From: Pseudorhodoferax sp. Leaf274
Lineage (GTDB): Bacteria > Pseudomonadota > Gammaproteobacteria > Burkholderiales > Burkholderiaceae_C
Direction of reading: 5' to 3'
DNA length: 64,000 nucleotides
Assembly (NCBI RefSeq): GCF_001422445.1
Contig: NZ_LMNA01000023.1
Coordinates: forward strand, 124,001 to 188,000
Below, one piece after another: positions 1 through 64,000 of this stretch; position 1 is the first letter of the stretch, and every line of letters starts with the position of its first letter. Position numbers and translations under genes: made by a program. The notes under the pieces are model-generated. The model worked only from the letters and a program-made list of their open reading frames with translations, made no database searches and had not been told where the DNA came from.

Positions 1-1
1 G

Positions 2-556
2 CTCAGTCCTGCAGAGTGGTTCGAGCGCGTCGAATCGATCGGGAGTGCGGGAGAGGACTCGTCCTTCATGGGCCGTGTGGAGGCCTGGAATGTGGCCACT
101 GCGCTGGCGTTGCAGAACCCTGTCTTCGGCACCGGTTTCCATGCCATGCAATCGCCGGAGGTCTGGTTCCGCATCCGGCCGCGGGATGGCCTGCTGTCCG
201 GCGCTCTGTCCGGCAATGTCGTACTGGCCGACTTTGCCAAGGCCGCGCACAGCATCTATTTCGAGGTGCTGGGCGACCACGGCTTCGTTGGGCTGCTGAT
301 CTTTCTGGCTCTGCTGGTGAACGTCTTCTTCACAGTCGGGCAGATCCGCAGGATGACGGCCAAACGCCAGGACCTGCTATGGGCGCGGGACATGGCCGAC
401 GCGCTCGGCCTTGCGTGCTTCGGCTTCGCAGTGGGCGGGGCGGGGGTCAGCCTCGCGTACTTTGAAGTGTTCTATGTCGTCGCGTGCCTGACCGAGGCGC
501 TGCGGCAATATCTGTTGCGCCAGCCGGCGATCGGTCCACCGGCCAGGGCGGGCTGA
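2..556 (+). CDS. O-glycosylation ligase, exosortase A-associated (C-terminal part)
   Basis: The reading frame is open to the left window edge, so only the last ~184 codons are present. The visible part has the phrase GRVEAW followed by ALQNPVFGTGFHAM and a strong hydrophobic segment (GLLIFLALLVNVFFTVG), then another near the end. This matches my knowledge of the C-terminal region of the Wzy/WaaL-like ligases found next to exosortase A (TIGR03097 type), which transfer or polymerise lipid-linked glycans at the periplasmic face of the inner membrane. It is followed after 22 bases by an acyltransferase-like gene on the same strand. Family assignment is from remembered motifs and the exosortase context, not from a search. 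Confidence 0.75.
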   Translation, partial: LSPAEWFERVESIGSAGEDSSFMGRVEAWNVATALALQNPVFGTGFHAMQSPEVWFRIRPRDGLLSGALSGNVVLADFAKAAHSIYFEVLGDHGFVGLLIFLALLVNVFFTVGQIRRMTAKRQDLLWARDMADALGLACFGFAVGGAGVSLAYFEVFYVVACLTEALRQYLLRQPAIGPPARAG

Positions 557-578
557 GGCGCGCAGCGGCCCGAGCACC

Positions 579-1682
579 ATGCCGCCGATGGTTTCCGATA
601 CCGCTTCGACCACTCCATCCGATGACGTGGCGATGCGCCTTGCCGGCCTGCAGGCACATCTGCAGCAGTACGGCGTGGGGGATTGGAGCCGGTCTGCCGA
701 TCTGTTCCTGACGCCGGCATGGTGCACGCAGCTTGCCGCCCATGGTTTCGTGGAGCGGCCGCGGCCGTGGCTGCCGATGCTGGTCGACGAGGCGGCGCGC
801 GCGGCCTTGATGCTGCCGCTTGCGGAAACCGGAGATGGCCTGCGCAGCCTCAGCAACTACTACTGCAGCCTGTACGGTGCGGTTGGCCACGGCATGCCGG
901 GGCCGGACTGCTGGGTGGCGCTGGCGCGCCAGTTGTGGCGGCATCCGCACGGCGCCATCCTGGATTTGCAGCCGCTGGCGGACGATGCGGGCTGGCGTCT
1001 GGCGCTGGAGCGGGCTTTGCGGCAGGCCGGGTACTGGGTCGATGGGTACTTCTGCTTCGGGAACTGGTACCTGCCGGTGGCCGGGGTCGGTTTCGATGCC
1101 TACCTGGCTGCACGGCCGTCGGCTTTGCGGCACAGCATCGAGCGCGGCCGGCGTCGGTTGCAACGCCATGGCGGCGACAGGCTGACGATCCACACCGCAG
1201 CCGGGGCGCCACTGGATGCCGCGATGGCGGCATTCGACGACGTCTATGGGCGCAGCTGGAAGGAGCCTGAGCCCAGTCCGCGGTTCATGCCGGAACTGAT
1301 GCTGCTGGCCGCTCGCGAGGGCTGGCTGCGGCTGGGCGTTCTGGAACTGGATGGGCGGCCGATCGCTGCGCAGGTCTGGTTGGTACAGGCCGGCAAAGCC
1401 AACATCTACAAGCTGGCCTACGTGCAGGGCTTCGAGCGCTTCTCGCCAGGGTCGGTTCTGACCGCGGCGCTGATGGCCCACGTGATGGACGTGGACCGCG
1501 TGCGCGAGGTCGACTACCTCACGGGAGACGATGCCTACAAGCGCGACTGGATGACCCATCGCCGTGAGCGCACCGGGTTGATCGCCTTCCATCCCTTGCG
1601 GCTGCGCGGCCTGCTCGCGGCGGCGCGCCACTACGGTGGAAAGCTCCGGCGTCGCCACCGGGAAGGTGTGGCGCCGCCCTAG
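579..1682 (+). CDS. BcsL/CelD-like GNAT-fold acyltransferase of the polysaccharide locus
   Basis: 367 residues, soluble, no signal peptide. The central part (SALRHSIERGRRRLQRHG, about residues 178–195) and the following GNAT-like half (LRLGVLELDGRPIAAQVWLV, FSPGSVLTAALMAHVMD, VDYLTGDDAYKRDW) are typical of CelD/BcsL and FemAB-like proteins, in which two acyltransferase domains bind an acyl donor and a sugar or peptide acceptor. In exosortase and cellulose loci such proteins are thought to acylate the polysaccharide or its precursor; the substrate here is unknown. It sits 22 bases after the ligase and is convergent with the hydrolase gene that ends at 1698. The ATG at 579 is the first in frame; a shorter start at the methionine near residue 19 cannot be excluded. 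Confidence 0.75.
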   Translation: MPPMVSDTASTTPSDDVAMRLAGLQAHLQQYGVGDWSRSADLFLTPAWCTQLAAHGFVERPRPWLPMLVDEAARAALMLPLAETGDGLRSLSNYYCSLYGAVGHGMPGPDCWVALARQLWRHPHGAILDLQPLADDAGWRLALERALRQAGYWVDGYFCFGNWYLPVAGVGFDAYLAARPSALRHSIERGRRRLQRHGGDRLTIHTAAGAPLDAAMAAFDDVYGRSWKEPEPSPRFMPELMLLAAREGWLRLGVLELDGRPIAAQVWLVQAGKANIYKLAYVQGFERFSPGSVLTAALMAHVMDVDRVREVDYLTGDDAYKRDWMTHRRERTGLIAFHPLRLRGLLAAARHYGGKLRRRHREGVAPP

Positions 1683-1697
1683 CACGGGCAGGCTCAA

Positions 1698-2558
1698 TCA
1701 GGGCAGGCGCTGGAGCCAGGCCAAGGTCGCTTCCTCGGCGGTCTGGCGCGCCGCAGGCGAGGCCAGTGTGTGGTCTGCGCCTGTCAGACGGTGCCATTGG
1801 ACTCCCGGTCGGTTTCGGGCGGCGGTCCAGTCGCGGTCCTGGCGGAATTGCTCCTCGAACTCCCGGGCGGTCCAATCTTCGGTGCTCAGCAGCACCAGCA
1901 GGTGGCCGCGCACCGCGCACCATCCGGCAGCCATGCGCTGCTGGAAGCTGGCCGCGCTCGTGCTCCGATGGCGCCGCGCCAGCCGCAGCAAATTGCCCAA
2001 CAGATCGCGCATGGCATGCATGCCGACTTCGCCGCGCAGCAGCTTGAGCCAGAAGCTGGACTGCACCAGCCTGGCACGGTAGTAATGTTTGACATGGGTC
2101 TGCGCAAGGCTTTGCTCCGAGCGGACCCAGGGATTGAGCAGGGCGACACCTGCCACGCGGTCGTCGCCCGTGGCATCCATGTACAGCAGGCTGGCGGAGG
2201 CGCCATCACACAGGCCCCAGAGCACAGCCTTTTCGACGCCCGGGGTGCGCAGCAGTGCGCTGATGCCGGCGTCAATGTCCTGCTGCAGACTCTCGAAGCC
2301 GCGGGGCGCGCCACTGCTGTCGCCCATGCCACGTACGTCGAAACGCAGCACGGCATGGCCAGCCGCGGCCAGCCGCCGCGCCAGCGCGACGAACTGACGA
2401 TGGCTGCCCGCACGGATCTGGGGCCCGCCGACGACCACCACCAAGCCCACGGCCCGGCATGGCTCGCCGACCGGGGGCGTGGCAAGCACCCCCTGCAGGA
2501 GCTCGCCCGCGCAGTCGATGCCCAAGGCCGTTTCGTCGTAGCGGTTTGCTGGGGTCAT
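1698..2558 (-). CDS. Exosortase A system-associated alpha/beta hydrolase 1
   Basis: 286 residues starting MTPANRYDETALGI. It is an alpha/beta-hydrolase: the segment LRFDVRGMGDSSG precedes the nucleophile region LWGLCDGASASLLYM, where the usual G-x-S-x-G is G-L-C-D-G, so a cysteine replaces the serine nucleophile; a late GADHTL supplies the likely catalytic histidine. This is the pattern of the small hydrolases (TIGR03100 type) that accompany exosortase A loci. The frame is open upstream to 3524, but the ATG at 2558 overlaps the upstream hydrolase stop by four bases (ATGA), which indicates translational coupling and fixes the start. Substrate unknown; presumably a thioester or ester made by the neighbouring ACP and ligase. 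Confidence 0.85.
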   Translation of the reverse strand: MTPANRYDETALGIDCAGELLQGVLATPPVGEPCRAVGLVVVVGGPQIRAGSHRQFVALARRLAAAGHAVLRFDVRGMGDSSGAPRGFESLQQDIDAGISALLRTPGVEKAVLWGLCDGASASLLYMDATGDDRVAGVALLNPWVRSEQSLAQTHVKHYYRARLVQSSFWLKLLRGEVGMHAMRDLLGNLLRLARRHRSTSAASFQQRMAAGWCAVRGHLLVLLSTEDWTAREFEEQFRQDRDWTAARNRPGVQWHRLTGADHTLASPAARQTAEEATLAWLQRLP

Positions 2559-3430
2559 GCCGGCATTGTTTCTGCTGACGGCTGTGCGAGCGCCGCCACT
2601 GTGGCTTCGAGCAGCGCGGGCGCTTCCTTGATCTCGGCCGATTGCCAGAAGGCCGGCCCCTGCGCGACGAGTCCTTCCACTTGCCACCCGGCCTGCTGCC
2701 ACAGCGACAGCGTGCGCTTTCCAAAGGGGCTCAACGCAGCCTGGGCCGCAGACCCCACTTCCATCCAAACCAGTTGCCGGGCCGTGCCGCCGGCAGGCGG
2801 GGGCACGAGCCGGCTCGCCTGCAGTCCGGCCGCCAGGTCGGGATGCAGTGCATAGCCGGCGACCTGCAATGTTTCTCCGGCAGCCAGTTGCCGGCGCAAT
2901 GCATCCATGGCGCCCCTGGCACGCCCTGCGTCGTCGGGAGCGGCCAGCATGTCTGCAGCCAGCCGCAGCCTCAGGAATTGCTGCAGCTGCATCGTTCCGT
3001 CCGCGAACGAAGGCTGCCAGAACAGAAGGTGGCAGGGTTGGTCCAGCGCGCGCGCTGCATCGGCAGCCAGCAGGCATCCGGCGCGGATTCCCCAGATCCA
3101 CAGCGGCAACGCGCCATGTGCTGCCAGGGTGCCGGCCAGCCACCGGTGGGCGAGCAGCAAGTCCTGGATCCACAGCGGCCAGCGCGCGTCCCCGAAGTCG
3201 CCGGAGCTGTCGCCACAGCCGAGCAGATCGATCTGCAGCACCGCATGGCCGGCCGCTGCAAGGGCGCGGGCCTGCAGCGCGGCCATCCGGCGCGTCTTGT
3301 TGAGCTCTTCGGCAAAGGGGGCTGCCTGCAGCACCATGCCGCGCGTCACGCCCTGCGCTGCGTGGTAGATGCAGTAACGCTGGCCATCGGCCGCAGGCAG
3401 GAAGAAGGCCCGCGGGCCGTCGGCCATCAT
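2555..3430 (-). CDS. Exosortase A system-associated alpha/beta hydrolase 2
   Basis: 291 residues. Early features are RGMVLQAAPFAEELNKTRRM and LQIDLLGCGDSSGDFGDARW, characteristic of the second hydrolase type of exosortase A loci (TIGR03101). The position equivalent to the nucleophile elbow reads IWGIRAGCLLA, so a canonical serine is absent and a cysteine lies nearby; catalytic competence is therefore uncertain. It overlaps the ACP gene upstream and hydrolase 1 downstream by four bases each (ATGA), so the three genes form one translationally coupled minus-strand operon. Confidence 0.85.
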   Translation of the reverse strand: MMADGPRAFFLPAADGQRYCIYHAAQGVTRGMVLQAAPFAEELNKTRRMAALQARALAAAGHAVLQIDLLGCGDSSGDFGDARWPLWIQDLLLAHRWLAGTLAAHGALPLWIWGIRAGCLLAADAARALDQPCHLLFWQPSFADGTMQLQQFLRLRLAADMLAAPDDAGRARGAMDALRRQLAAGETLQVAGYALHPDLAAGLQASRLVPPPAGGTARQLVWMEVGSAAQAALSPFGKRTLSLWQQAGWQVEGLVAQGPAFWQSAEIKEAPALLEATVAALAQPSAETMPA

Positions 3431-3684
3431 TGGGTCCGGTGCAGGACGTCGTCCAGGAAGTCCGCCAGCGATCCGGCGGTGGCGAACACGCGGCCATCCA
3501 GTTCGTCATCCGGCAGCATGACACCGAAGTGCTGCTCCAATGCAGAGATCAGGGAAACGATGGCCATGGAGTCGAGCTCGGGCAAGGCATCCAGCAGCGG
3601 CGTGTCGGCATCGAAGCCGGCGCTGCGCCCGCCGAGACCCAGCGTCTCGTCCAGAACATGCAGCACGTCGGGCAATACGGACAT
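3427..3684 (-). CDS. Acyl carrier protein, exosortase A-associated
   Basis: 85 residues, acidic, with the phosphopantetheine attachment site in LPELDSMAIVSLISALEQ; the serine of DSM is the expected carrier residue. Length and the helix pattern (ISALEQHFGVMLPDDEL) are those of a stand-alone acyl/peptidyl carrier protein. It begins the operon continued by the two hydrolases and is divergent (60-base gap) from an acyl-CoA ligase that could load it. Together these suggest synthesis of a carrier-bound small molecule used by the exopolysaccharide/exosortase system; the product is unknown. Confidence 0.85.
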   Translation of the reverse strand: MSVLPDVLHVLDETLGLGGRSAGFDADTPLLDALPELDSMAIVSLISALEQHFGVMLPDDELDGRVFATAGSLADFLDDVLHRTQ

Positions 3685-3744
3685 CGGGCGGCGCGGTTGA
3701 GCTTCGGGAGCGCCATTCTAGGGGGCGCATGCGATACTTTTCCG

Positions 3745-5334
3745 ATGCCTTCGCCCTCGCTGCTCCAGGATCTCGTGGCACACGCCGCAGAGCGTGGGCC
3801 GCAGACCGTGGCTTTGCGCGCCGATGGGGTATCGACGACGTACGCCGCATTGCAGCTTGCTGTGTCGGATCGGGCATCGGCATTGGTGGCGCTCGGGGTC
3901 GGGCGGTCCGAGCGGGTTGGGGTCTGGCTCGACAAGTCCGTGGAGATGGTGGTTGCCTGCTTTGGCGCCGCAGCGGCTGGCGGGGTCTTCGTGCCCATCA
4001 ACCCGGTGCTCAAGCCTGCCCAGGTCGTGCATGTGCTGGCCGATAGCGGCGCTTGCGTGCTCGTGACGTCCGCACATCGTTTGGCCATGCTGGCGCCGCT
4101 GCTGGCCGGCTGTAGCGCACTGCGCCATGTCATCGTGGCCGATGCGCGCGGAGACGCGCCCGTGCTGCCTGCGACCGTCGCCTGCCATGCGCGGGGCGAT
4201 CTCGCCGGCCTGCCGCGTCGGCCAGCGCATGGGGTGATCGACCACGACATGGCCGCCATCCTCTACACCTCGGGCAGTACGGGCCTGCCCAAAGGGGTGG
4301 TGCTGTCGCACCGCAATCTCGTGGCTGGAGCCGCCAGCGTGGCTTCTTATCTCGACAACCATGCGGACGACACCCTGCTGGCCGCCTTGCCGCTGTCGTT
4401 CGATGCGGGGTTCAGCCAGCTCACCACGGCGTTCCACAGCGGTGCACGGGTGGTGCTGCTGAATTACCTGCTGCCCCGCGACGTGCTGCGCGCCCTGGTG
4501 GACGAGCGTGTCACGGGGCTGACCGCCGTGCCGGCGCTCTACATGCAGCTGGCTGCGCTCGAATGGCCCGAGGCGATCGGGACGCACCTGCGCTACTTCG
4601 CCAACACGGGAGGCCACATGCCGCGCGACACGCTGGCGGCCTTGCGTCGGCGTGTGCCGCAGGCGCGTCCGTTTCTGATGTATGGGCTGACCGAGGCATT
4701 CCGCTCCACCTATCTGCCACCCGAAGAGGTAGAGCGCCGTCCTGATTCCATCGGCAAGGCGATTCCCAATGCCGAAATCCTGGTGTTGCGCGAAGACGGG
4801 TCGGCCTGCGAACCCAACGAGCCCGGGGAGCTGGTGCACCGTGGCGCCTTGGTCGGCCTGGGCTACTGGAACGACCCCGAGCGGACAGCCGAGCGCTACC
4901 GCCCATTGCCCCGGCGCGACGCTGGCTTGCCGATGCCCGAGTACGCCGTGTTTTCCGGCGATACCGTGCGCATGGACCAGGACGGTTTTCTCTATTTCAT
5001 CGGACGCCGCGACGAAATGATCAAGTCGTCCGGCTACCGCATCAGCCCGACCGAGGTGGAAGAAGTGTTGTACGGCACCGGCCTGGTCGCCGAATGCGCG
5101 GCCTTCGGTGTCGCGCACCCAGTGCTTGGTCAGTGCGTGCAGGCCGTTGCCATGCCGGCCGCCGGCGTCGTGCTGGATGCTGCGCAGCTGTTGAGCGCCT
5201 GTCGCACCGCCATGCCAGCCTACATGGTGCCCACGGATGTGCGGATCGTGCCGGGCCCCTTGCCGCGCACCCCGAATGGCAAGATCGACCGCAGGCGCCT
5301 GGCAGCCGATGTGGAGCAACTGCATGGTGCCTGA
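3745..5334 (+). CDS. Acyl-CoA ligase (AMP-forming), exosortase A-associated
   Basis: 529 residues. Adenylate-forming superfamily motifs are visible in order: ATP-binding loop AAILYTSGSTGLPKGVVLSHRN (about residues 170–191), the YGLTEAFRSTY motif (~313), FSGDTVRMDQDGFLYFIGR (~407) and the C-terminal catalytic lysine region PRTPNGKIDRRRL. It would activate a carboxylate as an acyl-AMP and pass it to CoA or to the ACP encoded divergently. The frame extends upstream to 3430, but that part runs antisense through the ACP gene, so the ATG at 3745 (MPSPSLLQDLV) is the sensible start. Its last 11 bases overlap the PLP decarboxylase. This is the TIGR03098-type ligase of exosortase A loci. Confidence 0.88.
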   Translation: MPSPSLLQDLVAHAAERGPQTVALRADGVSTTYAALQLAVSDRASALVALGVGRSERVGVWLDKSVEMVVACFGAAAAGGVFVPINPVLKPAQVVHVLADSGACVLVTSAHRLAMLAPLLAGCSALRHVIVADARGDAPVLPATVACHARGDLAGLPRRPAHGVIDHDMAAILYTSGSTGLPKGVVLSHRNLVAGAASVASYLDNHADDTLLAALPLSFDAGFSQLTTAFHSGARVVLLNYLLPRDVLRALVDERVTGLTAVPALYMQLAALEWPEAIGTHLRYFANTGGHMPRDTLAALRRRVPQARPFLMYGLTEAFRSTYLPPEEVERRPDSIGKAIPNAEILVLREDGSACEPNEPGELVHRGALVGLGYWNDPERTAERYRPLPRRDAGLPMPEYAVFSGDTVRMDQDGFLYFIGRRDEMIKSSGYRISPTEVEEVLYGTGLVAECAAFGVAHPVLGQCVQAVAMPAAGVVLDAAQLLSACRTAMPAYMVPTDVRIVPGPLPRTPNGKIDRRRLAADVEQLHGA

Positions 5335-6586
5335 CGAGCGCGCTGCGCCGGCTCCTCGGGCCAGGCTCCAGCATGCCGACATCGTGCACTTCCCCGTGCG
5401 CGACGGCGAACTCGTGGTGGGAGGGGTGCCGTTGCGGCGCCTGGCCGCCCGCGTGGGCCAGACGCCGTTCTATGCATACGACCGCGGTGTGCTGCGTGCC
5501 CGCGTCGAGGCGCTGCGTGCCGTGTTGCCGCAGGCCGTGCGGCTGCACTACGCGATGAAGGCCAACCCGATGCCCGCCCTGGTTGCGTACATGGTGGGCC
5601 TGGTCGATGGCATCGACGTGGCCTCAGCGGGCGAGTTGAAGGTGGCACTGGACGGGGGCGCCGATCCGCGCGAGGTCAGTTTCGCCGGCCCCGGGAAGCG
5701 CGATACAGAACTATGGCAGGCGGTGGCATCCGGCGTCCTGGTCAACCTGGAGTCGGCGCGCGAGATTGCCCCGCTGGCCGAAGCGGCGCAGGCGCTGGGC
5801 GTGCAGGCACGCGTGGCCATCCGGGTCAATCCGGACTTCGAGCTCAAGGGTTCGGGCATGAAGATGGGTGGCGGCGCCAAGCCGTTCGGCGTGGATGCCG
5901 CGCAGGTGCCGGGCCTGTTGCGTGAGGTGGCCGGTGCGGGCCTGGCGTTCGAGGGGTTTCACCTGTTTGCTGGCTCGCAGAACCTCAGCGCAGGTGCCAT
6001 CTGCGAGGCGCAGCGCCAATCCTTCGACTTGGCGGTGCACTTGGCCTCCCACGCGCCAGCGCCCGTTCGCTTGCTCAACCTGGGCGGTGGATTCGGCATC
6101 CCTTATTTCCCGGGTGAGCAGCGGCTGGCGTTGGCGCCCATCGCCGACAACCTGTCGGCACTGTGCGACAGGGCAAGCCGGGAGCTGCCGGGCGCGCAAC
6201 TGGCCCTCGAATTGGGCCGTTACCTGGTGGGCGAAGCGGGCATCTACGTCTGCAGGGTGATGGATCGCAAGACCTCCCATGGCCAGACCTTTTTGGTGAC
6301 GGACGGAGGACTGCACCATCACCTGGCCGCTTCCGGCAATTTCGGCCAAGTGGTTCGCCGCAACTATCCCGTCGCGATCGGTACGCGCGCCGCGGAGCCG
6401 CAGACGCAGGTCGCCAGTGTCGTCGGGCCGCTCTGCACGCCGCTGGACGTGCTGGCGGACCGCATGCTCCTGCCGCCGGCAGGCATTGGCGACCTTGTCG
6501 TGGTGTTCCAATCCGGCGCATACGGCGCCTCTGCGAGCCCGCACGCTTTCCTTGGCCATCCCGCGCCGATCGAGGTGCTCGTGTAG
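5324..6586 (+). CDS. PLP-dependent decarboxylase, exosortase A-associated
   Basis: 420 residues, fold-type III (alanine racemase/diaminopimelate decarboxylase family). The PLP lysine is in LHYAMKANPMPALVAYM, followed by GIDVASAGELKVAL, the phosphate-binding LNLGGGFGIPYF, and ELGRYLVGEAGIYVCRV. The C-terminal active-site segment reads GPLCTPLDVLADRM and VVVFQSGAYGASASPHAFLGH. It is the TIGR03099-type enzyme of exosortase loci and probably decarboxylates an amino acid or its carrier-bound derivative. The ATG at 5324 overlaps the ligase end by 11 bases, arguing for coupling. No strong Shine-Dalgarno decides between this and later starts. Confidence 0.88.
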   Translation: MVPDERAAPAPRARLQHADIVHFPVRDGELVVGGVPLRRLAARVGQTPFYAYDRGVLRARVEALRAVLPQAVRLHYAMKANPMPALVAYMVGLVDGIDVASAGELKVALDGGADPREVSFAGPGKRDTELWQAVASGVLVNLESAREIAPLAEAAQALGVQARVAIRVNPDFELKGSGMKMGGGAKPFGVDAAQVPGLLREVAGAGLAFEGFHLFAGSQNLSAGAICEAQRQSFDLAVHLASHAPAPVRLLNLGGGFGIPYFPGEQRLALAPIADNLSALCDRASRELPGAQLALELGRYLVGEAGIYVCRVMDRKTSHGQTFLVTDGGLHHHLAASGNFGQVVRRNYPVAIGTRAAEPQTQVASVVGPLCTPLDVLADRMLLPPAGIGDLVVVFQSGAYGASASPHAFLGHPAPIEVLV

Positions 6587-6601
6587 CGCCTTCGCTGGGT
6601 T

Positions 6602-6638
6602 CCCTGCATCCTGCGCGGCCCACGTGCCGCCTGCAGGG
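6602..6638. terminator. Nested hairpin after the decarboxylase
   Basis: CCCTGCA at 6602–6608 pairs with TGCAGGG at 6632–6638, and inside it GCGGC (6615–6619) pairs with GCCGC (6626–6630). No T-run follows, so it is not a classical intrinsic terminator; it starts 16 bases after the decarboxylase stop and may mark the operon end. Confidence 0.4.
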
Positions 6639-6659
6639 TGCCATCGCCGAAAGCATGCA

Positions 6660-6673
6660 GTGGCACGTGCCAC
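6660..6673. promoter_or_regulatory. 14-bp perfect palindrome upstream of the flippase
   Basis: GTGGCACGTGCCAC reads identically on both strands. It lies 85 bases before the flippase start, in the 171-base gap that precedes the lower-GC gene group, so it could be an operator. No cognate regulator is encoded in the window nearby. Confidence 0.35.
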
Positions 6674-6757
6674 GGATCCGATCCACATGGTTGTTGTACC
6701 CAGACCTCCAAGCGCGAGCACTCCAAATGCCGAGCACGCGAAAACAAGAGAAGAAGC

Positions 6758-8215
6758 ATGGCTAGTTTTCGCAAAGCGATATTGATCAACTTCGCGTCGT
6801 CGTCCGGGGCGACGGTTGTCCAATTCGTCGTGTCGGTCCTGCTCGCGCGTCTGCTCACGCCACGGGAAATCGGCATTTACTCCATCACGATCGTCCTGGT
6901 GAACATTGCACATGTGTTCCGGGAGTTTGGCGTCAGCTCCTATCTGCAGCGCGAACATGATCTGACGAACGAGAAGATCCGAGCCGCAATGGGGGTTGCG
7001 TACGCATCCACCTGGTCCATTGCTGTGCTGATTTACGCTTGCAGTGGGGCCGTTGCCGCGTATTTCGGGTACGCAGAAGTCAAGCCTGTATTGGAAGTGC
7101 TGGCTTTGGGTTTCCTCTTCATCCCGTTCAGTTCTGTCATGTTGTCGTTGTTGATCCGCGACTACGATGCTGTGAAGATCGCGTGGGCCAGCGTGAGTGG
7201 CACATTGGCCTATGCCGTGACGTGCTTGAGCCTGGCCTACGCGGGCTTTGGCACGATGAGTCTGGCATGGGCCAATCTTGCCAACATCGTGGCAACAGGC
7301 CTGGCCTACATTCCCATGCGGCCCCGTGGATTGCCCTGGATGCCGACGCTGCGCAGAACGGCCGGCATCTTCAAGTTTGGCGGTGGCGCCTTGCTGTCCA
7401 ATCTTCTTCAGAACGTCAACAACGCATTGCCCGATCTGATTCTCGGAAAGATCGGCACGGCAAACCAAGTGGGCTTGATCAGCCGCGCCAATTCCACGGT
7501 CAACATGTTCATGAACTTGGCTGGCTCTGCAATCAACTTTGGATCCCAGACCTATCTTGCCAAGGCTTTCCACGCAGGGCAGTCGCTTGAGCCGCTCTTG
7601 AACCGTTCAGTCGCATTGGTCACTGGAATCGGCTGGCCTGTGTTGGCGGTCACGGCCATGGTGGGCAAGGAGATCATCCTCGTCCTGTATGGAAAAGGTT
7701 GGGTCGATGCCGTGCCGGCAGTCGCGCCACTTGCCTTGGCTGCGGCGGTCAGCCTCATGTTTCACTACAACGCGGTCGCATTCAACGCAATCAACCGGCC
7801 GTACCTTTCGGCGGTTCCGTTGGTGTTCACCGCGGTCTTTCGGATCGCTCTGGCATCGTTGCTCTTCTCGGGTAGCGTTGAATCGTTTGCGTGGGTTTTG
7901 ATGTGGGCGACGATTTGCCCCATGCCGATTCTGCTTGTCCTGCAAAAGCGATACTTTGGCTGCCGAATCGGCGTTTTCTTGCGGTCCCTGTTGCCAAGCT
8001 TTCTGGTGACGCTGGCTTGCAGCACTGCGTGCGTGTTGAGCTTGGTCGCGATGGATCGACTGGGGCTCGAAGTTCCGCTTTGGCGACTGCTGTGGTTGGG
8101 CGTGCTTGTTGGTGTCGTCTGGCTGCTCGCCCTCAAGGTTTTTTCTCACCCGTTGATGGATGAGTTGAACGTACTTTTGAAAAAGCTGAGGGCGTGGGTG
8201 CCCGCATACAAATGA
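6758..8215 (+). CDS. Wzx/WzxC-type lipopolysaccharide/exopolysaccharide flippase
   Basis: 485 residues, polytopic throughout (roughly a dozen hydrophobic segments), with the polysaccharide-transporter family opening ILINFASSSGATVVQFVVSVLLARLLTPREIGIYS. MATE-like/PST-superfamily proteins of this kind flip undecaprenyl-linked oligosaccharide units across the inner membrane. The upstream frame is open to 6638, but the ATG at 6758 is preceded by a purine-rich AGAGAAGAAG sequence and starts the family domain directly. It is the first of three genes with visibly lower GC than the surroundings, and overlaps the next gene by four bases (ATGA). Confidence 0.88.
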   Translation: MASFRKAILINFASSSGATVVQFVVSVLLARLLTPREIGIYSITIVLVNIAHVFREFGVSSYLQREHDLTNEKIRAAMGVAYASTWSIAVLIYACSGAVAAYFGYAEVKPVLEVLALGFLFIPFSSVMLSLLIRDYDAVKIAWASVSGTLAYAVTCLSLAYAGFGTMSLAWANLANIVATGLAYIPMRPRGLPWMPTLRRTAGIFKFGGGALLSNLLQNVNNALPDLILGKIGTANQVGLISRANSTVNMFMNLAGSAINFGSQTYLAKAFHAGQSLEPLLNRSVALVTGIGWPVLAVTAMVGKEIILVLYGKGWVDAVPAVAPLALAAAVSLMFHYNAVAFNAINRPYLSAVPLVFTAVFRIALASLLFSGSVESFAWVLMWATICPMPILLVLQKRYFGCRIGVFLRSLLPSFLVTLACSTACVLSLVAMDRLGLEVPLWRLLWLGVLVGVVWLLALKVFSHPLMDELNVLLKKLRAWVPAYK

Positions 8216-9393
8216 CCGTACCAATTTCCTCGTCGAGTCATGGTTCCCAAGGGAGGAAACCTGGCATCGTTTTTTGCATGCGCTATCCCGACGACCAAGG
8301 TTTCGTGTGGAAAACGATCGGACACACGCGGGATTTGGTCGCCGGGCATCTCTTGCAATTCAAGTGCTATGTTGCTTTCCCCAAGCTCACCGGAAACTCC
8401 GCGCATCGTTTTGACTTTCTGGAGCCCGTCGAGTTGGACTGTTACGACATGGCGGATGGCGCCAAGGCAAAACTGCGCGATTTCGTCGTTGGGCATGACG
8501 TGGTGGCGATTGTCTACATGAGCGCGCTTCCCAGCACTTTGGATATGGATTTTCTGAGGCGCTCGGGGTTGAGAAGCATCAACACCGAGAACGACAGCTT
8601 CGACCATGCGCGCCGCGACCCATGGGCCACCAAGTTCGCCAAATTCCTTGTCAGGCGCGTATTGCGCAGGCAGTTGCACGACTTGCACATTGCCAACGCT
8701 GTGTCGCAGGGCGAGTGGTTGCGCGCCTATGCGCAGATTCCGGCAGACCGCCTTGTCGTGATTCCGGACGGCGTGGACTGCACGCATTTCGTGCCGCGGT
8801 CTGCCAGCACGCCATCCGTTCTGGATCCCCGTTACCGTTGGGTGGTTTGCGCTGGGCAGGCACGCTCTGAAAAGCGCATCGAATGGGTGATCAGGGCCGC
8901 ATCCAGGATCATCGAGAGCGGCGCGTTTCCTGATGTTGCGTTCGTCTACGTGGGCAGCGGGGGAATGCTGCCCGCCTGGAAGGAACTGGCCGCGACGTCA
9001 GGATTGGCCGACCGCTTCCATTTTGCAGGTCACCATGCCGATCTTCGTCCTTACTACCAGTCGGCGGTTCTCATGGTGCATGCCTCAGAGCTGGAGAGTT
9101 TCGGCTTGGTCATCGTCGAGGCGATGGCCTGCGGTCTGCCTGTCATTGCCTGCCGCGCCGCTGGACCCAGCGAAACGGTCGTCGACGGGGTGACCGGCTG
9201 TTTGGTTGATGTCGACGACGAGCAGGGCTTCAACGATGCCATCGACCGCTATCTCGCGCGTCCCGATTTGGCGCAGGAGCACGGATCGGCGGGGCGGGCC
9301 AGGGCCATGCAGAAGTACTCCATCTTCCGACAGGCCGCCGACATCGCTGCGGCGATCGAGGATACCTTGTCGAAACGGCGTGCGACTTCTTGA
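8212..9393 (+). CDS. Glycosyltransferase, GT-B fold, family GT4-like
   Basis: 393 residues from the ATG at 8212, which overlaps the flippase stop (ATGA); an ATG at 8194 gives a six-residue longer form. The C-terminal nucleotide-sugar domain is clear: VVCAGQARSEKRIEWVIRAA, VYVGSGGMLPAWKELA and the E-x7-E motif ESFGLVIVEAMACGLPV, then AAGPSETVVDGVTG. These are hallmarks of retaining GT4 enzymes. It acts in the cytoplasm on the growing lipid-linked glycan; donor sugar unknown. Confidence 0.87.
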   Translation: MTVPISSSSHGSQGRKPGIVFCMRYPDDQGFVWKTIGHTRDLVAGHLLQFKCYVAFPKLTGNSAHRFDFLEPVELDCYDMADGAKAKLRDFVVGHDVVAIVYMSALPSTLDMDFLRRSGLRSINTENDSFDHARRDPWATKFAKFLVRRVLRRQLHDLHIANAVSQGEWLRAYAQIPADRLVVIPDGVDCTHFVPRSASTPSVLDPRYRWVVCAGQARSEKRIEWVIRAASRIIESGAFPDVAFVYVGSGGMLPAWKELAATSGLADRFHFAGHHADLRPYYQSAVLMVHASELESFGLVIVEAMACGLPVIACRAAGPSETVVDGVTGCLVDVDDEQGFNDAIDRYLARPDLAQEHGSAGRARAMQKYSIFRQAADIAAAIEDTLSKRRATS

Positions 9394-9459
9394 AGAATGA
9401 AGTTTTCAACCGCGGTGCATGATTGACTTGTCGATTGAGTAATTGAATGGTGAGGAAGA

Positions 9460-10359
9460 ATGATGTTCGAAGAATTTTTCGAGGGAAGAAATCGTTCCAT
9501 CGCTTGGCACTACCTGGAAAAGAAGCGCAGGCAGAACCTCGCGAAGTACCCTCAGATGTGCTGCTATTCTTTTGAGCACATCGCCCAATACATCAATTTC
9601 GATGGAAGATACGAGAAGGACGAGCTGGATTACGTTGGCCGTAAACTGGAGCGATGGATTGCGGGCAAGGTCGTTCTGGATATTGGGGCGAATATCGGAA
9701 ACCACACCGTCTTCTTTGCCGAGAAGGCGGCGCATGTTTTTTCCTTCGAACCCCATCCGCGCACGTTCCAGCTTCTGAAGCTCAATTCTGAGAATTTTCG
9801 TAACGTGACCGCGTACAATCTTGGGGCCTCTGACTGCGAAAAGCAGTTGATGGCGGTCAGCCCGCTTCTGAATGTCGGTGCGACCGCGATCGTCGCAGAT
9901 TCAGACCAGGCCGGCCGGGTTTCAGAAAATGAAAGAAAGATACTTTTCAATCTTGTTGCCATCGACGACGTTGCCGAACTGGCCGGTGCAGACATCGGTT
10001 TTGTGAAGATCGATGTGGAAGGGCACGAGTTGCAGGCACTGCATGGCTTGAGCCGGATATTGAGCCAGCAAAAGCCGGTCGTCATGTTCGAGCAGCACGG
10101 CAAAGAGATAGAGGGCGGCACTTCGCCTGCGCTCGACTTCTTGAGAGAGCGTGGATACCAATACCTTTACGAAGTGGTCAAGCCCGCCAGCTGGAGAACT
10201 CCGGACAGCCTGCCAGGCTTCATCCGCATGCCGTTGAAGTTCCTGGAAAAGCTGTTCCTCGGGAAACCGGACGACAGCATGGCCACGAAGCCGCTCAGCA
10301 CCCTGGAGCAACGAAGCTATTTTGTTCTGATCGCGTCTGCTGTCGAATTGCAGAATTGA
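9460..10359 (+). CDS. FkbM family SAM-dependent methyltransferase
   Basis: 299 residues. SAM motif I is VVLDIGANIGNHTVFFA (about residues 71–87), followed by VFSFEPHPRTFQLL and the FkbM signature VKIDVEGHELQALHG (~184–198). The family O-methylates sugars or other hydroxyls, and in glycan loci is usually taken to methylate a sugar of the repeat unit. A GAGGAAG Shine-Dalgarno precedes two consecutive ATGs; 9460 is used, 9463 is equally possible. Two lines I counted by hand are 53% GC (9481–9540) and 48% GC (9781–9840), well below the ~73% of a comparison line at 24001. Confidence 0.87.
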   Translation: MMFEEFFEGRNRSIAWHYLEKKRRQNLAKYPQMCCYSFEHIAQYINFDGRYEKDELDYVGRKLERWIAGKVVLDIGANIGNHTVFFAEKAAHVFSFEPHPRTFQLLKLNSENFRNVTAYNLGASDCEKQLMAVSPLLNVGATAIVADSDQAGRVSENERKILFNLVAIDDVAELAGADIGFVKIDVEGHELQALHGLSRILSQQKPVVMFEQHGKEIEGGTSPALDFLRERGYQYLYEVVKPASWRTPDSLPGFIRMPLKFLEKLFLGKPDDSMATKPLSTLEQRSYFVLIASAVELQN

Positions 10360-10422
10360 CGGCTCATTTTTTCCCAGCCCTGTAGGCAGCCGGTCATGGG
10401 CAGGCTGGCGCCCTTTGGTGGT

Positions 10423-11337
10423 TCAGGCCAGCGTGCGCAGCACCTGGCGGGCGGCGCGGGCGTACTTGCCGTTGATGAAACGCATATAGCCGATGAAATG
10501 CACGAATACGGGCGCTGCCGCAGACTGGTCTGGCGTGCTGTATTTCGGCCAGGGAAGCAGCCGCGTGCCATGTGCATTGGCGACCAGGTAATTGGAAGTC
10601 ACCTGTTCCGTGCCCCATTCGTTCCAGCGTCCCTGCGTGTGGTCGCGCATCTTGCGGGCAAAGTCCAGCAGTTCGTCGCGCATGCGCGGATCTGGCGCAA
10701 AGCCCGTGAAGCCGGAGCAGCCGCGCACATACAGCGGCATGCGCAGTCCGGCGACCACCATGGTGACTTCGGAAAGCGCCTGGATATTGACATAGGAGAG
10801 GCTTTGCCATGGGCGGGCATAGGCCTCAGCTTCGGCCAGTGTGACGATCTTCTGGTCGGCTTTCTCGCCGATCACGAAGCCATTGCAGCTGCGCACGGCG
10901 TCCAGCACTTCCGGTATGGGAGCCAGGGTCAGTGTGTCGGCGTCGAGCTGCACCACATAGTCGGTCTGCGCGTACTCTGAAATGGCGTAGAGGCGTTCCC
11001 AGGTGCCTCCGCGTGGAATGTCGGGGTGCACGAACTCGTCGGCGCGGCGAAATTCGATGTGCGGAATCTGCTGGCGCATGACCGCCTTGTCCTCTTCCGA
11101 CAGGCTCGGATCGCAGACGACGACGATGCGGCGCGGATCGGCGTAATGGGCGAAAGATCTGGCGGCCAGCAGATAGGCATGGACGTCGCGGTGCTGCACC
11201 ATGGACAGTACCGTGAAGGGCTGGGTGCCGCGTTGCAATGGACGTGCCCTGTCGATCTGGCGTGCAACCGCGTTGAAGCGGTTGGAGTGGTAGTCGCGGA
11301 TCAGGCGGTTCTTGATGCGTGCAGGCAGGGAGAGCAA
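10423..11337 (-). CDS. Putative glycosyltransferase with DxD motif
   Basis: 304 residues, no clear membrane segment. It has FTVLSMVQHRDVHAYLLAARSF near the start, a nucleotide-sugar/metal-binding style DYVVQLDADTLTL around residue 125–137, and later GCSGFTGFAPDP. This is compatible with a GT-A fold transferase distantly like GT8, but I do not recognise a specific family. It is the last gene of the minus-strand operon that starts with the UDP-glucose dehydrogenase, and is convergent with the FkbM gene (63-base gap). Confidence 0.6.
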   Translation of the reverse strand: MLSLPARIKNRLIRDYHSNRFNAVARQIDRARPLQRGTQPFTVLSMVQHRDVHAYLLAARSFAHYADPRRIVVVCDPSLSEEDKAVMRQQIPHIEFRRADEFVHPDIPRGGTWERLYAISEYAQTDYVVQLDADTLTLAPIPEVLDAVRSCNGFVIGEKADQKIVTLAEAEAYARPWQSLSYVNIQALSEVTMVVAGLRMPLYVRGCSGFTGFAPDPRMRDELLDFARKMRDHTQGRWNEWGTEQVTSNYLVANAHGTRLLPWPKYSTPDQSAAAPVFVHFIGYMRFINGKYARAARQVLRTLA

Positions 11338-11367
11338 GTCGGGCCTCCTCGTAAGATGGGGTGGGAT

Positions 11368-12312
11368 TCAGCGTGCCGCGTTGCGGAACATGGCCTGCAG
11401 AGCGCGCGGCGCACGACGGCCGGGCGTGTAGATGCCTGTGCGTTGGGCCAGGCCGTCCCAGAAGCCGAGCATGCAGGCCTGCCGATGTTCAGGTTGGTCC
11501 TGCAGGCGTGCCAGCACGCGCACCGTGCGCCGGTAGTTCCAGAAGGCCACGCGCAGGTAGGTGGCCAAGGACACATGCCTGCGCCACATGAGCAGGTCGT
11601 TGCGGGTGGTGTAGTAGTAGTAGTAGGGCTTGCGCACGCCGTTGTTCCAGCTATGCCAGACGCGCGCGCGGTCGACCATGCATTTGCGCAGGCCGGCCAG
11701 CCCGCAGCGGATGGAGTAATCGGTGTCTTCCGAGTAGGCGAACAGGCGCGCGTCGAGCAGGCCGACGCGCTCCAGCGTAGCGCGGGGAATGAGCAGCGCA
11801 GTGCCCCACAGGACCAGCTGCTCCGGGGTTTCGTTCTGCCAACGCCTGGCCGTGGATAGGTCCGCGGTTTCTTCAATGGTGGGCGGGTCCAGGTGGTAGC
11901 GCGAGCCCCCGTGCTGGATGCTGTCGCTGCCGCGGTGGTACAGCACCGGACTGAGCAGGCCGATGCGGTGGTCCGCCTGGGCTGCGCGCACCAGTTCGCT
12001 GAGGCAGTCGGATGCAACCTGGGTGTCGTTGTTGAGCAGCCAGACATAGTCGGCCTCGTACCGTGCCGCTGCCTGCAGCCCAAGATTGCAGCCGCCCGTG
12101 AAGCCCAGGTTCTCGGGATTGGCGAGCAGATCGATGCCCTCTTCCCGCGAAAGTACGGCAAGGGAGTCATCGGTCGAGCCGTTGTCGATGACCAGGATGT
12201 GCTGGTTCCGGTAGTCGCTGGCGCGCAGCGACTGCAGGCAGGCAAGCGTGTCGGCCGGGGCGTTCCAGTTGAGGATGACGACCAGGACCCGCGGTGCGTT
12301 CGGTGTGGGCAT
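11368..12312 (-). CDS. Glycosyltransferase family 2, rhamnosyltransferase-like
   Basis: 314 residues. GT2 motifs: VLVVILNWNAPADTLACL at the start, LVIDNGSTDDS, NPENLGFTGGCNLGL and the metal-binding YVWLLNNDTQV, followed by SEDTDYSIRCGLAG for the acceptor/base region. This arrangement is that of WbbL-type inverting transferases that add rhamnose or a similar sugar. The sequence contains a run of five tyrosines (KPYYYYYTTRN) encoded by a short TAC/TAT-type repeat, an oddity without obvious consequence. It is separated by seven bases from the upstream gene. Confidence 0.85.
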   Translation of the reverse strand: MPTPNAPRVLVVILNWNAPADTLACLQSLRASDYRNQHILVIDNGSTDDSLAVLSREEGIDLLANPENLGFTGGCNLGLQAAARYEADYVWLLNNDTQVASDCLSELVRAAQADHRIGLLSPVLYHRGSDSIQHGGSRYHLDPPTIEETADLSTARRWQNETPEQLVLWGTALLIPRATLERVGLLDARLFAYSEDTDYSIRCGLAGLRKCMVDRARVWHSWNNGVRKPYYYYYTTRNDLLMWRRHVSLATYLRVAFWNYRRTVRVLARLQDQPEHRQACMLGFWDGLAQRTGIYTPGRRAPRALQAMFRNAAR

Positions 12313-12319
12313 GGGCGTC

Positions 12320-13195
12320 CTACAGGAAGCGGCGCAGGATGCGCTTGAGTCGCGATGCGTCCAGGCAGTCCAGTTGCGCCGGCGTCAAGTAACGGTGCTT
12401 GCGCATCCACCGCATCGTGCTGGCGGTGTAGGCATCGTTGTTCGGGACCTTGTAGAGATCGATGTGCGCCGGCAGTCCGTGCTTGAACTGGCCGTCGTAG
12501 GTGTGCAGCAGGGCTGCATCGACCAGGTACTCGTTCCAGTGGTTCTTCTGCACATGCCCCCAATTGCCGGAGCTGCGGTTGTTGGCGATCCGAATGTCGA
12601 TGCGGCGTTGGACCTGGGTCGCCGACCGGTATTGGAAATGGTTGATGAGCAGCGTTTCGGGCGCCGGCCGCAGGGGCGCCAGCCGCTGCTTGACCATGGC
12701 TTCGGTGAGCGGCACTTCAGGCTGGTGTTTGAACAGGCGCGGCTCGCCGTAATTGATGAGGTAGTGGCAGCGCTGCTCGATGGCGGGCGTCTGCGGGTCG
12801 AAGTCGGTGCTGGCGTCGCTGGGCGTCATGTAGAACTGGGCGGATCGGCTCTCGATGCAGTTGGCGCCCGTGGATTCGGCCTGTTCGATCCGGCCGAGAG
12901 GGGGCTCCGCGTACAGCTCGTCCGCGTCCAGGATGGCCATCCAGTCGCCGGTCTTGAATTCCCGCGCATGCGCGTTCAGGAGCTGGTACTTCAACTGGTC
13001 GGAAAAAGGCGTCGTCAGCAATTCGGCGCTGGCCACGATGTCGGTGAACTTCTTGGCCACCGCAAGCGTGCCGTCGCTGGAGCCGTTGTCGTAGAAGAAG
13101 ATCTTCGTGAAGCCGCCCTGCTGGCGCAGCGACAGCAAGGTGTGCTCGATGATGTCCGCCTCGTCTCGGGCGATCAGGACGCCGTAGAGGTTCAT
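12320..13195 (-). CDS. Glycosyltransferase family 2 (GT92-like acceptor region)
   Basis: 291 residues beginning MNLYGVLIARDEADIIEHTL, with the donor-site motif IFFYDNGSSDGTL and the DxD motif in WMAILDADELY. The C-terminal region carries HFQYRSATQVQRRI and many aromatic residues. The pattern, a GT-A transferase that starts with a scan of local I-x-R-x-E-A-D, is common in bacterial capsule and exopolysaccharide loci and is related to GT2/GT92 enzymes. Donor and acceptor unknown. Confidence 0.78.
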   Translation of the reverse strand: MNLYGVLIARDEADIIEHTLLSLRQQGGFTKIFFYDNGSSDGTLAVAKKFTDIVASAELLTTPFSDQLKYQLLNAHAREFKTGDWMAILDADELYAEPPLGRIEQAESTGANCIESRSAQFYMTPSDASTDFDPQTPAIEQRCHYLINYGEPRLFKHQPEVPLTEAMVKQRLAPLRPAPETLLINHFQYRSATQVQRRIDIRIANNRSSGNWGHVQKNHWNEYLVDAALLHTYDGQFKHGLPAHIDLYKVPNNDAYTASTMRWMRKHRYLTPAQLDCLDASRLKRILRRFL

Positions 13196-13241
13196 GGATG
13201 CATGCCCGCCCGCAGGCGCAATGCCGACCTTCGCACGGTGC

Positions 13242-14252
13242 TCATGGCCTTGCCGACAGACGCTCGTGCAGAGCCGACAGGCTCATGAAGGTGCCGCCGA
13301 GCCGTTCGGCGAAATGCCGGCAGACCTGCTCCACCGTGGTGAGGAAGCGCTCCAGTGCAGCGGCATCGCGCACATAGGGTGTGTGTCCGACCGCGAGTGA
13401 CGGGCTGTGGTAGGTGAGGCTGAATACCTGGCAGCCCGCGCCGTGCAGGGTGTCCATGAGGCGGACCAGGTCAGCCGGATCGCAGCCCTCGGGCGTCAGG
13501 CGAATACGTTCGAGCAGTCCGGTGCGGGCGGCGATGCCACCAAGGCGCAGCGATCGGGCCAGGCTGCCTTGCAATGCCGGGAACAATGCCGGGCCGGCGG
13601 CACGGGCCAGCCCGCAATAAGCGGTGGTGACGGGCAGCTCCAGCAGCCGGGCATCCCCCACTGGGAACCAGAAGGGCTGTTCGTCGCTGGCGGTGAAGTC
13701 CGGGCCACCGTCGGCCTTGAAGGCGGTGCGCGGGACCACGCTGGCATCGATGCGGTAGCCCAGGCGCGCGATGCTGGCTGCTGTCTGTGGACCCACACCA
13801 TAGCGCCCCGCCTTGAAGGTGATGGGCGCGCGGCCGAAGTTCTTGGTGATGGCCCGCGTCATGTTTTCCAGCTTGCGGTACTCGAGGTCGGGCGGCAGAT
13901 TGCCGGCATACGAGTTGAAGGTGTTGACCTCTTCCTCGTGCGGCGGGCAGACCCAGGGGTGCAGGTGGGTGCCGATCTCGCATCGTCCAGCCTCCATCAG
14001 TTGCCGCAGCGTGGCGACCGAGGCGGGCGTGGTGGCCACCGGCCAGTCGACGCAGTAGGTCGGAACGATGCCGTAGCGGTCGAAGATCCGTTCGTGGATG
14101 TGTGGCTGGGCGGCGATGCTGGACGTCTCCGTGCTGCTGCGGTCGAAGGGCCGGCTCCAGTCGAACTCCTCCTCCGTGTCGACGACAACCAGCAGCACGG
14201 GCGGATGGCCGGCCGGCAGGCGGGCGGGCGTGTGGCGGGCGCGCTCAAGCAT
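13242..14252 (-). CDS. Polysaccharide deacetylase-like (NodB-fold) protein
   Basis: 336 residues from the ATG at 14252, which overlaps the upstream fusion gene by eight bases. The metal-site motifs of the NodB/CE4-like fold are visible: VVVDTEEEFDW (Asp-Thr-Glu variant, about residues 21–31) and CEIGTHLHPW (H-x-H, ~91–100). Mid-sequence APITFKAGRYGVGP and late VFSLTYHSPSL complete the barrel. Similar proteins (WalW type) occur in surface-polysaccharide loci. It may deacetylate a sugar or act on another amide; the variant first motif makes substrate prediction unsafe. Confidence 0.75.
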   Translation of the reverse strand: MLERARHTPARLPAGHPPVLLVVVDTEEEFDWSRPFDRSSTETSSIAAQPHIHERIFDRYGIVPTYCVDWPVATTPASVATLRQLMEAGRCEIGTHLHPWVCPPHEEEVNTFNSYAGNLPPDLEYRKLENMTRAITKNFGRAPITFKAGRYGVGPQTAASIARLGYRIDASVVPRTAFKADGGPDFTASDEQPFWFPVGDARLLELPVTTAYCGLARAAGPALFPALQGSLARSLRLGGIAARTGLLERIRLTPEGCDPADLVRLMDTLHGAGCQVFSLTYHSPSLAVGHTPYVRDAAALERFLTTVEQVCRHFAERLGGTFMSLSALHERLSARP

Positions 14253-15930
14253 GGACGACCTTTCCAGGAGCCAACTCGGCAACCAATGTCTGCATGCAGG
14301 TATCGATGTGCTGGTAGGTCGTGGTGAACACGGAAATGTCCTTGCCATCCGGATCGGCGATCTCGGCACTGCCGTCCAGCAGCCGGGTCTTTGCCATCGC
14401 GTCCGGGTGGCGCTTGTGCAGGCTGTCCACGTTGATGCGGTCGAAGACCAGGATGAGATCGGCACCCTCGACCATGGCATCGGTGGCGACCTGCGAGCGG
14501 TGCGGCAGCAAATCGAGGCCGCGCGATGCGGCGGCACTGATGGCCTGCGGCGGCGAGGGCCGCCGGTTGCGCGGCAGCATGCCGGCGGATTGCACGTGGA
14601 TGCCGCTGTCGGGACCCAGCAGTGCGTGCAGGCGGTGTTCGGCGTACGGACTGCGGCAGATGTTGCCCTGGCAGACGAACAGCACGCGGCGCACCCGGCC
14701 CGGCGTGATGGCAATGGACGAGGGCCGCGGGCCGAGCAGCCTCGAGCGCAGGCCATCCAGGCGGTCGCGCAGGAAGTCGCGTAGCTCGCGCCATGCAGGT
14801 GCTGTGTCGTCGCGCACCCACAGGTCGTTGCGTTCATGGCCGATCAGAATGCGCCTGAAGCTCCACGCCCACGCAGCCATGGCCCGCAAGGCTGCGGCCG
14901 AGGCCAGGCTCTGCCGTGCCAGGCTTTTCCGAAGCTGCCAGAAGTCGTTGAGCAGGTTGCGGCAGTAGCGGTCGGGCACATAGCCGCGGTCGACGGGCGC
15001 TTCCCCCAAGACCTGGAGGCGGTACAGGGCCATCGGGAAGTCCACGCCCAGCGACACCGGCAGCGGCATCGATCCCCAGGGGCGCGCGTTGACCTCCAGC
15101 AGTATCCAGTTGCCGTCCGTCCGGTTCTCCTTGAACTCGAACATCGCCAGGCCCGTGTACCGGCTGACGGCTGCCATGGACTGCAAGGCGGCAAGGCGCG
15201 CGGGATGCAGCGGGACACTGCGGCGATAGAAGCTGCTGCCGAATTCCTCGTGCACGCGCTCGTGCTCGAAAGCCAGCACCACCGTGCCGGCGGCACAGAG
15301 CACGGACACTCCGAGGCCATGGCCGGGAAACACCTGCTCGGCCAGATACTGCTCCAGCGCATCGCGGTGTTGGTCGAGCCAGGCATCCAGCGCGGCGTGG
15401 CTGTCCAGCAAGCGGGCCGAGGTGCGCACGTACAGCTCGGGCCAGTCGTATGAGTGGCGCGGCTTGACGATCAACGGCAGGCCAAGTTCCGTGGCCAGCG
15501 CGGACGCTGTCGTGGCGCGGTCCAGCACGCGTCCGGCGGCAACTGGAACATTGCACTGCTGCGCCAGGGCGCGTGTGCGCTCCTTGTCGAAGAAGTTGGC
15601 AATTCCGGCGGTGTCGGGAATGGCCAGCCGCGCCAGCGGTTCGAGCACGTCGCGGTGGAGGTGCAGCGGCAGCAGGCTGCGCTCCTCGCAGGGAATCACC
15701 AGATCGAACTGCTCTGCGCCCAACAATGCCTGCATGGCGGCAAGCCAGTCGGCTCCGCCGTCCAGATAGTAGGGCAAGCGATGGACCCTGCGGATATACC
15801 TTGAACGCAGGGCGGGGGAAGCAAAGTCGTAGGGCGCGGCGTGTACTTCAAGGCCTGCGCGGCCGAGTGAACGCACGGTTGCCAGGAAACTGCGCGTGTC
15901 GTCGCCAATGACCAGGACTCTGTTGTTCAC
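14245..15930 (-). CDS. ATP-grasp ligase fused to low-molecular-weight protein tyrosine phosphatase
   Basis: 561 residues from a GTG at 15930 that overlaps the upstream gene stop (GTGA); an ATG at 15990 would lie inside that gene. Residues 1–~390 form an ATP-grasp carboxylate-amine ligase: RVLVIGDDTRSF, FFDKERTRALAQQCNVP, LPLIVKPRHSYDW (ATP lysine) and the metal site EFKENRTDGNWILLEVNARPWG. The C-terminal ~150 residues are a complete LMW-PTP: the P-loop VCQGNICRSPYAE places nucleophile Cys420 and Arg426 (C-x5-R), and EIADPDG supplies the general-acid Asp. LMW-PTPs normally partner tyrosine kinases controlling polymer export (Wzb/Wzc). Fusion to a ligase is unusual and suggests a coupled or scaffolded role in exopolysaccharide regulation. 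Confidence 0.85.
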   Translation of the reverse strand: MNNRVLVIGDDTRSFLATVRSLGRAGLEVHAAPYDFASPALRSRYIRRVHRLPYYLDGGADWLAAMQALLGAEQFDLVIPCEERSLLPLHLHRDVLEPLARLAIPDTAGIANFFDKERTRALAQQCNVPVAAGRVLDRATTASALATELGLPLIVKPRHSYDWPELYVRTSARLLDSHAALDAWLDQHRDALEQYLAEQVFPGHGLGVSVLCAAGTVVLAFEHERVHEEFGSSFYRRSVPLHPARLAALQSMAAVSRYTGLAMFEFKENRTDGNWILLEVNARPWGSMPLPVSLGVDFPMALYRLQVLGEAPVDRGYVPDRYCRNLLNDFWQLRKSLARQSLASAAALRAMAAWAWSFRRILIGHERNDLWVRDDTAPAWRELRDFLRDRLDGLRSRLLGPRPSSIAITPGRVRRVLFVCQGNICRSPYAEHRLHALLGPDSGIHVQSAGMLPRNRRPSPPQAISAAASRGLDLLPHRSQVATDAMVEGADLILVFDRINVDSLHKRHPDAMAKTRLLDGSAEIADPDGKDISVFTTTYQHIDTCMQTLVAELAPGKVVHA

Positions 15931-16904
15931 TTCGGGCCGGATGCGTGCTTGAGGGAGAGGGTGGCGATGTAGAGCAGATACAACAGCCACTTCCAGGAGA
16001 AGCGTGCAGCCAATGCTGCGCGGGCGAAAGGCAATGCTGTCCTGGACTTGCCCTGGGCAATGAAGTGCCGGCTGAGGTGGCGCAGAATATCACCTTCATA
16101 GTGACGGGTCATGCGCGAGATGGCAGGCGATGCCACCTCGCTGGCGATGTGTTGCGAGACCAATGCAGAGAGCAGCCAGCGCTCGACCTGGGAGTGGCTT
16201 GTGCTGGCGTTCTGCTGGCGGTTGCGGTCGGGAATGTTGTGCTGCCCAATCACCGCAGGGTTGAAGACGACGGTGCGACAACGGTCGATGGTGCGCCAGT
16301 AGAAGTCACGGTCTTCTTCGTAGCCCGTGCGTTCCCAGAAGCCGCCGGAGGCCAGCGCGATGCTCTTGCGCAACGCGTAGATGTTGAGGTGCGCGAAGCC
16401 GCCGGCCTGGGTCAACTGCGCCAATCCAACCGCAGTGGGGCCTGGGCCGGATTGCGCGCGCAGGCCCGGCAGCCAGGCGCGCGAGGCCACTTCGCCGCTG
16501 GCCAGGACGGCCTGCTGGTTCGAGATGTAGGCGTCGGCGGGCGGCTCGGCCTGGAAGGCCGCCAGCATGTTGCGCAGGTGATCGGGCGCCAGCCACACGT
16601 CGTCGTCGTCCAGGAACGCCACGATCCCGGCACGCGACCGGGCCAGCCCGAAGTTGCGCGTGTAAGAAGGGCCGCTGCCGCGTTGGCCGGCGCTGCCGAT
16701 CAGGTGCAATTGAAAGCGTGCGTCGTCGAACTCTGCAAGACCTGCGTAGGCGCCGCGGTGCTCGGCGTCGGAGCCGTCGTCAACCACATGCACTTCGAAG
16801 TCCGCCATCTGCTGCGCGGCGATCGAGGCCAGCGCACGCTGCAGCAGGGCCGGGCGGTTGCGCGTCGGGACGATGATGGAGATGGCGGGCGTTGCGACAG
16901 ACAT
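15927..16904 (-). CDS. Glycosyltransferase family 2
   Basis: 325 residues from the ATG at 16904. The GT2 opening ISIIVPTRNRPALLQRALAS, the donor site FEVHVVDDGSD, the R-G-S-G-P-S-Y-T-R-N-F-G-L-A segment and the metal-binding VAFLDDDDVWLAPDHL are all intact, and GYEEDRDFYWRTI matches the catalytic base region. A hydrophobic C-terminal stretch (WKWLLYLLYIATLSL) may tether it to the membrane. Coupled by GTGA overlap to the ATP-grasp/PTP gene. Confidence 0.85.
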   Translation of the reverse strand: MSVATPAISIIVPTRNRPALLQRALASIAAQQMADFEVHVVDDGSDAEHRGAYAGLAEFDDARFQLHLIGSAGQRGSGPSYTRNFGLARSRAGIVAFLDDDDVWLAPDHLRNMLAAFQAEPPADAYISNQQAVLASGEVASRAWLPGLRAQSGPGPTAVGLAQLTQAGGFAHLNIYALRKSIALASGGFWERTGYEEDRDFYWRTIDRCRTVVFNPAVIGQHNIPDRNRQQNASTSHSQVERWLLSALVSQHIASEVASPAISRMTRHYEGDILRHLSRHFIAQGKSRTALPFARAALAARFSWKWLLYLLYIATLSLKHASGPK

Positions 16905-16977
16905 CAGGTGGGGCTTGCGGGAGTGGCGGGCACTGCGGGAGGCGTGCTGGATCGCGTCACGGTCGAACCGGAGGCGC

Positions 16978-18513
16978 TCATGGCGCTGTTGGGTTCTCGT
17001 AAGTGGTGCCGCCGGCCGGACTGGCCCGCAACTCGCTGAGGGACAACTCGTCGCCGGACCACGAAACCGAGACGGCATGCATGGGCTGTGGCAGCCGGAC
17101 TTGTTCCTTGTAGTTGGCCCGGTGCACGACCCAGACCCGAGGGGCTGTTTCGACCAGTGTGTCGCCGATGACGAAGCGCACGCCACGGTGGTCGATGTGG
17201 TCGGTGCGCGGCGCAAGTCCCAGCCGCTCCACCCACACAGGACCCAGCTTGTCCTTGAGCCGGGTCCAGGACGCGTTGCTCTGCAGCGGCATGACCTCCA
17301 GCGGCGCCCCCCAACGTGGCCCGACGGCATAGCGCATGACGCCCCAGAACACGCTGAGGTTGGGAACGACGACGACCTCGCCCGCCTGTGCTTTCGCGGC
17401 GACCTGCTCGGCAATGGGCTTGTAGTTCTCCGCATATTGGGGCGCCGGCCACGCCCACAGCAGCACGGCGAGTCCGGCGACTGCGGCAATCGCGCCATGG
17501 CGCAGCAAGCCATCTCGCATGGCAGCCAGGCCTGCACCCGCTTCCAGCGCGAGGAACGGCACGAGGCAGGCCACGAAGACCGGCGGCTTGAACATGGGTT
17601 TGCCCAGGCTGCTGATCAGCATACAGGCCAACAGCGCGCCGCAGGGCACGGCGAGCAGCGTGACCCGACCGTTGCGTCGCCAAGCGCCCAGGGCCAGCAG
17701 GAAGGCGAACACGACCCCGCCGAGCAGCAGGCTCTGCCGTTGGGCGATCGGCCACCAGGCCAGCAGTTGAGCGGGGTACAGCACCAGGCTGTCCACCGAT
17801 GGCGCCGACAGAGGTTCCGTACCCCGGATCAACGCACTGAACGCCAGGGGCAAGACCGTGAGGACTGAAAAGGCCTGGACGGCGACCCAGATCTTCAGCC
17901 TGTGCAGGCGCGGATGTTCCATGGTCGGCCACTGCTGCCACAAGGCGGCAAGACCGAAAAATGGCAGGAAGAAGAAGCCGATCGCGTGCGTGTAGGCCAA
18001 CATGGCCTGTACCAGCAAGATGGCTGCCATGGCGCGCAGATCGCCGGTTCGAAGAAATTCGCGGTTCGCGAACCAGCAACCCAACGCCAGTGCCGGCACG
18101 AGGCCGTACATCCGCAGATTGCCGGCGATCATCGCGAAGCTCGGCAACACGCAGAACAGTGCGGCGGCCCACGCAGCCGCGCGCCTTCCATGGACTTGGG
18201 TCGTTATCGCGTACAAAACCGCTGTGCTGAAAAGCGCCATGGCGAGGGAGCTGAACAGTACCCAGGAGTCCGAACCGATGTTCACGCCCGCCCAGGCTTT
18301 GAGAACCAGGAAGTAGAAGAAGGGGTGGATGTCGTTGCGAACCACCTCCATGAAGAAGCCTGGCAGGGGTTGCAAGCCATGCGTGAGGGCGATCAGTTCG
18401 TCTTCCCAGAGGGAGCCTCGGTTCCACCACGCGAAGAAGCCGCTCGCGACTCCTGCCGCAAGCACGAGCCACGGCAACAAGCGTTCGCCCCAGTGGTCTG
18501 TGTCGGTCGTCAT
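16978..18513 (-). CDS. Membrane glycosyltransferase, GT39/PMT-like (ArnT superfamily)
   Basis: 511 residues with about ten hydrophobic segments and a soluble C-terminal domain. The first loop has GSLWEDELIALTHGL, the acidic E-D pair position typical of GT-C enzymes that use polyprenyl-phosphate sugars, followed by NDIHPFFYFLVLKAWAG, close to the family pattern. The C-terminal ~130 residues (PNLSVFWGVMRYAVGPRWG onward) would be periplasmic. It likely adds a sugar to the glycan or to a lipid at the outer face. Its start overlaps by ATGA a small upstream reading frame. Confidence 0.8.
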   Translation of the reverse strand: MTTDTDHWGERLLPWLVLAAGVASGFFAWWNRGSLWEDELIALTHGLQPLPGFFMEVVRNDIHPFFYFLVLKAWAGVNIGSDSWVLFSSLAMALFSTAVLYAITTQVHGRRAAAWAAALFCVLPSFAMIAGNLRMYGLVPALALGCWFANREFLRTGDLRAMAAILLVQAMLAYTHAIGFFFLPFFGLAALWQQWPTMEHPRLHRLKIWVAVQAFSVLTVLPLAFSALIRGTEPLSAPSVDSLVLYPAQLLAWWPIAQRQSLLLGGVVFAFLLALGAWRRNGRVTLLAVPCGALLACMLISSLGKPMFKPPVFVACLVPFLALEAGAGLAAMRDGLLRHGAIAAVAGLAVLLWAWPAPQYAENYKPIAEQVAAKAQAGEVVVVPNLSVFWGVMRYAVGPRWGAPLEVMPLQSNASWTRLKDKLGPVWVERLGLAPRTDHIDHRGVRFVIGDTLVETAPRVWVVHRANYKEQVRLPQPMHAVSVSWSGDELSLSELRASPAGGTTYENPTAP

Positions 18514-18761
18514 GGCCTCCCCAAATCCCTGGAAACCAGCAGTCGATCAGCTTGAAAGCTCGGCACCGCCTGCCGGGCCGTCACGGCGGCCACCGCCAGT
18601 GCGGAGCGCGGGCCGTGGCGCACATCGAAGAGAAAATTCAGCAGTGCGATGCCTGTCGCCGGGACGGTCGTGGGCAGGCGCGGCGCCGCGCCGGTGTCCA
18701 GGCACATGAGCGGCAATGGCACAGCGAGCACGACGCGCCGCGCAGCCCTGACCGTGCGCAT
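18510..18761 (-). CDS. Small hypothetical protein, possible VanZ-like remnant
   Basis: 83 residues, beginning MRTVRAARRVVLAVPLPLM. It starts 9 bases after the UDP-glucose dehydrogenase stop and ends with an ATGA overlap with the membrane glycosyltransferase, the spacing of a real operon gene. The N-terminal hydrophobic segment followed by PRLPTTVPATG recalls the first part of VanZ-family membrane proteins, which are frequent in exosortase loci, but the later helices are missing. It may be a decayed VanZ gene or not a gene at all. Confidence 0.35.
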   Translation of the reverse strand: MRTVRAARRVVLAVPLPLMCLDTGAAPRLPTTVPATGIALLNFLFDVRHGPRSALAVAAVTARQAVPSFQADRLLVSRDLGRP

Positions 18762-18769
18762 GCCGCGCC

Positions 18770-20089
18770 TCAGCGCCCGATCGGCAGGTACGTCAGCCCC
18801 ATCGCCCGCACGAACTTCGGGTCGTACAGATTGCGCCCGTCGAAGATCACCGGGGTCTTCAGCGCGGCCTTGATGGCATCGAAGTCCGGGCTGCGGAACT
18901 CCTTCCATTCGGTCACGATGACCAGCGCATCCGCATCCACCAGGCAGGCGGCCGGGCTGTTGCCGTAGCGCAAGCCTTCGGTGCTGCCGAAGACGCGTTG
19001 TGCCTCGTGCACCGCCACCGGGTCGTAGGCGGTCACGGTGGCGCCGGCGGCCAGCAGATCGGCGATCAGCGTGCGGCTGGGCGCGTCGCGCATGTCGTCG
19101 GTGTTGGGCTTGAACGCCAGGCCCCACAGCGCGAAGTGCTTGCCGCGCAGGTCGCCGAAATGCGCCTTGATCTTGCCGCTCAGGACGTGCTTTTGGAGGT
19201 CGTTGGCTTCTTCGACGGCCGTCAGCACCTTGAGCTCGATGTCGGCCTTGTCGGCGGCGGTCTTGATCAGCGCCTTGACGTCCTTGGGGAAGCACGAACC
19301 GCCGTAGCCGCAACCCGGGTACAGGAAGTGGTAGCCGATGCGCGGGTCCGAGCCGATGCCCTGGCGCACCATCTCGATGTCGGCGCCCAGCTTTTCGGCC
19401 AGGTTGGCCAGCTCGTTCATGAAGCTGATGCGTGTGGCCAGCATGGCGTTGGCGGCGTACTTGGTCAGTTCGGCGCTCTTCACGTCGGTGACGATCAGGC
19501 GCTCATGGTTGCGCTGGAACGGCGCGTACAGGGCCTTCATCAGCAGGATGGCTTGCTCGTCCTCGGCGCCGACGACGATGCGGTCCGGGCGCATGAAGTC
19601 TTCGACGGCTGCGCCTTCCTTGAGGAACTCGGGGTTGGAGACCACGCTGAAGGGCACGTCGACGCCGCGCTTCTCCAGCTCCTGCGCGACCGTGGCGCGC
19701 ACGAGGTCGGCCGTGCCCACGGGCACGGTGCTCTTGTCGACGACGACCTTGTAGTCGGTCATCAGCCGGCCGATGTTGCGCGCCGCAGCCAGCACGTATT
19801 GCATGTCGGCGGAGCCGTCCTCGTCCGGCGGCGTGCCGACAGCGATGAACTGGATGGTGCCGTGGGCCACCGCCCTCTCGATGCTGGTGGTGAAATGCAG
19901 CCGGCCGGCCGCGACGTTGCGCCGCACCATGTCCTGCAGGCCGGGCTCGTAGATGGGAATGCCGCCTTCGTCCAGGATGCGGATCTTTTCCGGGTCGACG
20001 TCCAGGCACAGCACGTCGTTGCCGACTTCGGCCAGGCAGGTTCCACTCACGAGGCCGACATAGCCAGTTCCAACGACGGTGATTTTCAT
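18770..20089 (-). CDS. ugd: UDP-glucose 6-dehydrogenase
   Basis: 439 residues. NAD-binding Rossmann start [20 protein letters not shown], then [28 protein letters not shown] (with the catalytic-site Glu), the nucleophile region [18 protein letters not shown] (active-site Cys in GGSCFPKD), and [18 protein letters not shown]. It oxidises UDP-glucose to UDP-glucuronate with two NAD+, supplying an acidic sugar for the polymer. The frame is open upstream to 20128, but the ATG at 20089 begins the conserved domain exactly. It is the promoter-proximal gene of the 18.8–10.4 kb minus-strand operon and is divergent from the ligase-like gene at 20250. Confidence 0.95.
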
Positions 20090-20249
20090 GGTGTGCAGAG
20101 GTGGGACGCGGACAATGTCGCCGCCCATGGCGGCAAAGTCGCTATGTTAGCCAGCAGTTGCGACAGTGCTGCGTTGCAACAACCACTCTTCTCACCCTGA
20201 GTCCACTTTGTCGGGAAAGTCCGAAGTTATTCCAGTCACATCGCAAGCA

Positions 20250-22208
20250 ATGCCGCGTCCGCAGCTCGATCGGCTCGCGCAGCGTGGCGCGAGCGCGTTG
20301 GCCGGGGCCGCATGCGGCGTGCTGGGGCTGTGGCTGGCCAGCCGGCATCCGTTGGCGCCCGCCTGGGTCGGCGCCGCCTGGCTGCTATGGCTGGGCGTGG
20401 CATGGCGCTGGCCGCGGCTGTGGCTCTTCATGGTGCCCGCGGCGCTGCCCTGGCTGAGCCTTGCGCCGTGGAGCGGCTGGATCGCGGTGGACGAAACGGA
20501 CCTGTTGATCCTTGCTGCGCTCGCCGCGGGCCACGCACGGCTGGCCGTGCCGCCGGTTCGGCCGGCGCCCGCCGCACCGCTGGCGCATGCGTGGCTGCCC
20601 GGGGTCTTGTGGCATGCGCTGGGGCTGTCGTTGCTGGCGGGCCTTTGGCTGGCCTGGGCCGATGTGCATCGCCCCCCGGCGCACGTGTCCGGCGTGTACA
20701 CCTCGTTCGACAACAGCCTGCGGGTCGGCAAGTCCCTGGCGTACGCACTGCTGGCCGCGCCCTTGCTGCGCGAGGCTGTCCGCCATTCAGCGCGGGCCGC
20801 CCAGCGGCTGCTCGGGGCGGGCATGGTGGCGGGCCTGGTGGCCTTCGCGCTCGGAGCCCTGTGGGAACGCGAGGCCATGCCGGGGCTCCTCAATTTCGCG
20901 TCGGACTACCGCATCACCGGCCTGTTCTGGGAGATGCACGTCGGCGGTGCCGCCATCGATGCCTACCTGGCGATGGCCGTGCCGTTCGCGGTCTGGGCCG
21001 TGGTGTCGGCGCGCAGCCCCGGCGCCTGGCTGGCGGCGGCGCTGCTGGCGCAGGTGCTGGCGTACCTCTGCCTGACCACTTTTGCGCGCGGCGTGTATGG
21101 CGCGGTGCTCGGCGGCCTGGTGGTGGCGGGACTGTTGCTGCGCGGGCAGCCGCGCGCGCCGCTCGCGGTGCCCGTTGCGCCCTGGCGCAGGCGTGCCAAC
21201 GCGGTCCTGCGCGTTCTGCTGGTGGTGCAGGTGCTGTTGATGGCGTTTGCCAGCAGCTTCATGGTGGACAGGCTCAGGGCATCCAACAACGACTTCGGCA
21301 GCCGCATGGCGCACTGGGCGCGCGGCGTGTCGATCCTGCAGACGCCGCGCGAATGGCTCACCGGCATCGGCCTGGGGCGCCTGCCCGAGCGCTATGCCGA
21401 CCTGGGCCGCGCGGGTGAGTTCCCTGGCGCCGCCGTGGTGACGGCCGACGACGGGGCGGCGGACCAGCACCATCTGCGCCTGTACGGGCCGCCGACGCGC
21501 TGGCAGCTGGCGGGCCGGTACGCGCTGACGCAGCAGGTCGCGCTCGTCCCCGGAGAGCACTACCGCCTCGCGCTGGACCTGCGGACGGCGCAGACCGTGC
21601 GCTTGCGCGTGATGGTGTGCGAGCGCCATCTGCTGTACGAGCGCGATTGCCAGGTGCGGCATCTCCTGCACCGCGGATCGACCGGCGGGGCCTGGCGCCG
21701 GACCGAGATGGACCTGCTCGGCCCGGCCCTGGAGCCCGGCGAGCCCTGGGCGCCACGCCGGGTGAGCCTGGAGCTGGCGATCGCCCATCCCGGCGGCGTC
21801 GTCGACCTGGACAACCTCGAACTCACCGCGGGTTCCCGTGCGCAACTGCTGCGCAATGCCGGCTTCGAACAAGGGCTGGCGCACTGGTTCCCGGTGGTGG
21901 ATGCCTACTTCCTGCCCTGGCACATCGACAACCTGTACCTGGAGTGGTTGATCGAGCGTGGCGTGCTGGCGCTGCTGGCCTTCGCCGGCCTGGCGGGGCT
22001 GGCGCTGTGGCGCGTGTCGTTCGGCGCGGCGCGCGGGCAGCCGATGGCGCCGTTCCTGGCGGCGTCGCTGGCGGGCGGGTGCGCGCTGGGGTTGGTGAGC
22101 AGCATCATGGACATGCCGCGCGTGGCGTTCCTGTTCCTACTGCTGATGTTGCTGGCATTGCAGTTGCCGCGCGCGGCGCCAGCGGACCTGGGTGCGCCAA
22201 CTCCCTAG
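20250..22208 (+). CDS. O-antigen ligase/polymerase-like membrane protein with periplasmic insert
   Basis: About 652 residues from the ATG at 20250; an ATG at 20166 gives a longer form, and the true start is uncertain. The first ~380 residues are polytopic, with the Wzy/WaaL-like central loop YRITGLFWEMHVGGAAIDAYLAM and YLCLTTFARGVYGA. A soluble segment of roughly 200 residues follows (about 400–590: SLELAIAHPGGVVDLDNLEL, RNAGFEQGLAHWFPVVD), which looks like a beta-sandwich carbohydrate-binding-type domain inserted before the last hydrophobic helices (HIDNLYLEWLIERGVLALLAFAGLAGL). This suggests a periplasmic glycan ligase or polymerase. Convergent with the nicotinate operon 41 bases away. Confidence 0.7.
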   Translation: MPRPQLDRLAQRGASALAGAACGVLGLWLASRHPLAPAWVGAAWLLWLGVAWRWPRLWLFMVPAALPWLSLAPWSGWIAVDETDLLILAALAAGHARLAVPPVRPAPAAPLAHAWLPGVLWHALGLSLLAGLWLAWADVHRPPAHVSGVYTSFDNSLRVGKSLAYALLAAPLLREAVRHSARAAQRLLGAGMVAGLVAFALGALWEREAMPGLLNFASDYRITGLFWEMHVGGAAIDAYLAMAVPFAVWAVVSARSPGAWLAAALLAQVLAYLCLTTFARGVYGAVLGGLVVAGLLLRGQPRAPLAVPVAPWRRRANAVLRVLLVVQVLLMAFASSFMVDRLRASNNDFGSRMAHWARGVSILQTPREWLTGIGLGRLPERYADLGRAGEFPGAAVVTADDGAADQHHLRLYGPPTRWQLAGRYALTQQVALVPGEHYRLALDLRTAQTVRLRVMVCERHLLYERDCQVRHLLHRGSTGGAWRRTEMDLLGPALEPGEPWAPRRVSLELAIAHPGGVVDLDNLELTAGSRAQLLRNAGFEQGLAHWFPVVDAYFLPWHIDNLYLEWLIERGVLALLAFAGLAGLALWRVSFGAARGQPMAPFLAASLAGGCALGLVSSIMDMPRVAFLFLLLMLLALQLPRAAPADLGAPTP

Positions 22209-22249
22209 CGAACGGGAACTGGCTTGCCGGCCGGGCGGCCGGGCGGCCG

Positions 22250-25200
22250 TCAGTGCCCGCCGCGCAGCGCCGCCGTGCGTTCGGCCAGGCCCTGCCAGGC
22301 CGGCTTGTCCGGCGCATGCCGCTGCCGCAGGTACGCTGCCAGCGTGGCGATCTGGTCGTCCGAGAGGTTGTCGGCAAACCCCGGCATGAATCCGACCTCA
22401 GGCCCCGCGGCCTCGCGCACGCCCTGCAGGATCACGCGCAGCAGGTTGTCCGGCCGGTCGCTGTGCAGCTTGGTCGACAACGCCAGTGGCAGGTTCAGGC
22501 CCAGCAGCCTGGGGCCGTCGCCGTCGTGGTGGCAGGCGCCGCAGGCGTTCTCGAACAGGCGCTGCGCCGGGCCGGGCAGGGCATCCGTGCGCGTGGGCAC
22601 GGGGCGCGTCTGCGCGGCTGGCGCCTGGAACGAGGCGAGGTAGCCCGCCATCGCGCGGATGTCGGCATCGGGCAGCGCGGCCAGTTCACGCACCACGGGC
22701 GCCATCGGCCCGGTGGCCGCCCCGTGCTCGCGGCTGTGGCCATGGCGCAGGTAGGCGTAGAAGCCGTCCGCGGTCCAGGGCACGGGCGCCCTCGACAGGC
22801 CCGTCAGCGCCGGCGCCTCCCAGCCGTCGATCAGCGCGCCGGACAAAAAGGCCGTGCCGCCGCGCTCGGCCCCGAGCGCATCGCGTGGCGTGTGGCAGGC
22901 GCCGCAGTGGCCCACGCCGTTGACGAGGTAGGCGCCGCGGTTCCATTCCAGTGTCTGTGTCGGATCGGGCTTCCAGGCGCCCGCATCCAGGTTCAGCGCA
23001 TTCCAGCCCGCCAGCAGCGGCCGCAGCCCGAACGGGAAGGGCAGCTGCGTGCCGGGCGGCTGGTGGGCCACGGCCGGCTGGACCATCAGGTAGGCGTACA
23101 CGGCCGTCAGGTCTTCGTCCGTCATCTTCGTGAAGGCGGTGTACGGGAAGGCCGGGTACAGGTGGCGCCCATCGCGCGAGATGCCTTCGCGCATGGCGCG
23201 CTGGAACGCGGCCAGCGACCAGTTGCCGATGCCGGTGGCCGGATCGGGCGTGAGGTTGGTGGTGTAGACGGTGCCGAAGGGCGTGTCCATCGCGCGCCCG
23301 CCGGTGTTGGGCTGGCCGCCCGGTGCGGTGTGGCAGACCACGCAATCGCCGGCCGCGGCCAGCAGGCGTCCACGTTCGATGGTGGCGGCGCTGTAGGTGT
23401 CGGGCGCCGGGCGCGGCACCGGCGCGATGGCGCTGCGCCAGCCAGCCAGACCCGCGGCAGTGGCGACGCCGCCGACCACGAAGGCCAGGGCCATGGCCCA
23501 GCGCGGCTTGCGGCGTGGTGGCCGGGCACCGGGCGGCAGGCTGGAGGGCGCGCGCAGGGCTTCCTCGGCCTGCGGCACGGGGTCGGGCGCCGGTGGCGGC
23601 AGCTGGCCCTGCTGCAGCGCCGCGCGCACGACTTCGGGCGTGAACGGCGGCTCGCGCAGCCGCACGCCGGTGGCATCGAAGATCGCGTTGGCGATGGCGG
23701 CCGTGCCCGGCACCGAGGCCGACTCGCCCGCGCCCAGCGGCGCCTCGCCGGGGCGAGGCATCAGCATCACCTCCACCACCGGCACCTCGCGGAACGACAG
23801 CAGCGGGTAGCTGCCCCATTCGCGGTTCAGCGTGACGCCGGTCGCGGGCTCGACCTGCACGCGCTCCTTCAGCGCGCGGCTGGTGGTCTGCAGCACGTTG
23901 CCGTGCACCTGGTGCTGCACGCCGGCCGGGTTGACCATGAGGCCGGCGTCGTGGCCCACGACGACGCGGCGCACGTGCACCTCGCCCGTGCGCCGGTTGA
24001 CCTCCACGTCGGCCACCCAGGCGGCCCAGGCGGCGCCGAAGCCCGGAAACTTGCTGTGGATGTAGCGCGCGTACGCGAAGCCCTGGCCCTTGAGGATCTC
24101 GCCGTTCGCCGGGTCGGCAGGCTGCGACTGCGGCGCCGTGTGCGGCTTCCAGCCCGCCTTGGCAGCGGTGGCGCGTACCAGCTCGGCCGCGCGCGCATCG
24201 GGCAGGTGGCGCAGCCGGTAATCCACCGGGTCGACGCCCGCGGCCGTGGCCAGCTCGTCGATGTAGGACTCGTGCGCGAAGGAATTGGGCAGCGCGGACA
24301 CGCCACGCAGCCAGGAGGCGCGCAGCATGGGTGCCATGTCGTTGGCGGCCACCCGCAGGTTGGCGTAGGCGTAGGGCGGCACGGCCGTGCGGTCGCCCAT
24401 CTCGAAGGCCTTGGCCACAGGCTCGACCGTGCGCGTGAGCAGCAAGGCGAGCGTGGGCGCGCCGTTGCTGGGGTAGGAGGTCTGGAAGTCGTAGGCGGCA
24501 GGCGTGCCGTCGGCGTTGAGACCGCCGTCGACCTGCATGAGCTGCGCCGCGCCCTTGGGCTCCCAGGCACTTTCCTGCGCGCGCGTGAGCTGCACGCGCA
24601 CAGGCCGGCCGACCGCGCGCGACAGCAGCAGCGCATCGGCCGCCACGTCGTCGGCGCCGTTGCGGCCATAGCAGCCGGCCGCCTCCATGCGCACGAGGTC
24701 GATGCGCGCATCGGCCACGCCGGCCAGCAGCGCCAGGTCGGCGCGCAGCACATGCGGGTTCTGCGTGCCGGCCCAGACGGTGGCGACCGGGCCGCCTGCG
24801 GCCTCGCCATGCCAGTGCGCGAGCGCACAGGACGGGCCGATGGACGCGTGCAGCTGGTAGGGCCAGACGTAGCTGCGCGGCATGTGCGCGGCAGCGCCCG
24901 CGATGGCCTGGTCGACCTGGCCCTGCTCCAGCAGCAGCCGGCGCGTGGATGGGTTGGCGCGCAGCGCCTGCTCGGCCTGGTCCACGCCGGCCATGCCGGG
25001 CCAGGGCTTCCAGCGCACGGCGAGTGCGGCCATTGCGGCTTCGGCCATCTCCTCGCGTTCGGCCACGATGCCGACGAAGTCGCGCTGTACCACCACGGCG
25101 ACCACGCCAGGGATGTGGGCGATGGAGTGTTCGTCCACGCCCTCGAGCGTGTTGCCGACGAACTCGCCCGCGTCCAGCCCCGCATAGGGCGGGCGCACGA

Positions 25201-25792
25201 CGCGGCCGTGCAGCATGCCGGGCACGCGCATGTCGTGCACGAACACCAGCTCGCCATGCACCTTGGCCGGGATGTCCACGCGCGGCAGAGACTGGCCGAC
25301 CAGCCGGTAGTTCTCCACCGGCTTGGTCTGTGCGCCAGCGTCCAGCAGCAGTTCGATGCGCCGGCCCGCCAGCGCCGCGGCCCCGCCGTTCGCGCGCAGC
25401 CAGGCCTGCGCCTGCGCCGCGGCCTGGCGCAGTGGCTGGGCGTGGATCTGGATCGAGGCACTCGCGATGGTCGCGCCCTGGTTGGGCGCGCTGGCTGTGC
25501 TGCCCATGGCCATGGTCACCTGCGCCGGCGCCAGGTCCAGCTCTTCGGCCACGATCTGCGTGAGGGCGGTGCGCAGGCCGGTGCCCAGGTCCACATGGCC
25601 CGCGAAGCCGGTGGCGCTGCCGTCGTCCCAGCAGGCCAGCAGCACTTCGGGGCCTTCGGCCGGGTTGCCGGCCACGGCCGGCGGCTGGCCGGGGGCGGGC
25701 GGCGGTGGCGGCGGCACCTCGCGCAGCACCAGCAGCACGCCCTCGGCCAGGCGCACCGCCGCACGCGACAGGCCTGCCTGCGCGGCACGCAT
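22250..25792 (-). CDS. nicB: Nicotinate hydroxylase large subunit: molybdopterin domain fused to tri-heme cytochrome c
   Basis: 1180 residues, close to the ~1187 of Pseudomonas putida NicB. Residues ~1–750 are a molybdenum hydroxylase large subunit of the isoquinoline oxidoreductase type (WAGTQNPHVLRADLALL, MEAAGCYGRNGADDVAADA, GTAAIANAIFDATGVRLREPPFTPE). At ~775–800 the positively charged PPRRKPRW precedes one membrane helix. The C-terminal part holds three heme c sites, CVVCH (Cys817), CGACH (Cys963) and CGACH (Cys1084). No Tat or Sec signal is present at the N-terminus, so I infer a cytoplasmic Mo domain, one crossing, and periplasmic hemes delivering electrons to the respiratory chain. 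Reaction inferred: nicotinate + H2O to 6-hydroxynicotinate. Context (nicotinamidase, 6-hydroxynicotinate reductase, enamidase) supports this over isoquinoline or aldehyde. Start overlaps the small-subunit stop by one base (TGATG). Confidence 0.85.
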   Translation of the reverse strand: MRAAQAGLSRAAVRLAEGVLLVLREVPPPPPPAPGQPPAVAGNPAEGPEVLLACWDDGSATGFAGHVDLGTGLRTALTQIVAEELDLAPAQVTMAMGSTASAPNQGATIASASIQIHAQPLRQAAAQAQAWLRANGGAAALAGRRIELLLDAGAQTKPVENYRLVGQSLPRVDIPAKVHGELVFVHDMRVPGMLHGRVVRPPYAGLDAGEFVGNTLEGVDEHSIAHIPGVVAVVVQRDFVGIVAEREEMAEAAMAALAVRWKPWPGMAGVDQAEQALRANPSTRRLLLEQGQVDQAIAGAAAHMPRSYVWPYQLHASIGPSCALAHWHGEAAGGPVATVWAGTQNPHVLRADLALLAGVADARIDLVRMEAAGCYGRNGADDVAADALLLSRAVGRPVRVQLTRAQESAWEPKGAAQLMQVDGGLNADGTPAAYDFQTSYPSNGAPTLALLLTRTVEPVAKAFEMGDRTAVPPYAYANLRVAANDMAPMLRASWLRGVSALPNSFAHESYIDELATAAGVDPVDYRLRHLPDARAAELVRATAAKAGWKPHTAPQSQPADPANGEILKGQGFAYARYIHSKFPGFGAAWAAWVADVEVNRRTGEVHVRRVVVGHDAGLMVNPAGVQHQVHGNVLQTTSRALKERVQVEPATGVTLNREWGSYPLLSFREVPVVEVMLMPRPGEAPLGAGESASVPGTAAIANAIFDATGVRLREPPFTPEVVRAALQQGQLPPPAPDPVPQAEEALRAPSSLPPGARPPRRKPRWAMALAFVVGGVATAAGLAGWRSAIAPVPRPAPDTYSAATIERGRLLAAAGDCVVCHTAPGGQPNTGGRAMDTPFGTVYTTNLTPDPATGIGNWSLAAFQRAMREGISRDGRHLYPAFPYTAFTKMTDEDLTAVYAYLMVQPAVAHQPPGTQLPFPFGLRPLLAGWNALNLDAGAWKPDPTQTLEWNRGAYLVNGVGHCGACHTPRDALGAERGGTAFLSGALIDGWEAPALTGLSRAPVPWTADGFYAYLRHGHSREHGAATGPMAPVVRELAALPDADIRAMAGYLASFQAPAAQTRPVPTRTDALPGPAQRLFENACGACHHDGDGPRLLGLNLPLALSTKLHSDRPDNLLRVILQGVREAAGPEVGFMPGFADNLSDDQIATLAAYLRQRHAPDKPAWQGLAERTAALRGGH

Positions 25793-26289
25793 CAATGGCG
25801 GCCCTCTGCGCCAGCCGTGCACAGCCGGGCCGCGCGCTGCACGGCGTCCAGGATCTCCAGGTGCGTGCCGCAGCGGCACAGGTTGTGCGAAAGCTCGGCG
25901 CGCACCTGCGCGTCCGTGGGGTGCGGCACGCGCGCGAGCAGCGCCACGGTGGCCATGACCATGCCGTTCAGGCAGTAGCCGCACTGCGCGGCCTGGGCGT
26001 CGATGAAGGCCTGCTGCACCGGGTGCGGCGCCTCGCGCGTGCCCAGGCCTTCCAGCGTGGTGATGTGGCGGCCCGCCACGCCGTGCGCCGGCACCACGCA
26101 GCTGCGTGCGGCCACGCCGTCGACCAGCACCGTGCAGCTGCCGCACTGGCCCAGGCCGCAGCCGTACTTGGGGCCGTTCAAGCCGCAGTCGTTGCGCAGC
26201 AGGTGCAGCAGCGAGGTCTCGCGCGGCGTGTCGAACTGCCGCGTGCTGCCGTTGATGTGCAGCGCGAAGGTGCCGTGGCCTGCCGTCAC
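25792..26289 (-). CDS. nicA: Nicotinate hydroxylase small subunit, 2 x [2Fe-2S]
   Basis: 165 residues from a GTG at 26289 that overlaps the nicotinamidase stop (GTGA). The plant-type cluster is bound by NGPKYGCGLGQCGSCTVLVDG plus the upstream Cys, and the second cluster by AAQCGYCLNGM and SHNLCRCGTH, exactly the layout of molybdenum-hydroxylase iron-sulfur subunits. It relays electrons from the molybdopterin centre of the large subunit to its hemes. No FAD subunit gene is present, consistent with the NicAB/Ior type that uses cytochromes instead of NAD. Confidence 0.9.
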   Translation of the reverse strand: MTAGHGTFALHINGSTRQFDTPRETSLLHLLRNDCGLNGPKYGCGLGQCGSCTVLVDGVAARSCVVPAHGVAGRHITTLEGLGTREAPHPVQQAFIDAQAAQCGYCLNGMVMATVALLARVPHPTDAQVRAELSHNLCRCGTHLEILDAVQRAARLCTAGAEGRH

Positions 26290-27005
26290 GCGCCTTCCAC
26301 GTCGGCCGACTGGATGCGCTTGACGCCCTTGGCCGCCATCTGCTTCCAGGCCGCAGCCAGCGAGCCGTTGAGGTCGATGGCGCGCGTGGCGTCTTCGACC
26401 ACGTAGGCTTCGAAACCGGCGGCGCGCGCGTCCAGCGCCGTCCAGGCCACGCAGAAATCGGTCGCCAGGCCCGTGATGTAGACGGTCTTGATGCCGCGCG
26501 CCTTCAGGTAGCCGGCCAGGCCCGTCAAGGTCTTGCGGTCGGCTTCCTGGAAGGCGGAGTAGCTGTCCACGCCCTTGTTGTAGCCCTTGCGGATGATCAG
26601 CTGCGTGGTGGGCAGTTTCAGGTCCTTGTGCAGCGCGGCGTCGTCGGTGCCCTGCACGCAGTGGTCGGGCCACAGCACCTGGTTGCCGTAGTTGAGCTTG
26701 ATGCTGTCGAAGGGCTTCTTGCCGCCGTGCGCGCTCGCGAACGAGGCATGGCCCTGGGTGTGCCAGTCCTGCGTGACCACGATGTTCTGGAAGGCCAGCG
26801 AGAGCTTGTTGATGACCGGCACCACCTCGGCCCCGCCCTTGACGGGCAGCGTGCCGCCGTCGATGAAGCAGTTCTGCACGTCCACCACGATCAGCGCCGC
26901 ATTGGCGCCGGGCTTGCGCTTGGCCGCGGCGAACAGCGGCGGCGCCAGGGCCACCAGGCCCAGGGCGGCGGCAGAGTGGAGAAGCGTTCGGCGTTGCATG
27001 GTCAT
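26286..27005 (-). CDS. pncA: Nicotinamidase with Tat signal peptide (periplasmic)
   Basis: 239 residues. The isochorismatase-fold catalytic triad is visible: Asp42 in VVDVQNCFIDGG, Lys140 in RKGYNKGVDSYSAF and Cys185 in ITGLATDFCVAW; the metal site of true nicotinamidases is present as D80-W-H82-x3-H86 and WPDHCVQGT. Ahead of it is MTMQRRTLLHSAAALGLVALAPPLFAAA (first 28 residues), a twin-arginine signal with a hydrophobic core and Ala-x-Ala-type end. It would therefore hydrolyse nicotinamide to nicotinate and ammonia outside the cytoplasm. Housekeeping nicotinamidases are cytoplasmic, so export plus the position beside nicA argues for a catabolic role. An AGGAG lies seven bases before the ATG. 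Confidence 0.9.
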   Translation of the reverse strand: MTMQRRTLLHSAAALGLVALAPPLFAAAKRKPGANAALIVVDVQNCFIDGGTLPVKGGAEVVPVINKLSLAFQNIVVTQDWHTQGHASFASAHGGKKPFDSIKLNYGNQVLWPDHCVQGTDDAALHKDLKLPTTQLIIRKGYNKGVDSYSAFQEADRKTLTGLAGYLKARGIKTVYITGLATDFCVAWTALDARAAGFEAYVVEDATRAIDLNGSLAAAWKQMAAKGVKRIQSADVEGA

Positions 27006-27030
27006 GGCAGGCTCCTGTCGTTGAAGGAAA

Positions 27031-27771
27031 TCACACGCTGAGGTAGGCGCGCCGCACGTCCTCGCTGGCGGCCAGCGCGGCCATCGTGCCCTCGAAGCGG
27101 ATCTGGCCCTTCTCCAGCACGTAGGCGCGGTCGCTCACGAGTTCGGCGAAATGCATGTTCTGCTCGGACAGCAGGATGGACACGCCCTGGCTCTTGAGCT
27201 GCAGGATCATGTGCGCCATCTGCTCGACGATGACGGGCGCCACGCCTTCGGAGGGCTCGTCCAGCAGCACCAGGTAGGGGTTGCCCATCAGGGTGCGCGC
27301 CACCGTCAGCATCTGCTGCTCGCCGCCGCTCATGCGGCCGCCCGGGCGGTTGGGCATCTCGCCCAGGTTGGGGAACAGCTTGAACAGCTTCTCGGGCGTC
27401 CACAGTGGCGCGTCGGCGCCATCGGCAGCACCGGGGACGGGAGGGCGCGCCGGCTGCCGGCCGACTTCCAGGTTCTCCATCACCGTGAGGTCGGTGAACA
27501 CGCGCCGGTCTTCCGGCACGAAGCCCAGGCCCAGGCGCGCCGCATGGTGCGGTTCGGTGCGCGAGATGTCGTGGTCCAGGAAGCGGATGCTGCCCGCGCG
27601 CTTGGCCAGCATGCCCATGATGGCCTTGAGCGTGGTGGACTTGCCGGCGCCGTTGCGGCCCATCAGCGCCACCACTTCGCCGCGGCGCACGCTGAGGTCG
27701 ACGTCGTACAGGATCTGGGCGGCGCCGTACCAGGCGCGCAGGGCCTTGGTCTCGAGCAGGGTGGTCGTCAT
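27031..27771 (-). CDS. livF: ABC transporter ATPase, LivF type
   Basis: 246 residues. Walker A in LMGRNGAGKSTTLKAIMG, signature RMSGGEQQMLTVARTLM and Walker B YLVLLDEPSEGVAP, with the E-P-S-E-G variation typical of LivF. An insertion (RQPARPPVPGAADGADAP) between the Q-loop and signature is rich in Pro/Ala. It overlaps livG by four bases (ATGA). It powers the branched-chain-type importer of this operon; by context the substrate is probably nicotinate, nicotinamide or a ring derivative rather than leucine. Confidence 0.92.
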   Translation of the reverse strand: MTTTLLETKALRAWYGAAQILYDVDLSVRRGEVVALMGRNGAGKSTTLKAIMGMLAKRAGSIRFLDHDISRTEPHHAARLGLGFVPEDRRVFTDLTVMENLEVGRQPARPPVPGAADGADAPLWTPEKLFKLFPNLGEMPNRPGGRMSGGEQQMLTVARTLMGNPYLVLLDEPSEGVAPVIVEQMAHMILQLKSQGVSILLSEQNMHFAELVSDRAYVLEKGQIRFEGTMAALAASEDVRRAYLSV

Positions 27772-28538
27772 GCGTGGGCTTTCTCGAAGGTCTTGCCGCT
27801 GCCGAAGTAGACCTCCTGCACCTTGGGATGGTCGCGGATCTCCAGCGGCTTGCCCTGGGCGATCAGCCGGCCTCTGGCCAGCACGATCATGCGGTCGGCA
27901 TAGGCGAACACCACGTCCATGCTGTGCTCGGTGAACAGCACGGCCATGCCGCGGTCGATCACGAGCTGCTTGGTCAGCGCCATCAGGTCGTTGCGCTCCT
28001 TGGGCGCCATGCCGGCCGTGGGCTCGTCCATCAGCAAGAGCTTGGGGTCGTTGGCCATGGCGATGGCCAGCTCCACGCGCTTGACGTCGCCGTAGGCCAG
28101 CTCGCTGCACGGCCGGTCGGCCTGGGCGCGCATGCCGACCTGCTCCAGCAGCGCCAGCGCGTCCGCACGCCGGTGGTCGGCAGCGCGGCGCCACATCGCG
28201 AACAGCTTGCCGTCGTGCGAGAGCAGCGCCATCTGCACGTTCTCCACCACGGTCAGCGAGGCGAAGGTCTCGGCGATCTGGAACGTGCGGCCCACGCCCA
28301 GGCGCCAGATGGCGCGCGGCTTCATGCCCACGAGTTCATAGCCGCCCAGGCGGATCGAACCCTGGTCGGCACGCAACTGGCCATTGACCATGTTGAAGGT
28401 GGTGGTCTTGCCGGCGCCATTCGGGCCGATCAGGGCCAGCAACTCGCCCGTGTGCAGCGTGAAGTCGATACCGTCCACGGCCTTGACGCCGCCGAAGGAT
28501 TTGCCCAGGCCCTGGACCTGGAGAAGCGCCTCGCTCAT
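27768..28538 (-). CDS. livG: ABC transporter ATPase, LivG type
   Basis: 256 residues. Walker A LIGPNGAGKTTTFNMVNG, LivG-typical GVGRTFQIAETFASLTVVENV, signature region LAYGDVKRVELAIAMA and Walker B LLLMDEPTAGMAPKERND, then FTEHSMDVVFAYADRMIVL. The signature reads L-A-Y-G-D rather than L-S-G-G-Q, as is usual for LivG. Coupled by ATGA overlaps to both the fused permease upstream and livF downstream. Confidence 0.92.
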   Translation of the reverse strand: MSEALLQVQGLGKSFGGVKAVDGIDFTLHTGELLALIGPNGAGKTTTFNMVNGQLRADQGSIRLGGYELVGMKPRAIWRLGVGRTFQIAETFASLTVVENVQMALLSHDGKLFAMWRRAADHRRADALALLEQVGMRAQADRPCSELAYGDVKRVELAIAMANDPKLLLMDEPTAGMAPKERNDLMALTKQLVIDRGMAVLFTEHSMDVVFAYADRMIVLARGRLIAQGKPLEIRDHPKVQEVYFGSGKTFEKAHA

Positions 28539-30418
28539 GGTGTGGTCTTGCGGTCGAAAAGCTGTTTGGCGAAGCCGGCGATGCCCTGCGGGAACAGCAG
28601 CACCAGCAGCAAGATGGTGCCGCCCAGCACGGCACGCCAGTAGTCGGTGTTGCGCGCCACGGTGTCGTGCAGCCAGGTGAAGGTGACGGCACCCACCACG
28701 GGCCCGGCCAGCGTCTGGATGCCGCCCAGCAGCACCATGACGAGGCCGTCGATCGACTTCGTCACGTTGAGCGACTCGGGCGAGATGCTGCCCTTGGAGA
28801 ACGCGAACAGCGCGCCGGCCAGGCCGCCGACCGCACCGGCCACGATGAAGGCCACCCACTGCATGCGCTTGACGTCGATGCCGATGGCGTCGGCCCGCAG
28901 CATGGAGTCGCGGCCCGCGCGCAGCGCGTAGCCGAACGGCGAGAACAGCACGCGGCGCAGCCACCAGATCCCCAGCCCCACCAGGGCGAGCGTGAGCCAG
29001 TAGTACATGCGCTTGTCGGCGAACAGGGCCGAGGGCCACACGCCCGTCAGCCCGTTGCTGCCGCCCGTGAAGCTGTCCCACTGGTAGGTGATGGCCCAGG
29101 TGATCTGCGCGAAGGCCAGCGTCAGCATGGCCAGGTAGACACCGGACAGTCGCACCGCGAACCAGCCGTACACGAAGGCACCGACGGCGGCCACTAGCGG
29201 TGCCACCAGCAACGCCAGCTCCATCGGCATGCCCACGCTGCGCACCAGCAGCGCGGCGCCGTAGGCCCCCAGGCCGAAGTAGGCCGCATGGCCGAACGAG
29301 TGCATGCCCGCCGGCCCCATGATGAAGTGCAGGCTGGTGGCGAACAGCGCGGCGATCAGCAGGTCGATCAGCAGCACCGTGGTGTAGGACGATGCTTCGG
29401 TCAGCAGCGGCACCGCCACCAGCACCAGGCCCAGCAGGGCCGCCACGGCGATGGCCGTGCGGCCGGGCTGGCGCAGCGGTGCCTCGGGCGTGCCCACGTA
29501 GCGGCTCGGCGCCTGCGGCTTGCCCAGCAGTCCCCAGGGCCGCCAGACCAGCACCGCGGCCATGACCAGGAAATCGACCATCAACGTGAGCTTGGAGAAC
29601 GAGACGCTGATGCCGAACACATCCACCACGCCCAGCCAGATGCAGATGGCCTTGAGTTCGGCCACCAGCAGCGCGGCCAGGTAGGCGCCCGGCAGCGACC
29701 CCATGCCGCCGACCACCACGATCACGAAGGCCGCGCCGATGGTGTGCAGGTCCAGCTCCAGCGTGGCCGGCTCGCGCGGCAGTTGCAGCGCGCCGCCCAG
29801 GCCGGCCAGCAGCGCACCGAGTGCGAACACCGCCGTGAACAGCCAGGCCTGGTTCACGCCCAGCGCGCTGACCATCTCGCGGTCCTGCGTGGCGGCGCGC
29901 ACCAGCGTGCCGAAGCGCGTGCGCGTGAGCAGCAGCCAGACCAGGCCCAGCACCACGGGCCCCACGGCGATCAGGAACAGGTCGTAGGAGGGAAACTGAC
30001 GGCCCAGGATCTCGACCGAGCCGCGCAGGCCGCGCGCGCGCGGGCCCAGCAGTTCGTCGGGGCCCCAGAGCCACAGCACGGCGTCCTTGATCACCAGCAC
30101 CAGCGCAAAGGTGGCCAGCAGCTGGAACAGTTCGGGCGCCTTGTAGATGCGCCGCAGCAGCAGCACCTCGACGATGGCGCCCAGCACGCCCACCGCGATG
30201 GCGGCCAGCACCAGCGCGGGCCAGAACCCCAGGCTGCCGCCCAGCCGGTCGACCAGCGTGTAGGCGATGTAGATGCCCACCATGAAGAACGAGCCATGCG
30301 CGAAGTTGACGATGCGCGTGACGCCGAAGATCAGCGACAGCCCTGCCGCGACCAGGAACAACGAGGACGCCGCAGCGAGCCCGTTGAGGAGTTGGACGAT
30401 GAGTCCCGAGAAGCTCAT
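28535..30418 (-). CDS. livHM: Branched-chain-type ABC permease, LivH–LivM fusion
   Basis: 627 residues, about twice a single permease. Residues ~1–290 are LivH-like (LSLIFGVTRIVNFAHGSFFMVG, VVVGGMGSLPGAYLAALLVAE) and ~330–627 LivM-like (FIMGPAGMHSFGHAAYFGLGAYGAAL, LRAGRDSMLRADAIGIDVKRMQWVAF, VMVLLGGIQTLAGPVVGA). The linker LLGKPQAPSRYVGTPEAPLRQPGR joins them. Single-chain LivHM permeases are known in Burkholderiales. It follows the receptor gene after 89 bases. Confidence 0.9.
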   Translation of the reverse strand: MSFSGLIVQLLNGLAAASSLFLVAAGLSLIFGVTRIVNFAHGSFFMVGIYIAYTLVDRLGGSLGFWPALVLAAIAVGVLGAIVEVLLLRRIYKAPELFQLLATFALVLVIKDAVLWLWGPDELLGPRARGLRGSVEILGRQFPSYDLFLIAVGPVVLGLVWLLLTRTRFGTLVRAATQDREMVSALGVNQAWLFTAVFALGALLAGLGGALQLPREPATLELDLHTIGAAFVIVVVGGMGSLPGAYLAALLVAELKAICIWLGVVDVFGISVSFSKLTLMVDFLVMAAVLVWRPWGLLGKPQAPSRYVGTPEAPLRQPGRTAIAVAALLGLVLVAVPLLTEASSYTTVLLIDLLIAALFATSLHFIMGPAGMHSFGHAAYFGLGAYGAALLVRSVGMPMELALLVAPLVAAVGAFVYGWFAVRLSGVYLAMLTLAFAQITWAITYQWDSFTGGSNGLTGVWPSALFADKRMYYWLTLALVGLGIWWLRRVLFSPFGYALRAGRDSMLRADAIGIDVKRMQWVAFIVAGAVGGLAGALFAFSKGSISPESLNVTKSIDGLVMVLLGGIQTLAGPVVGAVTFTWLHDTVARNTDYWRAVLGGTILLLVLLFPQGIAGFAKQLFDRKTTP

Positions 30419-30507
30419 GGGGAATTCTCTGGAAGCTGCCGCCGCGGCGAGGCGGCGGCGTCAGGCAGGGGCACCGCGCAGCCGGTGCCCGGCGCGTATG
30501 TTGGCGA

Positions 30508-31716
30508 TCAGTCCTGCGCGCGCGACTTCTTGACGTCCGCCGCAGCGGGCTGGAAGCGTGCGTCGGCGCCGTCCAGGTAGACGTAGTCCACCATCACGCC
30601 CTTGCCGCCGTCGTTCTTGGTCTTGCCGACGAAGGCGCCCATGGTGGACTGGTGGTCTTCGGCGCGGTAGGTGATCTTGCCGAAGGGGCTGTCCACCTGC
30701 AGGCCCTTGAACGCGGCGACCAGCTTGTCGGACTCGGTGCTGCCGGCCTTGGCGATGCCGGCGGCGGCCGACTTGATCATGCTGTAGCCTACGACCGAGC
30801 CCAGGCGCGGGTAGTCCTTGAACTTGGCCTGGTAGGCCTTCTCGAAGGCGGCGTGCTCGGGCGTCTTGATCGAGTACCAGGGGTAGCCCGTCACGATCCA
30901 GCCGTCGGGCGCCTCGTCCTTGAGCGGGTCCAGGTACTCGGGCTCGCCTGTCAGCACGCTGACCACGGTGCGGTCCTTGAACAGGCCGCGCGTGTTGCCT
31001 TCGCGCACGAACTTGGTCAGGTCGGCGCCGAACAGCACGTTGAAGATCGCGTCGGGCTTGGCATCGGCCAGTGCCTGCGCCACGCTGCCGGCATCGACCT
31101 TGCCCAGCGGCGTGGCCTGCTCGGCGACGAATTCCACGTCCGGTTGCGCGGCCTTGAGCAACTGCTTGAACGCGGCTGTGGCCGACTGGCCGTACTCGTA
31201 GTTGGGGTAGACGATGGCCCAGCGCTTCTTCTTGAGCTTGGCGGCCTCGGGCACCAGCATGGCGGCCTGCATGTAGGTGCCGGGGCGCAGCCGGAAGGTG
31301 TACTGGTTGCCGCCCTGCCAGGTCATCTTGTCGGTGAGCGGCTCGCCGGCCAGGTAGAAGAACTTCTTCTGCTTGGCGAAGTCGGCGAGCGCCAGTCCGG
31401 TGTTCGACAGGAAGGCCCCGGCCAGCAGGTCGACCTTCTCGCGCGAGACCAGCTCCTCGGCCATGCGCACGGTGTCGCCCGGGCTGCCGTTGTCGTCGCG
31501 CGTGATGAGCTCGATCTTCTTGCCGTTGACGCCGCCCTTGGCATTGATCTCCTCCACCGCCAGGTCCATGCCCTTCTTGTAGGGCTCCAGGAAGGCGGGC
31601 TGCGCCTTGTAGCTGTTGATCTCGCCGATCTTGATCACGCCCTGCGCGTGTGCGGGGACCAACGTGGCAAGCGCGAGGACCGAGGCGGCGCTGAACAGGT
31701 GACGCATGGATTTCAT
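30508..31716 (-). CDS. livK: Periplasmic substrate-binding protein, branched-chain amino acid type
   Basis: 402 residues with a Sec signal peptide (MKSMRHLFSAASVLALATLVPAHA, cleavage after AHA). The mature protein starts IKIGEINSYKAQPAFLEPYKKGM and contains RDDNGSPGDTVRMAEELV and VLTGEPEYLDP, the fold of leucine/aromatic-acid-type receptors of the HAAT family. Several relatives bind aromatic carboxylates, which fits a nicotinate role by context only. The ATG at 31716 has a good AGGAG; the open frame continues upstream through the DUF1185 gene and is not used. Confidence 0.88.
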   Translation of the reverse strand: MKSMRHLFSAASVLALATLVPAHAQGVIKIGEINSYKAQPAFLEPYKKGMDLAVEEINAKGGVNGKKIELITRDDNGSPGDTVRMAEELVSREKVDLLAGAFLSNTGLALADFAKQKKFFYLAGEPLTDKMTWQGGNQYTFRLRPGTYMQAAMLVPEAAKLKKKRWAIVYPNYEYGQSATAAFKQLLKAAQPDVEFVAEQATPLGKVDAGSVAQALADAKPDAIFNVLFGADLTKFVREGNTRGLFKDRTVVSVLTGEPEYLDPLKDEAPDGWIVTGYPWYSIKTPEHAAFEKAYQAKFKDYPRLGSVVGYSMIKSAAAGIAKAGSTESDKLVAAFKGLQVDSPFGKITYRAEDHQSTMGAFVGKTKNDGGKGVMVDYVYLDGADARFQPAAADVKKSRAQD

Positions 31717-31780
31717 CGAAAAGACTCCTGAGGGGGACGATGGAAGCATTCTGGCGTGGGCAGTGGACGGTGGCGGGCGC

Positions 31781-32365
31781 TCAGCGCAGGCCGTCCTTGC
31801 CCTCGATCTCGCTGGCCTGCAGGCCGCCGACGCGCGGCAACGGCCGGCCGCCGGACGTGACCGACACGGCCACGACGATCTCATGGGCGCGTGGCGCATC
31901 GGGCACGCGCGCCTCGATGGCGTCGAAGTGGCTGCGCACGAAGGCGGCGTCCTTGTGGCCCAGCGGCACGTCGATGGCGCAGCCCATGCCGCCGACCTTC
32001 TTGGCCGATGGCACCAGGGCCGCACCCTTCTCGACGGCACGGCGCAGCGGTGCGCCGAGCTTGGGGTGCAGGATGGCGGCCGCGTGTTCCAGTTCGCCGG
32101 CTTCGCCGACGATGGCGGCCTTGCCGTAACCCTCGGCCTCGGCGGGTGCGATGCCCAGCGCCGCCACGCACTTCTCGCCGAGCAGCCCGCCGAGCTCCTC
32201 GCCGATGGCGATCAGCGCGTCGAGGTTTTCTTCGTACCGGCCGGCGAACGGATTGGTGATGACGGCCATCGCGAGTGCGCGGCGCACCGGCGGCGTGACG
32301 GGGCGCCCCATTTCGAGGCGGGTTTCATCGACTTGAACGATCAGTTTGCGGATCTCTGCGGGCAT
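31781..32365 (-). CDS. DUF1185 (so-called amino acid synthesis family) protein
   Basis: 194 residues, soluble, starting MPAEIRKLIVQVDETRLEMGR. Conserved-looking parts are MAVITNPFAGRYEENLDALI, YGKAAIVGEAGELEHAAAILHPKLGAPLR and KVGGMGCAIDVPLGHKDAAFVRSHFDA. I recognise this as DUF1185/PF06684, whose name does not reflect a demonstrated function. It lies between the UPF0280 gene and the ABC receptor of the nicotinate operon. It may act on the ring-opened or dearomatised intermediate, or on a carrier of it; that is speculation from position. Confidence 0.75.
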   Translation of the reverse strand: MPAEIRKLIVQVDETRLEMGRPVTPPVRRALAMAVITNPFAGRYEENLDALIAIGEELGGLLGEKCVAALGIAPAEAEGYGKAAIVGEAGELEHAAAILHPKLGAPLRRAVEKGAALVPSAKKVGGMGCAIDVPLGHKDAAFVRSHFDAIEARVPDAPRAHEIVVAVSVTSGGRPLPRVGGLQASEIEGKDGLR

Positions 32366-32444
32366 GGCTGCGGTTCAGGTGGCAAAGAGGAGGGCATTGT
32401 GCGATCGGCGGCTGGGCTTGCGCTTAGGTACTTTCATTAAGCAA

Positions 32445-33317
32445 TTACTGCACCAACTGCAGATCGAGGGCCTCGCCGGTGCTGCGCCAACGGTCCTGGC
32501 AAACCAGCGCAGCATGCCAGATCAGGCCTTGCGCGCGCAAAGCCTGTGCGCGTGCCAGCCCGGCCTGCAGCGCCCGGTCGACCAGCATTGCGGGCAGGGG
32601 CGGCACATCGACCGTGACGAGGCGGTTGCCGAGGTCGCTGTCGTCCTTGACCTGGTCGGCAGGGCGGCGTGCGATGCGCGGGTCTTGCACGTCCACGGCA
32701 TTGGCGATCACGGTGGCGGCGGCGTCGGCCGCAGCCGCATCGCGCGCCAGCACGGTCACGCTGTCGGCGATGCCCATCGAGAAGCTGCGCCCGCGCCAGC
32801 CGCTGGTGGCGACGCCGCGCACGGGCCGGTCGGCCGTGATGGCGAACTGCGCGTCGGTGGTCAGCTTGTGGGCGCTGGCGCCCGGGCGGAAGCGGGCGAG
32901 GTCGGCCCACAGGCCCACGCGCACCTGCTGCCCCGCCGTCAGATGGATGGCGATGTCGCCGCCGTTGTTGACCCAGGCGCGCGCGATGCCTGCGCCGGTG
33001 TAGTGCGCAAGGATCTCCTGGGCCACGGCTCCGGCGACGGCGGCCATCGGCGTGATGAAGCCGCTGCGGTAGGGTGCGCAGGCCTGCCACATGCGGCATG
33101 CCACAGGGCCTTGCACAGGGCAGCCGGCGCCGACCGGTGCACGCAGCAGCGGCAGCTCGGCCACGAGTTCGGCAAGCACCTTCGCGAAACGCAGCCAGGC
33201 CGCGTCGTGCGCCGCCTGCACGGCATCGGCGTCGCCTTCGGCGGCGATCACGAGGTCGATCGGCCCGTGCTGGAAGTGCTGTCGGCCGCTGGGCAGCGTG
33301 CTGCGGCTCGGGCCCAT
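32445..33317 (-). CDS. UPF0280 family protein (ApbE-like fold)
   Basis: 290 residues from the ATG at 33317 (MGPSRSTLPSGRQHFQHGPID), 13 bases after the reductase stop. Family features include FITPMAAVAGAVAQEILAHY, ARAWVNNGGDIAIHL, GVATSGWRGRSFSMGIADSVTVLA and ANAVDVQDPRI, which parallel the flavin/metal-binding segments of ApbE (FAD:protein FMN transferase), to which UPF0280 (COG2122) is distantly related. The E. barkeri 6-hydroxynicotinate reductase carries a covalently bound flavin, so a role in flavin attachment to the neighbouring reductase is an attractive inference. Confidence 0.8.
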   Translation of the reverse strand: MGPSRSTLPSGRQHFQHGPIDLVIAAEGDADAVQAAHDAAWLRFAKVLAELVAELPLLRAPVGAGCPVQGPVACRMWQACAPYRSGFITPMAAVAGAVAQEILAHYTGAGIARAWVNNGGDIAIHLTAGQQVRVGLWADLARFRPGASAHKLTTDAQFAITADRPVRGVATSGWRGRSFSMGIADSVTVLARDAAAADAAATVIANAVDVQDPRIARRPADQVKDDSDLGNRLVTVDVPPLPAMLVDRALQAGLARAQALRAQGLIWHAALVCQDRWRSTGEALDLQLVQ

Positions 33318-33330
33318 GGCGCGGCGGGTG

Positions 33331-34920
33331 TCAGCCCAGCAGCGGTGGCTGCCCGACGGGCCAGCCGTTGCCGGCGGCAGGCGGCAGCATGCGGCGTGCG
33401 CGCGGCGCACCGTCGTTGTGCCAGGCGCCGTGGCGCAGGGTGTCGGCCAGCGAGCGCACCTGTTCCATGTGGCCGCCCAGGCGTTCGTAGTCGGACAGCC
33501 GCATCGTGAACTCCAGCGGCGCCACGATGGCCGGCGTCGGCACGGTGCCGAAGCTGTTGTCGGGCATGCGCATGACATCGACCATCACGGTGATGCCGCC
33601 GCCCGGCCAGACGTAGCCCGGCGCGCCACCCAGCGTCACGTTGACGGCGGACTTCTTGATGGCCTGCGTGAGCAGCACCGGGTTCTCGCTGACACCCGCG
33701 CGCAGGCTGCCGCCGGCGCCGCCCAGGAACAGCACCGTCGTGAGCGAGGGTTCGCAGTTCTCGCCGATGCGCGCGACGACATGCGCGACCTCCTGTGGCA
33801 TGGAGGCGGGCTGCGGCACGAGTTGGTCGTCCAGCACGTACCAGGCCGCGTGCTCGCCTGTGGTGGAGACCATCAGCAGGCGCAGGCCGGGCCAGGCCGC
33901 ATCGGGCTCGCATGCCTCGATGATGGACAGCGGGTCGGCGATGTCGGTGCCGCCCCAGCCCGTGCCGGGGTTGGCCACCTGGAAGTAGCGGCCCGGCGTG
34001 GACTTGCGGCCGCGCACCTTGATGCCGGCCGCGCGCATGCCGAGGCAGCGGCCGGCCTGGTGTTCGGTCAGCACGCCGGTGATGTGGTCGTCGACGACGA
34101 TGACCTCGTCGGCCACGCCGTGGAATTGCCGCGCGAAGATGCCCACCGTGGCCGATCCGCAGCCCACGCGCATGCGCTGCTCCAGCACGCCGTTGACGAT
34201 GGGCGCCTGGCCGGCCTGCACCGTGAGCTGGGCGCCGCCGTCGATGGTCAGCTCCACCGGCTTCTTGTTGCCCAGCAGCTGCATCGCGTCCAGCGTGACG
34301 CGACCCTCCTTCTTGCTGCCGCCGGTCAGGTGGTGCACGCCGCCCAGCGACAGCATCTGCGAGCCATATTCGGCGGTGGTCACGTGGCCGATGACCTCGC
34401 CCTTGCAGCGCACGTTGGCCTGCTCCGGGCCGAGCCAGCGGTCGGTGTCGATCTTGAGCTTGAGGCTGCAGTAGCTGAAGATGCCCTCGGTGACCACGGT
34501 GACCATGTCCACGCCATCGGCCTCGGAGGCGACGATGAAGGGCGCGGGCTTGTAATCGGGGTAGGTGGTGGAGGCGCCGATGCCGGTGACGAAGACCTGG
34601 GGGGCTGGGGCCAGCGGGGCGGTTTCGTCGGTGCCGTTCGCATCGCGTGCCGTGAAGGGGACCAGCGGCTGCTCGGCGTCCACCGTTCTTTGCAGCAGCA
34701 CCACGGGGTCCACGCGCACCAGCACGCCCTCGTCGTTGGCGTAGCGGTCGCAGGCCCCGCTGCGGCCGCGGCCGATCTGGCACAGCACCGGGCAGGCATT
34801 GCACTCGACCTTGTCGCTGGCCATGCGCTCGTTGCGCGGCCGGGCGCGCTCCAGGCCCTGGGGCGACAGCACGTCCGGCACATCGGGCAGGCCGTCGGTC
34901 TTGGTGTGCTCGTTCAGCAT
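33331..34920 (-). CDS. hnr: 6-Hydroxynicotinate reductase
   Basis: 529 residues. A cysteine cluster near the N-terminus, Cys40-x2-Cys43-x3-Cys47-x9-Cys57 (KVECNACPVLCQIG then RSGACDRY), is suited to an iron-sulfur centre, and further cysteines occur at 151, 172, 254, 292, 337 and 389. The sequence agrees with my memory of proteins annotated as 6-hydroxynicotinate reductase after the Eubacterium barkeri enzyme, which has a covalent flavin, one [2Fe-2S] and two [4Fe-4S] clusters and reduces 6-hydroxynicotinate to 1,4,5,6-tetrahydro-6-oxonicotinate. The presence of the enamidase that uses this product nearby strongly supports the call. GCGSATVG (253–260) resembles the Ser-Gly-Ala-Thr flavin-transfer motif but does not match it exactly. 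First gene of the ten-gene operon. Confidence 0.85.
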   Translation of the reverse strand: MLNEHTKTDGLPDVPDVLSPQGLERARPRNERMASDKVECNACPVLCQIGRGRSGACDRYANDEGVLVRVDPVVLLQRTVDAEQPLVPFTARDANGTDETAPLAPAPQVFVTGIGASTTYPDYKPAPFIVASEADGVDMVTVVTEGIFSYCSLKLKIDTDRWLGPEQANVRCKGEVIGHVTTAEYGSQMLSLGGVHHLTGGSKKEGRVTLDAMQLLGNKKPVELTIDGGAQLTVQAGQAPIVNGVLEQRMRVGCGSATVGIFARQFHGVADEVIVVDDHITGVLTEHQAGRCLGMRAAGIKVRGRKSTPGRYFQVANPGTGWGGTDIADPLSIIEACEPDAAWPGLRLLMVSTTGEHAAWYVLDDQLVPQPASMPQEVAHVVARIGENCEPSLTTVLFLGGAGGSLRAGVSENPVLLTQAIKKSAVNVTLGGAPGYVWPGGGITVMVDVMRMPDNSFGTVPTPAIVAPLEFTMRLSDYERLGGHMEQVRSLADTLRHGAWHNDGAPRARRMLPPAAGNGWPVGQPPLLG

Positions 34921-34969
34921 CGTGGGGCTCCGTTGCGGTGCCGCGCCTTGCCGCGGCCACGCGTTTCAT

Positions 34970-35005
34970 GTAGCATTCACTTAACGTGAGTGCGGCTGAT
35001 GCTAC
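34970..35005. promoter_or_regulatory. Nested dyad, candidate operator of the nicotinate locus
   Basis: GTAGCAT at 34970–34976 and ATGCTAC at 34999–35005 form a perfect 7-bp inverted repeat. Inside it TCAC (34977–34980) and GTGA (34986–34989) flank TTAAC. The element lies 50 bases upstream of the reductase start and 133 bases upstream of the divergent ferredoxin reductase, so one protein bound here could control both units. The TetR protein encoded at 35930 is the natural candidate. Confidence 0.55.
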
Positions 35006-35137
35006 TCAGAATCGCCCGGGGCCGCAAGCATCCGAACAGGCAATAGCCATGCCGTTCGCATGCCGCAGACGCCAGCGGCCGCCGCGGCATGTGAAAAAAT
35101 CAGCCGTTTCACCTTTGCTACCCCATAGTCGAACGTC

Positions 35138-35914
35138 ATGAGCGCATTCAACGAAGAGAAGGTCTTGAGCGTCCACCATTGGACCGACCGCTTGTTCAGC
35201 TTCACCACGACGCGCGACCCGTCGTTGCGCTTCTCGAACGGGCACTTCACCATGATCGGGTTGCGTGGCGACAACGGCAAGCCGCTGCTGCGCGCCTACA
35301 GCATCGCCAGCGCCAACTACGAAGACCATCTGGAGTTCCTGTCGATCAAGGTGGCGGATGGCCCGCTGACCTCCAAGCTGCAGCACATCCAGGTCGGCGA
35401 CTCGATCATCGTCGGCCGCAAGCCCACCGGCACGCTGGTGACGGACTACCTGTTGCCCGGCAAGCGCCTGTACCTGTTCGGCACGGGCACCGGCCTCGCA
35501 CCATTCCTGAGCATCGTGCGCGACCCCGACACCTACGACCGCTACGAGCAGGTCATCGTGGTGCACGGCGTGCGCCAGGTCGACGAGCTGGCCTACCACG
35601 ACATGCTGACCGAGCACCTGCCGGCGCACGAGGTGCTGGGCGAACTGGTCAGCAGCAAGCTGCGCTACTACCCGACCGTCACGCGCGAGTCGTACCGCAA
35701 CATGGGCCGCATCACCGACCTGATCGAGAACGGCAAGCTCTGCAACGACCTGGACCTCCCGCAGATCAATGCCGCCGAAGACCGTGTGATGCTGTGCGGC
35801 AGCCCGGCCATGCTGCGCGACCTCAAGGTGCTGCTGGAGCACCGCGGCTTCAAGGAAGGCAACACCACGACGCCGGGCGACTTCGTCGTCGAGCGCGCCT
35901 TCGTCGAACAATAA
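35138..35914 (+). CDS. fpr: Ferredoxin–NADP(+) reductase
   Basis: 258 residues. FAD-binding LLRAYSIASANYEDHLEF, GPLTSKLQHIQVGD, NADP-binding YLFGTGTGLAPFLSIVRD and the C-terminal MLCGSPAMLRDLKVLLEHRG, ending FVVERAFVEQ, match subclass I bacterial FNRs. It would pass electrons from NADPH to a ferredoxin or iron-sulfur protein. Divergent from the iron-sulfur 6-hydroxynicotinate reductase and upstream of the enamidase, it plausibly provides low-potential electrons for ring reduction; no ferredoxin gene is in the cluster itself. Confidence 0.9.
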   Translation: MSAFNEEKVLSVHHWTDRLFSFTTTRDPSLRFSNGHFTMIGLRGDNGKPLLRAYSIASANYEDHLEFLSIKVADGPLTSKLQHIQVGDSIIVGRKPTGTLVTDYLLPGKRLYLFGTGTGLAPFLSIVRDPDTYDRYEQVIVVHGVRQVDELAYHDMLTEHLPAHEVLGELVSSKLRYYPTVTRESYRNMGRITDLIENGKLCNDLDLPQINAAEDRVMLCGSPAMLRDLKVLLEHRGFKEGNTTTPGDFVVERAFVEQ

Positions 35915-35929
35915 GACCGGCGCCCGCCC

Positions 35930-36700
35930 ATGCCCCGGCCCGCGAAGACTGCAGACGGCCAGCGCAAGCCGGGGGTGCGGGAGCAGGCGGTCATCGCCTC
36001 GCGCGCCAACCTGCTGCGCGCGGCCACACGCATCTTCGCCAAGCATGGTTTCGCTGGCGGGCGCGTGGGCCAGATCTCCAAGGCGGCCAAGTCCTACGAC
36101 CGCATGATCTACTACTACTTCGGTAGCAAGGAAGGTCTGTACATCGCTGTCATCGAGGACATCTACCGGCGCATGAACGAGGCCGAGGAAGCCCTGGCGC
36201 TCGACGAGCACCAGCCGGTGGAATCGCTCAAGACCGTGGTGCGCTTCGTTTGCGGCTATTACCGCCGGCATCCCGAGTTCGTCACCCTGCTCAACAACGA
36301 AAACCTGCTGCAGGGGCGCCACATCGCCAAGATGCAGTCGGCGCAGCAGTATTCGTCGCCCGCCATTTCGGTGCTGCAGTTGCTGCTGGCCGCAGGTGCC
36401 GCGCAGGGCGTGTTCCGTGACGACCTGGCCGTGCACGACGTCTACATGATGATTGCCGCGTTGGGCTACTTCCCGCAGTCCAACCGCTTCACGCTGTCCG
36501 AGTTCCTGGGCCAGCGCATCGACGACGCCGCGGCCTCCGCGCGCTGGGAGGCCTTCGTCGTCGATGCCGTGCTGCGCACCGTGATGCGCGAGCCCGTGCC
36601 GCACAACGATTCCCCCAGCCCCCACGGAGAAAACCCCACATGGCAGAAGCCGCCGCCACCGCCGCGTCCGGAAAAGTCGTCATCCGCAACATCGGCCTGA
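35930..36700 (+). CDS. TetR family transcriptional regulator
   Basis: 256 residues. An N-terminal HTH is clear: RANLLRAATRIFAKHGFAGGRVGQISKAAKSYDRMIYYYFGSKEGLYIAV (about residues 25–74). The C-terminal ligand domain (RHPEFVTLLNNENLLQGRHI) is of the TetR_C type found with pyrimidine/RutR-like regulators. Its last ~20 codons overlap the enamidase gene out of frame (36640–36700), and this tail (WQKPPPPPRPEKSSS) is low-complexity. Position in the middle of the plus-strand unit suggests it controls the nicotinate locus, probably as a repressor responding to a pathway compound. Confidence 0.88.
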   Translation: MPRPAKTADGQRKPGVREQAVIASRANLLRAATRIFAKHGFAGGRVGQISKAAKSYDRMIYYYFGSKEGLYIAVIEDIYRRMNEAEEALALDEHQPVESLKTVVRFVCGYYRRHPEFVTLLNNENLLQGRHIAKMQSAQQYSSPAISVLQLLLAAGAAQGVFRDDLAVHDVYMMIAALGYFPQSNRFTLSEFLGQRIDDAAASARWEAFVVDAVLRTVMREPVPHNDSPSPHGENPTWQKPPPPPRPEKSSSATSA

Positions 36701-37839
36701 TGCTGTCGGGCGACATCGACCAGCCCATCCTCGAAGCCGACACCATCGTTGTCCACGACGGTCTCATCACTGCCGTCGGCAAGCTCAAGGACTGCGATGT
36801 CGAAGGTGCCACCACGGTGATCGACGCCAGGCAGACCTGTGTCGCGCCCGGTCTCATCGACAGCCATGTGCATCCGGTGTTCGGCGACTGGACGCCGCGC
36901 CAGAACCAGCTCGGCTGGATCGAGTCCATGCTCAACGGCGGCGTGACCACCATGGTTTCCGCTGGCGAGGTGCACCTGCCGGGCCGGCCCAAGGACATCG
37001 TCGGCCTGAAGGCCCTGGCGATCACCGCGCAGCGCGCCTTCGACAACTTCCGCCCTGGCGGGGTGAAGGTGCTGGCCGGTGCGCCCGTGATCGAGAAGGG
37101 CATGGTCGAGAGCGATTTCAAGGAACTGGCCGCTGCCGGCGTCGGCCTGCTCGGTGAGATCGGCCTGGGCTCGGTCAAGGGCGGCACCGAGGCGGCCACC
37201 ATGGTCAAGTGGGCGCGGGCGGCCGGCATCCAGAGCACCATCCACACGGGCGGCCCGTCGATCCCGGGCTCGGGCCTGATCGACAAGGACGTGGTGCTGG
37301 AGGCCGACGCCGACGTGATCGGCCACATCAACGGCGGCCACACCTCGCTGTCCGAGGCCCATGTCTGCGAACTCTGCGAGAAGTCCAGCCGCGCCATCGA
37401 GATCGTGCACAACGGCAACGAGCGGGTGGCCATCGCCGCCGCGCAGGCCGCGCTGCAGCTCAAGTGCCCGCACCGTGTGATCCTGGGCACGGACGGGCCG
37501 GCCGGCTCGGGGGTGCAGCCGCTGGGCATCCTGCGCATGGTGGCCATGCTGTCCAGCCTGGCGAACATCCCGGCCGAATTGGTGTTCTGTTTCGCGACCG
37601 GCAACACGGCCAAGATCCGCAAGCTCAACTGCGGGCTCATCGAAGTCGGGCGTGCGGCCGACTTCGTGTTCATGGACCGGGCCCAGCACACCGCCGGTCG
37701 CACGCTGCTGGAAAGCGTGCAGCTGGGCGACCTGCCAGGTGTCGGCATGGTCATGATCGATGGGCTCGTGCGCTGCGGGCGCAGCCGCAACACGCCGCCC
37801 GCGACCGAGGTTCCGGTGGTCGTCTCCAGCGCGCACTGA
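36640..37839 (+). CDS. ena: Enamidase (tetrahydro-6-oxonicotinate hydrolase), amidohydrolase superfamily
   Basis: 399 residues. Metal-site pattern of the superfamily: GLIDSHVHP (His76, His78), GEIGLG (Glu173), HTGGPSIPGSG (His202), GHINGGH (His229) and GTDGPAGSG (Asp285). Whole-length agreement with the remembered Eubacterium barkeri enamidase is strong, including VSGDI/LSGDI near residue 23, GVTTMVSAG, HLPGRPKD, GVKVLAGA, PLGILR and the C-terminal SRNTPPA. The E. barkeri enzyme is an Fe-Zn hydrolase that opens 1,4,5,6-tetrahydro-6-oxonicotinate to 2-formylglutarate and ammonia. Start at 36640 follows CACGGAGAAAACCCCAC, a usable Shine-Dalgarno, inside the TetR gene. Confidence 0.9.
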   Translation: MAEAAATAASGKVVIRNIGLMLSGDIDQPILEADTIVVHDGLITAVGKLKDCDVEGATTVIDARQTCVAPGLIDSHVHPVFGDWTPRQNQLGWIESMLNGGVTTMVSAGEVHLPGRPKDIVGLKALAITAQRAFDNFRPGGVKVLAGAPVIEKGMVESDFKELAAAGVGLLGEIGLGSVKGGTEAATMVKWARAAGIQSTIHTGGPSIPGSGLIDKDVVLEADADVIGHINGGHTSLSEAHVCELCEKSSRAIEIVHNGNERVAIAAAQAALQLKCPHRVILGTDGPAGSGVQPLGILRMVAMLSSLANIPAELVFCFATGNTAKIRKLNCGLIEVGRAADFVFMDRAQHTAGRTLLESVQLGDLPGVGMVMIDGLVRCGRSRNTPPATEVPVVVSSAH

Positions 37840-37867
37840 AAGTTCGCCCGAGCCGTTCAACATGCCC

Positions 37868-37873
37868 TATAAT
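37868..37873 (+). promoter_or_regulatory. -10 element of the first tRNA-Arg
   Basis: A consensus TATAAT lies 11 bases before the mature tRNA 5' end region (tRNA starts at 37884). No convincing -35 hexamer is seen at the expected spacing. Confidence 0.6.
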
Positions 37874-37883
37874 CGCTGGCTTC

Positions 37884-37960
37884 GCGGCTGTAGCTCAGTT
37901 GGATAGAGTACTTGGCTACGAACCAAGGGGTCGTGGGTTCAATTCCTGCCAGCCGCACCA
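37884..37960 (+). tRNA. tRNA-Arg (ACG), copy 1
   Basis: 77 bases including an encoded CCA end. The acceptor stem GCGGCTG pairs with CAGCCGC, the D-arm reads TAGCTCAGTTGGATAGAG, the anticodon stem CTTGG/CCAAG encloses CTACGAA with anticodon ACG at 37918–37920, and the T-arm contains GGTTCAATTCC. ACG is read as ICG after deamination by TadA and decodes CGU/CGC/CGA. Identical to the second copy at 38073. Confidence 0.97.
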
Positions 37961-37966
37961 AACCGA

Positions 37967-38001
37967 ATGGGCCGGTCCTCTCAAGGGGCCGGCCCATTTT
38001 C
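37967..38001 (+). terminator. Intrinsic terminator after tRNA-Arg copy 1
   Basis: ATGGGCCGGTCC (37967–37978) pairs with GGGCCGGCCCAT (37986–37997) with one G·T wobble, followed by a T-rich TTTTCTTTT tract. It is nearly identical to the terminator after copy 2. Confidence 0.85.
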
Positions 38002-38056
38002 TTTTCCGTTTCGGACGAATTCGGACTCGACGCGCCAATTCGGCGATTTGCCGGTA

Positions 38057-38062
38057 TATACT
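38057..38062 (+). promoter_or_regulatory. -10-like element of the second tRNA-Arg
   Basis: TATACT within GGTATATACTC precedes the second tRNA by ten bases. With a terminator after copy 1, copy 2 needs its own promoter; this is the best candidate, again without a clear -35. Confidence 0.45.
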
Positions 38063-38072
38063 CTTAGGCTTC

Positions 38073-38149
38073 GCGGCTGTAGCTCAGTTGGATAGAGTAC
38101 TTGGCTACGAACCAAGGGGTCGTGGGTTCAATTCCTGCCAGCCGCACCA
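38073..38149 (+). tRNA. tRNA-Arg (ACG), copy 2
   Basis: Base-for-base identical to copy 1, 77 bases with encoded CCA; anticodon ACG at 38107–38109. Same cloverleaf pairings as copy 1. Confidence 0.97.
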
Positions 38150-38154
38150 AACCG

Positions 38155-38192
38155 ATGGGCCGGTCCTCACAAGGGACCGGCCCATTTTCTTT
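38155..38192 (+). terminator. Intrinsic terminator after tRNA-Arg copy 2
   Basis: Perfect 12-bp stem ATGGGCCGGTCC (38155–38166) with GGACCGGCCCAT (38174–38185), loop TCACAAG, then TTTTCTTTT. Copy 1 has one wobble in the same stem. Confidence 0.9.
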
Positions 38193-38273
38193 TGGCTCTT
38201 TTTTGGCTTGCCCTGTCGGCCATCGACTACAGCGGCACGCGCCATCCGACGATGCAGCTTGGCCGCCGATCCC

Positions 38274-38570
38274 ATGAAGATGCGGGCTCGTTTGGATTGG
38301 ATACGCATGCTCGACACCCTTTCCCCGCCGCTGCGCCAGCCACTTCGCTTGCGGCGCCTGGCCTCCGTGCCGACGCCGCACCCGGTGCCCCCCGTGCCGC
38401 CGCCGGTCGGCCCATTCGACGACGAGGAACCTGGCAACCCCGAGCCGGGCACCCCCGTGCAGGAACCACCCGACGAAGGTGATGTCCCCACGCGCCTGCC
38501 CGGGCACCCCGGCAAGCCCGTGCATGTGCAACGCCGCCATACATCGCGCCATGAGCACCCTGGCGCCTGA
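38274..38570 (+). CDS. Small proline-rich hypothetical protein
   Basis: 98 residues; a shorter form could start at the later ATG (MLDTLSPPLRQPLRLRRL). The middle is extremely rich in proline and acidic residues (HPVPPVPPPVGPFDDEEPGNPEPG). No domain recognised. The frame remains open upstream through the tRNA region, which weakens the case, but codon use is otherwise normal and it overlaps the next gene by 20 bases. It may be a real short unstructured protein or noise. Confidence 0.4.
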   Translation: MKMRARLDWIRMLDTLSPPLRQPLRLRRLASVPTPHPVPPVPPPVGPFDDEEPGNPEPGTPVQEPPDEGDVPTRLPGHPGKPVHVQRRHTSRHEHPGA

Positions 38571-38898
38571 GGGCCCTGCCCACGTCGTGACGGGTGTCGA
38601 GCTGGACGCCCAAGGCGAAGTGCGGCGCGTGCGCTGGTATCTGGCCGACCAACGCGAACTGGCGCGCGCGGCGGGCGCCGTGCCGCGGCCGTTGTCGCGG
38701 GAAAGCGTCGTCGACACCCTCGAGGTGGTGGACAAGCTGCTGGAGGCCGAGGCCGTCGTGCCCCTGTTTCCAGGCTACGTCGGCACGTCGCCGATGGACC
38801 AGGTGGTCAAGGTCCATGTCCAGCCCGATGGCACCGAACTGATCGAGGTCGATCCCTCGCTGCCCGGACGCACGCTGCGCGACCTGCCCCGGCTCTAG
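38551..38898 (+). CDS. Hypothetical protein, DUF3892-like
   Basis: 115 residues from the ATG at 38551 (MSTLAPEGPAHVVTGVELD); the frame is open to 38479. Visible features are VVTGVELDAQGEVRRVRWYLAD, SVVDTLEVVDKLLEAEAVVPLF and DQVVKVHVQPDGTELIEVD, two beta-rich segments around a helix. The pattern is reminiscent of the small DUF3892 domain but I am not sure. Lies 38 bases upstream of greB, same strand. Confidence 0.55.
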   Translation: MSTLAPEGPAHVVTGVELDAQGEVRRVRWYLADQRELARAAGAVPRPLSRESVVDTLEVVDKLLEAEAVVPLFPGYVGTSPMDQVVKVHVQPDGTELIEVDPSLPGRTLRDLPRL

Positions 38899-38936
38899 CC
38901 AGGTTGGCACCCGGCCTTTTGCCGGAAACTAGCGCC

Positions 38937-39500
38937 ATGAGCAAAGCCTTCACGAAAGAAAGCGACAGCGGCGAGGACGAGGACGAACTGGCCTTGCCCG
39001 CGTTGCCCGCGGGCGGCAAGAACTACATCACCCCGCAGGGCTACGCGCGCCTGCGCACCGAACTGCTGGACCTGATCGACAACGAGCGGCCCAAGGTGGT
39101 CGAGGTGGTCCACTGGGCCGCCAGCAACGGCGACCGTTCCGAGAACGGCGACTACCTCTACGGCAAGAAGCGGCTGCGCGAAATCGATCGCCGTATCCGG
39201 TTCCTTACCCGGCGGCTGGAGATTGCGGAGGTGACCGACCCCAGCGTGCACCATGGCAGCGACCAGGTGTTCTTCGGCGCCACGGTGACCTATGCCGACG
39301 CACAGGGCGAGGAGCAGACCATCACCATCCGCGGCATCGACGAAGCCAACAGCGCGGCTGGCGAGGTGAGCTGGGTGGCACCGATCGCGCGGGCGCTGTT
39401 GCGCGCACGCGTGGGCGACGAGGTGCGGCTGCCCACGCCCTCCGGCGTGCGCGACCTGGAGGTGCTGGAGGTGTGCTACCCGGCGCCGGCCGCAGCCTGA
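38937..39500 (+). CDS. greB: Transcription elongation factor GreB
   Basis: 187 residues, slightly longer than the ~158 of E. coli GreB because of an acidic N-terminal extension (SDSGEDEDELALP). The coiled-coil finger carries NGDRSENGDYLYGKKRLREIDRRIRFLTRRLE, with the acidic tip residues that stimulate RNA cleavage in backtracked RNA polymerase, and the C-terminal FKBP-like domain follows (VTYADAQGEEQTITIRGIDE). The ATG at 38937 gives the family N-terminus MSKAFTKE. Its 3' end overlaps the convergent spoT gene by 25 bases. Confidence 0.93.
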   Translation: MSKAFTKESDSGEDEDELALPALPAGGKNYITPQGYARLRTELLDLIDNERPKVVEVVHWAASNGDRSENGDYLYGKKRLREIDRRIRFLTRRLEIAEVTDPSVHHGSDQVFFGATVTYADAQGEEQTITIRGIDEANSAAGEVSWVAPIARALLRARVGDEVRLPTPSGVRDLEVLEVCYPAPAAA

Positions 39501-41764
39501 TAGGGCGCGGGCGTCGCGCGCACGGCGCGCAGCACCGCAGGCATGCGCTTGAGGTTGCGCAGCGCAATTTCCAGGTGGGCGCGGTCGCGCACGGCCACCA
39601 CGAAGCGCAGATCCGATGCGTCCTGGGCCTCTTCCTGGCCCATGTCCATGTGGGTGATGTCGACTTCCGAGGCGGCCAGCGCAGCCGCGACGCGCGCCAG
39701 CACGCCCTTGCCGTTGTTGACGGTGACGACGATGCCGGTCTCGAAGGTGCGCACCGGCTCGTCGGACCAGGCCACGGCGATGAAGCGCTCGCTGTCCTTG
39801 TACTGCAGCCGCTTGGCGGTGGCGCAGTCGGCCGTGTGCACGAACAGGCCTTCGCCGCGGCCCAGGTAGCCCACGATCTCGTCGCCGGGCACCGGCCTGC
39901 AGCAGCGTGCGAACTGCACCGAGGCGTTCTCGCTGCCGTCGATCAGCACACCGCCTTGCGACACGGTCTCGTGCGCGGTGTAGCGCTCGCGCGTCATCAG
40001 CAGCGGATCGGTCTTCACCCCGCCGCCTTCGGTCATCAGCACCTTGAGCCGCTTGGCGACGATGCTGGCGATGCGCTTGCCCAGCCCGATGTCGGTCATG
40101 AGTTCGGCGCGCGTGCGGTTGCCCGAGAAGCGCAGCAGCTTGTCCCAGATCGGCTGGCCATCGGTTCCGTGGTCGGGCAGGGCTTCGATGCCTTCTGCGC
40201 GCACCGCCTGCGTCAACAGCTTCTCGCCCAGGTCTTCCGACTCAGTGATGGCGCGGCTCTTGAGGTGGTGGCGGATCTTGGAGCGCGCGCGCCCTGTGCG
40301 CACAAAGCCCAGCCAGGCCGGATTCGGTGCGGAGACGGGGGCCGTGATGACCTCGATCACATCGCCGTTGTGCAGTTCGGTGCGCAGCGGCGCCTGGTCG
40401 CCATTGATGCGCGCGGCAACCGTGCGGTCGCCCACGTTGCTGTGGATCGCGTAGGCAAAGTCGACCACCGTGGCGCCGCGCGGCAACGCCATGATCTGGC
40501 CCTTGGGCGTGAACACATAGACCGCATCGGGGAACAGGTCGACCTTGACGTGGTCCCAGAACTCGGATGCATCGCGCGTCTCCTGCTGGATGTCCAGCAG
40601 CGACTGCAGCCATTGCGTGCCCATGCGGTCGGTGGTGGCGCTGTCCGGGTGGTTGGCCTTGTAGAGCCAGTGTGCGGCGACGCCCGATTCGGCCACCACA
40701 TGCATCGCATCGGTGCGCATCTGGAACTCGATGTTGATGTTGGACGGCCCGACCAGCGTGGTGTGCAGCGACTGGTAGCCGTTGGCCTTGGCGATGGCGA
40801 TGTGGTCCTTGAAACGGCCTGGCACCGGCTTGTAGAGCTGGTGCAGCACGCCCAGTGCGGTATAGCAGTCGGTCACGCCGGGCACGATCACGCGGAAGCC
40901 GTAGATGTCGTTGACCTGGGCGAACGACAGGTGCTTGTCGTCCATCTTGCGGAAGATGGAGTAGAGCGTCTTCTCGCGGCCCGCGATGCGCACCTTCATG
41001 CCGGCATTGGCGAAAGCCGCCTCGACTTCCTGCTGCACCTTCTGCACCAGGTCGCGGCGCCGGCTGCGGGCCTTGGCCACGGCCTTGGCCAGCACGCCAT
41101 GGCGCCACGGCATCAGGTGCTGGAAGGCCAGTTCCTGCAGCTCGCGGTAGGTCACGTTCAAGCCCAGCCGGTGGGCGATGGGCGCGTAGATGTCCAGCGT
41201 TTCCTTGGAAATGCGGGCCCACTTGCTGCGCGGCATGTCGCCCATGGTGCGCATGTTGTGGCTGCGGTCGGCCAGCTTGATCAGGATCACGCGCACGTCG
41301 CGCGCCATCGCCAGCAGCATCTTGCGGAAGGACTCGGCCTGGCTCTCCTCGCGCGTGTTGAACTGCAGCTTGTCCAGCTTGGTCAGCCCGTCCACCAGTT
41401 CGGCCACCGGGGCGCCGAAGCGCTCGATGAGCTCGGGCTTGGTCACGCCGCAGTCTTCCATCGCGTCGTGCAGCAGTGCGGCCATCAGCGCCTGGGCGTC
41501 CAGCTTCCAGGCGGCACACTGCGTGGCCACGGCGATGGGGTGGGTGATGTAGGGCTCGCCGCTGGAGCGCAGCTGGCCCAGGTGGGCCTCGTCGGCGAAA
41601 CGGTAGGCCTGGCGCACCTGCTCGATGCCCTGGGCATCCAGGTAGTCCAGGCTGGCGGTCAGGGCGGCAAAGCTGGCTGCGGCGGCATTGGCCGCGGCGG
41701 GGGAGGCGGGCGCGCGAGAGGGGGGCGGTGTCCTGTCTGCAGTGGTGGGCAACGCGGCATTCAT
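39476..41764 (-). CDS. spoT: Bifunctional (p)ppGpp synthetase/hydrolase (RelA/SpoT, Rsh)
   Basis: 762 residues. The hydrolase domain is intact, with the HD motif in MAALLHDAMEDCGVTK and RSHNMRTMGDMP. The synthetase domain follows (GREKTLYSIFRKM, VNDIYGFRVIVPG, YQSLHTTLVGP), then TGS (VYVFTPKGQIMALPRGATVVDFAYAIHS), a helical/zinc-finger-like region with ARCCRPVPGDEIVGY, and a C-terminal ACT domain (FETGIVVTVNNGKGVLARVAAAL). It sets alarmone levels in the stringent response. rpoZ and gmk lie directly upstream, the order also seen around E. coli spoT. The ATG at 41764 is preferred over an upstream in-frame one. Confidence 0.95.
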   Translation of the reverse strand: MNAALPTTADRTPPPSRAPASPAAANAAAASFAALTASLDYLDAQGIEQVRQAYRFADEAHLGQLRSSGEPYITHPIAVATQCAAWKLDAQALMAALLHDAMEDCGVTKPELIERFGAPVAELVDGLTKLDKLQFNTREESQAESFRKMLLAMARDVRVILIKLADRSHNMRTMGDMPRSKWARISKETLDIYAPIAHRLGLNVTYRELQELAFQHLMPWRHGVLAKAVAKARSRRRDLVQKVQQEVEAAFANAGMKVRIAGREKTLYSIFRKMDDKHLSFAQVNDIYGFRVIVPGVTDCYTALGVLHQLYKPVPGRFKDHIAIAKANGYQSLHTTLVGPSNINIEFQMRTDAMHVVAESGVAAHWLYKANHPDSATTDRMGTQWLQSLLDIQQETRDASEFWDHVKVDLFPDAVYVFTPKGQIMALPRGATVVDFAYAIHSNVGDRTVAARINGDQAPLRTELHNGDVIEVITAPVSAPNPAWLGFVRTGRARSKIRHHLKSRAITESEDLGEKLLTQAVRAEGIEALPDHGTDGQPIWDKLLRFSGNRTRAELMTDIGLGKRIASIVAKRLKVLMTEGGGVKTDPLLMTRERYTAHETVSQGGVLIDGSENASVQFARCCRPVPGDEIVGYLGRGEGLFVHTADCATAKRLQYKDSERFIAVAWSDEPVRTFETGIVVTVNNGKGVLARVAAALAASEVDITHMDMGQEEAQDASDLRFVVAVRDRAHLEIALRNLKRMPAVLRAVRATPAPYQAAAGAG

Positions 41765-41810
41765 GCGCTTACTGTAGCGTGCGAGCCCGCAAGGGCGCGG
41801 CGCCAAACAA

Positions 41811-41835
41811 AAAGGCACCGCATGGCGGTGCCTTT
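41811..41835. terminator. Hairpin between rpoZ and spoT
   Basis: AAAGGCACCGC (41811–41821) and GCGGTGCCTTT (41825–41835) form a perfect 11-bp stem with a three-base ATG loop. On the minus strand it ends in TTTTTGTTTG, so it can terminate rpoZ transcripts before spoT and would make rpoZ–spoT read-through partial. Confidence 0.75.
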
Positions 41836-41855
41836 TCAGACGAGGCGAGTGGCGC

Positions 41856-42059
41856 TCAGGTCGGCACTTTCTTGAGCATCTCCAGGCCGACCTTGCCGGC
41901 GGCGATCTCGCGCAGTGCGGTCACGCCGGGCTTGTTCTTGCTCTCGATCTTGGGTGCATGGCCCTGGCTCAGCATGCGGGCGCGGTAGGTCGCGGCCAGC
42001 ACCAGCTGGAAGCGGTTGGGGATCTGCTCGAGGCAGTCTTCGACGGTGATGCGGGCCAT
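41856..42059 (-). CDS. rpoZ: RNA polymerase omega subunit
   Basis: 67 residues, [20 protein letters not shown] at the start, then [11 protein letters not shown] and [17 protein letters not shown], which is the compact beta-proteobacterial omega. It stabilises the beta' subunit and contributes to a ppGpp site, fitting its place between gmk and spoT. 17 bases separate it from gmk. Confidence 0.95.
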
Positions 42060-42076
42060 GGTGGACTCCAGTCCTC

Positions 42077-42697
42077 TCAGAGGATGTGCAGGGATTTGAA
42101 GGTGTCGACCCTGGCGCGCACCTGCGCCAGGTATTTGAGTCGCTGGGCATGCACGATGGTTTTCAAGTCGAAAACGGCCCGGTCGAACAACTCGTTGATT
42201 ATAACGAAGTCGAAGTTTTCGGCCTGCGCCATCTCCACGGCGGCATTCTTGAGCCGCAGCTCGATGACCTCGGGCGCATCCTCGCCGCGGCGTTCCAGGC
42301 GCGAGCGCAACTCTTCCCAGCTGGGCGGCAGGATGAAGATCAACACCGCGTTGGCGAAGGTCTTCTTGATCTGCATGGCGCCCTGGAAGTCGATCTCCAG
42401 GATCACGTCGGAGCCCTGGGCGATGCGGTCCTCGATGGCCTTCTTGGAGGTGCCGTAGCGCCGGCCATGGACATGCGCCCATTCGACGAACCCGTCGGAG
42501 GCGACCATGGTGTCGAAATCGGCGTCGGGCACGAAGAAGTATTCGCGGCCATGCTTTTCCTGGCCGCGCGGCGCGCGCGTGGTGTGCGAGACCGAGGGCT
42601 GGATGCGCGAATCGATTTCCAGCAGCGCCTTGACCAGGCTGGACTTGCCGGCCCCGCTGGGGGCTGCGACGACGATCAGGTTGCCGGGATAGTCCAT
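42077..42697 (-). CDS. gmk: Guanylate kinase
   Basis: 206 residues. P-loop [21 protein letters not shown]-binding [37 protein letters not shown] and the lid region [20 protein letters not shown]. It phosphorylates GMP to GDP for nucleotide synthesis and feeds the pppGpp precursor pool used by SpoT downstream. Length is typical. Confidence 0.96.
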
Positions 42698-42740
42698 GGC
42701 GAACGGAAGCTGAAAGGGCGGCCGAGTTTAGCAGCGTGTC

Positions 42741-43028
42741 CTACAGCGGCAGCGCCAGCGCAAGATCGCCCGTGGCGTAGGCCACGCACGGCAGGATCCA
42801 GCCCTCGTGCTTCTCGTCGGCCGACAGGCCGGGCCAGGCGATGCGGTAGGCCACGCTGCCGGCCTCCATCAGGCAGATGCAGCTGCGGCAGGTGCCGTTG
42901 CGGCACGAGCTCTCCATGGCCAGCCCGGCGCGTTCGGCCGCCAGCAGCACCGGCAGGTCGCCGGGCGCCTCGAATTGCGCAGGGTCCGCGCCGGGCCGCT
43001 GCAGCCGCACGGTGAAGGTGGCAGACAT
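42741..43028 (-). CDS. [2Fe-2S] ferredoxin, plant type
   Basis: 95 residues. The cluster motif is AMESSCRNGTCRSCICLMEAG plus the fourth cysteine in GWILPCVAYATGDL (C-x4-C-x2-C then C), standard for plant/adrenodoxin-like ferredoxins. Stand-alone electron carrier of unknown partner, 43 bases upstream of gmk on the same strand. It could in principle be the ferredoxin used by the reductase at 35138, but nothing beyond proximity of 7 kb supports that. Confidence 0.88.
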   Translation of the reverse strand: MSATFTVRLQRPGADPAQFEAPGDLPVLLAAERAGLAMESSCRNGTCRSCICLMEAGSVAYRIAWPGLSADEKHEGWILPCVAYATGDLALALPL

Positions 43029-43094
43029 GGGCGGCGAGTGTAGGGCGCGGCTTGCGGCGACAATGGAGGGCTTTTTTCAGCCTCCCGCACCCAC

Positions 43095-43613
43095 ATGTCG
43101 TTCTACGAAGTCCGTCCCGCCGAGAAGCGCGACGCCCAAGCCATTGTCGATGTCCACGCCGCCGCCACGCTGGCCGCCTATACCGGCATCGTGCCGCAGG
43201 AGCACCTGAACGCCCAGCCCGTGGCCAAGCGCCTGCAGCACTGGCGCGAGGCCATCGAGTTCGGAGATCCGCAGGTGTACGTGGCCCGTGCGGACGGCCA
43301 GGTGGTGGGTTTCGTCGCCTTCGACCGTTCGCGCGACAAGGGCAGCAAGCCCACCGTGGGCGAGGTCTGGGCCATCCACGTGGTTCCGGAGCACTGGGGC
43401 AAGGGCGCAGGCCTGGCGCTGTGGGATGCCGCGCGCGAAGGCCTGGGCGACGAAGGCTGCACCAGCGTGACGGTCTGGATTCCGCTGCGCAACGAGCGCG
43501 CACTGCGCTTCTTCGACCTGGCCGGCTTCAAGCGCGAACTGAACACGGCGCGCACCACGCCGTTCGGCGACATCCGGATCGAGGAGATGCGGCTCAAGCG
43601 CGCCGTCGACTGA
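43095..43613 (+). CDS. GNAT family N-acetyltransferase
   Basis: 172 residues. RPAEKRDAQAIVDVHAAATLAAYTGIVP at the start, VYVARADGQVVGFVAFD, and the acetyl-CoA site VWAIHVVPEHWGKGAGLALWDAA, then NERALRFFDLAGFKRE. This is the RimI/phosphinothricin-like subgroup. Substrate unknown. Three bases separate its stop from the convergent PhoX gene. Confidence 0.88.
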   Translation: MSFYEVRPAEKRDAQAIVDVHAAATLAAYTGIVPQEHLNAQPVAKRLQHWREAIEFGDPQVYVARADGQVVGFVAFDRSRDKGSKPTVGEVWAIHVVPEHWGKGAGLALWDAAREGLGDEGCTSVTVWIPLRNERALRFFDLAGFKRELNTARTTPFGDIRIEEMRLKRAVD

Positions 43614-43616
43614 GCT

Positions 43617-45524
43617 TCAGGTGCCGACCAGCCCGCCGTCCTCGCGGCGGATGGCGAGTACGGCCGAGCGCGGCCGGCCGCCGTAGGGCCAGGTCGAGTA
43701 CTTCATGGTTTCGTCCGGCGCACTGCGGTCCGAAGGCGGCTCGCCCGGGTGCTGGATGTTCACGAACAGCGTGCGCCCGTCCGGCGCCATGGTGGCGCCG
43801 GTGATCTCGCAGTTCACGGGCCCGGTCAGGAAGCGCCGCACCTCGCCCGTGGCTGGATCGCAGGCCAGCATCTGGTTGTTGCCCATGGCCTGCATCTCGC
43901 CACGGCGCATCTCGTCGGCCGCCGCGTCGGTCTGGATCCACAGCAGGCCGCGCGCGTCCAGCAGCAGGCCGTCGGGGCAGGCGAACAGGTCGCCGCGGAT
44001 GTTGCCGCGCGCATCGCGCCGCGCATTGGCCGGGTCGCCGGCCAGCAACAGGTGGTCCCAGCGCATGCGCAAGCCGTCGAAATCGCCCTCTTCCTGCCAG
44101 CGGATGACCTGGCCCATGACGTTGTTGGCGCGCGGATTGGCCGCGTCCACGCCAGGCTGGCCCGGCGCGCCGCGCGCGCTGTTGTTGGTCAGCGTGCAAT
44201 AGACCACGCCGCGGGCCTGGTCGATGGCCAGCCATTCGGGCCGGTCCATGCGGGTGGCGCCCAGCAGATCGGCCGCCTGCCGCGTCCTGACCAGCACCGC
44301 GCCCTGGTCGACAAAGCCGGCGGCCGCCGTGAGCGGGCCTTCGCCGTGGACCAGCGGCAGCCAGTGGCCGGTGCCGTCGGCGTCGAAGCGGGCCACGTAC
44401 AGCATGCCATGGTCCAGCAGCGCGCGGTTGGCCTGGGCGGCGCTCTGGCCTGGTGAGGCCTGTGCGATGCGGCCCGTGCTCACGAACTTGTAGATGTACT
44501 CGAAGCGCGCGTCTTCGCCCGAATAGACGACGGCGCGCCCGTCCTGCGTGGTGGCCACCCAGGCGCCCTCGTGCGCGCCGCGGCCCAGGGCGGTGCGCTT
44601 GACGGGCGCGGCATCCGGGTCCATCGGATCGACCTCGACGATCCAGCCGAAACGGTGGAACTCGTTGGGATGCTGGCGCGCATCGAAGCGCACGTCGTGC
44701 GCGGGCCAGCGGAAGAAGGCCTGCTCGGTCATGCCCCAGCGGCGCTGGTCGGCGTCGCGGTCGCGGCCGCCCGCGAAGTAGAAGCGGAAGTTCTCCTCGC
44801 CGGCCAGGTAGGTGCCCCAGGGTGTGGCGCTGCCCGCGCAGTTGTTCAGCGTGCCCCGCACGCTGCGGCCGGCCGGGTCGTCGGCCGTGCGCAGCAGCGC
44901 GTGGCCGGCCGCCGGGCCCGCCACCGCGCAGGGCGTGTTCGCCGTGATGCGGCGTGCGAAGCGGCTGGGCCGCTGCAGTCGCCACAGTCCGCCGTCGAGT
45001 GCCACCTCGACCACCGACAGGCCGTGCGCCGCCTGCGACTTGCGCACCTTCTCCACCGTCCAGGGCCGCATGCCACCCGGGTGCAGCATGCCGTCGTCGG
45101 TGTATTCGTGGTTGATGACCAGCAGGCCGCGCCGGCCGCCGTCCAGTGCGAAGAAGCCCATGCCGTCGTGGTGCATGCCCAGCTGCAGGGCCTGCTCCTC
45201 GGCGCTGTTCGAGAGGTCGTCGCGGAAGGCCGGCATGTGGCCTTCCACCCCCACCGGCTCGCCCCACGGCGCCAGCACCTGGGCCCGGTAGCCGCGCGGC
45301 ACCACGACGCGGTCGGCAGCGCTGGCCGGGATGCCCTCGAAGCCCATGCGTGCACCGGCACCGCCGGCCGGCACCGCGCAGCCCGCCAGCGGCGCCAGCA
45401 TCGCGGCCGTGGCCGCGCCCAGGCCTCCCAGCAGCCACAGCCGCCGCGCCGGGTCGGAGACCTGGGCCAGGCTGGGGTTGCCCGAGCGGTTGCTGTGTTC
45501 CATGCGGCTGAAGTCCTTGGCCAT
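43617..45524 (-). CDS. PhoX family phosphatase (DUF839)
   Basis: 635 residues. N-terminal export region DPARRLWLLGGLGAATAAMLAP ending in LAGC, a twin-arginine signal that may also be lipidated. Body motifs include VINHEYTDDGMLHPGG, NNCAGSATPWGTYLAGEENF, HEFHRFGW-like NEFHRFGWIVEVDP, and late NPEITGATMAPDG-like NCEITGATMAPDGRTLFVNIQHPGE. PhoX enzymes are Ca/Fe-dependent periplasmic alkaline phosphatases active on phosphoesters. No Pho box was identified in the 73-base upstream gap. Confidence 0.87.
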   Translation of the reverse strand: MAKDFSRMEHSNRSGNPSLAQVSDPARRLWLLGGLGAATAAMLAPLAGCAVPAGGAGARMGFEGIPASAADRVVVPRGYRAQVLAPWGEPVGVEGHMPAFRDDLSNSAEEQALQLGMHHDGMGFFALDGGRRGLLVINHEYTDDGMLHPGGMRPWTVEKVRKSQAAHGLSVVEVALDGGLWRLQRPSRFARRITANTPCAVAGPAAGHALLRTADDPAGRSVRGTLNNCAGSATPWGTYLAGEENFRFYFAGGRDRDADQRRWGMTEQAFFRWPAHDVRFDARQHPNEFHRFGWIVEVDPMDPDAAPVKRTALGRGAHEGAWVATTQDGRAVVYSGEDARFEYIYKFVSTGRIAQASPGQSAAQANRALLDHGMLYVARFDADGTGHWLPLVHGEGPLTAAAGFVDQGAVLVRTRQAADLLGATRMDRPEWLAIDQARGVVYCTLTNNSARGAPGQPGVDAANPRANNVMGQVIRWQEEGDFDGLRMRWDHLLLAGDPANARRDARGNIRGDLFACPDGLLLDARGLLWIQTDAAADEMRRGEMQAMGNNQMLACDPATGEVRRFLTGPVNCEITGATMAPDGRTLFVNIQHPGEPPSDRSAPDETMKYSTWPYGGRPRSAVLAIRREDGGLVGT

Positions 45525-45597
45525 CGTGTTCCTGGTGGTTCCTGCCCCTGTGGCATGCTGCGCGTCCGATTGTCACGCGCCCCTGTCGTCCCGCCCG

Positions 45598-46989
45598 ATG
45601 TCACCGCCCCATCCCGCCCCTGGACGCAGCCCTCTGGCCCAGGCCGCCATCGTGCGCGCCGTCCAACTGGTCGAAGAGGACGGCCGGCTCGAGGACGGGC
45701 AGGCCATGCGCCAGGCCTTCAGCGCCCGGCCCGATGGCGCCGGCCGCGTGCTGGAGCGTGCCTGGCTGCTGGGCGAGCGGCTGGGCCTGCAGCGCGAATG
45801 GCGGCGCTGGCGCCAGCTGGGCGGCGCCGTGCTGTTGCTGCTGGTGCTCGGCGTGGTCGGCAGCGCTTGGGCGCTGGCGCGCGCGGTGCTCGGCGATGCG
45901 CGCGAGATCAACGTGGTGGCCGCCTTCGTCTCCATGCTGGGCCTGCACACGGTGACGCTGCTGCTGTGGCTGGCCAGCCTGCTGCTGCCCTGGCGCTCGG
46001 CCGCCGGCGGCGCACTGGGCCGCTGGGCGCTGCAACTCACCGCCCGGTTGCCTCTGGACCGCGGGCCGCACGCCGTGCAGCTGGCACGCGCCACCACCGA
46101 CGTGCTGGCCCGCGCGCGGCTGGCGCCCTGGGCCTTCGGAGGCATCAGCCATGCCATCTGGACGCTGGCCTTCGTGCTGCTGCTGGCTGCGTTGGCGCTG
46201 GGCCTGTCGCTGCGCGCCTACCGCCTGACCTGGGAGACCACGCTGCTGACACCCGGGTTCTTCGTGCATTTCGTGCAGGCCACGGGCTGGCTGCCGCAAC
46301 AGCTGGGTTTCGCCATGCCCGAGGCCGACACGCTGCTGCAGCCCGCGCTGGCCGGCGCCGACGAGCAACGCGCCTGGGCCTGGTGGCTGCTGGGCTGCGT
46401 GGCCGTCTATGGCCTGCTGGTGCGCCTGCTGTGCGCGCTCGTCTGCTGGGTCGCCTGGCGGCGCGGCCAGGGGCGGCTGGCGCTCGACCTGGCCGACCCC
46501 GGCGTGCGCGCGCTGCTGTCGCGCTTCGAGGCCATGGAACCGGCTCAGGTGGTCGATGCAGAACAGCCCGGCGCGGCGCCGGCCGCTGCGCGCACCGCGC
46601 CCGTGGCCGATGCCGGCACGCGGCTGCTGTTGGGTTTCGAGCTGCCGCCCGAGGCGCCCTGGCCGCCGTTCGCGCCGCCCACGGCCGTGCACGTGCAGCG
46701 CATCGACGGCAGCCAGGGCGAGCGCGCTGGCCTGTTGCAGCGCCTGGGGGCTGCGCCGGCGCACCGCCTGCTCGTGGCCTGCCACGCCGCGTCCAGCCCC
46801 GACCGCGGCACCGAACGCTTCCTGCGCGAGGCCTGTGGCCTGAGCGCCGCCTGCGCGGTGCTGCTGGGCGGTGCGCGGCAGGAGGCCGACACGGCGCGCT
46901 GGCGCGACTGGCTGCAGCGCAGCAAGCTGCCGCAGCTGGACGTGCTGACCGCGCCCGAGGCCGCGCTTGCCTGGCTGGAGGCGCCGTGA
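45598..46989 (+). CDS. DUF2868 membrane protein
   Basis: 463 residues from the ATG at 45598. It has an N-terminal soluble part, four hydrophobic segments (LGGAVLLLLVLGVVGSAWAL, LGLHTVTLLLWLASLLLPW, IWTLAFVLLLAALALGLSL, WWLLGCVAVYGLLVRLLCALVCWVAW) and a C-terminal soluble domain of about 180 residues. This is the DUF2868 pattern found next to DUF3482 GTPases in Burkholderiales. Function unknown; it overlaps the GTPase gene by four bases (GTGA), so the two proteins very likely act together at the membrane. Confidence 0.83.
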   Translation: MSPPHPAPGRSPLAQAAIVRAVQLVEEDGRLEDGQAMRQAFSARPDGAGRVLERAWLLGERLGLQREWRRWRQLGGAVLLLLVLGVVGSAWALARAVLGDAREINVVAAFVSMLGLHTVTLLLWLASLLLPWRSAAGGALGRWALQLTARLPLDRGPHAVQLARATTDVLARARLAPWAFGGISHAIWTLAFVLLLAALALGLSLRAYRLTWETTLLTPGFFVHFVQATGWLPQQLGFAMPEADTLLQPALAGADEQRAWAWWLLGCVAVYGLLVRLLCALVCWVAWRRGQGRLALDLADPGVRALLSRFEAMEPAQVVDAEQPGAAPAAARTAPVADAGTRLLLGFELPPEAPWPPFAPPTAVHVQRIDGSQGERAGLLQRLGAAPAHRLLVACHAASSPDRGTERFLREACGLSAACAVLLGGARQEADTARWRDWLQRSKLPQLDVLTAPEAALAWLEAP

Positions 46990-48425
46990 AGCCGCCCGTG
47001 TCCGCTGCCGGAGCCGCTGACGGCGTTCTGGCCATCGCCGTGGTCGGCCACACCAATGCCGGCAAGACGTCGCTGCTGCGCACGCTGACGCGCAAGCGCC
47101 GCTTCGGCGAGGTGTCCGACCGCCCGGGCACGACGCGCCATGTGGAGGTGGTGGAGCTGCGCATCGATGGCGCACCCGCGCTGCGCTTCTTCGACACGCC
47201 TGGCCTGGAGGACTCTGTGGCGCTGTGGGACTACCTGCAGGGCAGCGCCGCCGATGCGGCCATGGACCGCCCCGCGCGCGTGCGCACCTTCCTGCAGGGC
47301 CCCGAGGCGCGCGGCAGCTTCGAGCAAGAGGCCAAGGTGCTGCGCAAGATGCTGGAGGTGGATGCCGCGTTGTACGTGGTCGACAGCCGCGAGCCCGTGC
47401 TGCCCAAGCACCGTGCCGAGATCGAGATCCTGAACTCCTGCGCGCGCCCGGTCATGCCGGTGCTCAACTTCGTGCGCGACCCGGCCAGCCGCCTGGCCGA
47501 CTGGCAGGCCGTGCTGGCCGGCGGCGGCCTGCACGCGCAGGTGCGTTTCGACGCCGTGGCGCCCTTCGTCGGCGCCGAGCAGCACCTCTACCAGGACCTC
47601 TCCACGCTGCTGCCGGGCCAGCGCGCGCGGCTGCAGCAGGTGGCAAGGCACCTGCTGCAGGAGGCCGCCGCGCGCCGCAACGCTGCGGGCCGCACGGTGG
47701 CCGACGTGCTGCTGCGCCTGGCCGCCCTGCGCCGCGCGATCGGCGAACCGGTGTACGCCGACGCCGGCGCCCGGGCGCGCGCCGAGCAGGACTTCCAGCA
47801 GACCGCGCTGGTGCTGGTGAACGGCGCGGCCGACCAGTTGCTGGAGGTCTACGGCTTCGAGAGGGACGACGCGCGGCTCGCGGCGCTGCCCTGGCAGGAC
47901 GGCCGCTGGGACAGCGACCTGTTCCACCCCGAGGCGCTGCGCCAGGCCGGGCGCAGGCTCGGCATGGGCGCGGCCGTGGGGGCATCGGTCGGCGTGATCG
48001 CCGACCTGGCCGTCGGCGGCCTGTCGCTGGGGGCCGGTGCGGCACTGGGCGGCGCGCTGGGCAGCATCGTCTCGCAAGGCTGGCGCCAGATCGGCGGCAA
48101 GCTGCTGAACCAGATCGGCGGCGTGCGCGAGCTGACGCTGGACAACGCTTTCCTGTTCCTCGTGGCACTGCAGCTGGTGGGCCTGGCGCGTGCGCTCGAC
48201 CAACGCGGCCATGCGGCGCTGGACCCGCTGCAGCAGCCCGCGGCGGCGCCCGACACGGCGCCGGATCTCGCGTCGGACGGGACACTGCGGCGCACGGTGC
48301 AGGCCGTGCAGCCGGCGCGCAGCCGGCCGGAGTGGGAGAAGCCCGGCGGCACCTCGGAGCGGCGCCAGCACGTGCGCGACGAGGCCGCGGCGCTGCTGCG
48401 TCCGCTGCTCGAGCCGACGCCCTGA
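46986..48425 (+). CDS. Era-like GTPase with DUF3482 domain
   Basis: 479 residues from a GTG at 46986 overlapping the DUF2868 stop. G1 is [16 protein letters not shown] (about 20–35), G2 includes the threonine of [11 protein letters not shown]3 is FFDTPGLED, and [19 protein letters not shown] follows; a canonical NKxD is not seen (NFVRDP occupies the position). The C-terminal half (DUF3482) has two hydrophobic, glycine-rich helices ([21 protein letters not shown] and [18 protein letters not shown]) that could insert in membrane. A membrane-remodelling or stress role is possible; none is known to me. Confidence 0.85.
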
Positions 48426-48498
48426 CGCGGCCCCCGCTGGCGCCGCGCGCGGCGCCAGCTCTTGCACAATCCCGCCGTCTTCCACCCAACCAACCACC

Positions 48499-49413
48499 AT
48501 GGCCACCAGCCTGCTCGCACTGCTCGACGACATCGCCTCCGTTCTTGACGATGTGTCGGTCCTCACCAAGGTGGCCGCCAAGAAGACCGCCGGCGTGCTG
48601 GGCGATGACCTGGCACTCAACGCCCAGCAGGTGACGGGCGTGCGCGCCGACCGCGAACTGCCCGTGGTCTGGGCCGTGGCCAAGGGGTCGATGCTCAACA
48701 AGGCCATCCTGGTGCCGGCTGCGCTGGCCATCAGCGCGTTCGCGCCCTGGGCCGTGACACCGCTCTTGATGCTGGGCGGCGCCTTCCTGTGCTATGAGGG
48801 CTTCGAGAAGCTCGCGCACAAGTTCCTGCACAGCAAGCACGAAGAGGGCGCGGGCAAGGTCACGCTGCAGCAGGCGGCCGCCGACCCGGCCATCGACCTG
48901 GTGGCCGTGGAGAAGGACAAGATCAAGGGCGCCGTGCGCACCGACTTCATCCTGTCGGCGGAGATCATCGCCATCACGCTGGGCACCGTGCAGCAGAGTC
49001 CGTTCGGCACCCAGGTGGCGGTGATGGTCGGCATCGCCGCGCTGATGACTGTGGGTGTCTACGGTCTGGTGGCCGGCATCGTCAAGCTGGACGATGCGGG
49101 CCTGTACCTCAGCAAGCGTGGCGGGGCGCAGGCCGCGCTGGGGCGCGGCATCCTGGCTGCGGCGCCGTGGCTCATGAAGGGCCTGTCGGTGGCCGGCACG
49201 GCGGCCATGTTCCTGGTCGGCGGCGGCATCCTCACGCACGGCGTGGCGGTGCTGCACCATGGCATCGAGGAGATGGCGCACGCCACGGCCATCTGGCCGG
49301 GCGGGCCCTTCTGGGAGGCCATCACGCCGGCGCTGGCCAACGCGGCGGTGGGCGTCGTGGCCGGCGCCGTGGTGCTGGCGGCGGTCACGCTGGTGAAGAA
49401 GCTGCGCTCGTAG
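48499..49413 (+). CDS. DUF808 family inner-membrane protein (YedI-like)
   Basis: 304 residues starting [45 protein letters not shown], which is the family hallmark. Several hydrophobic segments follow ([52 protein letters not shown] and two more). Function unknown. It ends with a 29-base convergent overlap with the MocR gene. Confidence 0.9.
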
Positions 49414-50839
49414 CCGGTACCGCCGAGGCGGCCTCGCGCACCAGCTGGCCCAGCGTGGCCAGCGCGGCTTCGCTGCGTGCATTCCAGGCATGGCCGTAGT
49501 TCAGCCGGATGCAGTGGGCAAAGGCCCGGCTGGGCGAGAAGATCGGCCCCGGCGCCAGGCTGATGCCCTGGGCCAGCGCCCGGCGGTGCAGCGCCAGTGC
49601 GTCGACCTGCGGCGGCAGCTCCACCCACAGGAAGTAGCCGCCGGCCGGCCGGGTGGCACGTGTGCCGGCCGGGAAATGCCGGCCGAGCGATTGCATGAAC
49701 TGCGCCTGCTGCGTGGCCAGCGTCTGGCGCAGCTTGCGCAAATGCTTGTCGAAGCCGCCGCGCTCCAGGTAGCGCGCCAGCGCCATCTGCGTGGGCACGG
49801 CCGTGGCCAGCGTGGACATCAGCTTGGCCCGCGCCACGGCCTGGGCGTAGCGCCCCGGCGCGGCCCAGCCGATGCGCCAGCCCGGCGCCAGCGATTTGGA
49901 AAACGACGAGCAGTGCAGCACCAGGCCCTGGCTGTCGAAAGCCTTGGCCGGTGGCGGGCGCTTGTCGCCGAAGTACAGCTCGGCGTAGACATCGTCCTCG
50001 ATCAGCGGCAACTGGTGGCGCGCCAGCAGGTCCACGAGCGCGCGCTTGCGAGGCTCGGGCATCAGGCTGCCCAGCGGGTTCTGGAAGTTGCTCATGAGCC
50101 AGCAGGCCTTGGGCCGGTGGCGCGCGATGGCTAGCTCCAGCGCCACGAGGTCCATGCCGTCGCGCGGGTGCGTGGGCACCTCGACGGCCGACAGGCCCTG
50201 GCGCTCGAGCGCCTGCAGGGCGCCGTAGAAGGCCGGCGATTCCACCAGCACCGTGTCGCCCGGCCGCGTGACGACCGACAGGCACAGGTTCAGCGCCTCC
50301 AGCGCACCGTTGGTCACGACGATGTCGTCCACCGACATGGGCATGCCGGCCGCCAGGTAGCGCAGCGCGATCTGCCGGCGCAGCGCGGCGTTGCCGGGCG
50401 TCAGGTCGTCCACCGTGCTCCAGGGGTCCAGCGCCTGCGCGCTGGCCGCCAGCGACTGGCCCAGGCGCGCCAGCGGGAACAGCAGCGGGCTCGGGAATGC
50501 CGAGCCGAAGGGCACGACCTCGCGCGTCATGCTGGCGTCCAGGATCTCGAACACCAGCGCGCTGACGTCCACCGCCACCGAGCCTTCCTGCGGTTGAGAG
50601 GCGGCCTCCGGTTCGGGCGGCACCTGCTGGGCGTGCGGGGCCACGTAGTAGCCCGAGCGCTCGCGTGCCTGCACCAGGCCGCGCGCCTCCAGCAGGTAAT
50701 AGGCCTGGAACACCGTGGACGGGCTCACGCCGCGGCTGGCGCTGGTGTGGCGCACCGAGGCCAGCCGGTCGCCCGGGCGCAGCACGCCGGCGCGGATCGA
50801 GTCCGCGATGTCGTGGGCCAGGGCTTCGTAGCGCTTCAT
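49385..50839 (-). CDS. MocR-type regulator: GntR HTH fused to class I aminotransferase domain
   Basis: 484 residues. Residues 1–~70 form a GntR winged helix ([47 protein letters not shown]). From ~110 on it is a fold-type I aminotransferase: [43 protein letters not shown], and the PLP lysine in [15 protein letters not shown]. Such proteins sense PLP or an amino compound and act as regulators rather than enzymes. Targets may be the divergent lrgAB operon 107 bases away, but this is only positional. Confidence 0.9.
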
Positions 50840-50946
50840 GGGTGGGCAGCGGGCAGGGCGGCGGCATTGTCATGCATCTGATCCGGTGCCCAGCCGCGCA
50901 ACTGGTGGTGTTCGGCGGCCACCGCATGCACTAGCATCGCCGCCCC

Positions 50947-51294
50947 ATGCTCTACGCCATCGCCACCCTGTTCCTGTTGCAAGCGCTGGGCGATGCCGTG
51001 GTGCGCCTGGCCGGCTGGCCGTTGCCGGGCTCGGTGGTCGGCATGCTGGCGCTGTTCGCGGGCCTGCTGGTGCTGCGGCGCGTGCCGGCCGGGCTGGACC
51101 AAGGCGCCAAGGCCTTGCTGCCGCACATGATGCTGCTGTTCATCCCTTCGGTGACCGGCGTGATGCTGCACTTCGAACGCGTGGCGCGCGAGTGGCGGCC
51201 GTTCCTGCTGGCCTGCGTGTTCGGCGCGGTGGTCACGCTGGTCGTGACGGCCCTCGTGCTCAAGTGGCTGCTGCGCCGGCAGGCGGCCGCATGA
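50947..51294 (+). CDS. lrgA: CidA/LrgA family holin-like protein
   Basis: 115 residues with four hydrophobic segments and the family phrases LPGSVVGMLALFAGLLVL, KALLPHMMLLFIPSVTGVM. LrgA/CidA proteins modulate murein hydrolase activity or small-metabolite (pyruvate, glycolate) transport together with LrgB. Overlaps lrgB by ATGA. Confidence 0.9.
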   Translation: MLYAIATLFLLQALGDAVVRLAGWPLPGSVVGMLALFAGLLVLRRVPAGLDQGAKALLPHMMLLFIPSVTGVMLHFERVAREWRPFLLACVFGAVVTLVVTALVLKWLLRRQAAA

Positions 51295-51998
51295 CGGCGG
51301 CCTGGAGCGCGCTGGCGGCCTCGCCGGTCTGGTGGCTGGCCCTGACGGTGCTGGTCTACGCGGCAACGTTGGCGCTGTACCGGCGCAGCGGCGCGCACCC
51401 GGCGCTGATCCCCGTGCTGACCTCGGTGCTGGTGCTCGTCGGCCTGCTGCTGGCCGGTGGCACGCCGTATGCCGACTACGCGCGCGGCACCCAGCCGCTG
51501 ACGCTGCTGATCGGCCCGGCCACCGTGCTGCTGGCCGTGCCGCTGTTCCACCAGTGGCCGCGCGTGCGCACGATCTGGCGGCCACTGGCCATCGCGCTGC
51601 TGGTGGGCTCCACCACGGCCATCGTCTCGGCCGTGGGCATCGCCTGGGCACTGGGCGGCTCGTGGGAAACGCTGGCCTCGCTCGCGCCCAAGTCGGCCAC
51701 CATGCCGATCGCCATGCCGGTGGCCGAGCGCATGGGCGGCCTGACGGCGCTGGCCGCCGTGGCCGTGGCGATCACAGGCATCGCCGGCACCATGGTGTCG
51801 CAGCCGCTGCTGCGCTGGCTGGGTGTGGACCAGGACCCGGTCGTGCGCGGCGTGGCGCTGGGCCTCACGGCGCATGCCATCGGCATGGCGCGCGAACTGC
51901 AGCTGAATCCGGTGGCGGGTGCGTTCGCGGCCCTGGCCATGGGCCTGAACGGCATCCTGACCAGCCTGCTCGTGCCGCTGTTGCTGGCGTTCCGCTGA
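51291..51998 (+). CDS. lrgB: LrgB/YohK family protein
   Basis: 235 residues, polytopic, with LIGPATVLLAVPLFHQW, LAPKSATMPIAMPVAERMGG and LGLTAHAIGMARELQLN, the conserved core of the family. Partner of the upstream LrgA; the pair is translationally coupled. Confidence 0.92.
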   Translation: MTAAWSALAASPVWWLALTVLVYAATLALYRRSGAHPALIPVLTSVLVLVGLLLAGGTPYADYARGTQPLTLLIGPATVLLAVPLFHQWPRVRTIWRPLAIALLVGSTTAIVSAVGIAWALGGSWETLASLAPKSATMPIAMPVAERMGGLTALAAVAVAITGIAGTMVSQPLLRWLGVDQDPVVRGVALGLTAHAIGMARELQLNPVAGAFAALAMGLNGILTSLLVPLLLAFR

Positions 51999-52067
51999 TC
52001 CCTGCTCCGGTTGCAGGGCACGCAACTGCTGCTGTCCTCTGAGGCCGGACTGCGGCATATTCAGGCC

Positions 52068-52256
52068 ATGAACAAGTTGCTGCGCACCGTGCGCGCCGTG
52101 CTCTGGAGCTTCGTCGGCCTGGGCGGCCGCCAATCCGAGGCTGAAAAGCGCACCGAGCAGGTGGGCTTTCTGCCGCTTGTGCTCGTGGCTTTCGTGATCG
52201 TGCTGCTGCTGGTCGTGGGCCTGGTGGTGCTGGCCCGCTTCGCGGCCGGCCCATAA
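52068..52256 (+). CDS. DUF2970 small membrane protein
   Basis: 62 residues: MNKLLRTVRAVLWSFVGLGG then a polar stretch and one C-terminal helix (PLVLVAFVIVLLLVVGLVVLA). This is the DUF2970 layout common in beta-proteobacteria. Function unknown. Its stop is four bases from the convergent DUF2325 gene. Confidence 0.85.
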   Translation: MNKLLRTVRAVLWSFVGLGGRQSEAEKRTEQVGFLPLVLVAFVIVLLLVVGLVVLARFAAGP

Positions 52257-52260
52257 CCCC

Positions 52261-53505
52261 TCAGCCGTGGCGCAGGCAGCGGCGCGGTCCGGGATGCTGC
52301 GCGTCCGCCAGGCGTGCCAGCAGGGCCGCGAAGCTCGCGGCGCTGGCGCTGCGCACCGGGTAGAACGGGATCTGGTGGCGTTCGCAGAGCCGTTTGACGG
52401 TGGCCATGGAGTCATGGTCCACACAGTCCACCGGAAACACCGCGAAATCGGCCCGCGGTAGGGCGGCGGCCAGCAGGCCCTTGCGGTCCTCGATGCCGCC
52501 GTCGTGCAGCACCAGTTCGCCGCCGGCCGCCTGCACCATGGCGCGGATGCTGCGGTTCGAACCGGGGCGCCCGCCGACATAGACGATGCGGCAGTCCTGC
52601 AAGCGCAGGGCGGGTGCCACGGGCTCCAGCTGCGCGGCCAGTTGTTCCTCCAGGGCCTGCAGCTCCGCCTGCAAGGCGTCGACCAGTTCCAGTGCCGTGC
52701 CGACACGTTGCTGCAGCGCTTCGCGCGCCTGGCGTTCGGCCAGCATCTGCGACTCGGCCGCTTCGCGCCGGCCGGTCTGGTGCGCCAGCGCCTGGTCGCG
52801 CGCCGCCAGGTCGGCCTGCAGGGCGGCGACGTCGGGCGCAGGCGCGCTGCACCGGGCCGGCGCCAGTTCCTGGGTTTCCAGGCGCTCGGCCAGTGCCTGC
52901 CGTTCCTGTGCCAGGTCCTGCAGCCGCAGCTGCTGCCGTTCGACCTGCTCGCCCAGGTCGGCGTTGCGCTGCGTGAGCGCCTGCAGCCGCCGGATGTCGG
53001 CGCGGTTCGCTGCGCCCACCAGGTGCGACAGCATGTGCACATCGCCGAAGGCGCGCTTGCGCAGCGCGGGCGTGGTCTGGGCGTGGGTCAGCAGCGCCCA
53101 GTAAGCGCCGGGCACTTCGCCGAGGGCCAGGGCTTGTTGCCAGGCCTGCGCCAAAGCCGCGCCGTCCAGCGCCGCGAAGCGCCTGATCGCCACGGCATGG
53201 GCTTCGTCGAGCGCCTTGTGCAGAGCCTTGGCGCCCGCGCCGCCGGCCGTGGCCAGGTGCACGGCTTCGTGGTGGATGTCGACATCCGGTGCCTGGGCGA
53301 GCTCTGGCAGGCAGCGCACCACGAGCTTGCGCAGGCTGGCCGTGCCCAGGCAGGTGCCGAGGATGGAGCAGTGGTAGTGGGGATCGAGGTCGGCCAGCCG
53401 CGCTCGGCGCTGCACCGGCGCGATCTGCTGTGGGTGCGGGTTGCCGGGTGCGCAGCACAGCGCTGCCGCGGCACTGCTGGCCAGCTGAAAGGGCGGAGAG
53501 ACCAT
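52261..53505 (-). CDS. DUF2325 domain protein with central coiled coil
   Basis: 414 residues. After a Cys/His-containing start (HYHCSILGTCLGTASLRKL) there is a long heptad-rich coiled coil at about residues 185–300. The C-terminus is a DUF2325 domain: CRIVYVGGRPGSNRSIRAMVQAAGGELVLHDGG and FPVDCVDHDSMATVKRLCERH. DUF2325 proteins are uncharacterised; the C-terminal fold resembles a small receiver of dinucleotide type. It is divergent from the ArsR regulator and shares the 53541–53564 motif in its promoter. Confidence 0.85.
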   Translation of the reverse strand: MVSPPFQLASSAAAALCCAPGNPHPQQIAPVQRRARLADLDPHYHCSILGTCLGTASLRKLVVRCLPELAQAPDVDIHHEAVHLATAGGAGAKALHKALDEAHAVAIRRFAALDGAALAQAWQQALALGEVPGAYWALLTHAQTTPALRKRAFGDVHMLSHLVGAANRADIRRLQALTQRNADLGEQVERQQLRLQDLAQERQALAERLETQELAPARCSAPAPDVAALQADLAARDQALAHQTGRREAAESQMLAERQAREALQQRVGTALELVDALQAELQALEEQLAAQLEPVAPALRLQDCRIVYVGGRPGSNRSIRAMVQAAGGELVLHDGGIEDRKGLLAAALPRADFAVFPVDCVDHDSMATVKRLCERHQIPFYPVRSASAASFAALLARLADAQHPGPRRCLRHG

Positions 53506-53540
53506 GGGGTGGCTGCGGCGTCAGAAGGAAGATCTGCTGC

Positions 53541-53564
53541 GCAATATACAGAAAAGCATAGCGA
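53541..53564. promoter_or_regulatory. Conserved motif, site 1, between DUF2325 and arsR genes
   Basis: The 24 bases (GCAATATACAG… ending GCATAGCGA) agree at 17 of 24 positions with site 2 at 54946–54969, including TAT, CAG and the whole 9-mer GCATAGCGA. It lies 36 bases upstream of the DUF2325 start and 57 upstream of the ArsR start, so it is a candidate operator of the ArsR protein. Confidence 0.5.
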
Positions 53565-53620
53565 TAGGCGATACTTAGGGGCCTAGGATCGGCTGTCCCC
53601 CGATCCGTACCAGCCGTGCC

Positions 53621-53941
53621 ATGAACAACTGCGAATCCTTAGCCGGTGTCGATGCCGGCCTTCCAGGCCCCGACGAAGGCGTGATCACGGTGCTGGGTGC
53701 CATGGCCGCCCCGGCCCGCTTGCGCATCCTGCAGGCCCTGTGCGAGGGTGAACAGACCGTCAGCGCCCTGCTGGCACGCCAGCCCATCAGCCAGCCCAAC
53801 CTGTCCCAGCACCTGGCCAACCTGTACCGCAGCGGCATCGTCGACAAACGCCGCGCCGGCACCTCCATCTACTACCGCTTTGCAGCCAGCGAGCAGGGGC
53901 GGCTCACGCAACGCATCTGCGGGCTGCTGCCGCGGCCCTGA
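53621..53941 (+). CDS. ArsR family regulator, persulfide-sensor-like
   Basis: 106 residues. The winged helix reads APARLRILQALCEGEQTVSALLA, QPNLSQHLANLYRSGIVDKRRAGTSIYYRF. No metal-binding ELCVCDL motif is present. Instead Cys41 lies in helix 2 (ALCEGEQ) and Cys100 in the last helix (RICGLL), close to the Cys41/Cys107 and Cys42/Cys108 pairs of SqrR and BigR, which form a tetrasulfide with reactive sulfur species. A third cysteine is at residue 4. I therefore infer a persulfide or redox sensing repressor. Confidence 0.82.
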   Translation: MNNCESLAGVDAGLPGPDEGVITVLGAMAAPARLRILQALCEGEQTVSALLARQPISQPNLSQHLANLYRSGIVDKRRAGTSIYYRFAASEQGRLTQRICGLLPRP

Positions 53942-53945
53942 GTCC

Positions 53946-54920
53946 TCAGGGCGCTGCCGGCGCCGCGAAGACCTCGATGGCGACGAGGTTGGAGACATGC
54001 CGGCTCGCACGCGCATCGCCGGGCACGACCAGGCGCGCCATGCCGTTGCGGTCCAGCAGCGCGCCGTCCACCGCATAGGCCACGAGGGCATCGCGGTTGC
54101 CGAAGCTCGGATGGATCTCGCCCACCGAGACCATGGCCTTGTAGCCGTCGCTGCCCGTGGCCACGGCGTACATGCTCAGCAGCGGGTTCTTGATGCTGGC
54201 ATCGGTCTTCAGGCCGACCTGCGTGTTCAGCAGGTTCCACAGGCTCACGCCGGTGTAGGCGCTGTTGCCCACCGTCACGGTGCTGGCGGGCAAGGCCTGC
54301 AGCGCCGTGAGGTCGAAGGCCATCGGCGTGGCGACCGCGCCTGCGACCGTGACGCTGGGCGACACGCCGCCACCGGTGCCGGCCGCCGTGGAGCCGGACG
54401 GGCGCACGTCCAGCCTCACCAGCTGCGACACATAGCGCCCACCGCGCACGTCGCCAGGCGCCGTGACGCGGAACGGGCCGTCTTCCGCGCCGATGGCCGC
54501 GGTCGTGCCGTCGCTGTTCTTCTCCAGATAGGCGAGCATGCTGCCCTTGTTGCCCAGCGTGGGGCTCAGCTCGCCGAGCGCGAACACGGTGCGGTAGCCG
54601 TCGGCGCCCGTGGCCAGCAGGTAGCGGTTGAGCTGGTCGTTGCGTGCGCCCGGCGTGGTCTGGATGCCCCTGTCCGACAGCAGCGACCACAGGTCCGCGC
54701 CGACGTAGCTGCGCTGCTGCGTGCCATTGCCGCTCGTGAACGCCACGTTCTGCGCGATGGCCGGCCGCTCGCCCAGCGCAGCGGCGCCCAGGCTGGCCGG
54801 GCGGTCCAGCGCGCCGTCGATGCGCACGGTGGCGGCGTCCTCGCCACCACCGCAGGCGGCCAGCGCCAGGCCGGCCGCGAGCGAGAAAAGGACACCGCGG
54901 GAAAAGATGCGCACGGACAC
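53946..54920 (-). CDS. Lipoprotein with two tandem molybdopterin-oxidoreductase-like repeats
   Basis: 324 residues from a GTG at 54920 with a CGAGGAG Shine-Dalgarno. Signal and lipobox: VLFSLAAGLALAACGGG. Two repeats of about 110 residues follow, each with Y-x-G-x-x-L-W-x-L-L, then Y-x-x-A-T-G-x-D-G-Y, G-E-x-x-P-x-x-G-N and V-x-P-G-D-x-x-x-x-R-x-V-S-x-L-V (first ~75–185, second ~225–318). These are the features of the sulfite-oxidase-type molybdopterin fold (Oxidored_molyb), but I see no cysteine to ligate molybdenum in either repeat, so it may bind rather than catalyse. Next to modA, it could be an accessory of molybdate or molybdopterin handling. Confidence 0.7.
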   Translation of the reverse strand: MSVRIFSRGVLFSLAAGLALAACGGGEDAATVRIDGALDRPASLGAAALGERPAIAQNVAFTSGNGTQQRSYVGADLWSLLSDRGIQTTPGARNDQLNRYLLATGADGYRTVFALGELSPTLGNKGSMLAYLEKNSDGTTAAIGAEDGPFRVTAPGDVRGGRYVSQLVRLDVRPSGSTAAGTGGGVSPSVTVAGAVATPMAFDLTALQALPASTVTVGNSAYTGVSLWNLLNTQVGLKTDASIKNPLLSMYAVATGSDGYKAMVSVGEIHPSFGNRDALVAYAVDGALLDRNGMARLVVPGDARASRHVSNLVAIEVFAAPAAP

Positions 54921-54945
54921 GGAAGGCTCCTCGGGGTTGATATTC

Positions 54946-54969
54946 GTTGTATTCAGTATGGCATAGCGA
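54946..54969. promoter_or_regulatory. Conserved motif, site 2, between the lipoprotein gene and the trmO remnant
   Basis: Shares GTAT/CAG and the complete GCATAGCGA with site 1. Its ends TTCG (from 54944) and CGAA form an imperfect dyad. It lies 26 bases upstream of the lipoprotein GTG and 12 upstream of the divergent remnant start, an operator-like position for both. Confidence 0.5.
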
Positions 54970-54980
54970 AGGAGTTTGAT

Positions 54981-55130
54981 ATGGATCAGAAGGACGCCGG
55001 AATCGTCTGCCGCCTCGTCGGTGTGGTGCGCAGCCGTTTCGCCACACCAGAGGGCATACCCATCCAGACGGCCAGCGCGCCACGCATCGCCGGCGCGGAC
55101 GCCATGCGGGCCGACGGCCGCATGGCCTGA
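54981..55130 (+). pseudogene. N-terminal remnant of a TrmO/TsaA-like tRNA methyltransferase gene
   Basis: A 49-residue frame with a strong AAGGAG seven bases ahead of the ATG. The stretch IVCRLVGVVRSRFATPEGIPIQTASAP fits the start of TrmO/TsaA proteins (I-G-V-V-R-S-P-F… G-I-P-I-Q-T…), but after APRIAGAD the sequence turns into AMRADGRMA and stops, whereas full proteins continue for more than 100 residues. The remainder is not found downstream, where modA begins 75 bases later. Either a deletion remnant or a very short unrelated peptide. Confidence 0.55.
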
Positions 55131-55132
55131 GT

Positions 55133-55164
55133 TTCTCGCTGTTATATTTGCGAGAACACAGCGA
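55133..55164. promoter_or_regulatory. Overlapping inverted repeats upstream of modA
   Basis: TCGCTGT (55136–55142) and ACAGCGA (55158–55164) are a perfect 7-bp inverted repeat with 15-base spacer; TTCTCGC (55133–55139) and GCGAGAA (55150–55156) form a second, interleaved one, around GTTATATTT. It is 41 bases before the modA ATG. The AGCGA half resembles sites 1 and 2, and the GTTATATT core resembles ModE half sites. Confidence 0.55.
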
Positions 55165-55204
55165 ACCTGCTGTCCGACCACGATCCCCTTTCAGGAGTCC
55201 TTGC

Positions 55205-55954
55205 ATGCGGTCCTTTGCCGTCGCTTCTCTGGTTCTCGCCCTGGCCTTGCCCGCCGCGTCCTGGGCCCAGCAGATCACCGTGTCCGCCGCCGCGAGCCTG
55301 ACCGACGCGTTCAAGGAACTGGCCCCCAAGTTCGAAGCCAGCAAGCCCGGATCGACGGTGCGTTTCAACTTCGCGGCGTCCGGCGTGCTGCTGCAGCAGA
55401 TCAGCCAGGGTGCGCCGGTGGACGTGTTCGCCAGCGCCGACCAGGAAACCATGAACCGGGCCGATGCGCAAAAGCTCGTCGACGCCACCTCGCGCAAGAA
55501 CTTCGTGACCAACAGCCTGGTGCTGATCGAGCCGGCCCAGGGCGGCGTGGGCGTCAAGAGCCTGCAGGACCTGGGCGGTGCAGCCATTAAGAAGATCGCC
55601 GTGGGCAAGACAGCCACCGTGCCGGTCGGCCGCTACACCAAGGAAGTGCTGGACGCCGCGAACCTGTGGACCCCGCTCGAACCCAAGTTCGTGCAGGCCG
55701 ACAGCGTGCGCCAGGTGCTGGACTATGTGAGCCGCGGCGAGGTGGAGGCCGGCTTCGTCTACCGCACCGACGCCGCCATCGCCGGCGACAAGGTCAAGGT
55801 CGTCGCTTCGCCGCAGGGTGCCACGCCGGTGTCCTACCCCATCGCCGTGGTGGCCGACAGCAAGAACAAGGCCGCGGCAAACGATTTCATTGCGTTCGTG
55901 AACTCCGAGGCCGGCCAGCAGGTGCTGGCGCGCTACGGCTTCGGTAAGCCGTAG
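55205..55954 (+). CDS. modA: Molybdate ABC transporter substrate-binding protein ModA
   Basis: 249 residues with Sec signal MRSFAVASLVLALALPAASWA. Mature part: ITVSAAASLTDAFKELAPKFEA, VRFNFAASGVLLQQISQGAPVDVFASADQETMNRA, and RQVLDYVSRGEVEAGFVYRTDA, all ligand-contact regions of ModA (the serines of AAASL and AASG bind the oxyanion). No modB/modC follows; the next gene is on the opposite strand. So this receptor must use permease components encoded elsewhere, or serves another oxyanion. TTCAGGAG precedes the ATG. Confidence 0.9.
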   Translation: MRSFAVASLVLALALPAASWAQQITVSAAASLTDAFKELAPKFEASKPGSTVRFNFAASGVLLQQISQGAPVDVFASADQETMNRADAQKLVDATSRKNFVTNSLVLIEPAQGGVGVKSLQDLGGAAIKKIAVGKTATVPVGRYTKEVLDAANLWTPLEPKFVQADSVRQVLDYVSRGEVEAGFVYRTDAAIAGDKVKVVASPQGATPVSYPIAVVADSKNKAAANDFIAFVNSEAGQQVLARYGFGKP

Positions 55955-55964
55955 CGCAGGAGCC

Positions 55965-57062
<1,098 letters not shown>

Positions 57063-57091
57063 GGGAAAGGTCTCCTCCTTGGTTGTGAAAA

Positions 57092-57889
57092 TCAGTAGCC
57101 GCTGCCGGGCTTGGCGGGCGTGGCCGAGGTCTGTGCGCGCATGGCCGCCACCACCTGCTGCGCCCCGGCCGCCATCAGCCGTGCATCCGAGCTGACGGTC
57201 ATGAACTGGAAACCCTGGGCGATGCGCGCGAGCGCGCCTTGCGGGTTGCCGTTGTGGATCCCGGCCACGACGCCGTGCGCCTTGGCGCGCGCCAGGATGT
57301 GGTCGATGGCCTGCTGCGCCTTGGGGTCGACATCGTCGAACACCGGCCGGCAGCCCAGCGACAGCGACAGGTCGGACGGGCCGATGTAGACCGCATCCAG
57401 CCCTTCGACGGAGAGGATGTCGTCCAGGTTGTCCAACGCTTGCGCGGTCTCGATCATGGCAAAGCGCACGATGTGGTCGTTGGCCTGCTCCGGGTAGTCG
57501 GCGCCGTGGATCAGCAGCGCGCGGATGGGGCCGAAGCTGCGGGTGCCGCGGGGCGCATAGCTGGTCCAGGCCACGAGCTTCTGCGCGTCCTCACGCGTGT
57601 TGACCATGGGGCAGATCACGGCGGACGCTCCGGCGTCCAGCGTCTTCATGAGGATGCCGGGCTCCAGCCAGGGCACGCGCACCACGGGCACGGTGTCGGT
57701 GGTGGCGATGGCCTGCAGCATGGGCAGCATGGCCTGGTAGTCGACCACGCCGTGCTGCAGGTCGATGGTCAGCGAATCCCAGCCCTGGTGGGCCATGGTC
57801 TCGGCCGAGAAGCTGTTGGGGATGGCCAGCCAGCCGTTGACGGCGGCGCCGCCGGACTGCCAGAGGGTGCGCAAGCGGTTGGTTTTCAT
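57092..57889 (-). CDS. HpcH/HpaI-type class II aldolase (2-keto-3-deoxy sugar-acid aldolase)
   Basis: 265 residues. Family motifs: NGWLAIPNSFSAETMAHQGWDSLTIDLQHG, metal-binding AMIETAQALDNLDDIL, and GPSDLSLSLG; SYAPRGTRSFGP is the usual substrate loop. By context it cleaves 5-keto-4-deoxy-glucarate into pyruvate and tartronate semialdehyde, the GarL step, the latter being reduced by the GarR-like product of the next gene upstream. Identification as GarL rather than another pyruvate aldolase rests on neighbours. Confidence 0.85.
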   Translation of the reverse strand: MKTNRLRTLWQSGGAAVNGWLAIPNSFSAETMAHQGWDSLTIDLQHGVVDYQAMLPMLQAIATTDTVPVVRVPWLEPGILMKTLDAGASAVICPMVNTREDAQKLVAWTSYAPRGTRSFGPIRALLIHGADYPEQANDHIVRFAMIETAQALDNLDDILSVEGLDAVYIGPSDLSLSLGCRPVFDDVDPKAQQAIDHILARAKAHGVVAGIHNGNPQGALARIAQGFQFMTVSSDARLMAAGAQQVVAAMRAQTSATPAKPGSGY

Positions 57890-57929
57890 GGGTGTCTCCG
57901 TTGTGTGTTGCGCGAGCGTGGGCCGGGGC

Positions 57930-58814
57930 TCAGTCCGGCGCCACCGGGTGGTTGGCCATGAGCTCCAGCGACTTGACCAGCGCCGAGTGGTCGAGCTGGT
58001 CCCAGCCCTGCGCCGCGCAGGTCTGCATCAGCTGCGCCGCGCCCGCCGTCTGCGGCAGCGCCACGCCCATGGACTTGGCGCCGGCCAGTGCCAGGCCCAG
58101 GTCCTTCTGGTGCAGGCCGATGCGGAAACCCGGGTTGAAGGTGCGCTTGATCATGCGTTCGCCGTGCACTTCCAGGATGCGGCTGGCCGCGAAGCCGCCC
58201 ATCAGCGCCTGGCGCACCTTGGCCGGGTCGGCGCCGGCCTTGCTGGCGAACAGCAGGGCCTCGCCCACGGCGGCGATGTTCAGCGCCACGATGATCTGGT
58301 TGGCCACCTTGGTGGTCTGGCCGTCACCCACGCCGCCCACGTGCGTGATGTTCTTGCCCATCTTCTCGAACAGGGGCTTGGCCTTGGCGAAGGCTTCCTC
58401 GGTGCCGCCGACCATGATGGTCAGGCTGGCGGCCTTGGCGCCGACCTCGCCGCCGCTGACCGGCGCGTCCAGGTAGTCGCAGCCCAGCGCGGCGATCTTC
58501 TCGGCGAAGGCCTTGGTCTCGATGGGCGAGATCGAGCTCATGTCGATCACGGTCTTGCCTTTGCTGAGGCCCTCCGCCACGCCGTTCTCGCCGAACAGCA
58601 CCGCCAGCACATCGGGCGTGTCGGGCAGCATCAGGATGACGACATCGGCCGCCTGCGCGACCTCCTTGGCGGTGGCGACGCCCTTGGCGCTGCTCGCCGC
58701 GATCTCCGCATTGACTTTGCTGCGCTTGACGTAGGTGAGCTCGTGCCCAGCGTTGACGAGGTGCAGGGCCATGGGCGCGCCCATGATGCCCAGGCCGATG
58801 AATCCGATCTTCAT
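57930..58814 (-). CDS. garR: 2-Hydroxy-3-oxopropionate (tartronate semialdehyde) reductase
   Basis: 294 residues. NAD(P) site GFIGLGIMGAPMALHLVNAGH, substrate motif DAPVSGGEVGAKAASLTIMVGG, and the catalytic lysine in GQTTKVANQIIVALN (family G-x-x-x-K-x-x-N). It is a beta-hydroxyacid dehydrogenase of the GarR/GlxR branch, reducing tartronate semialdehyde to D-glycerate. Relatives include 2-(hydroxymethyl)glutarate dehydrogenase of nicotinate fermenters, but the gene's place between aldolase and GarD fits GarR. Confidence 0.9.
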   Translation of the reverse strand: MKIGFIGLGIMGAPMALHLVNAGHELTYVKRSKVNAEIAASSAKGVATAKEVAQAADVVILMLPDTPDVLAVLFGENGVAEGLSKGKTVIDMSSISPIETKAFAEKIAALGCDYLDAPVSGGEVGAKAASLTIMVGGTEEAFAKAKPLFEKMGKNITHVGGVGDGQTTKVANQIIVALNIAAVGEALLFASKAGADPAKVRQALMGGFAASRILEVHGERMIKRTFNPGFRIGLHQKDLGLALAGAKSMGVALPQTAGAAQLMQTCAAQGWDQLDHSALVKSLELMANHPVAPD

Positions 58815-58833
58815 GCTGTCTCTCCTTGAGGTT

Positions 58834-60414
58834 TCAGGTCACGGGTGCGGGGTTGAACAACACCAGCGCGTTGTGCAGCTTCCATTGTTCCGCCCAGGTC
58901 TTCTTGCGGCCGCTGGCGACATCCAGCATGAGCTGGAACATCTCCCAGCCCACGTCGGCAATCGTCTTCTCGCCGGTGGCAATCGTGCCAGCGTTGATGT
59001 CCATCAGGTCGTGCCAGCGGCGCGCCAGGTCGTCGCGCGTGGCTACCTTGATCACGGGCACCTCGGCCAGGCCGTAGGGCGTGCCGCGGCCGGTGGTGAA
59101 CACGTGCAGGTTCATGCCGGCGGCCAGCTGCAGCGTGCCGCAGATGAAGTCGCTGGCCGGCGTGGCCGCGTAGATCAGGCCCTTCTGCTTGAGCTTCTCG
59201 CCGGGCGAGATCACACCCGAGATGGCCGACGAGCCGCTCTTGACGATGGAGCCCATGGCCTTCTCGACGATGTTCGACAGCCCGCCCTTCTTGTTGCCGG
59301 GCGTGGTGTTGGCGCTGCGGTCCACGCGGCCCTTGTCGAGGTAGGCGTCGTACCAGGCCATCTCGCGGATCATGGCCTCGGCCACCTCGGGCGTGCTGGC
59401 GCGCGAGGTGAGCTGGTCGATGCCGTCGCGCACCTCGGTCACCTCGCTGAACATCACGCTGGCGCCAGCGCGCACCAGCAAGTCGGTGCAGTAGCCCACG
59501 GCCGGATTCGCGGTCACGCCGCTGAAGGCATCGCTGCCGCCGCACTGCACGCCGACCACGAGCTCGCTGGCCGGCACGGTCTCGCGCCGGCGCGCGTTCA
59601 GGCGCTCCAGGTGCTCCTCGGCCTGGCGCATGATGGAATCGACCATCGACATGAAGCCCACGTGGGCATCGTCCTGCAGGCAGACCACGTCGAGCTTGGC
59701 CTCTGCCGTGTCGCCCACTTCGGCCACGTTGCGCTCGTCCACGATGGGGATGGAGCCGGGCGGCAGCAGGCGCTCGGGCTGCAGCTTCTCGCAGCCCAGG
59801 CTCACGACCATCACCTCGCCGCCGAAGTTGGGGTTCAGGCTGATGTTGCGCAGCGTGCGGATCGGAATCTCGGCGCCGGGCGCGTCGATGGCCACGCCGC
59901 AGCCGTAGGTGTGCTCCAGCGCCACCACGTCGTCCACGTTTGGGTACTTGGGCAGCAGCTCGGCCTTGATGCGCTGCACGGCGAAGTCGGTCACGCCGGC
60001 CACGCACTGCACGGTCTGCGTGATGGCCAGGATGTTGCGCGTGCCGACCGAGCCGTCCAGGTTGCGGTAGCCCTCGAAGGTGTAGCCCTCCAGCGGCGTC
60101 TGCGCGGGCGGCTTGACGGTGGCGATGGGCAGGCCGACCAGCTCGCGTGCCTCGGGCATCTGCAGCAGGCGCTCGTGCACCCAGGTGCCACGTGGCAGGT
60201 CTTTCAGCGCGTAGCCGATGGTCACGTTGTAGCGGCGCACGGCCCCGCCCGCGGGGATGTCGACCAGCGACACCTTGTGCGCCTGCGGCACCTTGTCGAC
60301 CAGCGTCAGGCCGTCGGGGAACACGGTGCCGGCCGGCAGGCCGCCGTCGTTGGCCACGATGGCCACGTTGTCGGCCTCGTGCATGGTGATGTAGAGGGGG
60401 GCTTGCGTGCTCAT
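58834..60414 (-). CDS. garD: Galactarate dehydratase GarD
   Basis: 526 residues against ~523 in E. coli. N-terminal SAF-like domain ([23 protein letters not shown]) then the UxaA-type body: [50 protein letters not shown], and [26 protein letters not shown]. The enzyme uses a divalent iron/calcium site to dehydrate galactarate to 5-keto-4-deoxy-D-glucarate. 19 bases separate it from garR. Confidence 0.94.
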
Positions 60415-60440
60415 CGTGGTCTCTTCTTCGTGGGCGTCGA

Positions 60441-61571
60441 TCAGGCGCGTTGGCCGATCTCCGCGGTCTCGCGCGTCCAGCCGCGCGCCTGCTCGGACAG
60501 CGACAGGCCCAGGCCCGGCCGCGTCGGCACGATCATGCGGCCATTCTTGGTCTCCAGCCGCTCGTTGAACAGCGGCTCCAGCCAGTCGAAATGCTCGACC
60601 CAGGGCTCGGTGGCGTAGCAGGCGCCCAGGTGCACATGCAGCTCCATCGCGAAATGCGGGCCCAGCGCGATGCCGGCGTGCTCGGCCAGCGCGGCGATTT
60701 TGAGGAAGGGCGTGATGCCGCCCACGCGCGGCGCGTCGGGCATCAGGTAGTCGGCCGCGCGGTGGCGGATCAGGTCGTAGTGCTCCGACAGGCTGGTCAG
60801 CATCTCGCCCGTGGCGATGGGCGTGTCAAAGGTGGCGGCCAGCGCGGCATGGCCTTCGTGGTCGTAGGCGTCCAGCGGCTCCTCGATCCAGACCAGGTTG
60901 AACTGCTCGAAGATGCGGCACATGCGCTGGGCCGTGGGGCGGTCCCATTGCTGGTTGGCGTCGACCATCAGCGGCACGTGGTCGCCCAGGTGCTTGCGCA
61001 CGGCCTCCACGCGCTGGATGTCGATCTTTCCGTCGGGCTGGCCGACCTTGAGCTTGATGCCGCCGATGCCGCGTTCGATGGAGGCGGCAGCGTTCACCGA
61101 CAGCTGGTCGATGGGCGTGTGCAGGAAGCCGCCCGAGGTGTTGTAGCAGCGCACCGAGTCGCGCTGCGAACCCAGCAGCTTGGACAGCGACAGCCCGGCG
61201 CGCCGCGCCTTCAGGTCGTACAGCGCCACGTCGAACGCGCCATAGGCCTGCACCGCCAGGCCGCTGCGGCCGACCGAGGCGCCGGCCCAGCACAGCTTGG
61301 TCCAGAGCTTGGCGATGTCGCTGGGGTCTTCGCCGATCAGCGCGGGCGCCACTTCCTTGGCGTGCGCGAACTGGCCGGGGCCGCCGGCGCGCTTGGAGTA
61401 CGAGAAGCCCAGGCCCTTGTGGCCGTCCTTGGTCTCGATCTCGGCGAACAGCATCGCGATCTCGGTCATGGGCTTTTGCCGGCCCGTCAGCACCTTGGCG
61501 TCGCTGATCGGGTTGGCCAGCGGCAGGTAGCAGGAGGAGAGGCGGATGTGGGCGATGCTGTCGTGTGTCAT
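60441..61571 (-). CDS. Enolase-superfamily sugar-acid dehydratase (galactarate/talarate type)
   Basis: 376 residues from the ATG at 61571; the open frame upstream is antisense noise. Catalytic signs: [12 protein letters not shown] (K-x-K general base), metal ligands in [26 protein letters not shown] and [11 protein letters not shown], and [16 protein letters not shown] with the His of the other face. This is the mandelate racemase subgroup; the arrangement and length fit L-talarate/galactarate dehydratase. It would catalyse the same dehydration as GarD or act on an epimer. Confidence 0.85.
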
Positions 61572-61640
61572 GTCAGTCTTCAAGTTTCGGCGGCGGTGGC
61601 CAGCAGCCATTCGAGTGGCCGCGGAGCAGGCCATCCCAGG

Positions 61641-61691
61641 GCACCCGCGGAACTGGCTCTGCCAGGCCGCTGGGTGCGCCCCCTTAGGGGG
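61641..61691. terminator. Two hairpins between the receptor and dehydratase genes
   Basis: GCACCCGCGG (61641–61650) pairs with CCGC-T-GGGTGC (61667–61677) with one bulge, and inside it CTGGC/GCCAG enclose TCT. Right after it CCCCC-TTA-GGGGG spans 61679–61691. No T-run follows on either strand; the element may stabilise transcript ends or partly terminate between the first gene and the rest of the operon. Confidence 0.5.
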
Positions 61692-61731
61692 TATCGGACG
61701 GCTACACGCAGTGCGCCGGCCAAACGGGGGG

Positions 61732-62688
61732 TTACTCAATAGTGATCTTGCCGGTCTCGATGACCGTCTTCCACTTCGCGTATTCCTTCTGCTGGAAGGC
61801 TGCGAACTCGGCCGGCGTGTTGGCCACCATCTCGAAGCCGATGCTCGTGAACTGCTCCTTGACCTTGGGGTTGTTGAGCGCCTCGACGAAGGCGTCGTGC
61901 GCCTTCTGCCGCACGTCGGCCGGCAGGCCCTTGGGTGCCACGATGGCCTGCCACGACGTGACTTCCACATTGGCCACGCCGGCTTCGGCCATGGTGGGCA
62001 CGTCGGGCAGCACGGGCGACCGCTTGGCACTGGTCACGGCCAGCGCGCGCATCTTGCCGCCCTTGATGTACTGCAGCACCGAGTTGACGTTCTGGAACGA
62101 CGCATCGACCTGGCCGCCCATGAGGTCGGTATGGGCCGGCGCGCCGCCCTTGTACGGCACGTGGATGCCCTTGGTGCCCACCTGCTGCCAGAACAGCTCG
62201 GCCGTCAGGTGGTCGCTGGAGCCGTTGCCGGCCGAGGCGAAGGTCATCTTGCCCGGGTTGGCCTTGTTGAAGGCCACCACGTCGGCCAGGCTCTTGTGCG
62301 GCGAGTTCGCGGGCACCACCAGCACGTTGGGCGACTGCACGGCAACGGTGATCGTGTCGAAGTCCTTCTGCGGGTCGAACTGCATGCCCTTGAGCAGGTG
62401 CGGCACGATGACCAGCGGGCCCAGCGAGGTGACCAGGAAGGTGTAGCCGTCGGCCGGTGCGCGCTTGACGAAGGTGGCGCCGATGGTGCCCGTGGCGCCG
62501 GCCTTGTTGTCCACGAGGAAGGACTGCTTGAGCTTGTCCGTCAGCAGCGGGCCGACGGCGCGGGCCACCTGATCGGTCGAGCCGCCGGGCGGGAAGGGCA
62601 CGACCATGGTGACGGCCTTGCTGGGCCAGGTGTCGGCGGCGGCGGCGAAGGCCAGCGTGGCCAGGGCGGCGGCGAGAAGTTTTTTCAT
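61732..62688 (-). CDS. Tripartite tricarboxylate-type (TctC/Bug) periplasmic receptor
   Basis: 318 residues with signal peptide MKKLLAAALATLAFAAAADT. Bug-family motifs: WPSKAVTMVVPFPPGGSTDQVARAVGPLL, VDNKAGATGTIGATFVKRAPADGYT, FASAGNGSSDHLTAELFWQ and VPYKGGAPAHTDLMGGQVD. No TctA/TctB genes are nearby, as is usual for the many orphan Bug receptors of Burkholderiales. By context it may bind galactarate or glucarate. First gene of the operon. Confidence 0.9.
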   Translation of the reverse strand: MKKLLAAALATLAFAAAADTWPSKAVTMVVPFPPGGSTDQVARAVGPLLTDKLKQSFLVDNKAGATGTIGATFVKRAPADGYTFLVTSLGPLVIVPHLLKGMQFDPQKDFDTITVAVQSPNVLVVPANSPHKSLADVVAFNKANPGKMTFASAGNGSSDHLTAELFWQQVGTKGIHVPYKGGAPAHTDLMGGQVDASFQNVNSVLQYIKGGKMRALAVTSAKRSPVLPDVPTMAEAGVANVEVTSWQAIVAPKGLPADVRQKAHDAFVEALNNPKVKEQFTSIGFEMVANTPAEFAAFQQKEYAKWKTVIETGKITIE

Positions 62689-62714
62689 GGAGTCTCCAAA
62701 TCGGTCACGGGAGG

Positions 62715-62730
62715 ATGACAACGATGTCAT
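62715..62730. promoter_or_regulatory. LacI-type operator 1
   Basis: ATGACAACGATGTCAT: arms ATGACA/TGTCAT are perfectly complementary with central ACGA and a CG centre, the typical LacI-family operator form. It lies 27 bases upstream of the TctC start. Confidence 0.8.
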
Positions 62731-62806
62731 TTGCGTTGATGTCGGACGTCTGCACGCGATCTTGGTGTTTTTCTGCATGGTTGTATGACGACCTGGACGG
62801 ATGCGG

Positions 62807-62822
62807 ATGATATCGTTGTCAT
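62807..62822. promoter_or_regulatory. LacI-type operator 2
   Basis: ATGATATCGTTGTCAT matches operator 1 in length, arms (one change, ATGATA) and CG centre. The two centres are 92 bases apart, allowing a looped repressor tetramer. It lies 44 bases before the repressor ATG. Confidence 0.78.
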
Positions 62823-62865
62823 TTCTGCCGTCAAGCGGGATGTTTCCCTGCCTGTGTCTGCCGCC

Positions 62866-63867
62866 ATGCACCTGCCACCGCCCGCATCCAAGCCCGCCAC
62901 GCTGCACGACGTCGCCCGTGCGGCCGGCGTGTCGCTGATCACGGCCTCGCGCGCCCTGGGCAACCCGGGCGTGGTGTCGGCCAAGACGATTGCGCGCGTG
63001 CAGCAGGCGGTGCAGGCCACGGGCTACATCCCCAACCTGCTGGCGGGCGGGCTCAAGTCCAAGCGCAGCCGCATGGTGGCCGGCATCGTCCCGGCGCTGG
63101 CCGTGGCGCAGTTCCTGCCCTCGGTGCAGACGCTGACCGAGACCCTGGCGGCCGAGGGCTACCAGGTGCTGCTGGGCCAGACCGGCTACGACCTCGCGCG
63201 CGAGGAGGTGGTGCTCAACACCATGATCAGCCGCCAGCCCGACGGCATCGTGTTCACCGGCCTGGTGCAGGATCCGGCCGTGCGCGAGCGCTTGCGCCGC
63301 ACCGGCATTCCCATCGTCGAGACCTGGGATCTGTCGGACGCGCCCGTGGACATGCTGGTCGGCTTCTCGCAGGACAGCGTGGGCCGTGCCGTGGGCAGCT
63401 TCTTCCGCGCCAAGGGCTGGCAGCGCGTGGGCATCGCCACGGCCGGCGACCCGCGCGCGCTGCTGCGCAAGGGCGGCTTCCAGGCCGCCTACGGCCGCGC
63501 CGTGCCCACGGCCACCGTGGCCGCGCCCAGCAACCTCGAGCGTGGCCGCCAGGCCCTGGCCGAGCTGCTGGCGCAGGAGCCCGGCCTGCAGGCCGTGGCC
63601 TGCAGCTCCGACCAGCTGGCCCAGGGCGTGCTGGTCGAGGCCCAGGCGCGCGGCCTGCGCGTGCCGCAGGACCTGGCCGTCTGCGGCTTCGGCAACGCCG
63701 ACTTCGCGGCCCACCTGTGGCCGTCGCTCAGCACCGTGCTCATCGACGGGCCCGCCATCGGCCGCCTCGCCGCGCAGTTGGTGCTAGCGCGCTGCCGCGG
63801 CGAGACCGTGGCGCAGCCGGTGGTGGACGTGGGCTTTCGGATCGTGGAGCGGGCGTCGACAGGCTGA
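62866..63867 (+). CDS. LacI family transcriptional repressor (GntR/GalR subgroup)
   Basis: 333 residues from the ATG at 62866. HTH and hinge: ATLHDVARAAGVSLITASRALG and VQATGYIPNLLAGGLKSKRS; the ligand domain resembles the gluconate-type LacI repressors (IVETWDLSDAPVDMLVGFSQDSVGRAVG, GFGNADFAAHLWPSLSTV). The frame is open from 62785, but operator 2 lies inside that extension, so the later start is preferred. It most likely represses itself and the divergent galactarate operon, with a sugar acid as inducer. Confidence 0.9.
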   Translation: MHLPPPASKPATLHDVARAAGVSLITASRALGNPGVVSAKTIARVQQAVQATGYIPNLLAGGLKSKRSRMVAGIVPALAVAQFLPSVQTLTETLAAEGYQVLLGQTGYDLAREEVVLNTMISRQPDGIVFTGLVQDPAVRERLRRTGIPIVETWDLSDAPVDMLVGFSQDSVGRAVGSFFRAKGWQRVGIATAGDPRALLRKGGFQAAYGRAVPTATVAAPSNLERGRQALAELLAQEPGLQAVACSSDQLAQGVLVEAQARGLRVPQDLAVCGFGNADFAAHLWPSLSTVLIDGPAIGRLAAQLVLARCRGETVAQPVVDVGFRIVERASTG

Positions 63868-63886
63868 GCGGGCTGGTCGGGCGCGC

Positions 63887-64000
63887 TCAGCGCCGCATGC
63901 GCATCGAGACCGCGAAGCGGTCGGCCGGGTGCACCGTCACCGTGGCCTCGAACAGCGCGCCGTCGTCGTCCAGGTAACGCCGCACGATGTTCAGCCCCGG
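63887..64000 (-). CDS. GntR/UTRA family regulator (C-terminal end only)
   Basis: The last 37 codons of a gene running in from the right edge: PGLNIVRRYLDDDGALFEAT, VTVHPADRFAVSMRMRR. The R-x-Y-x-D-x-x-G…E…H-P-A-D-R-F pattern is the usual end of UTRA ligand-binding domains of GntR/HutC regulators. Convergent with the LacI gene, 19 bases apart. Confidence 0.75.
   Translation of the reverse strand, partial: PGLNIVRRYLDDDGALFEATVTVHPADRFAVSMRMRR

Follow-up and report, generated by a model that had tools for sequence, protein, structure and literature searches.

Does the gene run at positions 22250-37839 of the window (the whole 64,000-nucleotide stretch of DNA that was analysed, from the beta-proteobacterium Pseudorhodoferax sp. 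Leaf274) encode a reductive route of nicotinamide and nicotinate catabolism, and how far along that route does it reach? We believe, with a probability of about 0.88, that the run serves this route, under TetR control at an inverted repeat and with a UPF0280 protein as maturation partner of the reductase Hnr. The initial annotation had likewise called it a reductive nicotinamide/nicotinate locus, and this is well supported by the enamidase match, the names of the Hnr orthologues, and the lack of a close NicC or NicE relative in the genome.

In the proposed pathway, the nicotinamidase would deamidate nicotinamide, probably in the periplasm, and the Liv-type ABC importer would take up the nicotinate. 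NicAB would hydroxylate nicotinate at C6 and pass electrons through its haem c domains to the respiratory chain. Hnr would reduce 6-hydroxynicotinate to 1,4,5,6-tetrahydro-6-oxonicotinate, with NADPH electrons arriving via the adjacent ferredoxin-NADP reductase, and ring opening by the enamidase would give 2-formylglutarate and ammonia. Later steps are probably encoded elsewhere and may proceed through glutarate, by analogy with Azorhizobium. TetR would act on the divergent promoters, and UPF0280 would be dedicated to the maturation of Hnr.

Table 1. Features of the locus, with positions in the window and the basis of each assignment.
Feature	Position	Strand	Basis
nicB-like large subunit, MoCo-binding and C-terminal haem c part	22250..25792	-	Pfam MoCoBD_1, MoCoBD_2, Cytochrom_C; ATG at 25792
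nicA-like [2Fe-2S] subunit	25792..26289	-	Pfam Fer2, Fer2_2; GTG start
Nicotinamidase with twin-arginine-like leader	26286..27005	-	NF008623, 180.2 bits versus cut-off 174
ABC importer ATPase, LivF type (livF)	27031..27771	-	Domain and family matches
ABC importer ATPase, LivG type (livG)	27768..28538	-	Domain match; ATG start
ABC importer permease, LivH and LivM fused (livHM)	28535..30418	-	BPD_transp_2, two stretches
ABC importer substrate-binding protein	30508..31716	-	Peripla_BP_6
AA_synth (PF06684) protein of unknown function	31781..32365	-	240.6 bits
UPF0280 (COG2122) protein, ApbE-like fold	32445..33317	-	NF003322, 395.3 bits versus cut-off 290
hnr, 6-hydroxynicotinate reductase homologue	33331..34920	-	Orthologue names; N-terminal CxxCPxxC-x9-C motif
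Operator-like inverted repeat TGTAGC-N26-GCTACT	34969..35006	.	Between hnr and fpr; consensus TGTAGY-N26-RCTACA
fpr, ferredoxin--NADP reductase type	35138..35914	+	FAD_binding_6/NAD_binding_1
TetR-family regulator (tetR)	35930..36700	+	TetR_N, TetR_C_29
ena, enamidase	36640..37839	+	2VUN match and metal-site positions

The gene set is conserved beyond chance. All genes named in the initial annotation were present at or near the places given there, and we refined their spans to a minus-strand run from nicB through hnr and a plus-strand run of fpr, tetR and ena. The gene content of the window was found again in many of 80 named loci, and its gene order was matched in an annotated Comamonadaceae plasmid (L005), differing in that the plasmid has no nicotinamidase and one additional AA_synth gene. 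This conservation rules out a chance reading of the open reading frames. The nearest named relative among the matches listed was Pseudorhodoferax aquiterrae. The initial annotation had also described the locus as complete-looking, which goes too far: the genes span only the steps from nicotinamide to 2-formylglutarate, no later pathway genes lie within 22250-37839, and the flanking genes on both sides appear unrelated.

The first genes of the route matched known families. The nicotinamidase had the solved nicotinamidase 2WT9 as its best PDB match (E 3.3e-84), and a loose RR pattern was found upstream in 34 of 45 relatives. The window's nicA and nicB products were 61% and 55% identical to stretches annotated nicA and nicB in another locus (L006); three CxxCH haem c motifs lie in the C-terminal part of the nicB-like subunit. 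The only match to fpr in the genome at E <= 1e-5 was fpr itself, and its best NCBIfam model (NF008178) was below the cut-off.

We rejected use of the NicC route by this genome because neither NicC nor NicE has a close relative genome-wide. The best match to the NicC query was 35% identical, and the best to a NicE-like query (annotated Asp/Glu racemase) were 24-27% identical; the same NicC query gave 15 plasmid matches among those listed, at 71-89% identity.

The identity of Hnr was assigned from its orthologues, because 17 of 26 plasmid records with an orthologue (59-74% identity) name it 6-hydroxynicotinate reductase or hnr, and because PMC3511419 gives 42% identity between the Eubacterium barkeri enzyme and an Hnr from a cluster of this kind. 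Hnr had no match above cut-off in Pfam or NCBIfam, its structure model was poor (pTM 0.65) and gave no Foldseek match to solved folds at E <= 0.001, and its profile found one solved structure, an unrelated one at E 0.44. The GCGSAT stretch is conserved in Hnr, and we considered it as a flavin site; its Thr is replaced by Ala in L005 and by Ser in L008, so it is not a fixed one.

We considered whether the Hnr homologue might be a hydrolase or transferase with a T-protein-like fold, leaving ring reduction to another enzyme. All nine members of the Hnr alignment weakly matched the C-terminal barrel of GcvT (best E 4.7e-4), and the first two of the weak Foldseek matches were T-proteins (E 0.46-0.49). 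However, the match of the window's Hnr to that barrel was below cut-off and confined to residues 152-187, the invariant Cys motif resembles that of an Fe-S protein, and the orthologues bear the name of the E. barkeri reductase that one of them resembles at 42% identity. We regard the T-protein alternative as very improbable and Hnr as the probable ring reductase.

The ring-opening enzyme is an orthologue of the E. barkeri enamidase. The comparison with that protein proposed in the initial annotation returned it (2VUN) as the best solved match, at E 1.4e-106 with 174 of 380 residues identical (46%); the next match was at E 1.2e-5. The window residues H76, H78, E173, H202, H229 and D285 align to H67, H69, E164, H193, H220 and D276 of 2VUN, which we take to be its metal ligands, so that the earlier claim of all six expected metal-site residues stands.

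Enamidase is exchanged for HyuB elsewhere in the Hnr family. Each of the 35 Hnr genomes checked encoded at least one of enamidase and a close orthologue of HyuB: 19 had the enamidase, 14 had HyuB (the query of the genome-wide hydantoinase-type search), and 2 had both. Over the Hnr tree the two enzymes changed places between two and four times, a count that omits the two genomes holding both. There were four exchanges on a tree of 40 rows, built without G518 and G627, two HyuB genomes from which the ORF rule yielded nothing, and without G380, whose Hnr is split over two frames. The number shrank to two on a 34-row tree, from which six rows with long branches in the 40-row tree (L009, L010, L150, L155, L156 and L157) were also removed. 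This complementarity predicts a second, perhaps ATP-dependent, opening of the same reduced ring.

The locus might instead degrade a related N-heterocycle, such as a substituted nicotinate, with Hnr and the enamidase acting on the matching hydroxylated ring. Elsewhere Hnr adjoins XDH-type Mo hydroxylases and HyuAB in place of NicAB and enamidase. With two kinds of hydroxylase and two of ring-opening enzyme, the Hnr family may have several substrates, and some relatives may act on another heterocycle; in strain SG-6C, 6-chloronicotinate enters the same pathway, according to PMC3511419. In contrast, the same gene run in the window includes a nicotinamidase above its curated cut-off, the enamidase has the metal-site positions of the E. 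barkeri enzyme, and the genome is without a close NicC relative. We therefore consider a substituted substrate unlikely and nicotinate the probable one.

The operator-like element before hnr recurs in relatives. Of 165 loci, 57 contained the exact consensus, each of them a single time, and its half-sites were enriched in 61 gaps between hnr and fpr. The pattern had a single match in the window and in the genome, which by itself is no more than controls gave: a control pattern had one genome match on each strand, and with one mismatch allowed the pattern turned up in 17 of 100 shuffled versions of the window. What supports the element is that it is found again ahead of hnr in relatives. The adjacent TetR protein, whose best NCBIfam models were those of RutR (below cut-off), is the probable regulator at this site.

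The UPF0280 helper gene seems always to travel with Hnr, the key reductase. Among 398 genomes sampled from the phylum, the two were found in the identical 32 (32 of 32 with Hnr, 0 of 366 without). The neighbouring AA_synth gene was not as specific, being present in 59 of the 398 genomes: 31 of the 32 that have Hnr, and also 28 of the 366 that lack it. Its solved relatives 2QTP and 3BYQ are both uncharacterised. The one-to-one occurrence gives UPF0280, a family of unsettled biochemical function, a concrete partner, and modelling gives it a fold.

The UPF0280 model (pLDDT 93.8) resembles the ApbE flavin-transferase fold. Its solved matches at E <= 0.001 were 2O34, a Desulfovibrio DUF375 protein (E 4.8e-11), and otherwise ApbE, FmnB or Ftp flavin transferases (FmnB 7ESC at E 2.3e-5, with other ApbE/Ftp entries reaching E 9.7e-4). 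TM-scores took moderate values, 0.54 (query) with 2O34 and about 0.3-0.5 with the ApbE entries, and Pfam ApbE was weakly matched by 55 of 55 UPF0280 members. ApbE has an Asp-Ser-His triad, as described in PMC12052999. In UPF0280, an ATSG serine and an ADAxAT aspartate, placed by motif context, were invariant in 110 of 110 rows, as in ApbE and FmnB. Unlike those enzymes, UPF0280 had no conserved His in the corresponding stretch (any His in 22 of 110 rows) and an invariant Arg nearby, and none of the 118 Hnr rows contained D-x-x-[S/T]-G-A-[S/T], the target motif of ApbE. (These rows are those that the ORF rule yielded from 120 loci and the window.)

UPF0280 may not be a flavin transferase. It could instead help to assemble or mend an Fe-S or persulfide site on Hnr, a role like that proposed for COG2122, together with DUF39, in the synthesis of homocysteine. 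According to PMC5764234, Desulfovibrio requires COG2122 as well as DUF39 and a NIL/ferredoxin protein, and the resemblance of COG2122 to ApbE is said to stop short of the flavin-binding region. The seven Cys of Hnr, invariant in 117 of 117 intact rows (the frame-split L154 excluded), fit such a role, as do the unconserved His and the missing target motif. The invariant Ser and Asp, the weak Pfam matches and the flavin transferases among the solved matches argue against it, as does the covalent flavin held by E. barkeri Hnr. We give this role slightly worse than even odds.

More tentatively, with the odds somewhat further against, we suggest a portable dearomatising module made up of Hnr and UPF0280. 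UPF0280, with its ApbE fold and altered active site, would act specifically on Hnr, as a flavin transferase or similar cofactor maturase, and would recognise it via a new motif, and the ring-opening enzyme would have been swapped more than once between metal-dependent enamidase and hydantoinase/oxoprolinase-type HyuAB around this fixed pair. If so, UPF0280 would mature Hnr on a principle shared with the DUF39-COG2122 homocysteine system of anaerobes.

Based on the enamidase orthology, the nicotinamidase above its curated cut-off, the Hnr orthologues named or described in such clusters, the conserved content and L005 order, the lack of close NicC and NicE relatives, the single genome match of fpr at this place, the co-occurrence of UPF0280 with Hnr, and the element before hnr, we favour the reductive route. 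The Pseudomonas putida nic cluster has a NicAB-type hydroxylase that makes 6-hydroxynicotinate, and the window is alike in this; unlike that cluster, the Leaf274 genome has no close relative of NicC or NicE. The nicotinate fermentation cluster of E. barkeri and the window both have Hnr and enamidase. The E. barkeri cluster also includes later steps to pyruvate and propionate, which the window locus lacks. The hydroxylases differ, NicAB with haem c in the window and, as stated in PMC10331938 and PMC5746545, a four-subunit, selenium-bearing enzyme in E. barkeri.

A reductive locus of this kind is already described in Azorhizobium and Bradyrhizobiaceae, and Hnr has at least 557 relatives. PMC3511419 reports the route in aerobic Azorhizobium caulinodans and such clusters in four alpha-proteobacteria (A. 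caulinodans, Bradyrhizobium, Rhodopseudomonas and strain SG-6C); the window is beta-proteobacterial, and its run includes the nicotinamidase, tetR and fpr. The pairing of an aerobic hydroxylase with an anaerobe-type reductive branch, which the initial annotation pointed out, is therefore not a new combination, and the transporter and two unknown proteins are also mentioned in PMC3511419. The locus shows the reductive route to be common in aerobic Burkholderiales, beyond one anaerobe and rhizobia, and what is new here is the co-occurrence of UPF0280 with Hnr, the presence of enamidase or HyuB in all Hnr genomes checked, and the operator-like element before hnr.

Two divergent gene runs made up the reductive nicotinate locus, and they were borne out by profile searches and codon-position composition, so that the initial annotation, which had put the listed genes in one divergent locus, held. 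The window lies at C23:124001-188000 (C23 is contig NZ_LMNA01000023.1) in a genome of 6.7 Mb and 30 contigs. Profile searches found GreA/GreB-like and RelA/SpoT-like genes on the right flank of the locus and a UDP-glucose dehydrogenase-like gene and a weakly Wzy_C-like protein on the left, and no more pathway steps were recognised among the flanking genes on either side. By eye only, we noted another set of leftward frames elsewhere in the window. Their starts, we presume, resemble a 3-hydroxyisobutyrate-type dehydrogenase and an altronate/galactarate dehydratase-like protein.

Features of the window, each run in gene order
Feature	Position	Direction
Whole locus	22250-37839	divergent
hnr	33331-34920	leftward
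UPF0280 (COG2122)	32445-33317	leftward
AA_synth (PF06684)	31781-32365	leftward
Substrate-binding protein		leftward
Fused permease		leftward
Two ATPases		leftward
Nicotinamidase	26286-27005	leftward
nicA		leftward
nicB		leftward
fpr		rightward
tetR		rightward
ena (amidohydrolase)	36640-37839	rightward
Candidate operator-like element	34969-35006	
Further frames	55965-62030	leftward

The amidohydrolase is, judged by its sequence, an enamidase. A PDB search returned six matches, headed by the Eubacterium barkeri enamidase 2VUN (E 1.4e-106; next E 1.2e-5), with 174 of 380 aligned residues identical. All six expected metal-site positions agreed with 2VUN, as the initial annotation had claimed, and the comparison with E. 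barkeri Ena that it had proposed gave that protein as the best PDB match. The nicotinamidase scored above the NF008623 cut-off (nearest PDB match, 2WT9), and its leader resembles a twin-arginine signal, so nicotinamide may be deamidated outside the cytoplasm. A loose RR pattern preceded the matched part in 34 of 45 related genes, only a rough count because the pattern also fits untranslated Arg-rich stretches. By this pattern such a leader is seemingly common among related Burkholderiales genes; by eye, several nicotinamidase genes in genomes of other classes start without one. NicB has three CxxCH motifs C-terminal to its MoCo domains.

Hnr matched no family of the profile libraries searched. 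With tblastn, 26 plasmid records gave a match, and in 17 of these the annotation reads hnr or 6-hydroxynicotinate reductase. An N-terminal CxxCPxxC-x9-C motif and three further Cys were conserved in 117/117 alignment rows, a count that leaves out the frame-split copy L154 of genome G380. In L154, hnr is split over two different open frames, by a broken gene or a sequence error. Residues 152-187 weakly resemble the C-terminal barrel of the glycine-cleavage T-protein (9/9 members of the Hnr alignment, best E 4.7e-4), and T-proteins head the weak Foldseek matches of the Hnr model.

Relatives of Hnr are widespread. A scan of genome contigs gave at least 557 confirmed relatives, of which the nearest 80, going by organism names in titles, were Burkholderiales or unclassified beta-proteobacteria bar one 'uncultured bacterium', and included Paraburkholderia xenovorans LB400 and many Variovorax and Acidovorax. 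Closest among the matches listed was Pseudorhodoferax aquiterrae (L011), whose copies of all the locus genes are 88-98% identical within the best-aligned segment. Four genomes of the 369-genome class sample carried Hnr, as did 32 of the 398-genome phylum sample; both counts include the window's own genome.

Hnr was accompanied by UPF0280. In the phylum sample, Hnr and UPF0280 (model NF003322) occurred in the identical 32 of 398 genomes and in none alone, about 0.5 kb or less apart on one contig each; these genomes represent 16 genera and are not independent cases because two genera contribute 17. The class sample added UPF0280 in three further Hnr genomes, in one of which (G190) it lies on a separate contig from hnr. 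UPF0280 was near Hnr in 118 of 120 loci; it was missing from L156, the G190 locus, and from L038, where the sequence stops 145 bases beyond the match to hnr. Foldseek with the UPF0280 model (pLDDT 93.8) found 2O34, a Desulfovibrio DUF375 protein also reached by the UPF0280 profile (E 6.3e-7), then the flavin transferases FmnB, ApbE and Ftp, at moderate TM-scores, and all 55 members had a weak Pfam ApbE match. The ApbE catalytic triad is given as Asp-Ser-His in an excerpt of PMC12052999. Triad-like Ser and Asp, assigned from their surrounding motifs rather than from a printed structural alignment, were invariant in 110/110 UPF0280 rows. No His is conserved there (22 of the 110 rows have any in that stretch), an Arg nearby is invariant, and the ApbE target motif was found in 0 of 118 Hnr rows; these points count against a plain ApbE reading of UPF0280. 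As excerpted, PMC5764234 states that DUF39-dependent homocysteine synthesis in Desulfovibrio requires COG2122, and that its likeness to ApbE stops short of the flavin-binding region. The term UPF0280 was absent from the papers among the matches listed in our literature search.

Two kinds of candidate ring-opening enzyme occur with Hnr. Enamidase is encoded in the window and by 20 of the 34 further genomes that have Hnr. Sixteen of the 35, the window's own not among them, encode a close relative of the Fuscovulum ytuae HyuB (66-84% identity; the next best match stood at 46%). Across the 35, 19 had enamidase only, 14 HyuB only, two both and none neither. Among 86 loci with at least 8 kb on each side of hnr (49 from the nearest 80, 31 from the samples, six from plasmids), enamidase was found in 58 and Hyu genes in 13, never together, and 15 lacked both. 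A 40-row Hnr tree required at least four changes of state; since only two were left once six long-branch rows were dropped, two exchanges is the safer number. L006 and L131 carry HyuAB together with NicAB-type genes, an argument for both systems opening one and the same product. HyuAB replaces enamidase in the Hnr clusters L006, L007, L008, L009, L010 and others, and in some clusters of this type an XDH-type hydroxylase replaces NicAB. A literature search pairing hydantoinase or oxoprolinase with nicotinate found, among the matches listed, the first word in no paper and the second in one, on a fungus. AA_synth was less Hnr-specific than UPF0280 (31/32 Hnr genomes and 28/366 others, phylum sample). 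In G475 and G545 (the genomes of loci L142 and L148), two AA_synth genes adjoin enamidase on contig C11 with hnr on another contig, a placement that may point to a function close to the ring-opening step.

Nicotinate degradation in this strain would most likely depend on the reductive locus, because no close relative of NicC (best identity 35%) or of the NicE-like protein (24-27%) was found in the whole genome. The oxidative route had been called missing, and as far as the NicC and NicE-like queries go, this stands. For NicC, the genome was queried with a plasmid-borne gene that has nicD behind it and had itself been picked up with a NicC sequence; plasmid hits of the NicC query, 15 among the matches listed, stood at 71-89% identity. 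The NicE-like query, a label of our own, was the next gene but one, annotated as Asp/Glu racemase.

We infer that TetR binds the candidate element before hnr. TGTAGY/RCTACA half-sites numbered 160 (8.7 per kb) in 61 hnr-fpr gaps, the window's included, against 0.5 per kb over all loci collected and a mean of 15 (maximum 26) in 200 mononucleotide shuffles; the gaps stem from related genomes, and the recurrence is partly descent. Exactly one TGTAGY-N26-RCTACA pair occurred in each of 57 of 165 loci collected (a set holding two genomes twice, as L095/L124 and L103/L132), 52 of them within the nearest 80. The window's copy reads GCTACT where the consensus form has GCTACA, and with GCTACT allowed it is the sole site in the whole genome. 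This single match proves little: the control, the pattern read in reverse, hit once on either strand, and a match with no more than one mismatch turned up in 17 of 100 shuffled windows.

The reductive nicotinate locus is already known in kind. Alhapel in 2006 reportedly described nine proteobacteria with the first three genes of the route, as well as flavin bound covalently to E. barkeri Hnr; Kitts in 1992 is said to have traced the route to glutarate. As excerpted, PMC3511419 cites a route running to glutarate, gives 42% identity between the Hnr of strain SG-6C and that of E. barkeri, and describes the reductive route as discovered in E. barkeri and reported afterwards for the aerobe Azorhizobium caulinodans; an excerpt of PMC9304392 likewise names Azorhizobium and E. 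barkeri for it.
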